DNA from: Halichondria panicea
Lineage: Eukaryota; Porifera; Demospongiae; Suberitida; Halichondriidae
Length of the DNA stretch: 64,000 bases
NCBI RefSeq assembly: GCF_963675165.1
Contig: NC_087380.1
Span: 1,851,803 to 1,915,802 of the forward strand
Direction of reading: 5' to 3'
In this document: in pieces, positions 1 through 64,000 of the stretch
How positions within the stretch are numbered: the stretch's first letter is position 1
Layout of the letters: every line of letters begins with the position of its first letter
The notes under the pieces: model-generated
What the model saw: the letters and a program-made list of their open reading frames with translations, nothing else
Database searches by the model: none
Told to the model about the DNA's origin: nothing
Program-made: the position numbers and the translations under genes

Positions 1-159
1 AACAGAATGACTAACTTGAGCTCTCAAATAACAACTCAAAGACTCTATCCACACAAAATGATGAGCTACATGTATATATAAGAACTTGTAACTAAACATA
101 ATCATTGAAAGGTTGTCCTGAGAGTTACCTAACGAACAACCCCCCCACACATTACACAG

Positions 160-806
160 ATGTATCTTTAATCACTGGAATCTCCGCCACTAACGAGTGT
201 TCACCTGTGAGGTGGAGACTGGACGAGAGGTCTCCCACTGTTCTCAGAGTGACGTACTTCTTCAGGTTGAGTCTGTCCGCTACCGTAGGTCCACGATCAC
301 CTGCATGTGCCGTGGGGAAACATACAGCTAATGAATCTGAGTCAAAAGTATTTTACCAAGTGAGTTAAAGCATGCAGCAACTATCAAATGTATTACTAAG
401 AGTGCTATGGAGAAAAGAGTTGTATGCCTGGTAGATTTGTATGTAGTATTTTATGGCTTTCCAAGACCTCATGAAAATAATGGGATTTTGCCAAGGATCT
501 CATTTCAGAATGAGTAACAAAGCCCCACAATCACAAAAATTACACGTTTACATTGTATGCCCACAACCATACCCACCCTTCTGATGTGCTGAGGTGTCAA
601 ACAGAGGTCTTGTGAGTTCCTCATACTCGACTAGTAGCCGCACCCTTTCCCAGGGGAAGCTCTCTCCCCCGCACAAGCTGGCCACCGGGACCACCAGACA
701 GTGGTGGGTCTGGAATACTTCCTCCACTGTCCTCTGATAAAGCTGGGAGGATTCTGGTAACATTGAGAACACACACGCCTTCATATCTGAGTGTGTGTGT
801 GTGTGT

Positions 807-859
<53 letters not shown>

Positions 860-3800
860 TGTGCGTGTGTGTGGAGAAAGGAGATAATAGGAGCTTTGCT
901 CAAATGAAAGCATTATTATTATTATTATGAGATTTTACCAGAGCCAATCACTTTGAATGCACAGTCACATTGAAGTAGAGATATGTTTCTATGACTGAAT
1001 ATTGCACGGAATCTCACCTGGCACAGATTGCAGTATATCGAGGATCTCCACTGAGAGAGTTGGGAACTCTGTCTCCACCACTATCACAGCCTATAACACA
1101 CACACAAAGCACAAGTGCCCCACAACACAGTTGTATAAATCAGCTTCTATATACCGTAAACGTTGAAATTTTCGACGGGTGTTTAATTTCGTTTTTTTCG
1201 TCCTTGGACTCAATGCACGAAATTAAATATATACGTGGGTGTACGTGTACGTGGTAGCCACACCTACGTTAATATAACGGACGAAAATTTATGCGCACGA
1301 AATTTAAGAATTGTGGGCCTAGTGCAGAAAGTGCAAAATTTTGATGCGTCGAAAATTTCAACGTTTACGGTATTGAAAGTACTCGATCGTTACAAAATAC
1401 TGGCCACTATAGTATAATATGCTCCCACAGTATATCCTTGTATACACATAGCTTGCTACTATAGTCTCCTACGTACCTTCTCCCCTCTGCCCCCCTCTCT
1501 CCTCCACCCACTCAACAGTCTAACCAACTCCAATAGTTTGGGGTGGGTGGTCTGACAGACTAGCGGCAGTTCCAACAGTTCCCTCTTGACTGCCCCAGCA
1601 CCATCACGCAACACGTGCTGGTACTTGTCACACAGAGACGTCACCTTGGCTGCAGAGGAGGGGTGATGATGGAATGATCACTGTAGCTCATAATGTACTA
1701 GAAATATATTGGAGCAGGTTTTAAGGCTCTGAAAACGTTATGCGTATACATTTGAGCAATTAACTTAATTATTTCCTCGATTAAATGGAGATTGTACAGG
1801 CCTCGAATTTAAAAAGTATATGCGATATGACTGCCACTAGCATAAATAGCAGTAGTTATCAAGCATTGATTTCTAGCATTAGATTGCCATGATGTGCCTC
1901 ACCTAGGGCCACTCCCAGACTGCAATGGACGAGTGCATTGTACACCGAGGCCGTGAGGTAGAGGGTGGCAGTCAGCTGACAGGAACGCACGTAGTAGTCT
2001 GAACACATGGAGGAAGACATAATTACACGTGCATGTGATGGGAATACAGAAATAGCAAAAATTGTGCAACTACCACAGCTTTAATATTGCCCAAGCATAC
2101 ATTGTATATACATGTACGTACAATAGCTCAGTGGGGTAGACGGCTGGTGGGTAAATTTATCCTGTATACCTGTCTTAGAGGGGTTGGTGTTGTCCTGAAG
2201 AGCTTTCTGTTGCTGCTTGAGTAGGAACTTGAGGGAGTCTAGAGACCCCCCACTGGTGGGCACTCGAAGACCCCCTCTGGTGAGCTCCCCTCGGAGGTCA
2301 CGCATCAATCCATCCAGCTTTGTCACAGTGGAGAGGTAAGACCCTGTATTCAAGAGCAATACACAATGTACTATGACTTCTGTGGATGTACGCAAGTACC
2401 TATCAATTACTTTTGACCAACTATAATTACATTCATTTCATTGAGTAATTACACAGACAAATCACTAGCAGTTGCAATCGAGCACTTTTAATACTTGCAC
2501 GGCCAAATATATGAGCTCTGGTAGTCAGTATATATATACTGTACCTGACAGACAGACGTCCAGGAATGCTGATGTGGCAGTTCTCTCGATGAGCTCCAGT
2601 TCCATCAGAGAGTCATCACCCAGCTCCTCCACAACTAGTGGCAACAGACAGACAATACAGTGATACAATCAGGACAAATAACAAGTGGGACAGTACGTAC
2701 ACATGTGGAGTGAAAGTGCAAAAAAACAAAATATCGTCTCCTCAAGACAATAAGTTTTGTGAGCTTGTAAGTCACACTTTACACACTAGTATTTGCTAGC
2801 TAACACAAAACACATACTTGTACTTGTTACAGAAGGTGGTACTAATAATAGCATGTAGAATCGTAACTAAGGGTACCAGTGGATCATGATGTAGCTGTGC
2901 AGATTATATGTAATTATTCTCACTTTTCTTTCTATGTGGAGCACCCTCTGTCTCTTCGTTCAGTGACCTTTTGACCCCAGTGGACATGGTCATTTTGGAG
3001 CGTAGCATTAAGAATGCTTCCAATCCATCACACTTGTCCATCACTGAGGGGACGCTCTTTCGGGAGATCCCATTGGACGTTGATCTGGTGACATCATCGG
3101 ACATTCTTCTAGAAACAGTATTGGCTGGTGGGTTGTTGCTGCGAGTGATCTGATTGGACGGTTCCCTCATACGAGTGGAGGCTGACTGTAGCAGCAAGTT
3201 CCAAGCTGCGTCCTTTGGATGGACACTTGCCAATGGTTGAGACAATCGGGTTTCCTCAATAACACGAGAATCCATCGATTGACCTATGGAAGACAAAAAT
3301 AACAGAATTAAAATATTAATTATACCGTGCTACTAGAATTTTTGCGAGCATCAAACATATGCGAGGATTGATCAATTCGCAACATTAAAATTACTTAGTA
3401 CTGGTAAATAAATACAATCCTTGCCATAATGCAATAGTTAGATCGCAAAGGGTCTATTTTTCTGCTGATTTGGCTCTTTTTCATCTGTAAAATATTCTAG
3501 TAATACGGTAATTGTTCTGAATCTCTCACGCACTCTCAAGCACATCCAAGTTCCTCCAACTGCTGTCTTGTGCAGTCGATAGACTTAACGGTATCTCAAT
3601 AGCAACTTCTTCATTGAGTACGTGTTTCGAGAACTCCTCTCTCCCTTGAGGGCGTGTGTGAGGTGTGAGGGTGTGTGGGGAGTGTGAAGAGTGGGGATGT
3701 CGGGAAACGAGACTCTTCTCTGCCAGCTCCATCAGATGGTAGGACTGGAAGAGAGGGTCCCAGTCCAACTCAAGCTCACTACTGCATCAAGATGAATTAT

Positions 3801-6800
3801 ACGTATAGAAGAATCAATACTACTTTTCAGAGCAGTTACTAGAAGACTCCCAGACTAAGGACAAGTCAGACTAAAAATGTACAAGCTTGCAATTGTGTTG
3901 AAATCTTTACAAGTGATAAGCCATTCAATTCAAAGCTAGGTATTATTATTAGTTGTGTTGCTAGGAAGTTAGTTAGAGAGCTCTGCAATCATATGTACGT
4001 TCAGTGTTAGTGCTAGTGACTCACTCTCCACTCATCTTGACCTCTGTGACCTCCAGCAGCGAGATGAGCTCTGACACTGCACTGACCTCTAACCCACGCT
4101 CCACTACACCACCACCTGTGTCTGGGCCTGCAGTGAGCACAATCATAGTACACATTGACACATAATACTTGCACCTGGGACTGGTAATGGTTGGAACACA
4201 TCTAGTCTCAGAGGCTGATGATAGTACACATAATACCAGGAGTACATTAAGAATTAAAATAAGGATCTTAATGTACTCCTGATAATACTTATAGCTGGGA
4301 CTGGGAACACATCTAGTCTTAGAGGCTGAGCAATTAATTCAATCATATACATTACATTTTATTAACCGGTTACTGACTAAAGTATAAATGTTGTAATGGT
4401 TGCATGGAACACATCTAGAGGCTGAGTAATCAAGGTAGCTACATTACAGTTACTGATGGAAGTATAACTTAAATTACATGTACCACATAATGCTCAGATT
4501 GTTGTTAGTGGCTGAACTCACAGGATATTCTGTGAGCCAGAATGGTGTCAAACACAGTCTCCCTCTCCCACACTTCCCTCCTCAGCCTCAGCTCAGTACC
4601 CGGGCTCAGGAACACACTGCATCATGCATCAACACAGGGGGGGGGTAAAGGGGTGGGAGGGAAACCGCAATGAAAAAAACACACATGTAGTGGGAACAAA
4701 ACCATTCTTCTCCTAAAGTGTGTACTGATTTGGGTGTACAAAGGTCTAAAAGACTCACGATACTTTTATGTGGGTATAATTATTGTACCACACACGAAAA
4801 TTAGTAGAATTTTCATACTCACATTTCTCTGTCTGGAGAGGTGGGCATGGGTTCAAGACGTGCCAGCTGCTTGTTGATGAGTGGTGAGAGGGTGTGTGGT
4901 CTGTGGGGGAGGAGGGGGGACTCCAGGAGGGCGTGGCCAATACCAGAGTCATCAGAATCAATGCTCACATCTGACAGTGAACAAGAGGGTTAGTTTGGAC
5001 CATTTAAAACTAATACGTAGCTACGTACAATAATAATAATGTGCCTGAATCAGAGAGATTAGAGAGATTACACAAAACTTCATACTCCAAGCTAGGTGGA
5101 CACATGTGCTCATGCCAGCTAACGAGCCCTCACCTTGGTTGTTGAATGTGGGGAAGTCCAGTACTTTACTCCTGGTCTCAGTCACAGGGCTGAGGTCAGG
5201 AACAACCTCACTGGGCAGTTTAGTGAGGGACTTCTTAGACATCTCCTCCATGAGCAGCAGTAAGTCTGTGGACGGAAGTATGAGCACACAGCTAGTCATA
5301 TACACAGTGAGTGTGGCTATGCAGCAACACAGTGAAGTTTATAAATACAGAAATGCAATCTTACTTTTAAATATAAAAATAACAAAATAATTTCCATTGT
5401 GTGCATATGGCTTCAATACAATACCTTTAGAGTCATCTTTCATCTCTTCATTGTCGACAAGCTCCTCCATGAGTGGCAGCTCTACCTCGTTAGCCTGTAA
5501 CAAGAGGGGCTCCCCCTCGTTAGGCAGGGGCAGTGCAAACAGAGGGTCAAGGTCCGTGGTGTCCACACTCTCTGGCAGGGACTCGGGGGAGAACCTCTCT
5601 CTAATGGACGAGAGGGATACTACCACTAGAGGGTCATCAGGTTCAGAGTGCACCGGAGGGTCACCAGGTTCAGAGTGCACTGAAAGGTCATCAGGTTCAA
5701 AGTGGTCTAGTGATAAGTCAGACCTAATAGTAGAGAAATATAATAGTAGTGATACCTTAATAATATTACAGTGGGTAATTTTCGTTGGTGCAAATTTTCG
5801 TATAAACTAACAAGTGTTCTAAATACTCGTACAGCTCAAACATACAACCTATTGCGCATGAATATTTTCGGATGATGCTATACAACGTACACCATATGAA
5901 AACAACCTGCTATACGGGGTTTGTTTATAACTGTACACATTCAGTATAAATATAAACACGAGGTCGAGAACTAAGTGCTCTGTGTACAACACAACAGCCC
6001 TCACCTGGTGAGCCTCTCATAACAGTAGGCCTGACCCTGCTGATCAAGGAATGGGTCTTGTAAGAGCTTGGGCTTGAGTCTTCTGGCTAGATCCTCCACT
6101 CCTGGTAGCAGTGAGAGGAGTGTGTCAGTCGTGTTGGGGGACTCTGGACACTCAATCAGACACACACCTATAGAGTCTATGGGGGGGTGGTGGTTTAATG
6201 GTGAGCTGTGTCTCTCAGGTATGTACATTAGGCTGTATCTAGTAGAAGTGTGTGGATGGAGCAAAAATGTTTGCATGCTACAAAACTGTAGTGGAAACCA
6301 GTACAGTGTATTATCAAGGGCTTATGGGTATAGTGCAGACTACTACAGGGGAGGGGCAGTAAGTGATGTGCTCACTGGTGACTAAGTCTCTTCCCCTGTA
6401 CAGGGTATTGTGATTGTGTACAATTGCTTTTATATCAACAGTCTATAAATTTCCATTTTCAATTGCTAGTACACCACATTCAAGCAGTTTAAGTGTCCAC
6501 CCAACCCCACCCCCTCATATACCTTGAGGCAGTATGAGGTCCCAGTTGCCGAGGGTCTCCACTGGATAGTCCTTCCCCGTCCCCAGCTCACCCATGGCCC
6601 TGGCTATGTCTTGAGAGAACAGGTCCACCTCAGAGCCAACATCATCAAAATCACTACAAGGAGGAGAGTAGGTTCCAACATACCACCTGACATGTACTAC
6701 TAAAACACCTCTACTCCATGATACGCTAACAAAGAGTGACTCAAACTATTTTTTGCAATGGCTTGAAAAGACTGATTGTAATTGTACACTGGTAACTCTA

Positions 6801-7470
6801 CTTCAACTTAATGAGTCTTAGCATCATTCCAAACCCTGCAATTAATGGCTACTGTTTTGTTTTTGAAACTGTTAGCCTACAAAATCAGTTACTATAATTA
6901 TACCTTGATGTATTGAACATCTCCAGCTCCCCCCCTCCATTACAGTGGTGAGAGTAGCAGTTGACGAGGATGGCCATCTCCTTACCCATGGTCTCAGTGG
7001 AGCACGAGATGACCACATCCACTGGCGGCTCTGCATAGGAAGCAAGCAACCAATCGATGGATACACAAAGACCACCTGTATTTGCAAACCAAAATTATTA
7101 TTATATTGAAAATGAGTACATTGCATTCATATTCATCACTAAGTAAATAAAAGCACATTGGTATTTTCACAACAACAGACGCTTCTAATCTCATTTTCGG
7201 ACTACGACAAGACCACCCCATCTCTCACGATTATTTTTCCATGGTTGCCATAGCAATGACGAGGCCGGCAGCTGTCCCTGATGAATGTACGAGTCCACTA
7301 TCTCCATGTGACGAGGTGTGGTGATCAGCATCCCCTCCAGTTGGCACCGGCGATCACCCACTGCCTAAAAAATTAAGCAAGGAACTTGAAAATATAACTG
7401 CAACCTCCCATGCCCAAAGCATGCAGCCATTCACCTTGGAGAGATAGTCTAAGGCCAGGTATCTAGGCAT
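160..7470 (-). CDS. Multi-exon gene, tentative SHOC1/ZIP2-like meiotic crossover protein (partial at 3' side)
   Basis: I joined at least 19 minus-strand exons. The first ones are 7435-7470 (start MPRYLALDYLSK), 7229-7364, 6904-7030, 6523-6653, 6005-6176, 5425-5723, 5134-5265, 4823-4970, 4522-4616 and 4025-4127, and their phases agree exactly. Later exons lie near 3530-3781, 2925-3283, 2560-2640, 2170-2345, 1905-1990, 1478-1658, 1015-1085, 575-790 and 190-310. The middle is acidic and rich in DPLF-like segments. Near 3000-3050 is a 'LEAFLMLRSK' block, followed by helical exons. A C-terminal part has alternating beta/alpha character ('VIVVETEF', 'CLVVPVAS', 'LLVEYEEL'), like a degenerate XPF-type nuclease fold. 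SHOC1/Zip2 has that architecture, so I propose it with low certainty; the gene itself is well supported. The 3530-side donor of exon 11 is uncertain: an upstream GTGCGT site keeps the frame. The gene may continue left of the window. Confidence 0.55.
791..872. repeat. (GT)n microsatellite in an intron of the SHOC1-like gene
   Basis: About 80 bases of almost pure GT dinucleotide lie immediately upstream, in transcript sense, of the exon at about 575-790. The run may act as the pyrimidine/CA tract before that exon. Histidine/threonine-rich reading frames across it are artefacts. Confidence 0.95.
1154..1370. mobile_element. MITE with perfect 24-bp terminal inverted repeats
   Basis: The element starts CCGTAAACGTTGAAATTTTC and ends with its exact reverse complement over 24 bases. 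TA lies directly outside both ends (1152-1153 and 1371-1372), as in Tc1/mariner-type insertions. It has no coding capacity. It sits in an intron of the SHOC1-like gene. Confidence 0.9.
3325..3508. mobile_element. MITE, family with CCGT..ACTAGAAT ends
   Basis: The imperfect inverted repeat ends are CCGTGCTACTAGAATTTTT and the complement of AAATATTCTAGTAATACGG, flanked by TA. The interior shares 'GCGA..TTGATCAATTCGCAA', 'ACTGGTAAATA' and 'GATCGCAAAGGGTC' with the elements at 19661-19867 and 28020-28190, so this is a dispersed family. It is intronic here. Confidence 0.85.
4229..4276. repeat. Short perfect hairpin
   Basis: CAGGAGTACATTAAGA is followed after a short A/T-rich loop by its reverse complement TCTTAATGTACTCCTG. 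The hairpin lies among three imperfect direct repeats of 'GGAACACATCTAG..GAGGCTGA' at about 4190-4430. It is intronic, with no assigned function. Confidence 0.7.
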
Positions 7471-7968
7471 GGTGGACTTGCTAGGCTCCAGATATCACCT
7501 TCAGTTGTCTCTGTGGCTTGTGCATATATACACATTCATACAGGGCAGAGCCAAAGCTAGCTAGCGCTCTAGCAAGACCAAGATAGCCAAAAGACATCTC
7601 TTCTCTGGTCCACCTGCATGATGCACATGGCTGAGTTCTGGGAGTCCCCTTGCTCGACATAGAGGGGAGGGGCTCCTTTCCCACTACACCCACACAATTA
7701 CAACAACTAAGCTAGCTAGCTATTAGCATCTCTGCTATTAGTAACTGGCTTGTGCATATCTTTGGCTTGTGCTACCTTCTGTGCTGATGTTTTGACATAC
7801 TCAGTAAACATGAAAACATCTGCCATCAGGAAAACTAACATGGTAGAATAACAGAAATGATAAACTAAGCTAGCCTGTTCATAAACACACAACTGCATGG
7901 GCACATGAGCCAATAAATATGAGAGATTTCTTGCTACTAACTAGCTATGTATTGTCTCAAGACATATC
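7471..7968. other. Spacer between the SHOC1-like gene and the acidic membrane protein gene
   Basis: These 498 bases contain no supportable exon. They lie upstream of the SHOC1-like start codon and downstream of the neighbouring gene's stop, both on the minus strand, so they should hold the SHOC1-like promoter. I recognise no clear motif. Confidence 0.5.
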
Positions 7969-9366
7969 TTACTTGCTACTATCTTCTGATTTATTGTCTT
8001 TTGTTACTTCGCTTGCAACTTCCTCTACTTGAGCTTTCTCTTCTTTCTTTTCCACTTCTCCAGTCGTCTCAGTTGATTTCTCGCTTTCTTTATCACCACC
8101 AGTTGGCTCCTCTGGTTTCTTTACCTCGTCTCCACTAGAATCTTTGGGCACCTCCGAAGTCTTGTCTTCAGCTTTAGTCTCCTCTTTTGGGGTATCTTTG
8201 TCAGCTTGTTCAGTGCTCTCTGGTTGCGGCTCCTTTGCCTTGTCTGAATCACAGCTCTCGGTTGAGGCATCTTTGTCAGTTTGTTCAGTGCTCTCTGGTT
8301 GCGGCTCCTTTGTCTTGTCTGACTCACAGCTCTCGGTTGGGGCATCTTTGTCAGTTTTTTCAGTGCTCTCTGGTTGCAGCTCCTTTGTCTTGTCTGACTC
8401 ACAGCTCTCGGTTGGGGCATCTTTTTTCTCGTCAGTTTCTGATTTCTCCTCTAGAGGTTTGCTGGGCTCTTCTTTTGGCTGCTCGGCATTTGCATCCACG
8501 GCCACTGCTTGATCGTCTGTCTTCTTTTCGGCATCTGGTTCTGCTTGTTCAGCATCACTCTTGGTAGCTGGTTGATCTTCCCCTTTTGGATCATCGGTTT
8601 GATCTTCAGTTTTCACTTCTAGTGGTTTGTCAGCTTTCTTTTCTACTTGATCTTCGGTTTTTGTCTCCCCACTATCAACTTTGGCTTCACTTTGAGTCTC
8701 GACCTCATTTTGATTTGTAGCCTTGGCTTCTCCACTCTGGTCTCCAGCAGCTTGGCCCTCAGCTGTCTCGGTCTTCTTGTTCTCAACTTGCTCAGACATC
8801 TCTACCTGCACTTTAGAACTATCCTGATCAATGTTTGCTTGTGTGCTTTCTTTATATTGTTGATCAAACTCTCCTCCCACAACTTTCAGTTCCATTTCCT
8901 CTGTTTGCTTAACTGTTTTGCGTATGGTGACTTTACGCCAAGTAGCAGGTGGTGGGGGGCTGCTCTCTGAATCACTCATGGTTTTCGAGGAGCCTTCTTT
9001 CTCAACTTCATCAAACATCAACTGCGCCCTCTGCCTGCATGTGTAAGAAAAATTAATGCACAAGCTTTTTATTAGATGCATACAAGAATCACTAGAAACC
9101 TACCTTTTGCTCGGTGTTGTGCGAGTATATAACAGCTTCAATAAGAGGATAACAACAATTATTCCAATGATAATGATTGGTAAGCTAACAGCAAGTATGC
9201 CACCAAGAACTCCACCAATCAGGACACTCAAAGAATTATCTGCTGTTGACATCGGTAGTGATGTAGTAGTTTCTGGACCAAGTGTTGTACCATCACCACT
9301 ACCGGTAGTAGCAATTACTCTAATAGAAGACATCATTACAACGGCTAACAAACTAATCGAAAGCAT
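7969..9366 (-). CDS. Type I membrane protein with long acidic repetitive cytoplasmic tail
   Basis: Two exons (9104-9366 and 7969-9034) join in phase to give 442 residues. Residues 1-19 form a signal peptide (MLSISLLAVVMMSSIRVIA). A short Thr/Ser-rich ectodomain follows to about residue 45, then a long hydrophobic segment at about 48-80 ending in LLKLLYTR. The remaining 360 residues are mostly Glu, Lys, Asp, Ser and Thr and look disordered. Near 8190-8420 a 22-residue unit ('DAPTESCESDKTKEPQPEST' type) occurs three times, each with one Cys. I know no named family for it. A start-proximal homologue, the mucin-like frame, lies at 9742-10236. The orientation inferred is extracellular N-terminus and cytosolic acidic tail. 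Function unknown. Confidence 0.8.
8190..8420 (-). repeat. 66-bp coding minisatellite (22-aa unit, about three copies)
   Basis: Three near-identical 66-bp units encode the Glu/Lys/Asp-rich repeat of the membrane protein tail. The multiple-of-three length keeps the frame. The plus-strand frames across it are mirror artefacts. Confidence 0.85.
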
Positions 9367-9810
9367 CTCTCTTTACAATAGTCAAACGCTTGATCAACAA
9401 ATTCTCTATAGGCAAGCTAGAGGATTAGTATAATTATATAACATTCACCATCTGTAGAAATATGTTATTGTTGTTTGTATAAACACTCATAGTTTTTGTT
9501 CACTGAAACGTATAAGAATGCACCTGCATATAATCTATATGTATTGTAAATATAATATACTACCTCCTCCTCTTCCATATAGAGATACTGAGGTTCTTGC
9601 AGAGTCGTGTCCATTGGCAGAGCTTACCCCACAAGGAACCACTGCTGCTGCTGCTGCATGCATTTTGCACATGCACATAAATATACCTTGCAAAAGAGGG
9701 GTGGGGCTACAACAAAGAGTTACTCTCCCACGCATTTTTAGCTAATCATAACAGAGCCATGTCACAGAGAAGCACATGCAGCATCCAGGAGAGAGGACCA
9801 AGGTTGTTGA
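9300..9810. repeat. Left copy of a tandem segmental duplication (divergent promoter unit)
   Basis: This block aligns with 10210-10660. Shared pieces include 'CTCTTTACAATA', 'CAACAAATTCTCT', 'ACAAACACTCATAGTT', 'GTGTCCATTGGCAGAGCTT' versus 'CATGTCCATTGGCA', 'GGGGTGGGGCTA', 'CTCCCACGCATTTTT' and 'GAGCCATGTCACAGAGAAGC'. In this copy the leftward gene (7969-9366) is intact and the rightward gene is cut short after a few codons. Confidence 0.8.
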
Positions 9811-9812
9811 TG
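9759..9812 (+). pseudogene. Truncated 5' copy of the 109-aa gene
   Basis: ATGTCACAGAGAAGCACA matches the first codons of the gene at 10608, including the preceding 'GCGGAGCC'-like context. It then diverges after 'CAGCATCC' and 'GAGAGGACCAAGG' and runs into the 42-bp repeat array. No downstream exons follow, so it is a dead 5' fragment. Confidence 0.75.
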
Positions 9813-9824
9813 AGTTAGTAGCTC

Positions 9825-10128
9825 CTGTTGTTACTGCTGGAGTTGCCGTTGGTGAGTTAGTAGCTACTGTTGTTACTGCTGGAGTTATTGTTGGTGAGTT
9901 AGTAGCTACTGTTGTTACTGCTGGAGTTATTGTTGGTGAGTTAGTAGCTACTGTTGTTACTGCTGGAGTTATTGTTGGTGAGTTAGTAGCTACTGTTGTT
10001 ACTGCTGGAGTTATTGTTGGTGAGTTAGTAGCTACTGTTGTTACTGCTGGAGTTATTGTTGGTGAGTTAGTAGCTACTGTTGTTACTGCTGGAGTTGTTG
10101 TTGGTGAGTTAGTAGCTCTTGTTGTCAC
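9825..10128. repeat. 42-bp minisatellite, about seven copies
   Basis: Each unit is 'GAGTTAGTAGCTACTGTTGT' plus 'TACTGCTGGAGTTATTGTTG' plus GT, 42 bases. The central copies are identical and the outer ones diverged. It is in frame with the mucin-like minus-strand frame. Confidence 0.95.
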
Positions 10129-10236
10129 TGTTGTAAAGTTACTTGGCATCATTGTACTAGTACTTATAGCCACAACTTCTGTTGTTACTGTTGGAGTTAT
10201 TGCTGGTGAAGTAGCTAAAACTCTAGAAACCATCAT

Positions 10237-10607
10237 TACAACATCTAAAAAAGTAATCTCTTTACAATAAGCGAAGGATTGAACAACGAATTCTCTAACT
10301 ATTGATGGAAGGGATTAGCATATAGTATTCAACATCTGTAGAGCATGTTACTGTTATTTTTGTTTCTTTATACAAACACTCATAGTTCATAGCAGTTCAT
10401 ATAATAGTTTCTGTCCACCCAAACATAGAAACATGTACTGTTAAGTATTACCTCTATAGAGTTACTGAGATTCTTGCATAGTCATGTCCATTGGCATTGG
10501 CAGAGCTTCATCTACCAGCACATGCGCATAGAATTAGCAAAAGGGGGGTGGGGCTAGAATAACAATTCGTCCTCCCACGCATTTTTTAGCAACATTTTAG
10601 CGGAGCC
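10237..10607. promoter_or_regulatory. Right copy of the duplicated divergent promoter
   Basis: This stretch lies between the mucin-like frame (minus) and the 109-aa gene (plus) and matches 9367-9758. It should hold the promoter of the 109-aa gene and formerly of the mucin-like gene. A conserved 'GGGGTGGGGCTA' plus 'CTCCCACGCATTTTT' block sits 40-70 bases upstream of the start codon in both copies. Confidence 0.5.
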
Positions 10608-11042
10608 ATGTCACAGAGAAGCACAGCATCCAACAAAGGTAAGGGGGCCGAGCAGAGAGGACTAAGGTTCTCCAATTACCACCCCTTGCTCCCAAAGAGG
10701 TATGTACCACCATGGCAACTGGACATGAAAAATAGAGCTGTGATTATTCAGGTAAAGGTACAATTTTTGCAGCTTCATAATTATTGTATATACTATCACA
10801 GAATGGCAAGATTTATGGGAGTGGGGAGAACTGGAAAGGACATGTCAGTTACTTTCTGCAAGGAAGAGGTCAGTAACTAAGTCTGTTGTATAGGTACTAA
10901 GTTATATAATTACTTTACTGCAGAACGTCTGAGTGCCACATCCCATCAACCCTATAGAAGAATGCTGGACTACACTCGCACACTCCAACCAAATGAATCT
11001 CATTTATCACGCTTCAACAGCGAACTCATAAAAATAGAATAG
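10608..11042 (+). CDS. Small three-exon gene, 109-aa protein of unknown function
   Basis: Exons 10608-10751, 10802-10868 and 10924-11042 have GT-AG borders and consistent phases (48 codons, then 22 codons plus one base, then the rest to TAG). The protein is basic. It begins MSQRSTASNKGKG, has a central 'NYHPLLPKRYVPPWQLD' and 'GKIYGSGENWKGHVSYFLQG', and ends FNSELIKIE. There is no signal peptide, membrane segment or zinc motif. The aromatic, Tyr/Pro/Trp-rich short-protein style resembles small axonemal microtubule proteins, but I cannot name a family. The start codon lies in the duplicated promoter block. It converges with the PTB adaptor gene, whose stop is 180 bases away. Confidence 0.75.
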
Positions 11043-11222
11043 ATACGATAAATATGAAACATTGTACATAATTCTACAAATTCTAAATATGAAAGACAGA
11101 CTACATGATGTATATATAAATTCTACATTACAATAATGTGCTAACAATGCTAAAAACGTGCAATATAAATGCGTATAAAAACAATACTTTAAGGTACTTG
11201 ACACCTATTAACGATATACTAC

Positions 11223-14200
11223 TTAGAATGCTATCCACGGTGACGACGAGTTGGAGTTATCATCGCCTGGTTCTTTGTGGATAGAATCTGTCTCTGCAGT
11301 GTCCACACTAAGCGCTTTGAAACTATGTTTCTCCTTGTACAAATCGTTTAGAGACGGTCTTTTGGGTTGTAGTTTTGGCTGTGTGGTCTTAGGAGTTTCG
11401 TTAGTGGTAACAGGAGGTGCTTGTGGTTCTTCAATCTTCTTGCTTGTGTCTTTGCTCGGACTTAGTGCTAACGGAAGTAGCTCTGCAAATGGATCCGGTC
11501 CATTTATCACTGCCCTAGGGGGTGGGGCGGGGGGAGAGGCTGGGTGCTGAGCGTAACCGTTCATGCCTGGTGTTTGGGGTGTACTCGAGTGAATAGCATA
11601 TGGGGGTGAGCTAAATTCTCCGGCAAAGGGATTCAACGACATGTCTACAGCTTGATCGCTCATGAAGGAGTTTGTTTGCGGTGGAGAGTAGATTCCAGAG
11701 TCCATTTGGGGAGGATGTGCACGCATTACTGGTGGTTCTTGTACCGGGAGTTGATACATTGCCTGTGCATTGTCTTGTTGAAACATGTCCCCCTGTCCGT
11801 AGCCTTGAGCCGGGAAGGATTGCTGTTGCTGTGGAGCTACAGCGGGAGGAAAGGCTGCTTGCTGCTGATAGTTGTTACCACCCCAGCCTGGATCTACTGG
11901 AAAACTTTGTTGAGCTGGATCGATATATCCCAAGCTTTGATTACCAGGGAAATGAGAAGCCATTTCAGGCTGTACAGGTCCTGCTTGAAAAATAGCAGCC
12001 GGGGACTGAAGGTCACTCACACCCCAATTCAAATCAACAGGAAAGTTAGGAGGCTGTGCCCCAATGGCCTGAGTGGCAGTAAATGCAGTAGCATTAGGAG
12101 CTGGTGCTTCTGGTTGAAAAACACTGTTTGTGGTCTGTAGAGAGAATAAATCCGAGTTTATGCTATTGCTTGGACTTTGGAACGAACTTTGCTGTGGTAC
12201 CGTTGTATTGGTAACAGAGTCGCTAACTTTGCCACGAGATCGAGAGCGTGGATTTGAAGGGGGGCCTGCCAACAGCGGTCCTGGCTTAGCTGGTGCTGCT
12301 GTAGCAGTGGGTACATTCGCTGGTGGTTGGAAAAAATCTGCTTCAAACAATGTAGCTGATTCCAGTGTGGGAGCTGTGCTGGGAGCCAAAGGTGATGAAG
12401 TGTACGGGTCTTTCGGCAGCTCTGAGAAGACTGACTCAAATGGCACTGGGGTTGCTTGCACTTGTGATGGGGCTACACTTGAACTGATGGACGACTTAAC
12501 ATTTGAGGGAGGGGACAGTACGGGTGCTTCAAGTATCGGAGTTGATGTGGGCATAGGTATTGAAAGTTCGGAGAAACTTGCAGCATCAAATGAACTCGCT
12601 GTAATTGACAACGCAGAAACGTTGGAACCAGAGGATCTGCTTGATGGCCGCTGTCTTGAGGGAGGTGGGGGTGGGAGTGACCGCTCTCTTGGGGGAGGCG
12701 GGGGTGGCTGCTCTCTTGGAAGAGGTGGGGGAGGTAGTTCTGGTGGTGGACCAGAGGTGGCGGGCACTGGAGATTCGGAAAAGTTTGACTCGAATAAAAC
12801 TGCAGACAAAGGAGTTTCAGTGGTTGCAAAATTTGATCCAAAGTCATTGTTGCCCACAAATGTTGTTCCTGATGCGTTAGCGGTGGACGTTGTGATACTA
12901 CTGAACGGGTCTTCTGTTGATGGTGTCACAGTTGCAGTACTTGCGGAGTTTGCTGTAAACAGGTCAGATTCCGCTGTTGGAAAAGTAGGTGGAGCAATTT
13001 GGGTGGAGCCAGTAATAATAGGACTGCCGAAAGGATCTTCGAATGCTGCCAATTGTGATGGTTGACTATTGTTCACAGACGATGAAGAAGCTGATGTTGT
13101 AACGGGGCTTGAGAATGGGTCAGTTTGAGCTGGTTGTGGGGTCTCAGCAAATGAAGCGAAAATATCAACGTTTCCCGAGTTTTCTTGGTTTACAGGAGTC
13201 GTGTTGGATAAGCCGAAGGACGTTTGGAAGAAATTATCGGCAAAAGGATCTTCGTTAAATCCAGGTGAAAAGCTCACTTGTCCATCGAACGAATTTCCAG
13301 CATTGGAGTTCATATCAACACCAACCTCCTACAGAAAATAAATGCATAAATCCTCAACTAACAGAAAATTATAATTATACTTTGTACATAATTATACTAC
13401 ATGTATGTACATGGAAATGTAGCTCTTTTGTATTGTACGATAATTTATTCATGTAGATAATTTACCTGTGCCAAACTCTGCAATTCTCCTTCCAATGATC
13501 TCCACTCTCCCCACACGTCTGCCGTGCCCTATACAAAGCAATGAATAGTATCAATTAAATATCAATAATAATGCTCTTAGATAGAGACAGTGCCAAACAA
13601 GGAATGGGAGGAATGCTTTGATGGACATTCATTGAAAAGCTTGTGAACACGACGTATGAATGTCATCAACAATAGTAAAAGTATTCCAGTGAATGTACTT
13701 ACACAGCAAGCACATCTGTGCTAACTATATACATACATAAAACTTAGCGTATACAATCACCACAAAATTACCCACCTGTGTTGGTAGAGCAGACTCCACC
13801 CCAGTTGCTCCTGCTCCCTCAGTGTTAGCAGGTGACTGTGGCTGTGTAGAAGGTTGAACCGACTGAGCTGGCTGGGTTGCTGTTGGCCAAGCTTGTGCAG
13901 TAGGTTGTGAAGTAGCTTGAATCGACTGAGCTGGCTGGGTTGCTGTTGGCCAAGCTTGTGCAGTAGGTTGTGCAGTAGCTTGAATCGACTGAGCTGGCTG
14001 GGTTGCTGTTGGCCAAGCTTGTGCAGTAGGTTGTGCAGTAGCTTGAATCGACTGAGCTGGCTGGGTTGCTGTTGGCCAAGCTTGTGCAGTAGGTTGTGAA
14101 GTAGCTTGAATCGACTGAGCTGGCTGGGTTGCTGTTGGCCAAGCTTGTGCAGTAGGTTGTGCAGTAGCTTGAGCTGGTGAGGTAGTTATCTGCTCTTGGC

Positions 14201-16519
14201 TAGCCTGTCGTACTGATCCTCTTGGTCTAGGCACTGGACGAGAGCCAGGGGGTGGTCCAAGGCTGGGAAGAGAGGGTGTGGTTTGCTGACGAGCCGTGGG
14301 TTGAGGCCTGCTCCTGCCACTGGCTGTGGGTGAAGATTTAGGTGGAGGTGCAAGAACCACTGGTGCTGCTTGCACGCCCTCTGGTTTCTAGAGACAAAAT
14401 AATAGCATTATGTTATGAACATTATTTAATATTATACACAGAAACTATAAATGTACATGCAGGGGTATTATACCGAGCAGGATGCTTTAGTGATTCAATA
14501 TACTCTGCATGGTATCACATACCCGGTATTTGTCATTATTCTTGTGTGATATGGCAGCCTTGTATGAGGGAGGGGGAGCGGGTATCCCAAAACCAAGGAG
14601 GACGGGTGGATCTTCAGGTGGAGGACTCTCACTCTCATCCTTGGATTCTGTAATAGATATAGTTGAGAATGAGTGTGGTATTTCAAACAGCAGCTACATG
14701 ATACTGCTCGATTACACAAGTGCCCACCTACAAAATAACTAAAAGTTGGGTAATTGACAGGTGAAGGATTCTCTACATTATAGTATAGCTAGTTGAGTGT
14801 ATACCTTTACGGCCTGGCTGACTAGAGGTGCTGTCCTGCCTGCTGGCAGATCCCTGAGCAGCCTGAGTTTTCTGTCTCTTGGCTTGCATGATCTTATGGA
14901 CGAGTTGGAACACCTCGTTCAACGATCGAACAAAATTCACTGACTGCAAATCAACAAGCAGAAAGTACAACTATAAAATCACACACATGTAGCCTTCTAT
15001 GCAGTACAGTAAACTCCTCCACACGCATTATTATAGTACAGCTAGATCTCCTACGATTCAATCTGATTCAGTTTATAGATGTAGGGATAATTACGAGGTG
15101 GACTGAAACAATCTGTGAGACCTACCACTTTCTGCTCAGCCTGGTAGCAGTAGAGCTTGTATCCTACTGAGTCAGGCCTCTCAAATTGTACGATAATCGC
15201 AAACACTGAGTAGTCTTGGTGATCATGACACACAAACTTGACCTTCCTGATCGGCACAGAGAGGGATATGGCCTACAGATAGAATAAGTACGTGTTATGA
15301 TGCTCAACAATTTTGGCTACAATACTTATAATGGGGCTGATAATTATAGTTGCAATGACTAGTACATGGGCGAGGCGACTAATACATAGTCATGACAACG
15401 CTGCCGTACATGCCAATCATGTGCATCCTCAGTACTGTCACAATAACCTATTATCATCTCCAACACTGCAAGCTAATGACTATAGGCCTAAACAACCGGT
15501 AGACCAGAAATGATGATACCGTATATATATAGTGGGTTTTTATCGTATGATCTAAATCCGAAAATTAAAACAGACAACGGAGAAATTATTAACGGTACAA
15601 TAGGTTCTACGTCATACAATGCATGGATATTTAGAATACAAAATATTAAACTTGGTGGCTCATACGAACATTTTCACCGACGAAAATTACCCGCTATACT
15701 ACATGTAGGTAATTAATGGTTCAAAAACTAACCTTAACTTTCTCATCATAGACAGTTAGTTCCCTGAGTTGTATAGTGATGGTTGCCTTGACTTTGTTCT
15801 TCAGTCGAGAGCTGTCTTGTCTCAGTTTCCTGATAATCTCCTTGGCTGCCGGATCACCTGGTCTAAACTCGTACATCTCCTGGTTGCCAAGACACTGAAA
15901 CCAAAAATGTAGGTACAATATTAACAACTGTTCAAAATAACAACGTCATACGCACAGTAATAACTGTGCAGTGTTTTCTAAGTTGGTCACGGTTTATAAT
16001 AAGTCTTAGTCTTTTTCCTAGAATCAGTAATTGAATGCAATCGATACAGCGGGTCACTGAGTTTACAATCACATCTATATCTTGAGTATGTAGTCTTCTA
16101 TGGGTCATTGTACACTAAGAGCATGTCTTTGAATTCTCAAAGCACCAATTGTTCACGTTCTAGTTCATTGAATGCTATTAACAGTTAAGCACCTTTTTTA
16201 TATAACACAAAACCAGTGGGAGTGAAAGATGACTAAAATAACTTCACTTCTTTGACAGTGACAACAGAGGTAGCGAGTGCTTACCTTCACTTTAAACTTC
16301 TTCCCAGTGGTGTACTGGGCAATCATTTCCCTACTGTTCCTACCTGTAAAGATAAAATCTGCAGTAATTTGGGGGCGGGGCTCGTCGCTTCTTGTAGTTT
16401 TGCTTGTAAGTTTACAGAATGTTTACAAGCTCCTATAAGATTGTTTAGAGATGCTTACTTTGTGCTGGGGAACCACTAGAGCCGCTTGCTTGCCCCGATG
16501 ATCGAGTCCTGCTCGCCAT
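11223..16519 (-). CDS. PTB-domain endocytic adaptor (Dab/Numb/GULP-like)
   Basis: Nine exons fit exactly in phase: 16459-16519, 16285-16343, 15733-15894, 15126-15272, 14805-14943, 14523-14647, 13776-14387, 13466-13528 and 11223-13328. They give 1157 residues. Residues about 21-185 form a PTB domain: 'MIAQYTTGKKFKVKCLG', a basic helix, beta strands 'VKATITIQLRELTVYD' and 'VKFVCHDHQDYSVFAIIVQ', and the C-terminal helix 'NFVRSLNEVFQLVHKIMQ'. The long tail is disordered and Pro/Gln/Ser-rich. It has polyproline runs and many AP-2-ear type motifs (DPF in EDPFADNFF, EDPFGSP, DPFSS and DPFAELL; FEADFF; FESNF). This fits a clathrin cargo adaptor binding NPxY-like receptor tails at the plasma membrane. 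The exact orthology (Dab, Numb or GULP) cannot be set by eye. Confidence 0.85.
13850..14165 (-). repeat. 60-bp coding minisatellite in the adaptor gene (20-aa unit, five copies)
   Basis: Exon 7 of the PTB adaptor holds five 60-bp units encoding 'TAQAWPTATQPAQSIQATAQ'-type Gln/Thr/Pro/Ala repeats. They differ by a few bases (SIQATS versus SIQATA). The frame is kept, so copy number can vary without breaking the protein. Confidence 0.9.
15515..15706. mobile_element. Degenerate MITE in an adaptor intron
   Basis: The left end is TACCGTATATATATAGTGGG and the right end 'CGAAAATTACCCGCTATA', matching the widespread CCGTATAGC..GGTAATTTTCG family of this window. It lies between exons 3 and 4 of the PTB adaptor gene. 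Confidence 0.55.
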
Positions 16520-16820
16520 TGCGCAGCTTTTAGACTTGACTTTTAGAAACTCAAAAGGGAGAAAGCTAGACTACTACTTCACGTGCAGTAGGTGGAGCGA
16601 CAGCATCCAGAACTAAGAAGCTGTCACGTGTTATTTTAATGTAGGAAATCAAAAACAAGGCAAGGCAATGAGGGCAGCAAGGAACTAAGCTTATAGCTGC
16701 TTCAAACAACCTATAAAGCCTACTCTGAAGTGTTGGATCTATCAATAAAGCTCCACTGATTTTGTAGAGGAAGCTCTTTGGAGGTGCAAAGGGTCAAACC
16801 CTGCTCAATATTGTCCTGGA
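16520..16820. promoter_or_regulatory. Putative bidirectional promoter between the PTB adaptor and PI3K regulatory subunit genes
   Basis: The two start codons are head to head with 301 bases between them. Two palindromic E-boxes CACGTG occur at 16580-16585 and 16625-16630, about 45 bases apart. I see no good TATA box in the centre. Shared control of an endocytic adaptor and a PI3K subunit is an inference from the geometry. Confidence 0.55.
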
Positions 16821-19800
16821 ATGTCTGATCTCTCCTCCACCGTTAGCCCCCGGGGCCATGGCCCTCCAGGTGAGCTACCTATAATGTTGAGGTTATGAGC
16901 AGCTAGCATATGCATGGATATTGATAATCGTGTCTTTAGTAGACGTGTGGGAAGCTCACTAGTATTTCACTCAGCTCTACATGTTTTGCTGTCGCTATGT
17001 AAACAACCTGTTAGTATAATTTTAGTTGTGTGCTGTCTTGGTACATAATAGACGCTTGTTGAGTGTATGCTGTCACTTTCTGTCGCATTCCATTATAATT
17101 CTTGTGGTTGAAGCTTCTGCCCGCTAACGAGCAATTAAAAGGTGTTGTGTTTCTCTCTCATTGACAGTGTACAGTCCATACATTGTAATACGGTACAATC
17201 TGTCACTAGACTCACATAATTATAGGACTTTCATTGCTTTGTGGATTACCTTTTAGGCATTGTAACTTCCTCTATAGCTATGTCAGTGTGTGATATATGT
17301 TACTACTATCATTGTGGTGCTTGTATGGTCCCATCTCTGCACCCCCACTACAGTGACCCCTCCTCCTCTGTTTCTGTACTTAATACGTGACTTCCGTCAA
17401 TTTTAATGCTTACCAGTTCGTGAACCCTGTACACGATTAGATTAATCTATTGATAGCGGTTTGTGTGTTCCTATCGCGATTATCTGTACATAATGCAATG
17501 ACAGCTAACTTGTTACATGTATCACCGATTTGTGCAAGCATTGTGTTTTCATTAGTATTATAAATAATGTCCTCCTTGCAATAACTGCCAGGTCCACATG
17601 TGAATAATTATCAATTGGCTTGAAGTTGAAAGTGTATTTTTTCAGTGTGTTTTATCATCCCAATGGGAAAATTGATTACTGAGTGTTTTGTTAGGGAGAT
17701 GTGTTACTCATTGACCGTGTTGATCTTAGCAACTGAATACAAGCACAGATGTAAACACCTCACCGTGATGATGTAACTTCACACCACCTTACTTTCAATG
17801 ACTCACACTGTTTGCTGCCTTGCATATACATAGTAACATGCCTTGTTTTAGAATTATCTCACAATGTGGCAGGGAGTATTAAAGTACAACTCACACTAGG
17901 AACTATTATATCATTACTTTAGACCCTGCTTGAGTAGCTTCTCGTCCTGGTGAGTTCATTTTTATATCCTGGCTGGGTTATATCCTGACTGGGAAACCTG
18001 GTGTCTTATCTAGGTAATCATGAATGTACTGTAGGTGTCATACATGTACAGCTGCTTGGAAAGCAATCAAATTGCCTGTAGTGTACTGTACAGAGTTACC
18101 TCTCTATCAGTGTGCTCTCACTATCAGTGTGCTCTCACTATCAGTGTGCTCTCTATCAGTATGCTCCTCTATCAGTGTGCTCTCTCTGTCAGTGTGCTCT
18201 CTCTATCAGTGTGCTCTCTCTATCAGTGTGCTCCTCTATCAGTGTGCTCTCTCTATCAGTATGCTCCTCTATCAATATGCTCTCTCTATCAGTGTGCCCT
18301 ATCTATCAGTGTGCTCTCTCTATCAGTGTGCTCTCTCTATCAGTATGCTCCTCTATCAGTGTGCTCTCTCTATCAGTATGCTCCTCTATCAGTGTGCTCT
18401 CTCTATCAGTATGCTCCCCTATCAGTGTGTGTGTTTATTGTTGTCCTTATTGAGACCATTTCAGTATCTACAAAGCTTTGCCTATCTCTCAAGTGAAGCA
18501 CTAGTAGAGAGTTAGTGTGAGGTGTGGTGTGTGTGTGAGGTGTTAGCTGGTGTGTGTGAGGTGTTAGCTGGTGTGTGTGAGGTGTTAGCTGGTGTAGAGG
18601 TGTTAGCTGGTGTGTGTGAGGTGTGTTGTGTGGTGTTGAGTATGTAACAACTACTTAATTCATGTGCAAACACTTGCCATTGTTAGCATATTGTCACAAA
18701 TTCCATTCACTAATTGTTCCTCACACCACACACACACACACTCACCACCCACACACACACTCACACTCAAGTTTGATACATGTATTCACTATTCGAGCTC
18801 TAAGGACTTTAGGAAAAATATTGAATCCATAGCAATTCTTTCCATGCTGTTTTTATTAGTCATAATTCGTAGCTACTCTTGTTTCTAACTATGGTAGTGT
18901 TTGACTGTTATTGTTTCCCTACCTGTAGCCCCACCCCCTCGTCATCCCGGCCTGTCGCTAAGCAGCTGCCCACCCCTCCCCCCTCGAGTGGCCCCTCGTA
19001 GAGCCTCGGACGTCCCCACTCCACCACGACTGTCCTCCAACAGACCAGGTGAGGGTGACCTCTAGTGTGGGTGGTATCCATCAGGGGGTCAGCTTACAGT
19101 CGAATATTTGTCACTTACTGTGGATAAGAAAACAGTGTATTTGCACTACACATGGACCTGTACTATTGTTAGGTGTAGAATTACAAACATTTGGAGTATG
19201 ATTACCATAACAGCATGTGTGTGTGTGTAGTAGGTACTGTAGTGACCTTGGGCAGACTAACAACTAGCAGTGGCTGTAATGTAGAGGTGGTCTGCTAACA
19301 CAGGTTGAAGCATATAGTATGCTAGGCTTCTTAACACGGCTGTATGTATTATAGAGGATGTCGTAATTATGTATGTGGGGTGGCCTCGATCGCTCTTCAT
19401 TTTCAGTGTTGATTTTCCTATGTAATATAGCAAGAATTATTGGTGTACTAGTACTACCTGTACTAGTAGTGGTGTGTGTGTTACTAGGCATACTATCATC
19501 ACTACATCTTGTGGTCATGAGGAGGAGTGCTACCACACTGCCAAGTTGGCACACTTGCTCGGGAAATTAACACTGATTGATGTTGTATCTTAGGTTGATA
19601 CTCTGCAAGTATGCTTGGGAAGAGGCATGAACTAGAAACCAAGATTTCTGTATATAATTACCGTATTACTAGAATATTTTGCGAGTGAAAAACCTTTGTG
19701 AGTGATTTGCAAATCAGTAGAAAAAGTGACCCTTTGCGATCTAACTACTGTGTTCTGGCAAGGTGTGTATTTACCAGTACTAATTTAGGTTTTACGATTT

Positions 19801-21547
19801 TATTGTTGCAAATTGATCAATTCAACCCTCACAAAGTTCGCATATGTAGAACATTCTAGTAATACGGTATACCAAGCTTCTTAATACAATGGAATGTACA
19901 CTGTATGCAATAGCCGTCATTCTGTTTTCTTGGTAAAATCATTTTCTCTCTGTACATGTGCCAGTTCTCCTAATGATAATTATAACCCCCACCTCCTCCT
20001 CACACACCCACACACACACACAGTGATAAGTCGAGCTCTGACAGTGGACGATGAGATTGGCTATGGTCATCACAATAGGAACTCTCCGATGACTCCACCA
20101 CACCCCTCTATGGGAGGATCTGCCCCGCCCACTCCCAGTCGCCCCATGGCCACTCCTCGCAAGACGAGTATCGGCACACCCTTCGCTAGAGGGTCATTGT
20201 CTGGCCCAGTAGTGCATCCGGAACAGTGAGTGTAGAGTGTGTGTGCGGGGGGGGGTGTGGGTGGGTGAGGGGGGGTGTGGAGTGCCATTGCTCTCTCAAA
20301 AGAATTTTTTTAGTTTCCAAAGGCCAAATTTTGTTTTATTTTGAGCGAGTGTACTGGTAATTAAGTGTGTGTCCTGAATGATTGTGGCACAAGACACTAT
20401 TTGATAGTAGTCCAACAATGGAATCACTATAATTATGTAGCTATATAAGTCGATTTGTATGCCTCCATTTTTACCATGAATCTGTCTGTCATAGGGTGAC
20501 CAAAGAATAGACAAATTTCTCTCTATCGTTACATGTACAGCATGTGTAGTATACACGTAGTAGACTGAGTAGATATTCAGTTGACTGAGTTCTTTATTCA
20601 TTTTCAGGGATATGTACGTGACTACGGATCAGTTTGCCCCCAACTCGTACCACCCCACCCCCTCCCCCTCTGTGGGGGGTGTGCAGGCCGCACCCATGCA
20701 GACACAGGACTGGTACTGGCCAGACATCTCTAAGTGAGTCTGTGCTTCACTATTAAGTTTATCAAGTTTGTATACCTTTAGTTTTGGCCACCATGTTATA
20801 GCCTCTAGACTTTTATGCCATGCTGGTTTGTGTGTATGCTGAGTGTGTGTTTGTTATAGAACAACTATTATATCCCCTCACACACACATACACAAACACT
20901 GTGTAAACACTGCCTTGCATGTATATAATTACTGTATCATTAAGGCAGACTTTCACATACATACAACGTGTACATACATACACACACACTGTATCGAGTA
21001 TAGTAGCTGCATGTATCATTGAGCCCCACACACACACACACACACACACTTCCACCCCCCACACACACACTTCCACCCCCCACACACACTTCCACCCCCA
21101 CACACGCACACTTTTACTTCCACACGCACACACTTCCACCCACCCCACCCCCCCCACAGAGAGGAGGTGACGGAGATCATGAAGGACATGCCTGACGGAG
21201 CCTTCCTGGTACGAGACGCTGCACGGGTACCTGGCTACTACACTCTCACACTACGCAAGAGCGGCGTGAATAGACTCATCAGAATCATGCACCGTGACGG
21301 TCACTATGGTTTCGCCGAGCCCCTAGAGTTCCCGTCAGTCATGGCACTCATAGACTACTATCGCACGCACACGCTCGCCCCGTATAGTCCAAAGTTGGAT
21401 ATTACTCTGGGGATTGCTGTGTCTAAGGACGTGTGGTTACAGGCGAAGATGCCAGACGTGGGGGAGAACGGTGGGAGAGAGGTGAGTGTTGTGTGTGTGT
21501 GTGTGTGTGTGTGTGTAGGGGGCGTAGGGGAAGACGGCGGGAGAGAG

Positions 21548-21581
<34 letters not shown>

Positions 21582-24500
21582 GGGGCGTAGGGGAAGACGG
21601 CGGGAGAGAGGTCTGTGTGTGTGTGTGTGTGTGGGTGTGTGGGTGGGTGTGGGTTGAATACTGACAATCTGTCGCAATTGTTTCAGATCATTTTCAGCCT
21701 CTTACAATGTACATGGAGCATTCAGTTTTTGGTAGAAAGCTTGTCGACAGTAGTACTAGGCTGCATTTATAGGCGACAAACAAGAATTTAGTGACTTCAC
21801 CCATACCTCCCCCCTCCCTGACCCCTTTAGTCTGAGGTGACGGTTGAGAGGATGATGGAGACATTGCGTAACCTGGAGATAGAGTTGAAGGAGATGAGTA
21901 CAAAGTACAACTCACTCAAGCAGCAGTTCGAGGCGACCAATGAGGTCAGTTACACATCACCATGGTTATGGGAGTACCGAATAATGATCCCTTACTAGTT
22001 GTAGAACTCGAAAATTGTACATTTTATGATAATTTTTTTTTTGTTTAGTTTATAACTAGATACGGTTGACCTTAGATACATGTGCTACTGCATGTTGTTT
22101 TCTTAATTCGATTTTCGTGTGTTGCAATTTCCTTGAGTTGGTAGATCAACAGAAGCCTTTCCATGGCGACCCGCTTGTGCTTCAACTAAACACACTAGTA
22201 CTTGTGTGGGTTGAGAGGTTGTTTCTGTGACATTCTTGGTTTGCTAATTCCATGAGCAAGTCTTCCCTTGATATTAGGCTACCCTCGTTGATAGCTTGAC
22301 CTTTACTTTGGTTGGGCAGTAAGTATACGGTATTTATGCTTTTCCTTTTACCAGGAGTCCTGCTTTTACTAATAGCTAGCCAGTATCTCTGACTTTCTTT
22401 ATACATGTAATTGCATGTCTTATGGCGAGTATTTTTTCACTCCACCCCTCCCACCCACCCACACATACACAGGAGATCCGCAACATGCGTATCGACATTG
22501 CTGCTCAGAAAGAGATCATCACGATCATGGAGGATGGGCTACAGGAGCATGAGAGACACCACGCACAGTGCAGCCAGACACAGAAAGCATCGTGAGTCAG
22601 AGTCTGCATGGCTGCTTGTGGGAGCAAAACAATTGTTTACTTTGAGTGCCCATAACTTGAGTCTAGAGTGTCCAATTTCAAAACAAAAACATTCATTTTG
22701 TAGCTCTCAGGGAGCTCAATGATGCGTTTAAAATTATCCTTTCACTACAGAAAATGTTTCTGAGATAATTAAATACTTGTGGCTAATAATAAATTATTAT
22801 ATAGACTTGTATCTTCTCCTCCTCTAATCTTTATCTCTGTACCACACATTTGACAGGTTATTAGCGAATTTTGACCTCCTCCGCCGACGTTACCGTATCC
22901 AGAGAGACAGTCACGATGATCTCAACCAGAGGCTACGCCGCTCGGAGCTCACCAAGAACTATCTGGACATGGAGCTCAACAACCTCAAGCCTAGCCTCAA
23001 GAGATCACAGGCCGAAAAGGGCACGATACTCAGGTGGGTGTGTCACTCTGTGTGGGGTATGAGGGGGCGGTTGTGTCACTCTGTGGGAGGTATGAGGGGG
23101 CAGCTTTCCAGGGCACCCTTCAGGGGCGGGCCTAGAAATATAGAAAAGAAGCAAGACAATCCCACTTGAAACCCGAAATTTCACAGGGTGCATGGTAGGA
23201 GTTAGTTGGATGTGTTCAATAAGTTACAATCTATGAATATACGTCATGTATCTCATCCCATCCCCTCCCCTTGTAGGTTTCTCCAGCAGCGTGGTTGGCG
23301 TAACGATGAGATCAATGCTCGTATTGAGCGTATTGAGGCTGACTCTAGTGGAGTGGAGGAGGACGAGGGACTCTACGCCACCTACGCCATGCTGCACACC
23401 TATCGCAATGAGTGAGTGGGGGAGGAGGGACTGGGTACAGTGTACAACTGGTTATCTCGAAGCCTTAAAATTATTGATTAGTGGAAACAGGCTCTCGTGT
23501 TTATAGGGGAGGTGGGTATTTGTAGGTAAGACATTGATTTTATTGCTATTCACTAATTATTTCCCATATTTACGCGATCAGAGGCTAAATGTTTCATTTT
23601 GCTGGCAGAGGAGGCTGCAATTCGAGAGAGGTGTTTATTAGGCCTACTGGCACCCCAGCAAATTCAGTTATTTTCACCTGAACTCTAAACTCTGCCATGA
23701 GAAAGTCTTACTAAAGTACTAACAAGCTGCTATTTACCACGGAGTGATAGATACCAGTCAATGTTGCCACGTGCAGCAGATAGGGTCAAAGTTCACTACT
23801 AATTGAGAGCGTCTTCTATTGCACTAAAAATGGGCTGTAAGGAGGCTACTATTTGAGTGCGGCCTTTATACAAGAGCGGCCACTAATCAAGAAAATACGG
23901 AATGCTAGTGCTGTTTTTGCTCCATCACTTTTTGACTTTTACATAATATGTGTGTTTCACTTCACCTCCAGGTCCGACTACCAGCGGATATCCCAGGAGC
24001 TGAGAGAGCGTGGTGGGAAGAGACCACCCCCTCTGAGAGAGGACGACCCTCGGAGAGTGGGAGGGGCCAGACCAGAGACCACCATCACTACCCCACCGGT
24101 AGGAGCAATGAGAAGAATTTGTATGTAACTTTGTCCTTCCTAGGAACTTAACTAACATACATAATAACAACCTTTTTCACCTCACTTGAAATGTACATTT
24201 TAAAAACAAAAAAAGAATGTACCACTAATTGACCTCAGGTATGTGTACATATAGTAATGGTCAGAGCTGGGCATGCTCACAGTAAATGAATGATTGCAAG
24301 TAATAATGGGGGAACCTGGCTGTACAAAATCCTATAATCATTTGTATCTGAGGTGGAGAATGGTATGGCAAAAGCTTGTCAATTGCTGTACCATCGGGAA
24401 GCAGCAGATAGATTGTTTGTTGCTGAAGCTACTACATGTTTGGCCCGAGGGTTGTTGATAGATTTCAATTCACTGGAGATGTGTCGCTGCTTATAAAGCC

Positions 24501-27248
24501 AGCCCAAGGGAGCACTGTCTAGATGATCTCACGATGAATTGAAATAATTTGTGAAAAGCCGACTACCTAAAATTCAGACCCAATTGCTTCAGAAGTTCAG
24601 ATTACTGGTAGATCTAAAGTGCTGCCACATTATGCTGTCGACTTAAACGCCTAGGATTCACTTAAAGAAGGCTAAACACATCAATACAGTGGTTTTCCTT
24701 ACCTTTGCAGGCTATACTGCAAGAGCACTGCAACCACAATGTAGTAAATATAGTATTTTGGTTGGCTTCTGTTAGTAACAAGCCAACAAAATTACTTGCT
24801 ATTATTATGGCCTGCAAAATGCAAACTGTAACTGGTTTTAATTTGGCAATTTCAAAACTGCCAAATTAGTGGACCTAATTGCTGTAGTAGCCTAAGACGT
24901 CAAATTAATCAAATTCTAATAGCTCACTCGCCAAATAATTATAATAGCCACTAAATGTTCCAGGTGTCTCATATTTTGTCTGACTGAAGTGATGGTAGCT
25001 CTGATGGTAGCTCAGCTAACTTGTTGCTTGGTTCATTGTGGCAAAATGATATGAGCTAAAACTTGTATAAACTTGCTATAGGGAGTGGAGGGCCTGTATT
25101 TACTAGGCTCAAAATTGGATATTTCCGAAAGCAGCTTGTTGACCTCAAGCATTATATAGAAGGAGTGCTGTGAAAGTAGAGTAGTAACCCCTTGAGCTGT
25201 GTGAAAAGTCTGCAATAGCCAGTATTTAACCCAATTGATTTTTGTGATGTGGGTGGACTAAAATAACACAGACAGGTAATCACTACATTGTGGTTGCAGT
25301 GCTCTTGGAGTATAGCCTGCAAAGGTATGGAAAACCACTGTACAACGCTCTAAAAATAGATGTAGGTCTTGCACAACCAATCATTCATTTACAATATGAA
25401 ACTGTGAGCATGCCCAGCTCTGACCATTACTATATGTACACATACCTGAGGTCAATTAGTGGTAGTTTCTTTTTGTTTTTAAACTGATATTTTAAGTGAG
25501 GTGAAAAAGGTTGTAGACTAAGAGTGTAAATTCTAATCACATTTTTGTATTACTATATAAACACAATGAATGCTACAAGTTACACTTGTATTCTTCCCCC
25601 CCCCCCACCCCCCAGCGTGCCCTCCCCCCTGGTCCGAGTGAGAAGCCCCCTGCCATGAGACCGAGGGTGGCCACAGTTGCACAGTTACCACCACCCAGGG
25701 TCGTCGACTACCCTCACTTCAATGTGAGTCACTAGCACACACATAACTGTATGAATGGCCAGTAGTAGTCTAAATGATGCTGTGTACAACGGTGTGCTCT
25801 ATTAGTGTTCTGTCCTCATTGGTTGAATATACCCTAAACTGCTTGCCTTAAATCATTGCTTGAATGTCTATAGTTGTTCATTAGTTTGATAGAGAGTGTA
25901 CAGTGCTGCCTTGTGTACGTGTATGTCTCCTTCCTTGCAGTCTCAACAGCTGATCAGCTACAAGGATCTGAAGGTGTCACGTGACCTGCCGCACTTTTTA
26001 GAGTCAGCCTGGATGAACCCAAGCATCTCGTGAGTCAACCAATATCTCTTGGTGCAGTTATAGCTATACTGAGTATCCCTGTCAGTAATGATCCCCAAAT
26101 ATACATGTGCAATGCATGTGCACATTTGCTATGTATTTCCAAGTACAGTAGCCCACATGTATGTACCATCCAACCACTGTGTAGACCATAATCTAGTTAG
26201 CCTACCCCATTGGCTTGTACGAGAAGACATTCAGCTGTTCCAGGTGTTTTTACTTAGTGGTGTGTGGTTGCTAGCTTCCACATATCCAGTGTTAAATTAC
26301 CGTATAGCGCAAAATTTTCGAGGCACTTATGTTTCGTGGATTGGCCTCTAAAAGCCATTTCGTTGCACAATGTTTGTGGGATGGCTGCTTACCGGAAGCC
26401 ACGCCTTAAATCTTTGCACGTTATAGCAGGTAATTTAACAATTAATTTTTCGTGGACTTAATTTTTGTGACCCACGAAATCTGCGAAAATTCCGTGCTGT
26501 ACGGTATATCACATTGTAGCTATGTGTTCATTTTGAGCATTGCTTGTTGAGGCGATGTTTGGGCACCTTTCATACCGTATAGTGGTGGCATGGAGTGATT
26601 GTTGGTACCATTTACTTGTACAATAATGTACCTTATTTTGAAGTCACCCCCCCCCCCTCTCCTCCCTCAGGAGAGATGGTTCTCGAGACATGCTCACTGG
26701 TAAATCCAACGGGACCTTCCTGGTTCGACCTAAGGGTAATGTGGAGGAGTCCTCAACCATGCCTTGTCACACACACACCATCGACATTGTGTAAGTAAAG
26801 GAGAGACATAGTTCATTGCTGTGCCAGTGTGGTTTCTATATATATATAGAGAGAGAGGCCATTAGCTAGATGAAAATCACAATTAATTTATTTGTAACTT
26901 GACAATGAGCCTTAATCGGTAACTGTACACTGTACATGCATGTTGCTCTGAAACCCACTTATTACACCAATAGTTTGTTTTTGTACATTGTATACATGGT
27001 TGCTTGTATCAGATTATGTGATTTTTGATCACTTTCCTCTTTCTCCCCTGTGCAGAGATGGAGGCAGGTTCAAGAGGATCCCTGTGTACAGAGACCCTGC
27101 TGGGGGGTACGGATTTGCATCACCATTCGAATTTGACTCTCTGCTCAGTTTAGTTCTGTACTATGCCACCAACACGATGGAGAAACACAACCCTGAACTG
27201 GAGACAATGCTTAAATACCCTGCATTCCATGTGGACAGGGGCCGTTAG
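16821..27248 (+). CDS. Class IA PI3-kinase regulatory subunit, short p55/p60-like form
   Basis: Fourteen exons fit in phase: 16821-16869, 18929-19048, 20024-20225, 20608-20733, 21160-21481, 21831-21944, 22473-22591, 22857-23033, 23277-23411, 23972-24098, 25616-25723, 25941-26029, 26671-26790 and 27056-27248. They encode 666 residues. Order: a proline-rich N-terminus ('[13 protein letters not shown]', SH3-ligand like); N-SH2 starting 'WYWPDIS' with FLVR Arg at about 184; a coiled-coil iSH2 at about 274-440 with '[12 protein letters not shown]' and '[14 protein letters not shown]'; a proline linker; and C-SH2 with FLVR Arg at about 582. p85-type subunits bind and restrain p110 through iSH2 and recruit it to phospho-YxxM sites through the SH2 domains. 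No SH3 or RhoGAP exon lies before the start: exon 1 runs straight into the proline-rich part, as in p55/p50 and insect p60. Confidence 0.92.
16870..18928 (+). other. Intron 1 of the PI3K subunit gene
   Basis: This is the longest 5' intron (2.06 kb). Apart from the minisatellites at 18104-18640 I see no exon, repeat element or RNA gene in it. As a large first intron beside the promoter it is a natural place for enhancers, but no motif stands out. Confidence 0.6.
18104..18430. repeat. Minisatellite 'CTCTCTATCAGTGTG' (12-15 bp unit, over 20 copies)
   Basis: Tandem copies of CTCTATCAGTGTG and CTCTATCAGTATG variants run through intron 1. Because many units are 12 or 15 bases, three overlapping open frames appear ([13 protein letters not shown]); these are not genes. 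A second repeat, 'GGTGTTAGCTGGTGTGTGTG', follows at 18530-18640. Confidence 0.95.
19661..19867. mobile_element. MITE, CCGTATTACTAGAATATT family
   Basis: The ends CCGTATTACTAGAATATTTT and AACATTCTAGTAATACGG are inverted repeats flanked by TA on both sides. The interior is shared with 3325-3508 and 28020-28190. It lies in intron 2 of the PI3K subunit gene. Confidence 0.9.
20711..21440 (+). other. N-terminal SH2 domain of the PI3K regulatory subunit
   Basis: This is split over exons 4 and 5. It starts [11 protein letters not shown] and contains '[10 protein letters not shown]', 'GYYTLTLRK', '[15 protein letters not shown]' and '[11 protein letters not shown]', in the order of p85 N-SH2. The βB5 Arg of FLVR and the βD His/Tyr region that binds phosphotyrosine are present. 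Confidence 0.93.
21482..21652. repeat. Tandem repeat duplicating an exon end and splice donor
   Basis: After the real donor (AGAGAG|GTGAGT at 21481/21482), the sequence 'GGGGAAGACGGCGGGAGAGA' plus 'GGTCTGTGTG' with a long GT run occurs twice more (about 21520 and 21588). It copies the last 25 or so coding bases of exon 5 with a degraded donor (GTCTGT). Confidence 0.85.
21831..23411 (+). other. iSH2 coiled-coil region
   Basis: Exons 6-9 encode uninterrupted long helices: '[18 protein letters not shown]', '[17 protein letters not shown]', '[18 protein letters not shown]', '[16 protein letters not shown]' and '[16 protein letters not shown]'. In p85 this antiparallel coiled coil binds the adaptor-binding domain of p110 and touches its C2 domain. 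Confidence 0.88.
24167..25514. mobile_element. 1.35-kb foldback element in an intron of the PI3K gene
   Basis: The ends are inverted repeats about 115-130 bases long. Left: ACAACCTTTTTCACCTCACT, then 'GACCTCAGGTATGTGTACAT' and 'GTCAGAGCTGGGCATGCTCA'. The right end carries the complements of all three. A second, inner inverted pair links 24690-24760 ('TTACCTTTGCAGGCTATACT') with 25280-25345. There is no transposase frame. It fills intron 10, just before the C-SH2 linker exon. Confidence 0.85.
25960..27248 (+). other. C-terminal SH2 domain of the PI3K regulatory subunit
   Basis: Exons 12-14 encode '[10 protein letters not shown]', '[18 protein letters not shown]', '[19 protein letters not shown]', '[19 protein letters not shown]' and '[15 protein letters not shown]', the order of p85 C-SH2 up to the normal C-terminal position. 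The FLVR Arg is kept. These exons are the part copied in front of every receptor downstream. Confidence 0.9.
26300..26504. mobile_element. MITE with CCGTATAGC ends in the PI3K gene
   Basis: CCGTATAGCGCAAAATTTTCG at the left faces 'CGAAAATTCCGTGCTGTACGG' at the right; TA flanks both ends. The interior has several 'TTTCGTGG' words typical of this family. It is in the intron before exon 13. Confidence 0.85.
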
Positions 27249-27372
27249 TAACTGAACTAGCAGCTGTACAGTATTGTATGTGTATAGTGTAGGATTCTTT
27301 TTCTGTGGGTGCATGTACACTTTTTTGATGTGTGGAAATTTCAATTTAAACTTCCTGTTGTCATCATAATAT

Positions 27373-27378
27373 AATAAA
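27373..27378 (+). terminator. Poly(A) signal AATAAA of the PI3K subunit gene
   Basis: AATAAA lies 125 bases after the PI3K stop codon and only 36 bases before the ATG of receptor A. The two transcription units therefore touch or overlap. The call rests on the hexamer and its position alone. Confidence 0.6.
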
Positions 27379-27413
27379 GTCAACCAATAATTGAATGCAT
27401 GCATGAGGACAGC

Positions 27414-30400
27414 ATGAACAAGTTACAAGGTGGCTGTGGCTGTGTATTTTGGCTGGTATTTTTGACTGGAGCTGCTCAGCTCTTGCTTGTGTGTGGACAA
27501 AGTTTACCTGCAGCTGGTATGTTTACTTTCATGACCTCTGCCAGCATATATAGTGTATAAATGTTGCATGCATGCAGAAGTGTACTTATCTCTGGGATCA
27601 ACCAACATCACCACTAACAACACTGAGATCCCCATCACTGATATTGGAGAGGATGCTGTGGGTGGTCTGCCTTCTCTCATCTGTAACACTGTCTACGCTA
27701 CCTGCTGTAGAAGTAATGCTGAGAACAATGGTAACGGAGGTTTAGGACAGTGGACGTATCCTGATGGGAGAGTGATACTGAACAATGCTGGCTCAACGAC
27801 TGTTGGTGAGCAGTTCTACATTGTGAGGAATGCTCCACAACTGATCAGACTGGCTCGTAGACAGTCTAACAACCCTCTGAGTCCAACTGGGTCCTACTGC
27901 TGTACCATACCAACTACTGGAGGAGAAATGACCCTCTGTGCCAACCTGGGTGAGTGAGCTAGTACATGCTAGTACATGCAGTGCATGCATGATGGATACA
28001 TGTGCGTATGCGACAATAATTATGTATATACCGCAATAATTATTTTTCTGAAAACAAATGACCTTTCGCCATCTAGCTATTGCGTTCTGCCAAGGATTGT
28101 ATGTATTTACCAGTACATGCACAAATTTAGGTTTTGCGATTTTATTGTTGCGAATTGATCACCTCGCAAAGTTCGCGTATATGGTATAATAATTATGATA
28201 CATGCATGCATGCAGTTGTAGACTGTGGCCCGCCTCCCACTATTCCCAATGGATCTCCTGGGACACCAACCAGCACAACATTTGAAGGGACAGTGTCTTA
28301 CACGTGCAACAATAGATACCGTATGTCAGGATCAGCCACTGTAACTTGTGAGGCTAGTGGGAGTTGGAGCACAAAACCAACTTGCTCAGGTCTGTGAAAC
28401 ATAATTGTGGTGCCGTATAGTGGGAAATTTTCGCGGGTGAACGTTTTTGCCATATGGCTCAAGAGCCCTCAGAATAAATTTTCGCCATTTTCGTTTCAAT
28501 GCCAAAAAACCATCAATGCCAAAAAACCATCAATACAATCATATCAATAATATTATAATATACAAGCATTGCACAGAGACACTATTTTGAAAACTTCCTT
28601 TTGAGACTGTGTGAAAGTAATTTGCTATCTTGAAAGTATTGAGTTCAAACTTCCTTTTTGGACTATATGGAAGTAAAAACTTTCGATTCACCTTTTTAAA
28701 GCCAACACCCATGCATCAATAAAATATCCGTACATGGGAGTTTCTCCTAGTTTTGTGTTAGCTAATGGTGCATGTTAGCTAATGGTAGGGTCGTTTTTAG
28801 CTGCAGCTATTTTTTATATGCGGCCACCTCACTATTCCGACCAAGCTGCACTTCTCAAGGGTGGCCGGATTAACGAGAGTCCACTAATAACTACTCTTTC
28901 ACAAATCATAAGAAATGGAAAAACAGATCAAACAAAAACGTTGGTAGTGATAACGGATTACAGAACTATAATTATGCCGTAGGGTAAAGCTGACTGTGTG
29001 TGTCTGTGTGTGTGTGTGTGTGTATTCTAGCTGTAACTGCTCAACTGTTTACTAATGCGACGAAAACTAACATGTACAGTTTTGATAGGCTTCTAGCCAT
29101 GTCCATTTGGATTATAATTTGTAAAACTAAAGCTTCTTTCGGCTTTAGTTTTGCTTACTTGGAGGCCATTGAAGTCGCTCAGTTTAGACTCTTGCGTAGC
29201 AATATCTGTTAATTTATAGGATAGTAGTTGTTTCTGCATGCAGTAAAGCAAAAGTTACACTGCCTTGCAATATCCGTTGCATCAAGTTATTGCATCATGC
29301 AATGCTGCACATAGTACATGCCAACTTATAGTCTACCGCGTGCTGTTATTTTACTTTTAGCATCCGTTTCACAGTCATTCATTTCCTATCAATTATACTC
29401 AATTCATCACTGTGTGTGCAAACTTGAACTATTCGTTATTACAGCTGCTGTAACTGCAATGGTCTGTACTGATCTGATGGACCTAGTCAATGGAGGTATT
29501 GTTTATGATATGGAGACCAATGATAACAGACCAGTGAACACTGTGGCCACCTACACCTGTGACACTGGCTACACTCTCAATGGAAGCAGCACTACCAGGA
29601 CTTGTGGAAGTGATGGAGTGTGGAGTGGATCGGATCCAACGTGTGAAGGTTGGAGGCAACACGTTTACAGTCATGCACTCTGTGTTGAGCAGTATTAATA
29701 TTTCAAGTATTAATCTCTTACAGCCATTGAGTGTCCTCCTCTATCGGCCATTATCAATGGTACTATGATCTCCTACTCTCCTGATGTCACCCCGGACTAT
29801 GACCTGGGAACTAATGCAACCTACACTTGTGAGGCTGGGTTCCATCTTAAGGGTAATGGTGTACGAGTGTGTATGGACGATGATGGAATGGACGCCATTG
29901 GAGTGTGGAGTGATCAGGAGCCAAGCTGTGTCCGTAAGTTATCAATATTGTAGTGTATGTTTTATGTTTTGCAACAGAACATTTGTCCACTAAAATATTA
30001 TACATAATTATACGTATAGTACTTACTGTCAGCTATCTCTGATTGTGTAATAATTATTGGCAAAGACCAGAACAATTTATGCATGAGCTATTTCTTGTTT
30101 CCCCAGCCATCCCTCCTCCTGTACGCTCAGTGTTTTTCCAACTCAGACTCACCAACATCAACAACTGTCCTGACTGGGTGGTGAGTGCTAAGAATGTCCT
30201 AAAGCTAAAGCAAACTAACAATTACTTCTCTCTATATATATAAGGACCAGGACGGGAGGTTAGAAATTGTAACGAATGCGTTTGCTGCCGAGGTGGAGAG
30301 TCACTGTGGGTGTGGTTTCTCAAGCACGGTCATTACTGCCCCCCGCTTCCGCTGCTTCCCTGGGTCGGACAGAGCTGTCACATTCCGAGCCACTCTAACC

Positions 30401-31418
30401 GATTCCAGGCTCCTGACTCCCATACAGGACTGGATACAAACCAATGGATTCATTCCCATTCAGAATATACTGGTTGAGGTGGAAAAGTCTTGTCAGGTGC
30501 AGGTATCAAGCCTTGCAGACACAGAGTGCACCACCAACCAGCCTGTAGCTGCAGCGATCATTGACCTAGCCACTGTGGTTGGTGGAGTGGTGGGAGGAGC
30601 GGTGGGGTTGATCCTTCTGGTGGGTGTTGTTGTCATAGTGATTGCTGTACTGTTGTTGAAGAGTAGGAGACAGAAGATGATCGTCCACAGAACAACAAAG
30701 TAAGTGAATCAATAATTTTACTAGAGCATTGAAGTGCAAACCCTCGACGTTAATTTGTGATTTGATGTAGTCTACAGCCTCGAATCAAAGCCGTGTGTAC
30801 ATACATGTACATAGGCCACATGCAGCTTACTCACTTTTATTCGAAAACGAAACATCAAAAAATAGCTAGCCAACTTTACCTTGTTGTGTTGGGATAAAAA
30901 CAGTGCTATCTGAGTATACACAGAACGACAGACAGACTGAATGACCGACTATATACTATAAACCCGTGACGCCGCGGCGCACCTCTGGTTAATTATGTAT
31001 CTCTCTACTGTTCTGAATTTGTACAAATTAACTATATCTACTCCCCAGACATGACCTACCACCAGTGTCGCTAAAGGGTGTGGTCAGTACTGGTGAGATA
31101 CAATCATACAAGGTAATGGAAATGGGTCACGAATACGAGGAAGTGTCCAAGTTCCAACGAGCCATTGGTGGAACACCACCCTTACATACAACTGGCTCCG
31201 AAAGCAAGTATGTTATAAAGACTGAGTCATCACCACCCACTCCACCCACTCCACAACCCTCACAAGCGACTAAGGCTGCCGGAAATGATATTGAGTTTAC
31301 AGAGTGCGTTGCTTACAGCAGTGCACGACCACCCACAGTCACCCCCCACATCCCACAAGCTTATGAACTAATACCCAACCCCCTGTATGCTACTGTTGAC
31401 TATTTGCATACTGTATAA
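27414..31418 (+). CDS. Receptor A: Ig-like/3-sushi type I membrane receptor with YxxM tail (intact)
   Basis: Eight exons fit perfectly: 27414-27516, 27578-27949, 28216-28389, 29445-29648, 29724-29933, 30107-30180, 30245-30699 and 31049-31418. They give 653 residues. Order: signal peptide (about 1-28, 'VFLTGAAQLLLVCG'); an Ig-like domain with 'SLICNTVYATCC', 'WTYPDGR' and 'SPTGSYCCTIP'; three sushi domains of four Cys and a Trp each; a membrane-proximal domain ('PPPVRSVFFQLRLTNINNC' to 'ILVEVEKSCQVQVSS'); one transmembrane helix at about 488-517; and a 136-residue tail. The tail has Y551-KVM (YxxM), EYEEV, KYVI, AYELI and LYATV. Introns in the ectodomain are phase 1. The last splice acceptor before exon 7 is an unusual TATAAG. 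The likely role is cell-surface recognition coupled to tyrosine-kinase/PI3K signalling; the ligand is unknown. Confidence 0.87.
28020..28190. mobile_element. Truncated MITE of the 3325/19661 family
   Basis: It shares 'GACCTTTCGCCATCTAG', 'GCGTTCTGCCAAGGATTGTA', 'ATTTACCAGTAC' and 'TTGCGATTTTATTGTTGCGA' with the copies at 3325 and 19661, but the terminal repeats are worn. It is intronic in receptor A. Confidence 0.7.
28413..28905. repeat. Repeat-rich intron of receptor A
   Basis: It opens with a CCGTATAGTGGGAAATTTTCG MITE end near 28413. At 28790-28895 it contains a worn half of the pogo/Tigger-like element found complete at 55975-56389 ('GCTGCAGCTATTTTTTATAT', 'GGATTAACGAGAGTCCACTA'). There is no exon; the intron runs from 28390 to 29444. 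Confidence 0.65.
31107..31118 (+). other. YxxM motif (YKVM) in receptor A tail
   Basis: TAC-AAG-GTA-ATG encodes YKVM within 'IQSYKVMEMGHEYEEV'. YxxM is the classic ligand of p85 SH2 domains when phosphorylated. The same place holds YEMM, YEMM and YEIM in receptors B, C and D. Confidence 0.85.
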
Positions 31419-31685
31419 TCTTGTCTAATGTTATTGCTTGCATGCATTTCATTTTGTATGGCATTGTCATCAATTTTACGCATCCTTGCTATTTGGACTC
31501 CACCCAACAACTGTGGATTATCATACCATGTCGTTGAATGTGGTTGTTATTAGCCGCTAAAAACTCATAGCAGCCTCTATTCCAGGCCATATTTCATCTA
31601 GCATTTGAAAAGCCGTTCTGGTGACAAATTAAAGTAAATGTGTGGTCTGGTGGCAGAGGAAGATAGTCAGTAATAAGTGTCAATT

Positions 31686-31832
31686 AAATCTGCTTCCAGA
31701 GGACTTTAAAATTGCATTTCGATCGTCTACTCTTTCTTTATTACCTCCAATCACAGTGAAGTTTACAAGGGGGAGGTACTAAAGAAAGATTAGATGATAG
31801 GAATGCAATTAAAATGTCCTCCGAAAGCAGAT
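31686..31832. repeat. Near-palindromic element, arms about 63 bp
   Basis: 'AAATCTGCTTCCAGAGGACT' to 'CTTTATTACCTCC' on the left faces 'GGAGGTACTAAAGAAAGATT' to 'GTCCTCCGAAAGCAGATTT' on the right. A worn copy of its left part appears at 63898-64000 after receptor D, showing that this spacer was duplicated with the gene. Confidence 0.8.
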
Positions 31833-32214
31833 TTTAACTTTGACCTTGTGACTATCCAACTCGCGAGTATGAATCTAGCCGATAGGATCATTGAGAACGT
31901 ATAATAATATAAAACTGTGTCCCTCCTAGGGATCTTTGCACGGAGTGGGTATTGTAATGAGTTTCATACCATTATGACTACAGTATAGTGAGACATTTTT
32001 GTGGGGTGCAACATTTCGTATTTTTCGAGGGCAGAGTAAGTTAACACGAAAATTAAAACTGGGATAAACTCCCACACGAAAAATTTTACTGAGGGCTCTA
32101 AAGTCAAATAGCGAACATTTCCCGCTATATATAAACGGTATTAGAAAACACAATAATGTAGCTAGCATACTACAAGCTTATACTGTAGATTAACCCAAAC
32201 ATACTTATCATGAG

Positions 32215-33035
32215 TCAACCAACATCTCTAGCTCTTGAGTGTATAGTCGGCTATACTGAGTATATCCCTGTCAGCCCAACTTCCACCCCATTACTACCAA
32301 TACATGTACTATTTCTTAGGGCAGGTGCCCACATTGGTTTACCATTCCAACCACTGTAGACATACAGCTGTTTACTTGTGGGTATGTGTGTGTGTGTGTG
32401 CTTGCTTGCTTTCAATCTGATAGAGTGCTGAGTGTGTTTATTGTGAGCATTGCCTGTTGTGTTGTGCCTGAGGCAATGTTTGTGCACATAGCCTATAGGG
32501 CTGTGATAATTTAGGAACTCTAGCAAATGGTGCGCGTTGCCTTTGTTCATTTAATTGTCAATCTGCATGTTCACTGTGTGTGAAATACCTTAGTGTGGTT
32601 CATACATGTTACTGTAGCTGTAGTGTCTGTCTTCATAGAGGCTAGCAACATGTTCATTACAAACATATCTGTACTTGTCAATAGTCTAAATTGGTACTGT
32701 ACATGCAATGCTGTACGCTGTTCAGCCTACCATTTGACGCCAATAGCTTATTGTGCACATACAAAGTCTTGCAGTGAGAAATGCATCAGATTTATAATTA
32801 TATATGGGTGACCACATTTACATCGGTCATGGTATTCCCCCGTGCAGAGATGGAGGCAGGTTCAAGAAGATCCCCGTGTACAGAGACCCTGCTGGGGGTA
32901 CGGATTTGCATCACCATTCGAATTTGACTCTCTGCTCAGTTTAGTTCTGTACTATACCACCAACACGATGGAGAAACACAACCCTGAACTAGAGACAATG
33001 CCCTGCATTCCATGTGGACAGGGGCCGTTAGTAAC
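32215..33035 (+). pseudogene. PI3K regulatory subunit 3' fragment in unit 2
   Basis: 32215-32280 matches the end of PI3K exon 12 and its intron ('GAGTCAACCAACATCTCT', 'GGCTATACTGAGTAT'). 32848-33029 copies exon 14 of the C-SH2 ('GGAGGCAGGTTCAAGA', 'TTCGAATTTGACTCTCTG', 'GAGAAACACAACCCTGAACT'). One G is lost in 'GCTGGGGGTACGG', which shifts the frame, and eight bases are missing near the end. Exon 13 is absent. It cannot encode a working SH2 domain. Confidence 0.85.
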
Positions 33036-33677
33036 TGAACTAGCAGCTGTACAGTATTGTATGTGTATAGTGTAGGATTCTCTTTCTGTGTATGTGGTGC
33101 ATGTATGTGGATCAATGTGGGTGCATGCTGGGTGCATGTACATTTTTTGATTGTGGAAATTGATAATTCAGACTTCCTGTTGTCACTGATCATAATTATG
33201 ATCACTAATAATTTGGAGCATGCATGCATGAAGACAGCATGAAGAAGTTACAAGGTAACTGTGTCTCTTGGCTGGTCTATTTGACTGGAGCTGCTCAGCT
33301 CCTGCTAGTGTGTGGAGAGGGTATGTTTTACTTGTGCATGATCTCTGCCAGCAATATTCACTATTGGATTCCATCACAATCTCTCTTCCATACAGAGATA
33401 GCAATCTGTTTTGATCTCAATCTCACCAATGGAAACATTGTCTACACTGCTGGATCTCCTGACAACAGACCTATCTTTTCTGGAGCTACCTCACACGTGC
33501 AATCCTGGCTACACTCTCGCTGGAGATAGCCCGAGGGTCTGTGTGAGTGGAGGGATCTGGAGTGGGTCAGCTCCAACTTGTCAAGGTGAGTTCTATTAAT
33601 TATAGACACTGTTTTTGGAGGTATCTATGAGTTAGAAGCCCAAAGGCACTGAATGCTGGCCGGTGACCAAGCCTTGC

Positions 33678-33971
33678 CAGGGCGTAACTAGCAATGAGGC
33701 AGAGGAGGTGCTTGCCTCCTGAATATCAAGTGTCATGTGACTCACTGGCTAGCTAACTTCTGGATAACTAGCCAACTAGGTATAATTATAGAATGAGCAG
33801 AAAATGAATTCTATCACTCTTGTTGATGAAAAAAGAGAAGAAAAGCAGGTAAAAAATAGCAGTTACTGCAATTTACCTGCTCGCATACACAATAATTAGT
33901 GGGTGTGATTTCTGGTTAAGTATTTTGCGGGGAGTTGCCTCCTTCCCGTATAATTTGTAGTTACGCCCCTG
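33678..33971. mobile_element. hAT-like MITE with 5-bp or longer target duplication
   Basis: The ends CAGGGCGTAACTA and TAGTTACGCCCCTG are inverted repeats. CTTGC flanks both sides (33673-33677 and 33972-33976). The terminal sequence CAGGGGCGTA is typical of hAT elements. It lies in the large gap of receptor B. Confidence 0.85.
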
Positions 33972-34493
33972 CTTGCAGCTCTCTTCTCACTCTTGCAGCT
34001 ACCAATAGCTAGCATTCTAGTGCAGAGCTAACTACTAAGTAGAGTAGCAACACTCCATGGATAAGTTTTTCTACGCACTCTTCTGAAAAGGTTGCAATGG
34101 CATTCCAAGTAAGCTAAACTAGGCATAACTCGAGAACGAAGCATTATTTTGCAAATCCACGAATTAAACTCCAAGAAAACATGACTAGAAGCCTTATTAC
34201 ATTTATTTATCCTTGAGCAGCTGTAGCAGTCTACACAGACACACCCACATACACAAACACATTACTGTATACCTCGCTTGTGCATGCACACCGAGGCATA
34301 ACTATACACACATATATACATGTGTGAATGCTCTGGTACTGCTCATGGCTGTGATTATATCTGCACCAATTAACACTCCTGGATCATACACCTGATATAT
34401 CAACTTGCTGATGATAGAAGAGGATGTAAGCTTATTTATTTAGTTAATGACATCATTACTCGTATGTGCTAAGATATTTGGGTAATCATTAGC

Positions 34494-34701
34494 CAGGGTG
34501 TCACACAGGGGGAAAGGGGGTATATAGCTCCAATTTCCCCTCCCCTATATAATTTGCATTCAGGTACTAGTTGGGGTCCATAGCTGGCAAGTTTACATAC
34601 TAACAGGGTATTGAAATAAACAGTCAACCTTTTTTTAGCAACATTTTCTAGTTACTTTTCTTATTTCCCCCCTCTACTTCAAAATCCTGTATGACACCCT
34701 G
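34494..34701. mobile_element. MITE with CAGGGTGTCA ends
   Basis: CAGGGTGTCACACAG at the left faces CTGTATGACACCCTG at the right, and TTAGC is repeated on both flanks (34489-34493 and 34702-34706). It is non-coding. Another CAGTGGCGGATCCAG-type end follows at 34794, probably a further MITE cut at one side. Confidence 0.85.
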
Positions 34702-35379
34702 TTAGCTGTATGTCTGTATGAGACAAAAAGAGAATGTGTACTAAATCTGGTTTGAATTCAGAAGGCATTTGGAACGGAACCATACCTACGGTCCAGTGGC
34801 GGATCCAGGGGGAGATCCAAGGGAGCAAAGGAACCCCCCTTTTGCTCAGAATATTAGAATTGATTTTTAGCAATCTACAGTCATTTACAGTCATATTTTA
34901 CCTATTCTACAGATGTACTAAGGTCAATACCTGCATGCAGTCAACTCTAGAAGGAACAGAAGCTAGCTAAACCCAGCTAGTGGCAGCTTCTTCTTTCTCA
35001 ACTGGATCTTCGCAAATAGCAATAGCAGCAAAATTGAGGGAAGCTCCCTGAACAGAGATGGGGATTTCCCTTATCCATTTGGTCATTAGACCAGACTCGA
35101 CTAGCTAGCTAGCTCTCTAGTTCTAGCTCTATGATTAATATTAGAGTAACGAAATGAGGAGAAGAGTTTAAACAGGAAGAGACCAAGTGTTGTAATGCCA
35201 ATCTCAAAGCAGGTAAAGTTGAAATGCAGCAGACACTGAGACAGTAATATACAATTACAATAACAATAATAACAAAAACTAATAACGAAAACAAGAATAG
35301 GCTCAGAGTCACAGGATGTAATATCAGCACTGCATGCAGTCTCCAAGATTAGAAAGCCTGCCTTGTTAGATGAGCTGGA

Positions 35380-35580
35380 ATATACATGTATCATCCTACA
35401 TGCTGATGTTCCTGGACTGGAGCTATCACCATTATAAAGTGATCAATTTCACCATTTCTATGTACAGCACATTGTATGGCAGCCAAGACAGGTAATGAGC
35501 ATGCTGACTATAAAATAATCCCTTTGTAGTTTTAGCCACGCCCTATAACGCGGAGTGTTTCACGCAAAAATTTTCGTTTC
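35380..35580. repeat. Dispersed repeat family (copies near 39950 and 43470)
   Basis: 'GATGAGCTGGAATATACATG' to 'GAGCTATCACCATTATAAAG' recurs at 39965-40040. 'GAGCATGCTGACTATAAA' to 'CGCGGAGTGTTTCACG' recurs at 43495-43568. The three pieces look like fragments of one longer repeat. Confidence 0.7.
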
Positions 35581-35706
35581 CAATCCCCTTCCTTTTCAAT
35601 CTATGGTTAGATGCTCCTTCCCTTTATGTGCTCCTGTCTATATGAGGCTTGACAACATCACGTGAGCACAAATATTGCTGAGTCAAGCAAATTTTTACAT
35701 AGACTA

Positions 35707-36793
35707 GCCTCGATCCCAGGCCGAGTTTTCGCTTTTATAACGGTTAGGCGAACAACTAGGCCTGGTACTAGTTGTCTGCGCACGCGTCAAATTTTCATTG
35801 TATTTGTGGTCGGCAAAATATTTAATAAATCAATAATCGAAATTTATACACAGAAAATGCACAGAGTGAGTACACAAAAGATGCACATAGGGAGCTGCTT
35901 CACAAGGGCCTGGGGAGTTGCCAGTTGTGCTGCAGCACGATTACAGTGACCCAGGGCAACTTCAAGATGATTGAATGCCTTCAAATTACGTTTCAAAACG
36001 ATTTAGCAGGCTGCTGGACTTCTCTGATTCTAGGCCCCAACTCGTAACTCAGTTAAACTTTGCTTGAGAAAATGTAGATTCTCTTGATGCCTCTGAGCTA
36101 CCCAGCAACGCTCAAACGAGCAGGTCATACTCCAGTCCTGTAAGTATAGGACAATATTAAAAGAAACCAAACACGGTTAAACCCTTACCTCAAACTGTCC
36201 AGTCTCGTCTGTTAGTATAGCCAAAAGGAACAATGTTGGGATAGCTGGATAGTAGCCATTGCTCTGTGTACAGAGAAGTAGACATTCAAAATACGTGTAG
36301 ATCTAATTTCTTGTATTAAACAGGTTATAGTGTCATTGTCGACGAGCTGATGATGGCAGCACCAAGTTCTCTAGCTCACACTCTTCACTTGATCCACCAT
36401 ATTAATGATGATACTATAGTCTATCTAGATCTTTAATACCAAACATAAACAAGACTTGATAGCATAGGGCCCACACAAAAATATCTGACCTTAACAAGCT
36501 TGACAAAGCTTTATACCTCTTCCCTTGCTGTTCAGTCTTCAGAATAATGTTTTCTAAGCTTCAGAGAAGAGAGAAGCTTCAGCTAAGAGCCATTCCAATC
36601 GATTCCAATAATGATAAAACGGGAACTGACTTCTAGTACACGATAGTACACGAATATAAATGTCACGAAAGTGAACGAGAATATCCATTCGTCAGAATCT
36701 GACCAACGATTGACGCATGCGCAGACAACTAGTACCAGGCCTAGTTGTTCGCCTAACCGTTATAAAAGCGAAAACTCGGCCTGGGATCGAGGC
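35707..36793. mobile_element. 1.09-kb element with 84-bp near-perfect inverted repeats
   Basis: Both ends start GCCTCGATCCCAGGCCGAGT and remain complementary for about 84 bases (to 'TTGTCTGCGCACGCGTCAA', one mismatch). TA lies outside both ends. The interior has no convincing transposase. The very low arm divergence suggests recent insertion. Confidence 0.9.
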
Positions 36794-37077
36794 TATATAT
36801 ACATAGACATGCATTTGACTCTAGTCATAACAGTAGAATCTCTCTTTTAATATATAGCTCCATACATCGTAATAGTAGATCACAAAACTATTGGAACTGC
36901 TTACAATCTCAAGGATAGCTTCAGCACTGGTGCAAAACATAGATCTATGGATGTGCAAAGCCATACGCAAAGCTCTTTCCAAGGTTGATGTTCTGGAGAA
37001 AAATCGGCTCTTGTTACGTAATGGTCAGGTGATAGATACTTCCACTCTAGACAGTGCAAATGCAAGGACTCTGAAAA

Positions 37078-37349
37078 CCGCTGTATAGCAGGTAATTTTC
37101 GGGGGTCAAAATATTCGTGGTTTAGCAATATTTAGCCATTCGTGGTTTTTTATTTTCGTGGTTGCTGCTTGCACTGCATGCAATCAGCTCACTGCATTAC
37201 CACAAAACCACAAAATCACCAACAATGTTGCTATGCAAACAACATGTAGTCCTGCTTCTAGCACTTCTACATGTATATTAAATGGGTACTTTTTGAGGGC
37301 TACAAAAATGGCTAATCTGCGAGACCCTCGAAAATTACCCGCTATAAGG
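37078..37349. mobile_element. MITE of the CCGTATAGC..GGTAATTTTCG family
   Basis: 'TATAGCAGGTAATTTTCGGG' on the left faces 'CCTCGAAAATTACCCGCTATA' on the right, with several 'ATTCGTGG' words inside. It lies in the receptor B gap. A related worn copy lies at about 37880-37970 and another begins at 39697. Confidence 0.8.
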
Positions 37350-38274
37350 TGGTATCAAGTAAATGCTCTCACGATCTACTCTTGGTGGTATGGAAACTCA
37401 CATACAAATTATGGTGAGGATCTGAAGTGGAGAACGGGCTGGGACTAGCTTGCATATACCAGCAGATATGATATACATGTAGCTACTAAAAGAACCTCAA
37501 ACACTGACAGATCACAGTTTAAGCCTGCTGCTTATACGAGAAATGTGAAATATGTTCGAACTTGTTGGTCAAACCGATATACCGCAGTGAGCGAGTCAGC
37601 CATCTGCAGGTTCCTTAGCGTAACAGTTTTTCGTTCAGCATGCAAGACTCAGCACAAGGTGTTAATAGACCATTCTCCACTTCAAATCCTCCCCGGTTCT
37701 ATTAGTTTCCATAGTCTAGTTCTAGAAGCCATCATTGCTCTTTTTAATACTACATGCATGCTGATGCATGTACATATATTTATACTATTTGTTTGCATAG
37801 CAACATTGTATGGTGGTTTGTGGTAATGCAGTGAATGATTTAGTGTTTTGCAAGGTCTACATGTATGCAAACAGCTGTAAAGATAGGTAAGGTCGAGGTC
37901 GCTTCATTCGTGGGTAAAATATTAGTGGCTTCAACCACGAAAACCACGAATATTTGCCCCATGACTCTATACGTACTCGATAATCACTCCTATATATTCC
38001 TCACACACATGGTTTCTTATAGCAGAGGTTGTGTACAAACAGATCATACAAGATGATTTAATTAACCATTGTTACATGTGTACTGCAAATCAAATAGCTA
38101 TCCTACATAATTATACAAACTATAAATCTATAGGACACCAAATCCGGTTGGGAGCCCGGGAATCGCGGAGTCCACAGTGTCTGTACAGTCACCGGGGACT
38201 CGGACGCTGAGTCGGCACGGTTCCTGCATAATTATACGTAATCATAACATGCATGCATGGGACCGCACAATTCA

Positions 38275-39174
38275 TCAATCACCTTTTTGTCCAGGGGATC
38301 CCATAATTCCCCTTACTCCTTTCTGTCCTTTCTGTCCCGCAGAGCCAGTCAACCCATATTCTCCTTTTTGTCCTACAGACCCAGTGAGTCCTCTCGCCCC
38401 GTATTCTCCTTTCTGTCCTTTTGGTCCATGAATGCCCAGGTCTCCTTTAATTCCTTTCTTTCCTCTTTGGCCAGGGTCACCCATTGTTCCATTCAATCCT
38501 GCTTCACCAGAACAGCCCTTCTCTCCTTTTGGTCCAGATTCGCCTTTCAAACCAGTCTGTCCGTCCACTCCAGGATCTCCATCTTCTCCAGGTAATCCTT
38601 GCATACCACTACCTCCTGGTGTTCCAGGGGATCCAGGCAATCCAGATATTCCTTGGGAGCCTGGAATTCCAGGCATTCCTGGGGGACCACTGAGTCCAGG
38701 GTTTCCATCATCTCCAGCTTTACCTTTGTTTCCTTTTTTTCCTCTTTGCCCACGATTGCCTTGATCTCCTTTTTGTCCAGTGCGTCCACTAAGAGTTTCA
38801 CATTCAGTGAATTGTCCTTTTGAAAAGTTGCATTCGAAACCAATTTGTATTTTGTCAACAACAACTTGCTTGACAGCATTTTCCATTAACATTGAAGCGG
38901 ATACAATTTCTTCTTCATCACTTTCAGAGGTATTAAGACATTTAGACATGACTTCATAAAATTTACTTTTTACAGCTTGTCTAGAGCTTCTCTTATGAAT
39001 TTCATAATTTTGCTGTACATCTATCAAACGTTGATTTTTCAAGGCGTCTAATTTAGTTTTGGTGCTCGCCAAATCGTTCTTGGTATCAATGAGAACATAA
39101 ATCTGACAGCCGACAACAAAGAATAGAAGCAAAAACAAACCAAAAATAATACTTTGTCCTTTTTCCACCATCAT
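38275..39174 (-). CDS. Type II transmembrane collagen-like protein
   Basis: A single open exon encodes 299 residues from ATG at 39172-39174. Residues 1-7 are short and cytosolic; about 8-28 form a signal-anchor ('IIFGLFLLLFFVVGCQIYV'). A coiled-coil-like stalk with 'RSSRQAVK' (a possible furin-type site) follows, then Cys residues, and from about 130 an unbroken Gly-X-Y run with GEKGC, GPKGEKG and many GQKG triplets. Type II membrane collagens (MACIT, colmedin-like) have this layout and act in matrix or cell adhesion. The frame stops at 38275-38277. A donor AAAG|GTGATT there and an acceptor at about 38222 could instead splice to a short extra exon (GTVPTQRPSPR then stop). It lies antisense in the gap of receptor B. 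Confidence 0.8.
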   Translation of the reverse strand: MMVEKGQSIIFGLFLLLFFVVGCQIYVLIDTKNDLASTKTKLDALKNQRLIDVQQNYEIHKRSSRQAVKSKFYEVMSKCLNTSESDEEEIVSASMLMENAVKQVVVDKIQIGFECNFSKGQFTECETLSGRTGQKGDQGNRGQRGKKGNKGKAGDDGNPGLSGPPGMPGIPGSQGISGLPGSPGTPGGSGMQGLPGEDGDPGVDGQTGLKGESGPKGEKGCSGEAGLNGTMGDPGQRGKKGIKGDLGIHGPKGQKGEYGARGLTGSVGQKGEYGLTGSAGQKGQKGVRGIMGSPGQKGD

Positions 39175-40040
39175 CAGTTATAATAGCATGCAGCTGAGAC
39201 AAGGAAATGTCTTTAGATTAATCTGTTTTATACAAAGGTGAGTATTCTTTTGTTTATAGTAAGCCTAACCAAAACATATATTTAATTATTGCACCACAAT
39301 CACATTGGTAAACCACCAGTAAATGTTCTCTACAAGGTTACAAGTACACCCATTGTCAAAAACGACATGTTTATTTTCCGCACAGCTTGAAACATCAAAC
39401 AAATCATACCACTGACATCTGGACAACATCCGCTACAATCAATTAATACCATCTATAGATCTGCCATCTGTGCACTAACCACTTGACTATTATGTGGGTT
39501 TTGGTACTGTAAATTGATTGCACATCTGCCATTTATACTGACTCCCTAAACTACAATGTACTAGGTGTATGCGGCAGCGCTAATGCCTATACATATACTT
39601 GCGCTAGAGCTGATGCCAGATAAAATGTCGAATCTAGATAATACACTCTTGTTGCCCAGTGAGTGGGCAGATCAAAGCAATCCAGTGCTCTGTTATACCG
39701 TATATAGAGGATAATTTTTCGTGGGGCAAAATATTCGTGGTTTTTGTGGTTGAAACTCACCATTCAAAACACATGTCTTTTTTTACAAAAAATTTACCAT
39801 CAAAAGAGTTTAACGTCATTGGGCAACAAGTTAGTTATTGCAGGCGGCCCTGGGCATTAATGTTTTTCCATGCAGTGCAATATATGGCTATGATCTAAGT
39901 ATCTCATCATTGGATGCAACTTTGGGGTTAGAGCAGATCAAGAAGGGCTGCCTTGTTTTATAGATGAGCTGGAATCTATACATGTATCATCCTGCTGCTG
40001 CATGCTGATGTTCCTGGGCTGGAGCTATCACCATTATAAA

Positions 40041-41250
40041 GCAGACATGCAACTGCGTGGGCCACATTCGAATGTAGACTACTAAGTAGTCAGAGGCTCT
40101 GCCCTCCTCTGGTAGTAGTCAGAGTAACTTAGTCTACGGTAAAGATCCATACATGAATACACTAAAAATGAAAATTAGTAATGCTGTATTTCTACAGACG
40201 ACCCTTTCCCGCTCAAGACAAAACCCCGGGAGTGACAACATGATTATGTCTCCTGAGGTTTTCCCTGGCTTTTTTGCTCCACATAAGATACATTTTCACG
40301 ATTGCTAATTTTTTTCTTTACGAAACCCTGTGTTATTATTGTGGCTGACGAGGGTCTTAAGGAAGCTTGTAGAGTTTATCGAGTCAGATCCCCCCTGGGA
40401 CCTCTGGTACATCCCATCCGTCAAGATGGGGTGGACAGTGGTGAATACCTACTCATTTTCAGGGCAAAGCTGAGAACTCCTTGCAGGAAAAGGTTTCTCT
40501 AGTACCTGTTCAGGTATAGTGATGTACATTGTGGGAAATCCATGCAAAATGCACATATTTGCTGGCTCGACATGTAGGGCAATTACTATTACATAACAAT
40601 CACGTGCTACGAATATTGTTAAGTCAGCAAAATATGTGTGGCTACGTTGATGCTCAATGCAGTGACCTTATACCTGAGAACTAACAGGCTAGCTACATAG
40701 AAGCGATCTTACAATTGCTGCCTGTAGTTTTTATTAGCCATAGGACTCTACAATGCTGAGTTTTCTGTATCTGACCGTATTTGCTGACTCAGCAAAAATT
40801 GCCAATTACATCTAATTGCTCCTGCATGTCATACCTCCTCTGAGAGGTACTCAATTACACAAGTCATGGCCACGCCCAATTGAGCATGCGCAATCAGCTT
40901 TGCCATTCCAATGTTGTTATGTAATGCATAATAGCTGATCAAGATCCTCTGCACTCTCCCAGTCACCTCTTGCTCCACTGAGAGATCTATGAAGCAATGA
41001 CTAACACTAGACTGACTGGACATCCCCATTGCAGTGATTGACCAGTTTGCTAGGATGTACCCCAGGAGAATAGTGCATGGAGATCCTACAAGATAACTGA
41101 CTCATGCATATTAAATTATGTCTTGATACTCTTATTATCACGCTATGCACGTAAAAGACGCGCCGCAATAAATGCGGGGGCATAAAATCGGCCCCATGTT
41201 TTCTGTGCTCTTGAGCACCCCCCTGCTTCAATCTCTAGAAATGCCACTGA
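40041..41250. other. Non-coding stretch before the receptor B sushi exons
   Basis: A few short repeats occur, including an inverted 'GTAGACTACTAAGTAGTC' near 40070-40150. No supportable exon, RNA gene or complete element is seen. The only open frames are short and random. Confidence 0.5.
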
Positions 41251-41943
41251 TATACGTGCAGTTTTGGACTGTGGCTTTCCTCCGACTGTTACCAATGGAT
41301 CTCCTGGGACACCAACATTTGGGACAACATTTGGAGGAACAATGTTTTACATGTGCAATAGCGATAGATACCATATGTCAGGATCAGCCACTGTGACCTG
41401 TGAGGCTAGTGGGAGTTGGAGCACAAGACCAACTTGCTCAGGTCTGTGAAACATAATTACAGTATAATTTGTGTGGTTACATGATTGTAATAGCCATCTG
41501 CAATGACCATCAAATTGAGAATGGTGACATCGACTATCATCCTGATATGACACCGAGAACAGAGGAAACCATTGCCTTGTACTCATGTGTATCTGGTTAC
41601 CAGCTGTCTGGTGTAATATTGACGACCTGTGTTGACAGTAAAAGTGGAATGGGTGGAGAGTGGACTGGATTAATGCCAAGTTGTATAGGTGAAAAAAGTA
41701 GCAATCTCCATTATTCGCTATTGTATGTATATTTCCAATGATGCAGCAATCTGTGATAGTCTCACCCCCAACCACGGAGTGATTAGCTATAGTCCACCTA
41801 CTACTCCCAGACTGGAGGGAGGTGTGGCTACACACAACTGTGATGAGGGATACGGACTGTCTCCTAGCGTGAGAACAAGAACATGTCAGCCCGACAGGAC
41901 GTGGAGTGGAGAGGAAATCACTTGCCAACGTAAACATTGGGTA

Positions 41944-42118
41944 CCGTATAGCAGGTATATTTCGAGGGTATAAATGTTCACGGTTTTCGCTGATCAAGCA
42001 TGTACCACGAATTTAATATCGCATGCATGCATGCTACAGAAAGGCTACTAATCCGCGAAAATCTTTTTAACGGTCAATCCGTGAAAGTTTATACCCTTGA
42101 AATATACCCGCTATAAGG
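41944..42118. mobile_element. MITE with CCGTATAGCAGGTATATTTCGAG ends
   Basis: The left end CCGTATAGCAGGTATATTTC faces 'GAAATATACCCGCTATAAGG'. It lies in the short intron between two receptor B sushi exons (41743 and 42160 region). A relative sits at 61517-61700 in receptor D. Confidence 0.85.
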
Positions 42119-42915
42119 TTTATCATAGATACTGCACTAATTTGTGTATTGCCCACAGGTATCAGGTGCTCTGCTCTCCGTAGTGTTATGAATGGAACCA
42201 TCAGTTTTCCTAGTGGTACTACTGCACCATATGACTATGAAACAACAGCTACGTATCAATGCAACCGTGGACATGTGTTAACAAATGGAAACAGAGTGAG
42301 GACCTCTTCTGGTGATGGTAGCAGTCCTACTGGTCAGTGGGATAGTACTGCTCCTCAATGTCCACGTATGTATATTGTATTGGTCGTATCACATGATAAT
42401 GTACACACACAGCTGTAGACTGTGGGACCCCTCCGTCTATTACCAATGGATCTCCTGCAGGGATACCAACAACCACAACATTCACAGGAACAGTGACCTA
42501 CAGCTGTAATGATGGCTATGCACTCTTTGGGATTGCTACAAGTACTTGTCAGGCAAATACAACCTGGAGCAGACCACCAGAATGCAGAGGTACATGTGCA
42601 CATTCAGTGTTTGTACTACATGATAATATTATACACTAATGCATGATTAATAGATGTACACTACATAAACTTAGTTGTTGACTGTGAGCCCCTATATTAC
42701 ATACTTATTGCAGCCAATGTAACTGCACTGGCCTGTACTGATCTGATGGATCTAGTCAATGGAGGTATCACTTACGATATGGAGACCATTAATAACAGAC
42801 CAGTGGACACTGTGGCCACCTACACCTGTAATACTGGCTACACTCTCATTGGAGGCAGTACCAGTACTTGTGGGAGTGATGGAGTGTGGAGTGGGTCACC
42901 TCCAAAGTGTGAAGG

Positions 42916-44180
42916 TTGGTGGTCTAGTTGTAGTACCATAGGCACGCGTTGTTAAGCGGCGGCACCTATAATCCGGGCCAGCCACAGGAAGGATATAAGC
43001 GTTTAAATTGAAGAGCGCCTAGAACAGGATAGGGATTGGAAATTACCCGACCTCCCTGTAAACAGTTAAAACACTCCGCGTTGTGATTTAGCAATCACGA
43101 ATATTTTCGTGGTTGATTATTCTGTGGTTGCATTTTAACTGTTTTTCTAGCTCTCCTATCCACCATATCCACTAGTGATCACTCAGGGGCTGGGAGACTC
43201 AGGTACTCTAGGTTTACACCACTGAGTCTGTTTTCTTTACTATTTTTGTTGAACCACTCTATGTCACTTTTTCTCTTTCCCTGCTGTGAAGCCAAAACAA
43301 AACAGCATAGGACGATATCTAAGTAGAATGGCTTCATGCTATAGATCAGCTGTACTGTTCATAAACGTTTTCAGTACAATATTATATATAGTCCTAGTCG
43401 ACCATTTAGAGTTAGATTATCTTTACTCTTTAGCATAATCAACATTGCACTGTTCAATTTCTATGTATGGCAGTCAAGAGTTAGACAGGTACATGAGCAT
43501 GCTGACAATAAATATAATCCTTCTAATAGTTTTAGCCACACCCTATAGCTAACGCGGAGTGTTTCACGTGCACATTTTGTTTCTAATCCCTGTTACTGTT
43601 TTATTTATGGCCTAAGAGATTGGAGCTGGACCTATTCTTATAACGGTGAGTGCCGCTTATATCAACAAATAGCGCCTAATAATGTTTGCCTATGGTATGC
43701 ACAGTACGTTACAATCATGGTACCATCAATGTACCAATACTCATTCTTCCCACACGCTGTAACTTTATGGAACAAACTTGTTAGTAAGTACAATATGTAT
43801 GGAATTTATTGATTAGCTATGTATATCATTATAATTACGTCACCACTGACTATCATTTTACTATCTATTTGTACAACATATCTTGTGCACGTCTGGTGAC
43901 TCAGTCTGCCACATGGATGATTATTAACAAAGTGAAGTGAAAGTGTTTAGTGAAGTATTAGAGTAGCAGTCAGCTAGAACTCCTGTCAGAGCCAGTTGAG
44001 AATCCTATACACAATATAGAAGATATTGTTACTGTCAGTGTGTTTAAATATTTTCTGTTTAGGATGCACTTTACATCTAGCTACTAGCTAATTGTGTAAA
44101 ACCTATGCTATATGCTGAATTATTATAAAAAAAACTAAAAAAAAAACTACTGTGTTGAGCAATATTAACAGGTCGTTTTC
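42916..44180. other. Long intron of receptor B
   Basis: It holds a copy of the 35380-type dispersed repeat (43470-43570) and a piece similar to 55070-55160 in receptor C ('AAGAGATTGGAGCTGGACCT' versus 'AAGAGACTGGAGCTGCAC'). No exon is recognisable. Confidence 0.5.
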
Positions 44181-45783
44181 TCCTACAGTCATTATGTGTC
44201 CTCCTCTACTGACCATTACCAATGGCACCATCTCCTACTCTCCTGATGTCACCCCTGACTATGACCTGGGAACTGAGGCAACCTACACTTGTGAGGCTGG
44301 ATTCTATCTTGAGGGTAATGAGGTACGAGTGTGTATGGATGATGATGGAATGGACGCCATTGGAGTGTGGAGTGGTCAGGAGCCAAGCTGTGTCAGTATA
44401 AGTTATCCGCTTCTGTAACATGTGTGGTAATTATATTAACATCTACTTTGTACAGCCATTGAGTGTCCTTCTTTACCGGATATTACAAATGGTATGGTAT
44501 CCTACGAATCTGACAATTCGGATAACTTAGCCCTGAGAACTGTGGCCACCTACAGCTGTACCGCTGGGTTCTTCCTGGATGTGTCTGAAGGAGATGAAGT
44601 TAGGACCTGTTTAGACGATGATGGAATGGACACCATTGGAATGTGGAGTGGTCAGGAGCCAAGCTGTGTCTGTAAGATATCAGCCTAAGCAACTGCATTG
44701 TGTGTTTGGAAATTTCCACTATAATTATGTAGCTAGCTATCTAGTACTGTCCCTATCTCCCTGATCATAGAGTGAGGTAATTTGCAAAATGCCAGTCAAG
44801 TGATTCATGAGCTATTTCTTGTTTCCCCAGTCGTCCCTCCTCCTGTACGCTCAGTGTTGTTCCAACTCAGACTCACCAACATTAACAACTGTCCTGACTG
44901 GGTGGTGAGTTCAATCATGCAGGAGCAGATGAGGGGATGGAGCGTCTTACTACGCAGATTCTTTATATCTAGCTATGTACAAATTATGCCATATAATTAT
45001 GTCAAACCGCTAAGTGCTGCTAACATTACACTATTGTTAGATCAAAACGCGTTATCAGCCGCACATGTACATAGCACTTAGCACATTACAAACAAAGATA
45101 TAAGACGATAGTGAATCCGCAATAAGATCCCCTCATCTGCTATTGCTATTATATTTAACAATTAACGTTATCTGTAAATTTATAATTATTTCTCTCTCTA
45201 CAGGATCAGGATGGGAGGATAGAAGCTGTGATGAGTGTGTTTGCTGCCGAGGTGGAGAGTCACTGTGGGTGTGGTTTCTCAAGCATGGTCATGACTACCC
45301 CTTTCTTCCGCTGCTTCCCTGGGTCGGACAGAGCTGTCACATTCCGAGCCTTTCTAACCGATTCCAGGCTCCTCACTCCCATACAGGATGGATACAAACC
45401 AATGGATTCATTCCCATTCAGAATGTACTGATTGAGGTGGACAAGTCTTGTCCGGTGCAGATATCCAGCCTTGCAGACACAGAGTGCACCAATCAGCCTA
45501 CAGCTGCAGGGAGCAGTGACATAGCCGCTGTAGTAGGTGGAGTGGTGGGAGGAGTTGTCATTGTTCTTATCATTGTAGTTGGCATTGTTGTGATAGTGAT
45601 CGCTTATTTTGTGTTCAAGAACAAGAGAGAGAAGCTAACCGTCAACAAAACAGCTAAGTGAGTCAATAGTTGTATTACAAAGATTATGTGATTTTGCAAT
45701 TTACTATACCTCCCTCTCCCTCCAGACCTAACCTACCACCAGTGTCACTAAAGGGTGTGGTCAATACTAGTGAAATACAACCA

Positions 45784-45795
45784 TACGAGATGATG
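45784..45795 (+). other. YxxM motif (YEMM) in receptor B tail
   Basis: TAC-GAG-ATG-ATG within 'IQPYEMMEMGHEYEEV'. The motif is conserved although the upstream exon is frameshifted. Confidence 0.8.
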
Positions 45796-46063
45796 GAAAT
45801 GGGTCACGAATACGAGGAAGTGTCGAAGTTCCAACAAGCCGTCGGTGGAGAGTACGAGATCATTAGAGCACCCTCACAGACAACTGGCTCCGAGAGCAAG
45901 GCTGCTATAAAGACTGAGTCATCACCACCCACTCCACCCACTCCACCCACACCACAACCCTCACAAGTGACTAAGGCTGCCGGAAATGATATTGAGTTTA
46001 CAGAGTGTGTTGCTTACAGCACGACCACCCACAGTCGCCCCCCACAGCCTACAGGCTTATGAA

Positions 46064-47421
46064 CTATAACATGAAACTGCAAACTGATAGTAATACTGTT
46101 GACTGCTCTATAGCAATTATTAATGATACGTTTATTTGCTTGTATTTGCATGCATGGGCCTTTCTTGGCTATTAAACTTTTATGTTCAAAGGTCTTTGGT
46201 CTGCATATATTTGCATTTACACGTTCTTGCATGGGTAATGTCATCACCAGTCCTTCGTGAATATGAACACATTGTCTAGTAGCCATTCCCACCGCTGTGT
46301 GTATATCGACACATTGGTATCATGAGACGATAGTTTTGACATTCAGTTGTGTGCTTAGAAGGAGTGGTGTGTGCTTGCTTTCAATATGATATAGAGTGCT
46401 TCAGTGTTTATTGTGAGTATTGCTTGTTGTCTTGTCCTGAGGCAATGATTGTCACTTCTTAATAGCCTATAGGGCTATGATAGTTTAGGAACTCTAGCAA
46501 ATGGTGCATGTTGCCTTTGCTCCAATATCAATCTGTGTTTGATAGCTGATACTATAGCATGTAGATCTATAGTGTCATGCATCTCATTTTAAACTATACT
46601 TCTATAGTGCAATCACTGAAGTCATGATTATAATAATGAACACCCTTCCCTTCAGAGATGGTTCTCGAGACATGCTCACTGGTGACCTTCCTGGTTTGAC
46701 CCAAGGAGGAGTAGATCTACTCAACTATAGCTAGATCTATGCCTTTTTTTCACACACACACACCATTGTAAGTAGAGTAGTTCATAGCTGCCGTGTTGTG
46801 TCTATATAGAGAGGCCATTAGCCACATGAGAATTAATTCCATTACAAGGATCGACAGTAGAATATAGAGCCCATGCAGTTATATATGCTAGATCTATATT
46901 CTCCTTAACCACTTGATGCCCTTTTCTTGTTTTGTCCATTGTATATGGTTTACATGCAAAGCCAAATGAATTATGCATTAGATGATTTTCGATCACTCTT
47001 TGCATTTACATATCTCTTATCCCCCCGTGTAGATGGAGGCAGGTTCAAGAGGATTCCCATGTACAGAGACCCTGCTGGTGGGTACGGATTTGCATCACCA
47101 TTCGAATTTGACTCTCTGCTCAGTTTAGTGCTGTACTATGCCACCAACACGATGGAGAAACACAACCCTGAACTGGAGACAATGCTTAGATACCCTGCAT
47201 TCCATGTGGACAGGGGCCGTTAGTAACTGAACTAGCAGCTGTACAGTATTGTATGTGTATGTGTAGGATTATTTTTCTGTGTATGTATGTATATATGTGG
47301 GTGCATGTACACATTTGATGTGTGGAAGTTGCAATCACAATTTCAGACTTCCTGTTGTCATCTGATTAAAGTCATTGGTAAATTATAATTTGGAGTAGAT
47401 CTATGCATACATGAAGACAGC
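46064..47421 (+). pseudogene. Spacer with PI3K regulatory subunit 3' fragment in unit 3
   Basis: Exon 13 survives at 46653-46720 as '[10 protein letters not shown]' but then loses the part encoding [11 protein letters not shown] and shifts frame. Exon 14 at 47032-47223 is complete to its stop and nearly identical to the parent (PVYRD changed to PMYRD, LKYPAF to LRYPAF). Its acceptor reads GTGTAG|ATGGAGG, two bases short of the parental AG|AGATGG, so the frame from exon 13 is broken. The phosphotyrosine-binding Arg is missing. Confidence 0.85.
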
Positions 47422-50400
47422 ATGAAGAAGTTACAAGGTGATTGTGTAGTTTGGCTGGTCTTTTTGACTGGAGCTGCTCAGCTCTTACTAGTGTGTGGAG
47501 AGGGTATGTCTTTCGTGACATCTCCAGCCACTCAGTATATAAATGTTATGTGATTGTGTGCAGGAGTGTACCTATCTCTTGGATCAACCAACATCACCAC
47601 TAACAACACTGAGATCCCCATCACTGATATTGGAGATTATTTTGGAAATGGTTGTCCCTCTCTCATCTGTCACACTGACCTCGTGGCATGTTGTACACCC
47701 TATGAGACAATGATGGCAAGAGGATTTGGACTCTGGCGCTATCCAAATGGGGCTCGTGTTCCTGGTATATCAGGACCCAACTCAGCATATCGACCGTTTG
47801 TGTCATTTAGAAATGTTCGATCTATTCAACTGATTCGTAGCGAATATTTTACCCCTCCTCCCCTGAGTCCAACTGGTTCCTATTGTTGTATTATACCAAC
47901 TATTGGTGGAGAGATGACCTTCTGTGCTAACCTGGGTGAGTGGTTCGACAATATTCACTATAAATCCATAATCTATTTTCCAGTTGTGTGCCTGTCTCTC
48001 CCTGCCCTGAAAAATGGAATAGTCTCATACAACGACTCAACACTGGGTCTGGACACTCTGGCCATCTACACCTGTGACACAGGCTACACTCTCGAAGGAA
48101 ACATTACCAGGACTTGTGAGAGGGATGGAGTGTGGAGTGGGTTAGCTCCATTTTGTGAGCGTAAGTGGAATGGATATTGTACTGTTTGTATATGTTTTCA
48201 ATTTCCATACAGAGATACTGATCTGTTCCGACCTCCCTCTCGTCACTAATGGAGACGTTTTCTACACTGCTGGATTCCCTGACAACAGATCTCTTTATTC
48301 TGGAGCTACCTACACGTGCAATCCTGGCTACACTCTCATTGGAGGGAGCACCACCAGGACCTGTGTGAGTGGAGGGAGATGGAGTGGGTCACCTCCAACT
48401 TGTCAATGTGAGTTTTGTAATTCGTACACAGTTTGCATTTCGTGTATAGACATAGGGCTCACTACTGCTCCACCCATCACCTGCTCTGACCTGATTAATC
48501 CGACCAATGGAACGATCGGCTATGATATGGGGACTGCTAGTTCAAGACCAGTGTACACGGTGGCCACCTACACCTGTGACACTGGATACACTCTCAATGG
48601 AGACACTACCAGGACTTGTAGGAGTGATGGAATTTGGAGTGGATCAAGTCCAGTTTGTCAGCGTAAGTACTAGCTTGTGGAATGGATTTTCTTTTTTTCA
48701 TGGTATGCATGGATTTCCATACAGAGATACTGATCTGTTCCGACCTCCCTCTCGTCACTAATGGAGACGTTTTCTACACTGCTGGATTCCCTGACAACAG
48801 ATCTCTCTATTCTGGAGCTACCTACACGTGCAATCCTGGCTACACTCTCATTGGAGGGAGCACCACCAGGACCTGTGTGAGTGGAGGGAGATGGAGTGGG
48901 TCACCTCCAACTTGTCAATGTGAGTTTTGTAACTCGTACACAGTTTGCATTTCGTATATAGACATAGGGCTCACTACTGCTCCACCCATCACCTGCTCTG
49001 ACCTGATTAATCCGACCAATGGAACGATCGGCTATGATATGGGGACTGCTAGTTCAAGACTAGTGTACACGGTGGCCACCTACACCTGTGACACTGGATA
49101 CACTCTCAATGGAGACACTACCAGGACTTGTAGGAGTGATGGAATTTGGAGTGGATCAAGTCCAGTTTGTCAGCGTAAGTACTAGCTTGTGGAATGGATT
49201 TTCTTTTTTTCATGGTATGCATGGATTTCCATACAGAGATACTGATCTGTTCCGACCTCCCTCTCGTCACTAATGGATACGTTTTCTACACTGCTGGATT
49301 CCCTGACAACAGATCTCTCTATTCTGGAGCTACCTACACGTGCAATCCTGGCTACACTCTCATTGGAGGGAGCACCACCAGGACCTGTGTAAGTGGAGGG
49401 ATCTGGAGTGGGTCACCTCCAACTTGTCAATGTGAGTTCTGTAACTCGTACACAGTTTGCATTTCGTGTATAGACATAGGGCTCACTACTGCTCCACCCA
49501 TCACCTGCTCTGACCTGATTAATCCGACCAATGGAACGATCGGCTATGATATGGGGACTGCTAGTTCAAGACCAGTGTACACGGTGGCCACCTACACCTG
49601 TGACACTGGATACACTCTCAATGGAGACACTACCAGGACTTGTAGGAGTGATGGAATTTGGAGTGGATCAAGTCCAGTTTGTCAGCGTAAGTACTAGCTT
49701 GTGGAATGGATTTTCTTTTTTTCATGGTATGCATGGATTTCCATACAGAGATACTGATCTGTTCCGACCTCCCTCTCGTCACTAATGGAGACGTTTTCTA
49801 CACTGCTGGATTCCCTGACAACAGATCTCTCTATTCTGGAGCTACCTACACGTGCAATCCTGGCTACACTCTCATTGGAGGGAGCACCACCAGGACCTGT
49901 GTGAGTGGAGGGAGATGGAGTGGGTCACCTCCAACTTGTCAATGTGAGTTTTGTAACTCGTACACAGTTTGCATTTCGTGTATAGACATAGGGCTCACTA
50001 CTGCTCCACCCATCACCTGCTCTGACCTGATTAATCCGACCAATGGAACGATCGGCTATGATATGGGGACTGCTAGTTCAAGACCAGTGTACACGGTGGC
50101 CACCTACACCTGTGACACTGGATACACTCTCAATGGAGACACTACCAGGACTTGTAGGAGTGATGGAATTTGGAGTGGATCAAGTCCAGTTTGTCAGCGT
50201 AAGTACTAGCTTGTGGAATGGATTTTCTTTTTTTCATGGTATGCATGGATTTCCATACAGAGATACTGATCTGTTCCGACCTCCCTCTCGTCACTAATGG
50301 AGACGTTTTCTACACTGCTGGATTCCCTGACAACAGATCTCTCTATTCTGGAGCTACCTACACGTGCAATCCTGGCTACACTCTCATTGGAGGGAGCACC

Positions 50401-53400
50401 ACCAGGACCTGTGTGAGTGGAGGGAGATGGAGTGGGTCACCTCCAACTTGTCAATGTGAGTTTTGTAACTCGTACACAGTTTGCATTTCGTATATAGACA
50501 TAGGGCTCACTACTGCTCCACCCATCACCTGCTCTGACCTGATTAATCCGACCAATGGAACGATCGGCTATGATATGGGGACTGCTAGTTCAAGACCAGT
50601 GTACACGGTGGCCACCTACACCTGTGACACTGGATACACTCTCAATGGAGACACTACCAGGACTTGTAGGAGTGATGGAATTTGGAGTGGATCAAGTCCA
50701 GTTTGTCAGCGTAAGTACTAGCTTGTGGAATGGATTTTCTTTTTTTCATGGTATGCATGGATTTCCATACAGAGATACTGATCTGTTCCGACCTCCCTCT
50801 CGTCACTAATGGAGACGTTTTCTACACTGCTGGATTCCCTGACAACAGATCTCTCTATTCTGGAGCTACCTACACGTGCAATCCTGGCTACACTCTCATT
50901 GGAGGGAGCACCACCAGGACCTGTGTAAGTGGAGGGATCTGGAGTGGGTCACCTCCAACTTGTCAATGTGAGTTCTGTAACTCGTACACAGTTTGCATTT
51001 CGTGTATAGACATAGGGCTCACTACTGCTCCACCCATCACCTGCTCTGACCTGATTAATCCGACCAATGGAATGATCGGCTATGATATGGGGACTGCTAG
51101 TTCAAGACCAGTGTACACGGTGGCCACCTACACCTGTGACACTGGATACACTCTCAATGGAGACACTACCAGGACTTGTAGGAGTGATGGAATTTGGAGT
51201 GGATCAAGTCCAGTTTGTCAGCGTAAGTACTAGCTTGTGGAATGGATTTTCTTTTTTTCATGGTATGCATGGATTTCCATACAGAGATACTGATCTGTTC
51301 TGACCTCACTCTCACCAATGGAGATATTGTCTACACTGCTGGATTCCCTGACAACAGATCTCTCTATTCTGGAGCTACCTACACGTGCAATCCTGGCTAC
51401 ACTCTCATTGGAGGGAGCACCACCAGGACCTGTGTGAGTGGAGGGATTTGGAGTGGGTCACCTCCAACTTGTCAATGTGAGTTCTGTAACTCGTACACAG
51501 TTTGCATTTCGTGTATAGACATAGGGCTCACTACTGCTCCACCCATTACCTGCTCTGACCTGATTAATCCGACCAATGGAACGATCGGCTATGATATGGG
51601 GACTGCTAGTTCAAGACCAGTGTACACTGTGGCCACCTACACCTGTGGCACTGGATACACTCTCAATGGAGGCAGCACCACCAGGGTCTGTGTAAGTGGA
51701 GGGAAGTGGGATGGTGCTGCTCCTCACTGTCCACGTATGTTCTATTATTGCAATTGGTCGCACTGTGTCACATGATAATGTACACAGCTGTGCATTGTGG
51801 GACTCCTCCGCCTATTACCAATGGATCTCCTGGGACACCAACAACCACAACATTCACAGGGACAGTGACCTACAGCTGTGTCAGTGGATACTGGATCTCT
51901 CGTGGAGTCACCACAGCAATTGCCACCTGTAAGGCTGACAATACCTGGGGACCTCTACCAACTTGTAAACGTATGTGAAATTGTTATATTATACTGCATT
52001 GACATTGCACTCAGTTGTGGATTGTGGCTCTCCTCCCCCTGGTATCAATGTCTTTCCTGTGGCTCCGATCAGAACAATCTACCAAGTGACAGTCCTCTAC
52101 ACCTGTGACAGTGGGTATGAGGTCTCTAATGGAGTCACCACAGCAACAGCTACCTGTGAGACTACTGGCGATTGGGAACCTCTACCAACTTGTACAAGTA
52201 TGGTTCAGGGAATTTGTTACTTCACAATTTTATCTACTACATATACAGTTGTGGACTGTGGTGAACCTCTCACTATTCCCAATGGATCTCCTGAGACACC
52301 AACCATCACAACATTTGGAGGGACAGTGTATTACACGTGTAACGTAAGATTTCTCATATCAGGATCAGCCACTGTGACTTGTGAGGCTAGTGGGAGTTGG
52401 AGCAAAAGACCAACTTGCTCAGGTGAGTGGCTCTGCATGAAGTAACTGAAATATGATTGATACTCATAGTGGTATGTTTTAACATTATATTTGTTGATAG
52501 CCATCTGCAATGACCAACAAATTGAAAATGGTAACATCATCTACAATCATGATACCACACCGAGATCAGAGGGAGCCATTGCTGTGTACTCGTGTATGTC
52601 TGGTTACCAGCTGTCAGGTGTGAGCACTAGGATCTGTGTGGACAGTCACAGAGGAATGGGTGGTGCGTGGACTGGATCAATACCAAGTTGTATAGGTATG
52701 AAAACAATAATTTATTAAGTAGCAATATCCATTCCGTATTATGTTACTTAATTGTACATTTCCAATCATGCAGCAATCTGTGATAGCATCACCCTCGCCC
52801 ATGGAGTGATCAGCTATAGTCCATCTACTACTCCCAGACTAGAGGGAGGTGTGGCTATACACAGCTGTGGTGAGGGGTACGGACTGTCTCCTAGCATGAG
52901 AGCAAAAACATGTCAGCCTGACAGGACATGGAGTGGAGAGAACATCACTTGCCAACGTAAATATTGGGTATATCATATAGATGATACACTTGTGTGTATT
53001 GTCCACAGGTATCATGTGCGCTGCTCTCCTTAATGTTACAAATTGGACCATTGATTACTCTAGTGGTACTACTGCACCGTATGACTATGGAACAACAGCT
53101 ACTTATCAATGCAACTATGGACATATGTTAACAAGTGGAAGAGACAGAGTGAGGACCTGTACTGGTGATGGTAGCAGTCGTAGTGGTCGGTGGAATGGAA
53201 CTGCTCCTCAATGTCCACGTATGTTCTAGATTATTTGTTCATATAATTTTATATCCCATTGCTACGTTGTTGCTAAGTGCAACATGCAGCATAATGCACT
53301 GCTGAAAGTCAAAATGTACTAACCACAAAACGCCTCTCTGGCATTAATTAGACAGACAATTAAATTAAATAATCATGAGAAATAACAAGTATCAAAGTAA

Positions 53401-56400
53401 GTCCAGCCATGCAGGAATGTTCAGCACTGCTGGAGTTTCTTCTTTGCAACCATGCAGGTTTCAAAGTTCGAAGATTCTGCGTTCCTAGACCTAGTCCTCG
53501 ACCTCGTGATGCATGTCAATTCTGCTTCACCATAGCACTATAGAAGCGGCTCTTTTTGCTGGGGGCTTGAGCTGTTTTGCAGCAGTGTAGAGGCGAGCTT
53601 CTTTGGCTTGGTTGTAAGGCCGAGGGTATAGACCACCGTGGAGGGCTGCTCGAGCAGCAGTTACACTGAGTAGTGGGGTGGGGCTGTCTCTTCGCAGCAG
53701 TAGTAAGTGGGGTGGGACTGTTTCTTTGCAGCAGTATAGTGAGGTGGGGCTGTTTTGCAGTGGTTTCAGCGTTGGAACTCCAACAATTTTGTGTCAAGCC
53801 ATTCGTCGGTCATGCCAATCTTGTACGCTGCAGATACTGGCGTCTAGAAGAGAAAAGAGATGGAGCTGTGCATGTCTAGAGTTAATTGTCTCTGTCATCT
53901 TTTTGTGCAGTGTTACTAAGATAGTGTTATGTTGCTATGCCCTCGGAATATAAACTATAGTTATAACACGTGCACTCGGGATGCATGGCATATATCCCTC
54001 ATGCCAGTGTTATATAACTATAACTTAATGTTGTATACACACAGCTGTGGACTGTGGGGCTCCTCTGTCTATTACTAATGGATCTCGTGGGATACCAACA
54101 ACCACAACATTCACAGGGACAGTGACCTACAGCTGTGTCACTGGATATTGGATCTCTCCAGGAGTCACCACAGCAACGGCTACCTGTATGGCTAATAGGA
54201 CCTGGGGACCTCTACCAACTTGTCAACGTATGTGAAATTTCTACCAAACTTCTGCATTGACATTGTTCTCACCCACATAGTTTTGGATTGTGGCTCTCCT
54301 CCCACTGTTCTCAATGCATCTCCTGGAACACCCACCAGAACAACCTACCAAGGGACAGTGACCTACACCTGTGACAGTAGATATAAAGTCTCCAATGGAG
54401 TCACCAAAGCAACGGCTACCTGTCAGGATAACGGAAACTGGAGACCTCTACCAACTTGTACAAGTATGGTTCAGGGATTCTTCTAACTTCAGAATTGTAA
54501 TTATATACATACAGTTGTGGACTGTGGCCTTCCTCCCACCATTATCAATGGATCTCCTGGGACACCAACCAGCACAACATTTGAAGGGACAGTGTCTTAC
54601 ACATGCAACAATAGATATTACATGTCGGGATCAGCCACTGTGACTTGTGAGGCTAGTGGGAGTTGGAGCACAAGACCAACTTGCTCAGGTCTGTGAAATA
54701 TAATTATAATAATTTAGTGGTGACATGATTGTTAATAGCCATCTGCAATGATAATCAAATTGAAAATGGTTACATCGACTATGCTCCTAATACCACACCG
54801 AAAACGGAGGGAACCATTGCTGCGTACTCGTGTGTGTCTGGTTACCAACTGTCTGGTGTGAAATTTAGCATTGATTACATGTGTACATGTACACATAATT
54901 ATAGTTAGCTGTTGACAGGGAGCCCTTACAAAATAATAATTATTCCTCGGTGCGCATGCGCTAGTGAGGTATACGGTAGTGTGTTTGTGTCTGTGTGTCT
55001 GTAGACTGCTACAGCTACTCAAGGATTAATGAAGTTCAAGTAAGAGTTTCTATTTCTCGTTATCTTAAAATTGAAGAGTGCCTTAAGAGACTGGAGCTGC
55101 ACTTATGCTTACAACGAGTGCCGCTTATACAAATCGTTTGCCTATGGTATGCATAAGTCATTTTCTCCTGCAGACATTGTGTGTCCTCCTCTACCAACCA
55201 TTACCAATGGTATGATCTCCTACTCTCCTGATGTCACCCCTGACTATGACCTGGGAACTAATGCAACCATCACTTGTGAGGCTGGGTTCTATCTTGAGGG
55301 TAATGAGGTACGAGTGTGTATGGATGATGATGGAATGTGGAGTGGTCGGGAGCCAAGCTGTGTCCGTAAGTCATCCGCTTGAACCAACTGTAACATGCAG
55401 CATGTATTTGCAGAGCCTAAGTAACTGCCTGGTACTCTAATTCAAGCATTCACTGGTGCACTAGCTAGTGTAAGCATTATTCTCACTACACACAGCCATT
55501 CAGTGTCCTCCCCTTGAACTAAATTGATCATGCAGCTATTGAATGTCCTCCTCTACTGACCGTTACTAATGGAGTTATCACCTACGCTCCCGGCAACACA
55601 CCTGCCTATGGTCTGGGTATTGTGGCCACTTATGCCTGTGACGCTGGGTTTGTTCTGGACCTCTCCCTGGGAGGATCTGAGATGAGAACTTGTGTTGATA
55701 ATGGACTGGATGCTATTGGAATTTTTGATAGACTGGCTCCAATATGTGCCCGTAAGCTAAGTCATTAGCTACCTTATTGATTATAAACGGGTACTAATTT
55801 TAGCGAATTTGTATTTAACGCTAAATTAAGTACGTTTAATAAAACGCAATTAAAAAATTATGAATCTCATTTAAAAAAAATGTTTTTCCCTTACAATAAT
55901 GTAATGTAATGGAAAGCTAGCTTTTTTTCATCTGTATCTGACTCCAAACTTTCCATTCAACCTTAAAACTCATACAGTAGACTCTCGCTATTCCGGCTCC
56001 CTGAAGTACGGCCACCTCGATATACCGGCCATTTGCCTTGGCACGGAATGCTAGCTATATGTTTACTGCACAAAACTCACCCTGAAGTACGGCCACTCGC
56101 TATTCCGGTTATATACCGGCCAGTGCCAAACAAGGTTTTCAATGTAATTTTATACGTGTATTACGGCCGGATATGACGTTTTGGGTGTGGTTTAGCAAAT
56201 AAAATTGAATTACACTTAAATAGAGAACAAAATGATTCATTATCCTACATTATCCTCGAGACAAGAACCGCAAAAATAGTTATTAGATTCGAGGTAAGGT
56301 CGTTTTTAAGCCGCGGCTATTTCCTGAGCTACAGCCACCTCGCTATTCCGGCCAAGCTGCATGGTCACCGGATTAACGAGAGTCTACTGTACTTGTACCC

Positions 56401-57982
56401 TAAAAACAGAGAAAAATTTGAAAAATTACTACCCGTCTATAATAGTAACATTAAGGTAGTCTAAAAAAGTTTTTGTATTTCATTCATATCTTTATTTTTA
56501 ATTGGTGATTATTTTACTGTTAATATCCACTTTGTACAGCCATTGAATGTCCTTCTTTACCGGATATTACAAATGGCATGGTATCCTACGAATCTGACAA
56601 TTTGGATAGCTTAGCCCTGGGAGCTGTGGCCACCTACAGCTGTACCGCTGGGTTCTTCCTGGATGTTTCTGAAGGAGATGAATTTAGGGTCTGTTTGGAC
56701 AATGATGGAATGGGCACCATTGGAGTGTGGAGTGGTCAGGAGCCAAGCACCATTGGAGTGTGGAGTGGTCAGGAGCCAAGCTGTGTCTGTAAGATATCAG
56801 CCTAAGCCGTTTAGCAATTGCATTGTGTGTTTCGCAATATTTTTACCTAGCTATCTAGTATCTTTACGTTTCGCATGGTAATATTATCGCTATCTAGTAC
56901 TTTCCAGTCAAGTGATTCATGAGCTGTTTGTAATTTTCTCAGCCGTTCCCCCTCCTGTACGCTCAGTGTTGTTCCAACTCAGACTCACAAACATCAACAA
57001 CTGTCCTGACTGGGTGGTGAGTGCTAAGAATTTCCTAAAGCAACAGTAATATTTTTCTTTATAATTTATGCAGGACCAGGATGGGAGGATAGAAGCTGTA
57101 ATGAGTGAGTTTGCTACCGAGGTGGAGAGTCACTGTGGGTGTGGTTTCTTAAGCATGGTCATGACTGCCCCTCTCTTCCGCTGCTTCCCTGGGTCGGACA
57201 AAGCTGTCACATTCCGAGCCACTCTAACCGATTCCAGGCTCCTCACTCCCATACAGGACTGGATACAAACCAATGGATTCATTCCCATTCAGAATGTACT
57301 GATTGAGGTGGACAAGTCTTGTCCGGTGCAGGTATCCAGCTTTACAGACACAGAGTGCACCAACCAGCCTACAGCTGCAGGGAGCAGTGACATAGCCGCT
57401 GTGGTTGGGGGAGTAGTGGAAGGAGTTGTAGGAGTGGTCATTGTCCTCATCATTGTGGTTGGTATTGTTGTCATAGTGATTGCTGTACTGGTGTTCAAAA
57501 GCAGGAGAGAGAAGCTGACCGTCAACAAAACAACGAAGTGTGTCAATCAAACATTTTATCATTCATTTCTCTATACTTATAGTTTATTGTGTTACAAAGG
57601 TTATGCCATTCTGCAATTTACTATCCTGCCATTCCCTCTCAGACCTGATCTACCACCAGTGTCACTAAAGGGTGTGGTCAACACTGGTGAGATACAATCG
57701 TACGAGATGATGGAAATGGGTCACGAATACGAGGAAGTGTCCAAGTTCCAACGAGCCATCGGTGGAGAATATGAGATCATTGGAGCACCCTCACAGACAA
57801 CTGGCTCCGAGAGCAAAACTCTTATAAAGACCGAGCTATCACCACCCACTCCACCCACACCACAACCCTCACAAGCGACTAAGCCTGCCAGAAATGATAC
57901 TGACTTTACAGAGTGCATTGCTTACAGCAGTGCACGACCACCCACAGTTGCCCCCCACACCCTACAGGCTTATGAACTATAA
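47422..57982 (+). CDS. Receptor C: Ig-like/multi-sushi type I membrane receptor with YxxM tail
   Basis: The signal exon begins at 47422 (MKKLQGDC). The Ig-like exon is 47564-47935 ('SLICHTDLVACC', 'LWRYPNG', 'SPTGSYCCIIP'). About 27 complete sushi exons follow: one near 47984, fourteen in a 512-bp repeat array (48213-51735), then others near 51786, 52013, 52249, 52499, 52773, 53008, 54044, 54281, 54514, 55173, 55534 and 56540. The membrane-proximal exons are 56942-57016 and about 57074-57538 with the transmembrane helix; the tail is about 57643-57982. Ectodomain introns are phase 1 on both sides, so exons can be gained or skipped without frame loss. I see no frameshift. The protein should exceed 2000 residues. 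The tail has YEMM, EYEEV, EYEII and a final AYEL. A sushi copy at 54737-54860 is cut by a repeat insertion. Confidence 0.8.
47564..47935 (+). other. Ig-like domain exon of receptor C
   Basis: It encodes 124 residues with the core 'SLICHTDLVACC' (B-strand Cys), 'GLWRYPNG' (C-strand Trp) and 'SPTGSYCCIIP' (F-strand Y.C). Three potential N-glycosylation sites start the domain (NIT, NNT and neighbours). The corresponding exons are 27578-27949 (A) and about 59212-59575 (D); receptor B lacks it. Confidence 0.75.
48208..51735 (+). repeat. Seven tandem copies of a 512-bp two-sushi module
   Basis: Copies begin near 48208, 48721, 49233, 49745, 50257, 50769 and 51281. The spacing is exactly 512 bases between copies 2 to 7. 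Each holds sushi exon X ('LICSDLPLVTNG' to 'SGSPPTCQ'), a short intron, sushi exon Y ('ITCSDLINPTNG' to 'SGSSPVCQ') and a second intron. Introns are as conserved as exons and differences are single bases (for example R/I in SGGRW/SGGIW, D/Y in NGDVF/NGYVF). The last copy is diverged at its Y exon ('RVCVSGGKWDGAAPHCP'). Confidence 0.95.
53225..54040. other. Long intron of receptor C with a short tandem repeat
   Basis: Around 53660-53765 a roughly 34-bp unit with 'GTGGGGTGGGGCTGT..TTGCAGCAG' is repeated about three times, and the motif TTGCAGCAG also occurs nearby. The 53500-53900 part differs in style from its surroundings and may be an insertion. No gene is seen. Confidence 0.5.
54865..55075. 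repeat. Repeat that truncates a sushi exon in receptor C (inverted copy at 34190-34330)
   Basis: The sushi exon starting 'AICNDNQIENG' at 54737 breaks off after 'YQLSGVKFS'. The next bases include 'CGGTGCGCATGCGC', 'GTGTGTTTGTGTCTGTGTG' and 'GACTGCTACAGCTACTCAAG', whose reverse complement occurs at 34210-34300. The exon is missing its last two Cys positions. Confidence 0.7.
55975..56389. mobile_element. pogo/Tigger-like MITE
   Basis: CAGTAGACTCTCGCTATTCCGG at the left faces 'CCGGATTAACGAGAGTCTACTG' at the right, with TA on both sides. CAGT.GACTCTCG..AAT.CGG ends are characteristic of pogo/Tigger elements. It lies in a receptor C intron; a half copy lies at 28790-28895. Confidence 0.9.
57701..57712 (+). 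other. YxxM motif (YEMM) in receptor C tail
   Basis: TAC-GAG-ATG-ATG within 'IQSYEMMEMGHEYEEV'; a second motif, EYEII, follows 27 residues later. This is the clearest p85-type SH2 ligand in the window. Confidence 0.87.
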
Positions 57983-59069
57983 CATGAAACTGCAAACTGA
58001 TAGAAATTGTGTTGACTGCTCTAGCAATTTAATGATACAGCTTGTATTTGCATGCATAGGCCTTTTTTTTGGCTATTACAAACTTATGTTCAAAGATCTT
58101 TGGTCTGCATTTGCATTTACACGTTCTTGCATGGGTAATGTCATCACCAGTCCTTCATGAATATGAATATGACAAGGTTTCCTCATTGTAGTAGCCATTC
58201 CCACCACTGTGTGTCTAGACACATTGGTATTTGTGAGAAGATAGTTTTTTGACAATCAGTTGTGTGCTTAAGCAGAAGGAGTGGTTTGTGCTTGCTTTCA
58301 ATATGATAATTATAGAGTGCTCTAAGTGTTTATTGTGAGCATTGCTTGTTGTGTTGCCTTGAGGCAATGATTTTGCACCTCTCAATAGCCAGGGCTGTGA
58401 TAAGATATAGAACTCCAGCAAATGGTGCATATTGCTATTGCTCCATCCTAGTCAATCTGCTGATACTATATACCATGTAGATCTCATATATATATAGACT
58501 ACCTGTATACTATAATTATTGTGTTGGCCAATCATATATTTTCATAATTATAACCACCCATGCACCCCACCTCAGGAGGAGATGATTCTCGAGACATGCT
58601 CACTGGCATGGTAAACCTTTCCTGGTTCGACCCAAGGATAATGTGGAGGAGTCCTCAACCATGCCTTGTCATACACACATACCACCGACATTGTAAGTTA
58701 AAGGGAAGAGCAGTGCATTAATTGCATTGCTGTAGTGACTGTGTCTATAGAGAGAGGCCATATGAAAAATTGATTGACTACAAGTATGTATCTTGTACTG
58801 GTCAATAGAGCTTCAATTGGTACTGTACAGTTCTATGCCTTATATTGCTTTGAAAATTGATGCCAATAGCTTGTTGTATGATATGATACAGAGTCTAAAT
58901 GATTTTCTTTCTGTGTCTATGTGCTCAAGAGTCCTCTTATGCATGCATGTGGGTGCATGTACATTTTATACTTCCTGTTGTCATTAATTAAAGTGAATAC
59001 ATGTAGTCTACATGTAGATTCTAATAGATCTACACTAGAATTACCAATAACTGCATGCAAGAAGACAGC
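57983..59069 (+). pseudogene. Spacer with PI3K regulatory subunit 3' fragment in unit 4
   Basis: 58577-58690 is a worn exon 13 ('GATGATTCTCGAGACATG', 'TTCCTGGTTCGACC', 'GTGGAGGAGTCCTCAACC') with internal insertions. Exon 14 is gone, but the 3' UTR piece 'GGGTGCATGTACATTTTAT' and 'ACTTCCTGTTGTCATTAATT' remains before the receptor D start. 57983-58440 matches 46064-46510, so the spacers of units B and C were copied together. Confidence 0.8.
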
Positions 59070-61516
59070 ATGAAAAAGCTACAAGGTGACTGTGTCTCTT
59101 GGCTGGTCCTTTTCACTGGAGTTGCTCAGCTCCTACTAGTGTGTGGAGAGGGTATGTTTTAACTGACCTGCTATAAATGAACATAGACTGTACATAATGA
59201 TATGCATACAAGAGTGTACCTGTCTCTGGGATCAACCAACATCACCACTAACAACACTGAGATCCTCATCACTGATGTTGGAGATGATGTTCGGGATGGT
59301 CGTCCTTCTCTCATCTGTCACACTGACCTTGTGGCCTGTTGTACACCCAGTGAGACAATGGCAAAAGGTATTGGACTTTGGCGCTATCCAAATGGGACTC
59401 GTGTTCCTGGTGGATCAGGAGCATCTCGTCCGTATGTGTCATTAAGAAATGTTCAATCCATTAAACTGGCACGTAGAGACAGTGTTAACCCCCCTCCCCT
59501 GAGTCCAACTGGTTCCTACTGTTGTACTATACCAACTACTGGAGGAGAGATGATCTTCTGTGCCAACCTGGGTGAGTGGTTCTGTAATCTTGGATTCCAT
59601 CCACAAATCTGATTCTGTTTCCAGTTGTGTGCCTGTCTCTCCCTGCCCTGAACAATGGAATAGTCTCATACAGCCACTTAACACTGGGTCTGAACACTGT
59701 GGCCATCTACACCTGCAACACCGGCTACACTCTCAATGGAGGCACCACCAGGACTTGCGAAAGTGATGGAGTGTGGAGTGGGTCAGATCCATCTTGTCTT
59801 CGTAAGTGAATATTCACTTTTGTGCTGTTTGAATGTTTTTTTGTGTTTCATACTGAGATAGCAGCCTGTTCTGACCTCACTCTCACCAATGGAGACATTG
59901 TCTACACTGATGGATCCCCTGACAACAGACCTATCGGCTCTAGAGCTACCTACAGCTGCAATCTTGGCTACACTATCACAGGAGGGAGCACCACCCACCA
60001 GGACCTGTGTGAGTGGAAGGATCTGGAGTGGGTCACCTCCAACTTGTCAAGGTGAGTTCTGTAACTCGTACACAGTTTGTATTTCAAATAATTATGTATA
60101 GACACAAGATCGACTGTTGCTCCACCCACAACGTGCTCTGACCTGACTAATCCGACCAATGGAATGACTGCTTACAATATGGGGACTGCTAGTCCAAGAC
60201 CAGTGGACACTGTGGCCACCTACACCTGTGTCACTGGCTACACTCTCAATGGAGTCACCACCAGGACTTGTGGGAGTGATGGAGTGTGGAATGGGTCACC
60301 TCCAGTGTGTCAGCGTAAGTGGAATGGAATGTGGACATTTTTATTGAGTGTACCTGCATGCTTCTCTACAGGTATCTGCTCTGACTTACCCTTACTGACC
60401 AATGGGATGATTGGTGGATCCACTAACAAGAGACCAGTGGACACTGTGGCCATCTTCAGATGTAACACTGGATACACTCTCAATGAAGACGCTACTAAGA
60501 CTTGTGGAAATGGTGGAATGTGGAGTGGGTCATCTCCAACATGTGAAGGTCATAATTATTAGTTAAGTGGTAGTACATGCACCGTGACTCCAGCTTATTC
60601 CTACAGCCATTATATGTCTTCCTCTATGGGCCATTACCAATGCCATGATCTCCTACTCTCCTGATGTCATGCCTGACTATGACCTGGGAACTGAGGCAAC
60701 CTACACTTGTGAGGCTGGGTTCTATCTTGAGGGTAATGAGGTACGAATGTGTATGGATGATGATGGAATGGACGCCATTGGAGTGTGGAGTGCCAAGATG
60801 TGTCCGTAAGTTATCAGTGAAAGTGTGTAGGTCACTGGTACTGTACAAACCCGAATATGTGTATATTGTTTGGTCATATGCAATTAACTTATCACAGCCA
60901 TCACTTAATTGTCCTCATCTCCTTGTTCGTACCAACACTTCAATATCTTACCCTCCTCGCACTAGTTCACTTTTCCCCTATGGAACACAAGCAATCTACT
61001 CCAATAATAATTGTATTGTCCGCAGGTATCACATGTTCTGCTCTCCCTGATATTATGAATGGGACCATCAATTACCTTAGAGGTACTACTGCACCATATG
61101 ACTTTGGAACAACAACTACTTATCAATGCAACTATGGACATGTGTTAACAAGTGGAGACAGTGAGAGGACTTGTACTGGTGATGGTAGCACTCCTAGTGG
61201 TAGTGGTCTGTGGGATGGTGCTGCTCCTCAATGTCCATGTATGCTATATTATTGCATTATCGGATTACATGATAATGTACACAAACAGCTGTGGACTGTA
61301 GTACTCCTCCGTCTATTATCAATGGATCTCCTGGGATACCAACAACCACAACATTCACAGGGACAGTGACCTACAGCTGTAATGATGGCTATGCACTCTT
61401 TGGGATTGCTACAAGTACTTGTCAGGCAAATGCAACTTGGAGCAGACCACCATGAATGCAAAGGTATATGTGCACATTCATTGTTTATATGTGCATATTA
61501 CATGTACCATACACTA

Positions 61517-61700
61517 CCGTATAGCAGGTATATTTCCAGGTTATCAACTTTCGCGGAAATGCCTTTAGAAATGTTTTCGCAGATTTAATTTTCGCGGAAT
61601 AGCAGCATTTATGAAGCATTATGCATGCATGCAATATTGGATATAAATGTTCGCGGTATGCTTAATCAGCGAAAACCACGAACATATATACTGGCTATGC
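61517..61700. mobile_element. MITE of the CCGTATAGCAGGTATATTTC family in receptor D
   Basis: The left end CCGTATAGCAGGTATATTTC is identical to that at 41944. The right end is worn ('CACGAACATATATACTGGCT'). It is intronic, between the 61289 and 61838 sushi exons. Confidence 0.7.
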
Positions 61701-63314
61701 AATACAAAAATTTACCTGGTATATAAGCATGGCTTGTATTTAATATAGTAGCTGCAACTGATTATATATAGCGGTTGACTGTGAGCCGGCCCTTACAGTT
61801 TCTATTAACTGATTGTACACATTACAGGCACTGTACATTTATTAGTCTGTCCTGATCTGATGGATCTAGTCAATGGAAGTATTGCTTATGATATGGAGAC
61901 CAAAGATAACAGACCAGTGAACACTGTGGCCACCTACACCTGTAACACTGGCTACACTCTCATTGGAGACAGCACTAGGACTTGTGGGAGTGATGAATTG
62001 TGGAGTGGATCGGATCTAACGTGTGAAGGTTGGTGGAAAACGTTTACACTGTGTAGTAACAAGTGTTGTTTCTCCTATAGTTCTTATGTGTCCTCCTCTA
62101 CCGGCCATTACCAATGGCATAATCTCCTACTCTCCTGATGTCCCCCCTGACTATGACCTGGGAACTGAGGCAACCTACACTTGTGAGGCTGGGTTCTATC
62201 TTGAGGGTAATGAGGTACGAGTGTGTATGGATGATGATGGAATGGACGCCATTGGAGTGTGGAGTGGTCAGGAGCCAAGCTGTGTCCGTAAGTTTAGGAA
62301 CTGTATTATTTCCCCAGTCGCCCCTCCTCCTGTACGTCCAGTGTTGTTCCAACTCAGACTTACCAACATCAACAACTGTCCTGACTGGGTGGTGAGTGCT
62401 AAGAATGTCCTAAAGCTAAAGCAAACTAACAATTACTTATCTCTCTATACAGGACCAGGATGGGAGGTTAGAAATTGTAACGAATGCGTTTGCTGCCGAG
62501 GTGGAGAGTCATTGTGGGTGTGGTTTCTCAAGCACGGTCATGACTGCCCCTCTCTTCCGCTGCTTCCCTGGGTCGGACAGAGCTGTCACATTCCAAGCCA
62601 CTCTAACCGATTCCAAGCTCCTCACTCCCATACAAGCCTGGATACGGATTCATTCCCATTCAGAATATACTGATTGAGGTGGACAAGTCTTGTCAGGTGC
62701 AGATATCGAGCCTTGCAGATATAGAGTGCACCACCAACCTGTAGCTGCAGCGATCATTGACCTAGCCACTGTGGTTGGTGGAGTGGTGGGAGGAGCGGTG
62801 GGGTTGATCCTTCTGGTGGGCGTTGTTGTCATAGTGATTGCTGTACTGTTGTTGAAGAGTAGGAGACAGAAGATGATCGTCCACAGAACAACAAAGTGAG
62901 TGAATCAATAATTTTACTGGAGCATTGAAGTGCAAACCCTCGGCGTTAATTTGTGATTTGATGTAGTCTACAGCCTCGAATCAAAGCCGCGTGAACATAC
63001 ATATATACATAGGCCACATGCAGCTTACTCACTTTTATTCGAAAACGAAACATCAAAAAATAGCTAGCCAACTTTACCTTGTTGTGTTGGGATAAAAACA
63101 GTGCTATCTCAGTTTACACAGAACGACAGACAGACTGACTGACCGACTATATACTATAAAACTCGTGGCGCCCGCGGCGCATCTCTGGTTAATTATGTAT
63201 CTCTCTACTGTTTTGAATTTGTACAAATTAACTATATCTACATTTCCCCTCCCCAGACATGACCTACCACCAGTGTCGCTAAAGGGTGTGGTCAGTACTG
63301 GTGAGATACAATCA

Positions 63315-63326
63315 TACGAGATAATG
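63315..63326 (+). other. YxxM motif (YEIM) in receptor D tail
   Basis: TAC-GAG-ATA-ATG within 'IQSYEIMEMGHEYEEV'. The tail region is otherwise that of receptor A, with GTPPLHT instead of EYEII. Confidence 0.8.
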
Positions 63327-63584
63327 GAAATGGGTCACGAATACGAGGAAGTGTCCAAGTTCCAACGAGCCGTTGGTGGAACACCACCCTTACATACAAG
63401 TGGCTCCGAAAGCAAGTATGTTATAAAGACTGAGCCATCACCACCCACTCTACCCACACCACCAACACCACAAACCTCACAAGCGTCTAAGGCTACTAAA
63501 AATGATACTGAGTTTACAGAGTGCATTGCTTACAGCAAGTGCACGGCCACCCACAGTTGCCCTCCACATCCCACCAGCTTATGA

Positions 63585-64000
63585 ACTAACCCAACCCCCT
63601 GTATGCTACTGTTTGACTATTTTGCATACTGTATAATCTTGTCTAATGTTATTGCTTGCATGCATTTCATTTTGCATGGCAATTCTCATAAATTTTACGC
63701 ATCCTTGTTATTTGGACTCCACCCAACAACTGTGGATTATCATGCCATGTCGTTGAATATGGTTGTTATTAGCCGCTAAAAACTCATAGCAGCCTCTATT
63801 CCAGGCCATATTTCATCTAGCATTTGAAAAGCCGTTCTGGTGACAAATTAAAAAGTAAATGTGTGGCCTGGTGGCAGAGGAAGATAGTCAGTGTCAATTA
63901 AATCTGCTTCCATTAAAATTGCATTTCGATCGTCTACTCTTTCTTTTTTACCTCCAATCACAGTGAGTTTACAAGGGGGAGGTACTAAAGAAAGATTAGA
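63585..64000. repeat. Duplicated spacer, copy of 31419-31800
   Basis: It is nearly identical to the sequence after receptor A, including 'TAGCCGCTAAAAACTCATAG', 'CATTTGAAAAGCCGTTCTGG' and the palindromic element that is cut by the window end. This suggests the tandem array continues to the right. Confidence 0.85.

Follow-up and report, generated by a model that had tools for sequence, protein, structure and literature searches.

The window analysed here, 64,000 nucleotides of Halichondria panicea (NC_087380.1, positions 1,851,803 to 1,915,802 of the forward strand), carries a predicted PI3K regulatory subunit gene of p85 type and, behind it on the same strand, four receptor-like genes with fossil copies of the subunit's C-SH2 exons between them. 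It forms the edge of a larger receptor array. In window positions, the features are:

16821..27248, + strand: PI3K class IA regulatory subunit gene (p85/p55 type), nSH2-iSH2-cSH2 (exon model of 18930-27248, Pfam, PDB match, database copy P0005)
26671..26790, + strand: p85 exon A, first half of the C-SH2, with FLVR (sequence match, exon model)
27056..27248, + strand: p85 exon B, the last coding exon, second half of the C-SH2, which recurs at fossil loci (sequence copies)
27136..27290, + strand: low-divergence stretch of exon B and of the 42 bp beyond the stop (median pairwise 4.7%), a candidate receptor promoter or 5' regulatory element (divergence among copies)
27399..31418, + strand: receptor 1, with signal peptide (by eye), N-terminal domain, three Sushi domains, membrane-proximal domain, membrane span and tyrosine tail, open throughout (exon model, Pfam, database copy P0001)
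31107..31145, + strand: YKVM...YEEV of receptor 1 (sequence)
32848..33031 (approximate ends), + strand: fossil exon B of unit 2, frame broken (similarity to p85 exon B)
33224..46062 (approximate), + strand: receptor 2, with a frameshift near 45390 in the membrane-proximal exon and tail YEMM at 45784 (sequence)
46654..46706, + strand: exon A remnant of unit 3, with a deletion and broken frame (similarity to p85 exon A)
47031..47223, + strand: exon B fossil of unit 3 with an open frame; exon A of this unit is broken (similarity to p85 exon B)
47422..57982 (approximate), + strand: receptor 3, membrane-proximal exon intact, tail YEMM at 57701 (sequence)
58576..58700 (approximate ends), + strand: exon A remnant of unit 4, frame broken (similarity to p85 exon A); no exon B was found in this unit
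59055..63584 (approximate), + strand: receptor 4, with a broken frame and a stop in the membrane-proximal exon and tail YEIM at 63315 (sequence)

Judged by its domains, the first gene is a class IA PI3K regulatory subunit. Pfam places PF16454 (PI3K_P85_iSH2) between two PF00017 SH2 domains, all above cut-off, the FLVR arginine is kept in both (FLVRD in the N-SH2, FLVRP in the C-SH2), and the best PDB match is PI3K regulatory subunit alpha (p85alpha, E 1.3e-59). This bears out the first-pass annotation, which had read two p85-type SH2 domains here. The order N-SH2, iSH2, C-SH2 is that of known class IA p55gamma and p85; the gene differs from p85 in having no Pfam match to SH3 or RhoGAP, and in having a second, diverged p85 gene head-to-head with it. 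The database copy P0005 corresponds to this gene, its 16-residue start being encoded at 16821, and relatives occur in the sponges Ephydatia muelleri, Dysidea avara and Geodia barretti. From the p85 stop codon (27246-27248) to the ATG of receptor 1 (27399) there are 150 bp, and both the receptor-like genes and their adjacency to p85, as first described, are real.

Read by eye, receptor 1 has a signal peptide-like start, a hydrophobic span and a tail; its N-terminal domain has no Pfam match. Pfam recognizes three Sushi stretches in receptor 1 and nine in the database model P0002. A structure model of the receptor gave a helix at 498-526 and is otherwise unusable (mean pLDDT 31.9). In receptors 2 and 4, as assembled, frameshifts in the membrane-proximal exon sever the membrane span and tail, and the database model of the receptor 2 ectodomain (P0003) ends where that frame breaks. 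Another model, P0004, joins the receptor 2 tail, the unit-3 fossil and the receptor 3 ectodomain into a fusion receptor with a C-SH2; we consider it a probable automatic chimera because it starts inside a tail and shows no signal peptide by eye. Searches limited to shared exact 5-residue words returned no receptor relatives outside H. panicea (only H. panicea proteins passed, 4 of 6864 and 3 of 69 candidates), and the predicted family is so far known from this species only. The species is already in use for immunity work (available parts of PMC8242945 and PMC12345144). Neither this array nor p85-linked sponge receptors turned up in the accessible text of the literature, which came mainly from outside subscription journals and included PMC12345144, PMC8242945 and PMC4617754.

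The first-pass annotation had placed a YxxM in each of the four receptor tails, within an otherwise constant block, and proposed a conserved docking site for the adjacent p85. The four sites are there (YKVM at 31107, YEMM at 45784, YEMM at 57701 and YEIM at 63315), each followed nine residues later by YEEV. The block itself is not constant: receptor 2 has SEIQ in place of GEIQ. YxxM strings number 122 across the six frames of the window, so the motif alone carries little weight, and the four tails, being paralogues, amount to one observation and not four. The tyrosine block as such exceeds chance, since over 33 tails purifying selection acts on the 13 codons of its core (dN/dS about 0.11 (0.106), against about 0.53 (0.527) in the distal tail).

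Genome-wide, where all counts are lower bounds, there are 33 tails of this family (family A), 25 in an array of ~310 kb from p85 on (C4:1.88-2.19 Mb) and eight elsewhere; array and outlying tails form separate clades (100/100). YxxM occurs in 15 of the 25 array tails and in none of the eight outlying ones (Fisher 0.003, from copies that are not independent). The array tails without it have I or V at +3 (8/25) or no Tyr (2/25), and among the 16 with an intact membrane-proximal exon the corresponding numbers are 10 with YxxM, five with I or V and one without Tyr. YEEV is present in 33/33 tails. Conserved p85 docking is thus unsupported, and YxxM as a conserved feature of the family is ruled out by these 33 tails. 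Docking of p85 by a subset of array receptors is plausible: a tail YxxM, if phosphorylated, may offer a predicted p85 dock, and a role of the receptors in innate recognition or allorecognition is likewise putative. Allorecognition receptors combine strong allelic polymorphism with a part in deciding fusion or rejection, and the sequence read here represents one haplotype.

The genes could be dedicated PI3K receptors that bind the adjacent p85 through their YxxM and stay beside it because the two are functionally paired. YxxM in 4/4 window tails and its confinement to the array are what this would lead one to expect, yet the I, V and Tyr-less tails, intact ones included, and the invariance of YEEV instead of YxxM make us regard it as rather unlikely. 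Alternatively, the tail tyrosines may be YxxPhi endocytic signals or docks for Src-family or Syk-type SH2 domains, with M, I and V replacing one another almost neutrally at +3 and Met having no p85 meaning. The Src-type SH2 optimum is pYEEI, to which YEEV is close. Each of the 31 tails that retain the Tyr of the first motif has M, I or V at +3 (codons ATG, ATT, ATA and GTT), and the Met label needs four changes on the tail tree (4-7, 5-95% range, 200 bootstrap trees), which indicates that Met was gained or lost several times. That tree was rebuilt minus the first motif's four codons, an initial version having included them, and one of its terminal branches, that of the frameshifted tail L063, is long. 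Against such near-neutrality, Met is the majority residue in the array and absent outside it, and none of 500 shuffles clusters its label as strongly on the tree, which is to be expected of near-copies. We take this alternative to be a serious possibility, if not a probable one.

The first-pass annotation had also proposed that receptor and p85 are linked and co-amplified. Copies of the last p85 exon do lie among the receptors: 34 exon-B fossil loci, all on the + strand, span C4:1.885-2.296 Mb and mostly alternate with tails. The p85 gene itself has not been amplified as a working gene. N-SH2 was found once in each of two p85 genes, only the last exons having been copied, and both C-SH2 halves are open in 0/21 of the copies read, which together rule out a working amplification and count further against dedicated PI3K receptors. 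Thirteen of those 21 exon-B copies have a net frameshift, and distinct substitutions are spread evenly over codon positions (30:29:34). Where read, the fossil C-SH2 exons are, by their frames, dead. Seven of the 21 exon-B copies are still open, an observation that runs against growth of the array as described below. One base differs from p85 in 20/21 copies, the site being absent in the 21st. This shared base indicates a single source and, as p85 lacks it, shows that p85 has not recently donated sequence to the copies; the low fossil divergence is therefore not explained by gene conversion from p85. Conversion among the copies themselves could keep them alike.

The fossil exons are less diverged than neighbouring non-coding DNA, although most of their frames are broken, and the last p85 exon may therefore hold a receptor promoter. 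A second role of this exon, as receptor promoter or 5' regulatory element, would by itself hold the pair together and explain why receptor copies carry the exon. The spacing of only 150 bp fits such a function, as does the low divergence of copies that are mostly frameshifted and substituted without regard to codon position. Of twelve 20-bp windows covering exon B and the next 42 bp, ten match p85 at 93-99% across 21 copies and the remaining two at 89 and 86%, and the edges of this block are sharp, whereas the spacer has diverged by 26-36% and the intron by 56-57% (unalignable). Pairwise divergence of the block is 6.2%, while synonymous sites in exon 1 of the linked receptor differ by 12.1% (10 copies), a comparison based on 24 codons. 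It should be considered, however, that conversion among copies could give the same likeness, that copies of exon A, which lies farther from the receptor, resemble one another fairly well too in their matching parts, and that 6/21 copies have no alignable receptor exon 1 within 320 bp behind exon B. We regard a promoter in this exon as conceivable and somewhat short of probable.

A similar arrangement exists at the second p85 gene (p85-2), which is 54% identical to the first in the N-SH2, the N-SH2 exons lying about 60 kb apart. Downstream of p85-2 is a different receptor family (B), interspersed with copies of p85-2's own last exon. Four such copies in its array are 95-100% identical at the protein level, in keeping with a promoter in the exon; a stray copy that is only 73% identical speaks against it. 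By one exact pattern (Y-E-[hydrophobic]-M-D), which would miss other residues beside Met, YxxM occurs at 2 of 47 family-B tail loci, a set that includes weak matches (E up to 1); genome-wide the pattern shows no enrichment over a reversed control (24 vs 44). Both loci read YEVM and lie in the p85-adjacent cluster (2/12 there vs 0/35 elsewhere, by pattern), and the eight tails read (L094-L096, L098-L102) comprise two YEVM and six YEVV. A second p85 gene with YEVM receptors behind it would suit dedicated PI3K receptors, but the family-B YEVM aligns by eye with the second family-A motif and not with the first.

Our own reading, which we consider somewhat more likely than not, is that the locus is the 5' edge of an array of tandem single-pass receptors that grew from the 3' end of p85, and that the linkage reflects the making of the array. 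An ancestral receptor would have come to lie directly behind p85. A tandem duplication would then have run from just upstream of the C-SH2 exons to behind the receptor and been repeated, probably by unequal exchange; the copies are visible in the DNA, and the route is what we infer from them. The outcome would be C-SH2 exon copies scattered among receptors. The receptor tail would be a multi-tyrosine platform for SH2 proteins, offering the constant YEEV, an adjoining membrane-proximal Yxx[M/I/V] and, in many copies, YEII too. In 15/25 array tails the first site is YxxM, and phosphorylation of these tails could bring in the adjacent p85 with its p110 partner; YxxI/V receptors might engage other SH2 proteins or YxxPhi sorting. 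Receptor-p85 linkage may thus be mechanical, a probable by-product of array formation and not of selection to stay together. All 15 family-A YxxM tails are p85-linked and the only two family-B YxxM tails are in the p85-adjacent cluster, a pattern among non-independent copies that would favour functional coupling over array growth. We think it improbable, though worth stating, that arrays were built twice on two PI3K genes via a promoter in the last p85 exon, which would have put the receptors under p85 expression control, with Met at +3 evolving only in the chained copies: linkage first and wiring second.

DNA seldom shows how a large receptor family became attached to a signalling pathway. 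In this genome the fossil exons appear to mark the PI3K regulatory gene at which a receptor array arose, and the pattern recurs at a second p85 with another receptor family. Should the shared exon prove to be a promoter, the pair would be a clear example of two genes tied together because their functions overlap. The array also contains similar tails distinguished by a single residue (M vs I at +3), a natural experiment on how selective p85 is in an early animal lineage.

CD28 and ICOS are YxxM co-receptors, and the receptors described here likewise are predicted to be single-pass with tyrosine tails, YxxM being a possible p85 dock in some copies. They differ in their Sushi-rich ectodomain, extra tyrosines, unconserved YxxM and tandem arrangement, and we claim no sequence relation. 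The ITAM consensus is Yxx[LI]x6-12Yxx[LI]. Many array tails (YEEV-x10-YEII) and outlying tails (YEMI-x6-YEEV) likewise pair tyrosines with a hydrophobic +3, but YEEV has V for L/I at +3 in 33/33 tails and receptor 1-type tails have no YEII, so the tails depart from the strict consensus and a strict ITAM is ruled out. Lineage-specific expansions of immune-type receptors, exemplified by the sponge SRCR genes in the accessible part of PMC10855680, resemble this array in being large tandem series on a single strand with broken members. As far as that text goes, the array described here differs in its domain make-up and in carrying the exons of an unrelated signalling gene among its units.

The window covers C4:1851803-1915802 on the plus strand, and its stretch 16821-27248 codes for a class IA PI3K regulatory subunit, with two SH2 domains and a p85 inter-SH2 domain above Pfam cut-offs, and its top solved relative is p85alpha (E 1.3e-59). 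The receptor 1 ATG starts 150 bp after the p85 stop codon, and the first-pass annotation was right to place a p85-type gene with two SH2 domains directly upstream of the receptors. Our exon model of receptor 1 agrees with the database protein P0001 everywhere except at one splice site, where two residues differ. Its layout, for which a membrane topology is predicted, reads from N to C:

Signal peptide (by eye)
N-terminal domain, with no Pfam match
Three Sushi domains
Membrane-proximal domain
Hydrophobic span
Tail of ~120 residues with seven tyrosines

Elsewhere in the window, receptor 3 carries at 48050-51680 about six tandem repeats of a 512-bp unit with two Sushi exons; the array is 97% identical to itself one unit on, a recent lengthening of the ectodomain. 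A 300-aa collagen-repeat ORF (Pfam Collagen) lies at 38275-39177 on the minus strand, inside the receptor 2 span and opposite to it. Long minus-strand ORFs of 376, 190, 701 and 220 aa, several of them repeat-rich, occupy 7969-14387 and have no Pfam match at E 0.01.

All four YxxM strings reported for the receptor tails are present (31107, 45784, 57701 and 63315), with a second motif, YEEV, nine residues further in each, and frameshifts in the membrane-proximal exon of receptors 2 and 4 mean that two of these tails belong to genes broken as assembled. Searching the genome (131.5 Mb, 39 contigs) with the tail gave 36 matches representing 33 loci, of which 25 form one plus-strand array starting at p85 (C4:1.88-2.19 Mb, on the contig of the window) and eight are outlying (C4:122-234 kb and 848 kb). 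Conservation of YxxM across the receptors, as had been claimed, did not hold: the membrane-proximal first motif is YxxM in 15 of 25 array tails, YxxI in seven and YxxV in one, with the tyrosine lost in two, and is YEMI or YEII in all eight outlying tails; it is YEEV that is constant instead (33/33). By their membrane-proximal exon, 16 array units are intact (YxxM 10, YxxI 5, tyrosine lost 1), five are broken or cut short and four have no match. Across the 33 tails dN/dS is lowest in the 13 core codons (0.106), higher in the proximal part taken as a whole (0.310) and highest in the distal part (0.527), and the low core value places the tyrosine block under constraint. At the last residue of the first motif this constraint is for a hydrophobic residue (M, I, V), not for methionine. 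Array and outlying tails form two separate clades (support 100/100), and on a tail tree built without the motif codons methionine needs four changes (4-7 over bootstraps). Sponge relatives of p85 exist; protein searches limited to shared exact 5-residue words found no tail relative outside H. panicea, so the refuting condition set by the first-pass annotation, YxxM conservation in close relatives, could be checked on paralogues only, where YxxM did not pass it. The tail tyrosines may be phosphorylated, the YxxM subset may recruit p85, YEEV would have another SH2 partner, and the receptors may have a recognition role.

The proposed co-amplification of receptor and p85 stands in part. C-SH2 sequence precedes all four window receptors, and copies of the p85 C-SH2 exons lie among them, but a working p85 is found only at the first unit (a unit being a receptor with the C-SH2 sequence before it). 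With exons A and B coding for the first and second halves of the C-SH2, the remnants are:

Unit 2: exon B, broken
Unit 3: exon A broken, exon B open
Unit 4: exon A only, broken

Exon B, the last coding exon, has 34 further loci, all on the plus strand at C4:1.885-2.296 Mb, which mostly alternate with tails, apart from a few doublets; seven lie beyond the last tail (2.193 Mb), six of them well beyond it at C4:2.218-2.296 Mb, where secreted or differently tailed receptors may follow. Among the 21 copies read, 13 have a net frameshift and seven are open, three of these at full length; next to the open copies the search gave a broken or incomplete exon A or none, the single full-length ungapped copy of exon A carries a stop, and in none of the 21 are both C-SH2 halves open. 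Distinct substitutions are even over codon positions 1, 2 and 3 (30, 29, 34), giving no sign of protein-level selection in these copies. In alignments of at least 150 bp, the DNA before the fossils is common to units 2-4 and without counterpart at p85, which would mean that the first duplication broke a short way upstream of exon A. A fused database model, P0004 (window 45.8-49.2 kb), joins the receptor 2 tail, the unit-3 C-SH2 fossil and the receptor 3 ectodomain; it is probably an automatic chimera, the other reading being a read-through transcript.

A second p85 gene, read over its N-SH2 and a single C-SH2 exon, lies head-to-head with that of the window; its N-SH2 (C4:1812551-1812820, minus strand) shares 54% identity with the N-SH2 in the window. 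Twelve tail loci follow downstream on the strand of this second gene and belong to receptor family B, whose tail contains HDYEELSELEEEAAYEVMDPPADYQLTACVAY and whose membrane-proximal domains are ~29-36% identical to those of family A, the receptors of the window. Extra copies of its last exon (95-100% protein identity) lie at:

1803900
1793238 (split)
1766363
1759895

Family B has 35 further tail loci elsewhere, near which the exon search found no second-p85 exon copies; a stray diverged copy (73% identical) lies at C4:3671792-3671956, minus strand, a stretch with no match in the N-SH2 search. The eight family-B tails read directly have YEVM (2) or YEVV (6), and YE[hydrophobic]MD occurs in only two family-B tails (1739550 and 1775327), both within the p85-adjacent cluster. 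Over both families YxxM is found in 17 of 37 p85-linked tails versus 0 of 43 others, a contrast whose Fisher value (1.6e-7) overstates the evidence because the copies are related, the methionine sites differ between families and the family-B counts rest on one pattern.

In 20-bp windows, the block made up of exon B plus the next 42 bp matches p85 at 86-99% identity over the 21 copies (at least 93% in 10 of 12); identity drops abruptly to 29-69% in the flanks and is 50-81% in receptor exon 1. Averaged over pairs of copies, divergence is 6.8% for exon B, 26% for the spacer in the 15 copies with alignable exon 1 (36% in all 21) and 56-57% (unalignable) for the intron. In the ten copies whose receptor exon 1 can be aligned and has the same length, divergence is 6.2% in exon B versus 12.1% at exon-1 synonymous sites (24 codons), and across 25 units median divergence is 9.9% for the tail coding sequence and 39% for the preceding intron. 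The exon B pattern suggests that either constraint on the DNA itself or gene conversion between copies is at work. Given the position of exon B directly before the receptor start, we favour, though at less than even odds, a promoter within the last p85 exon as the source of constraint. Such a promoter would explain the linkage of p85 and receptors without any SH2-YxxM partnership.
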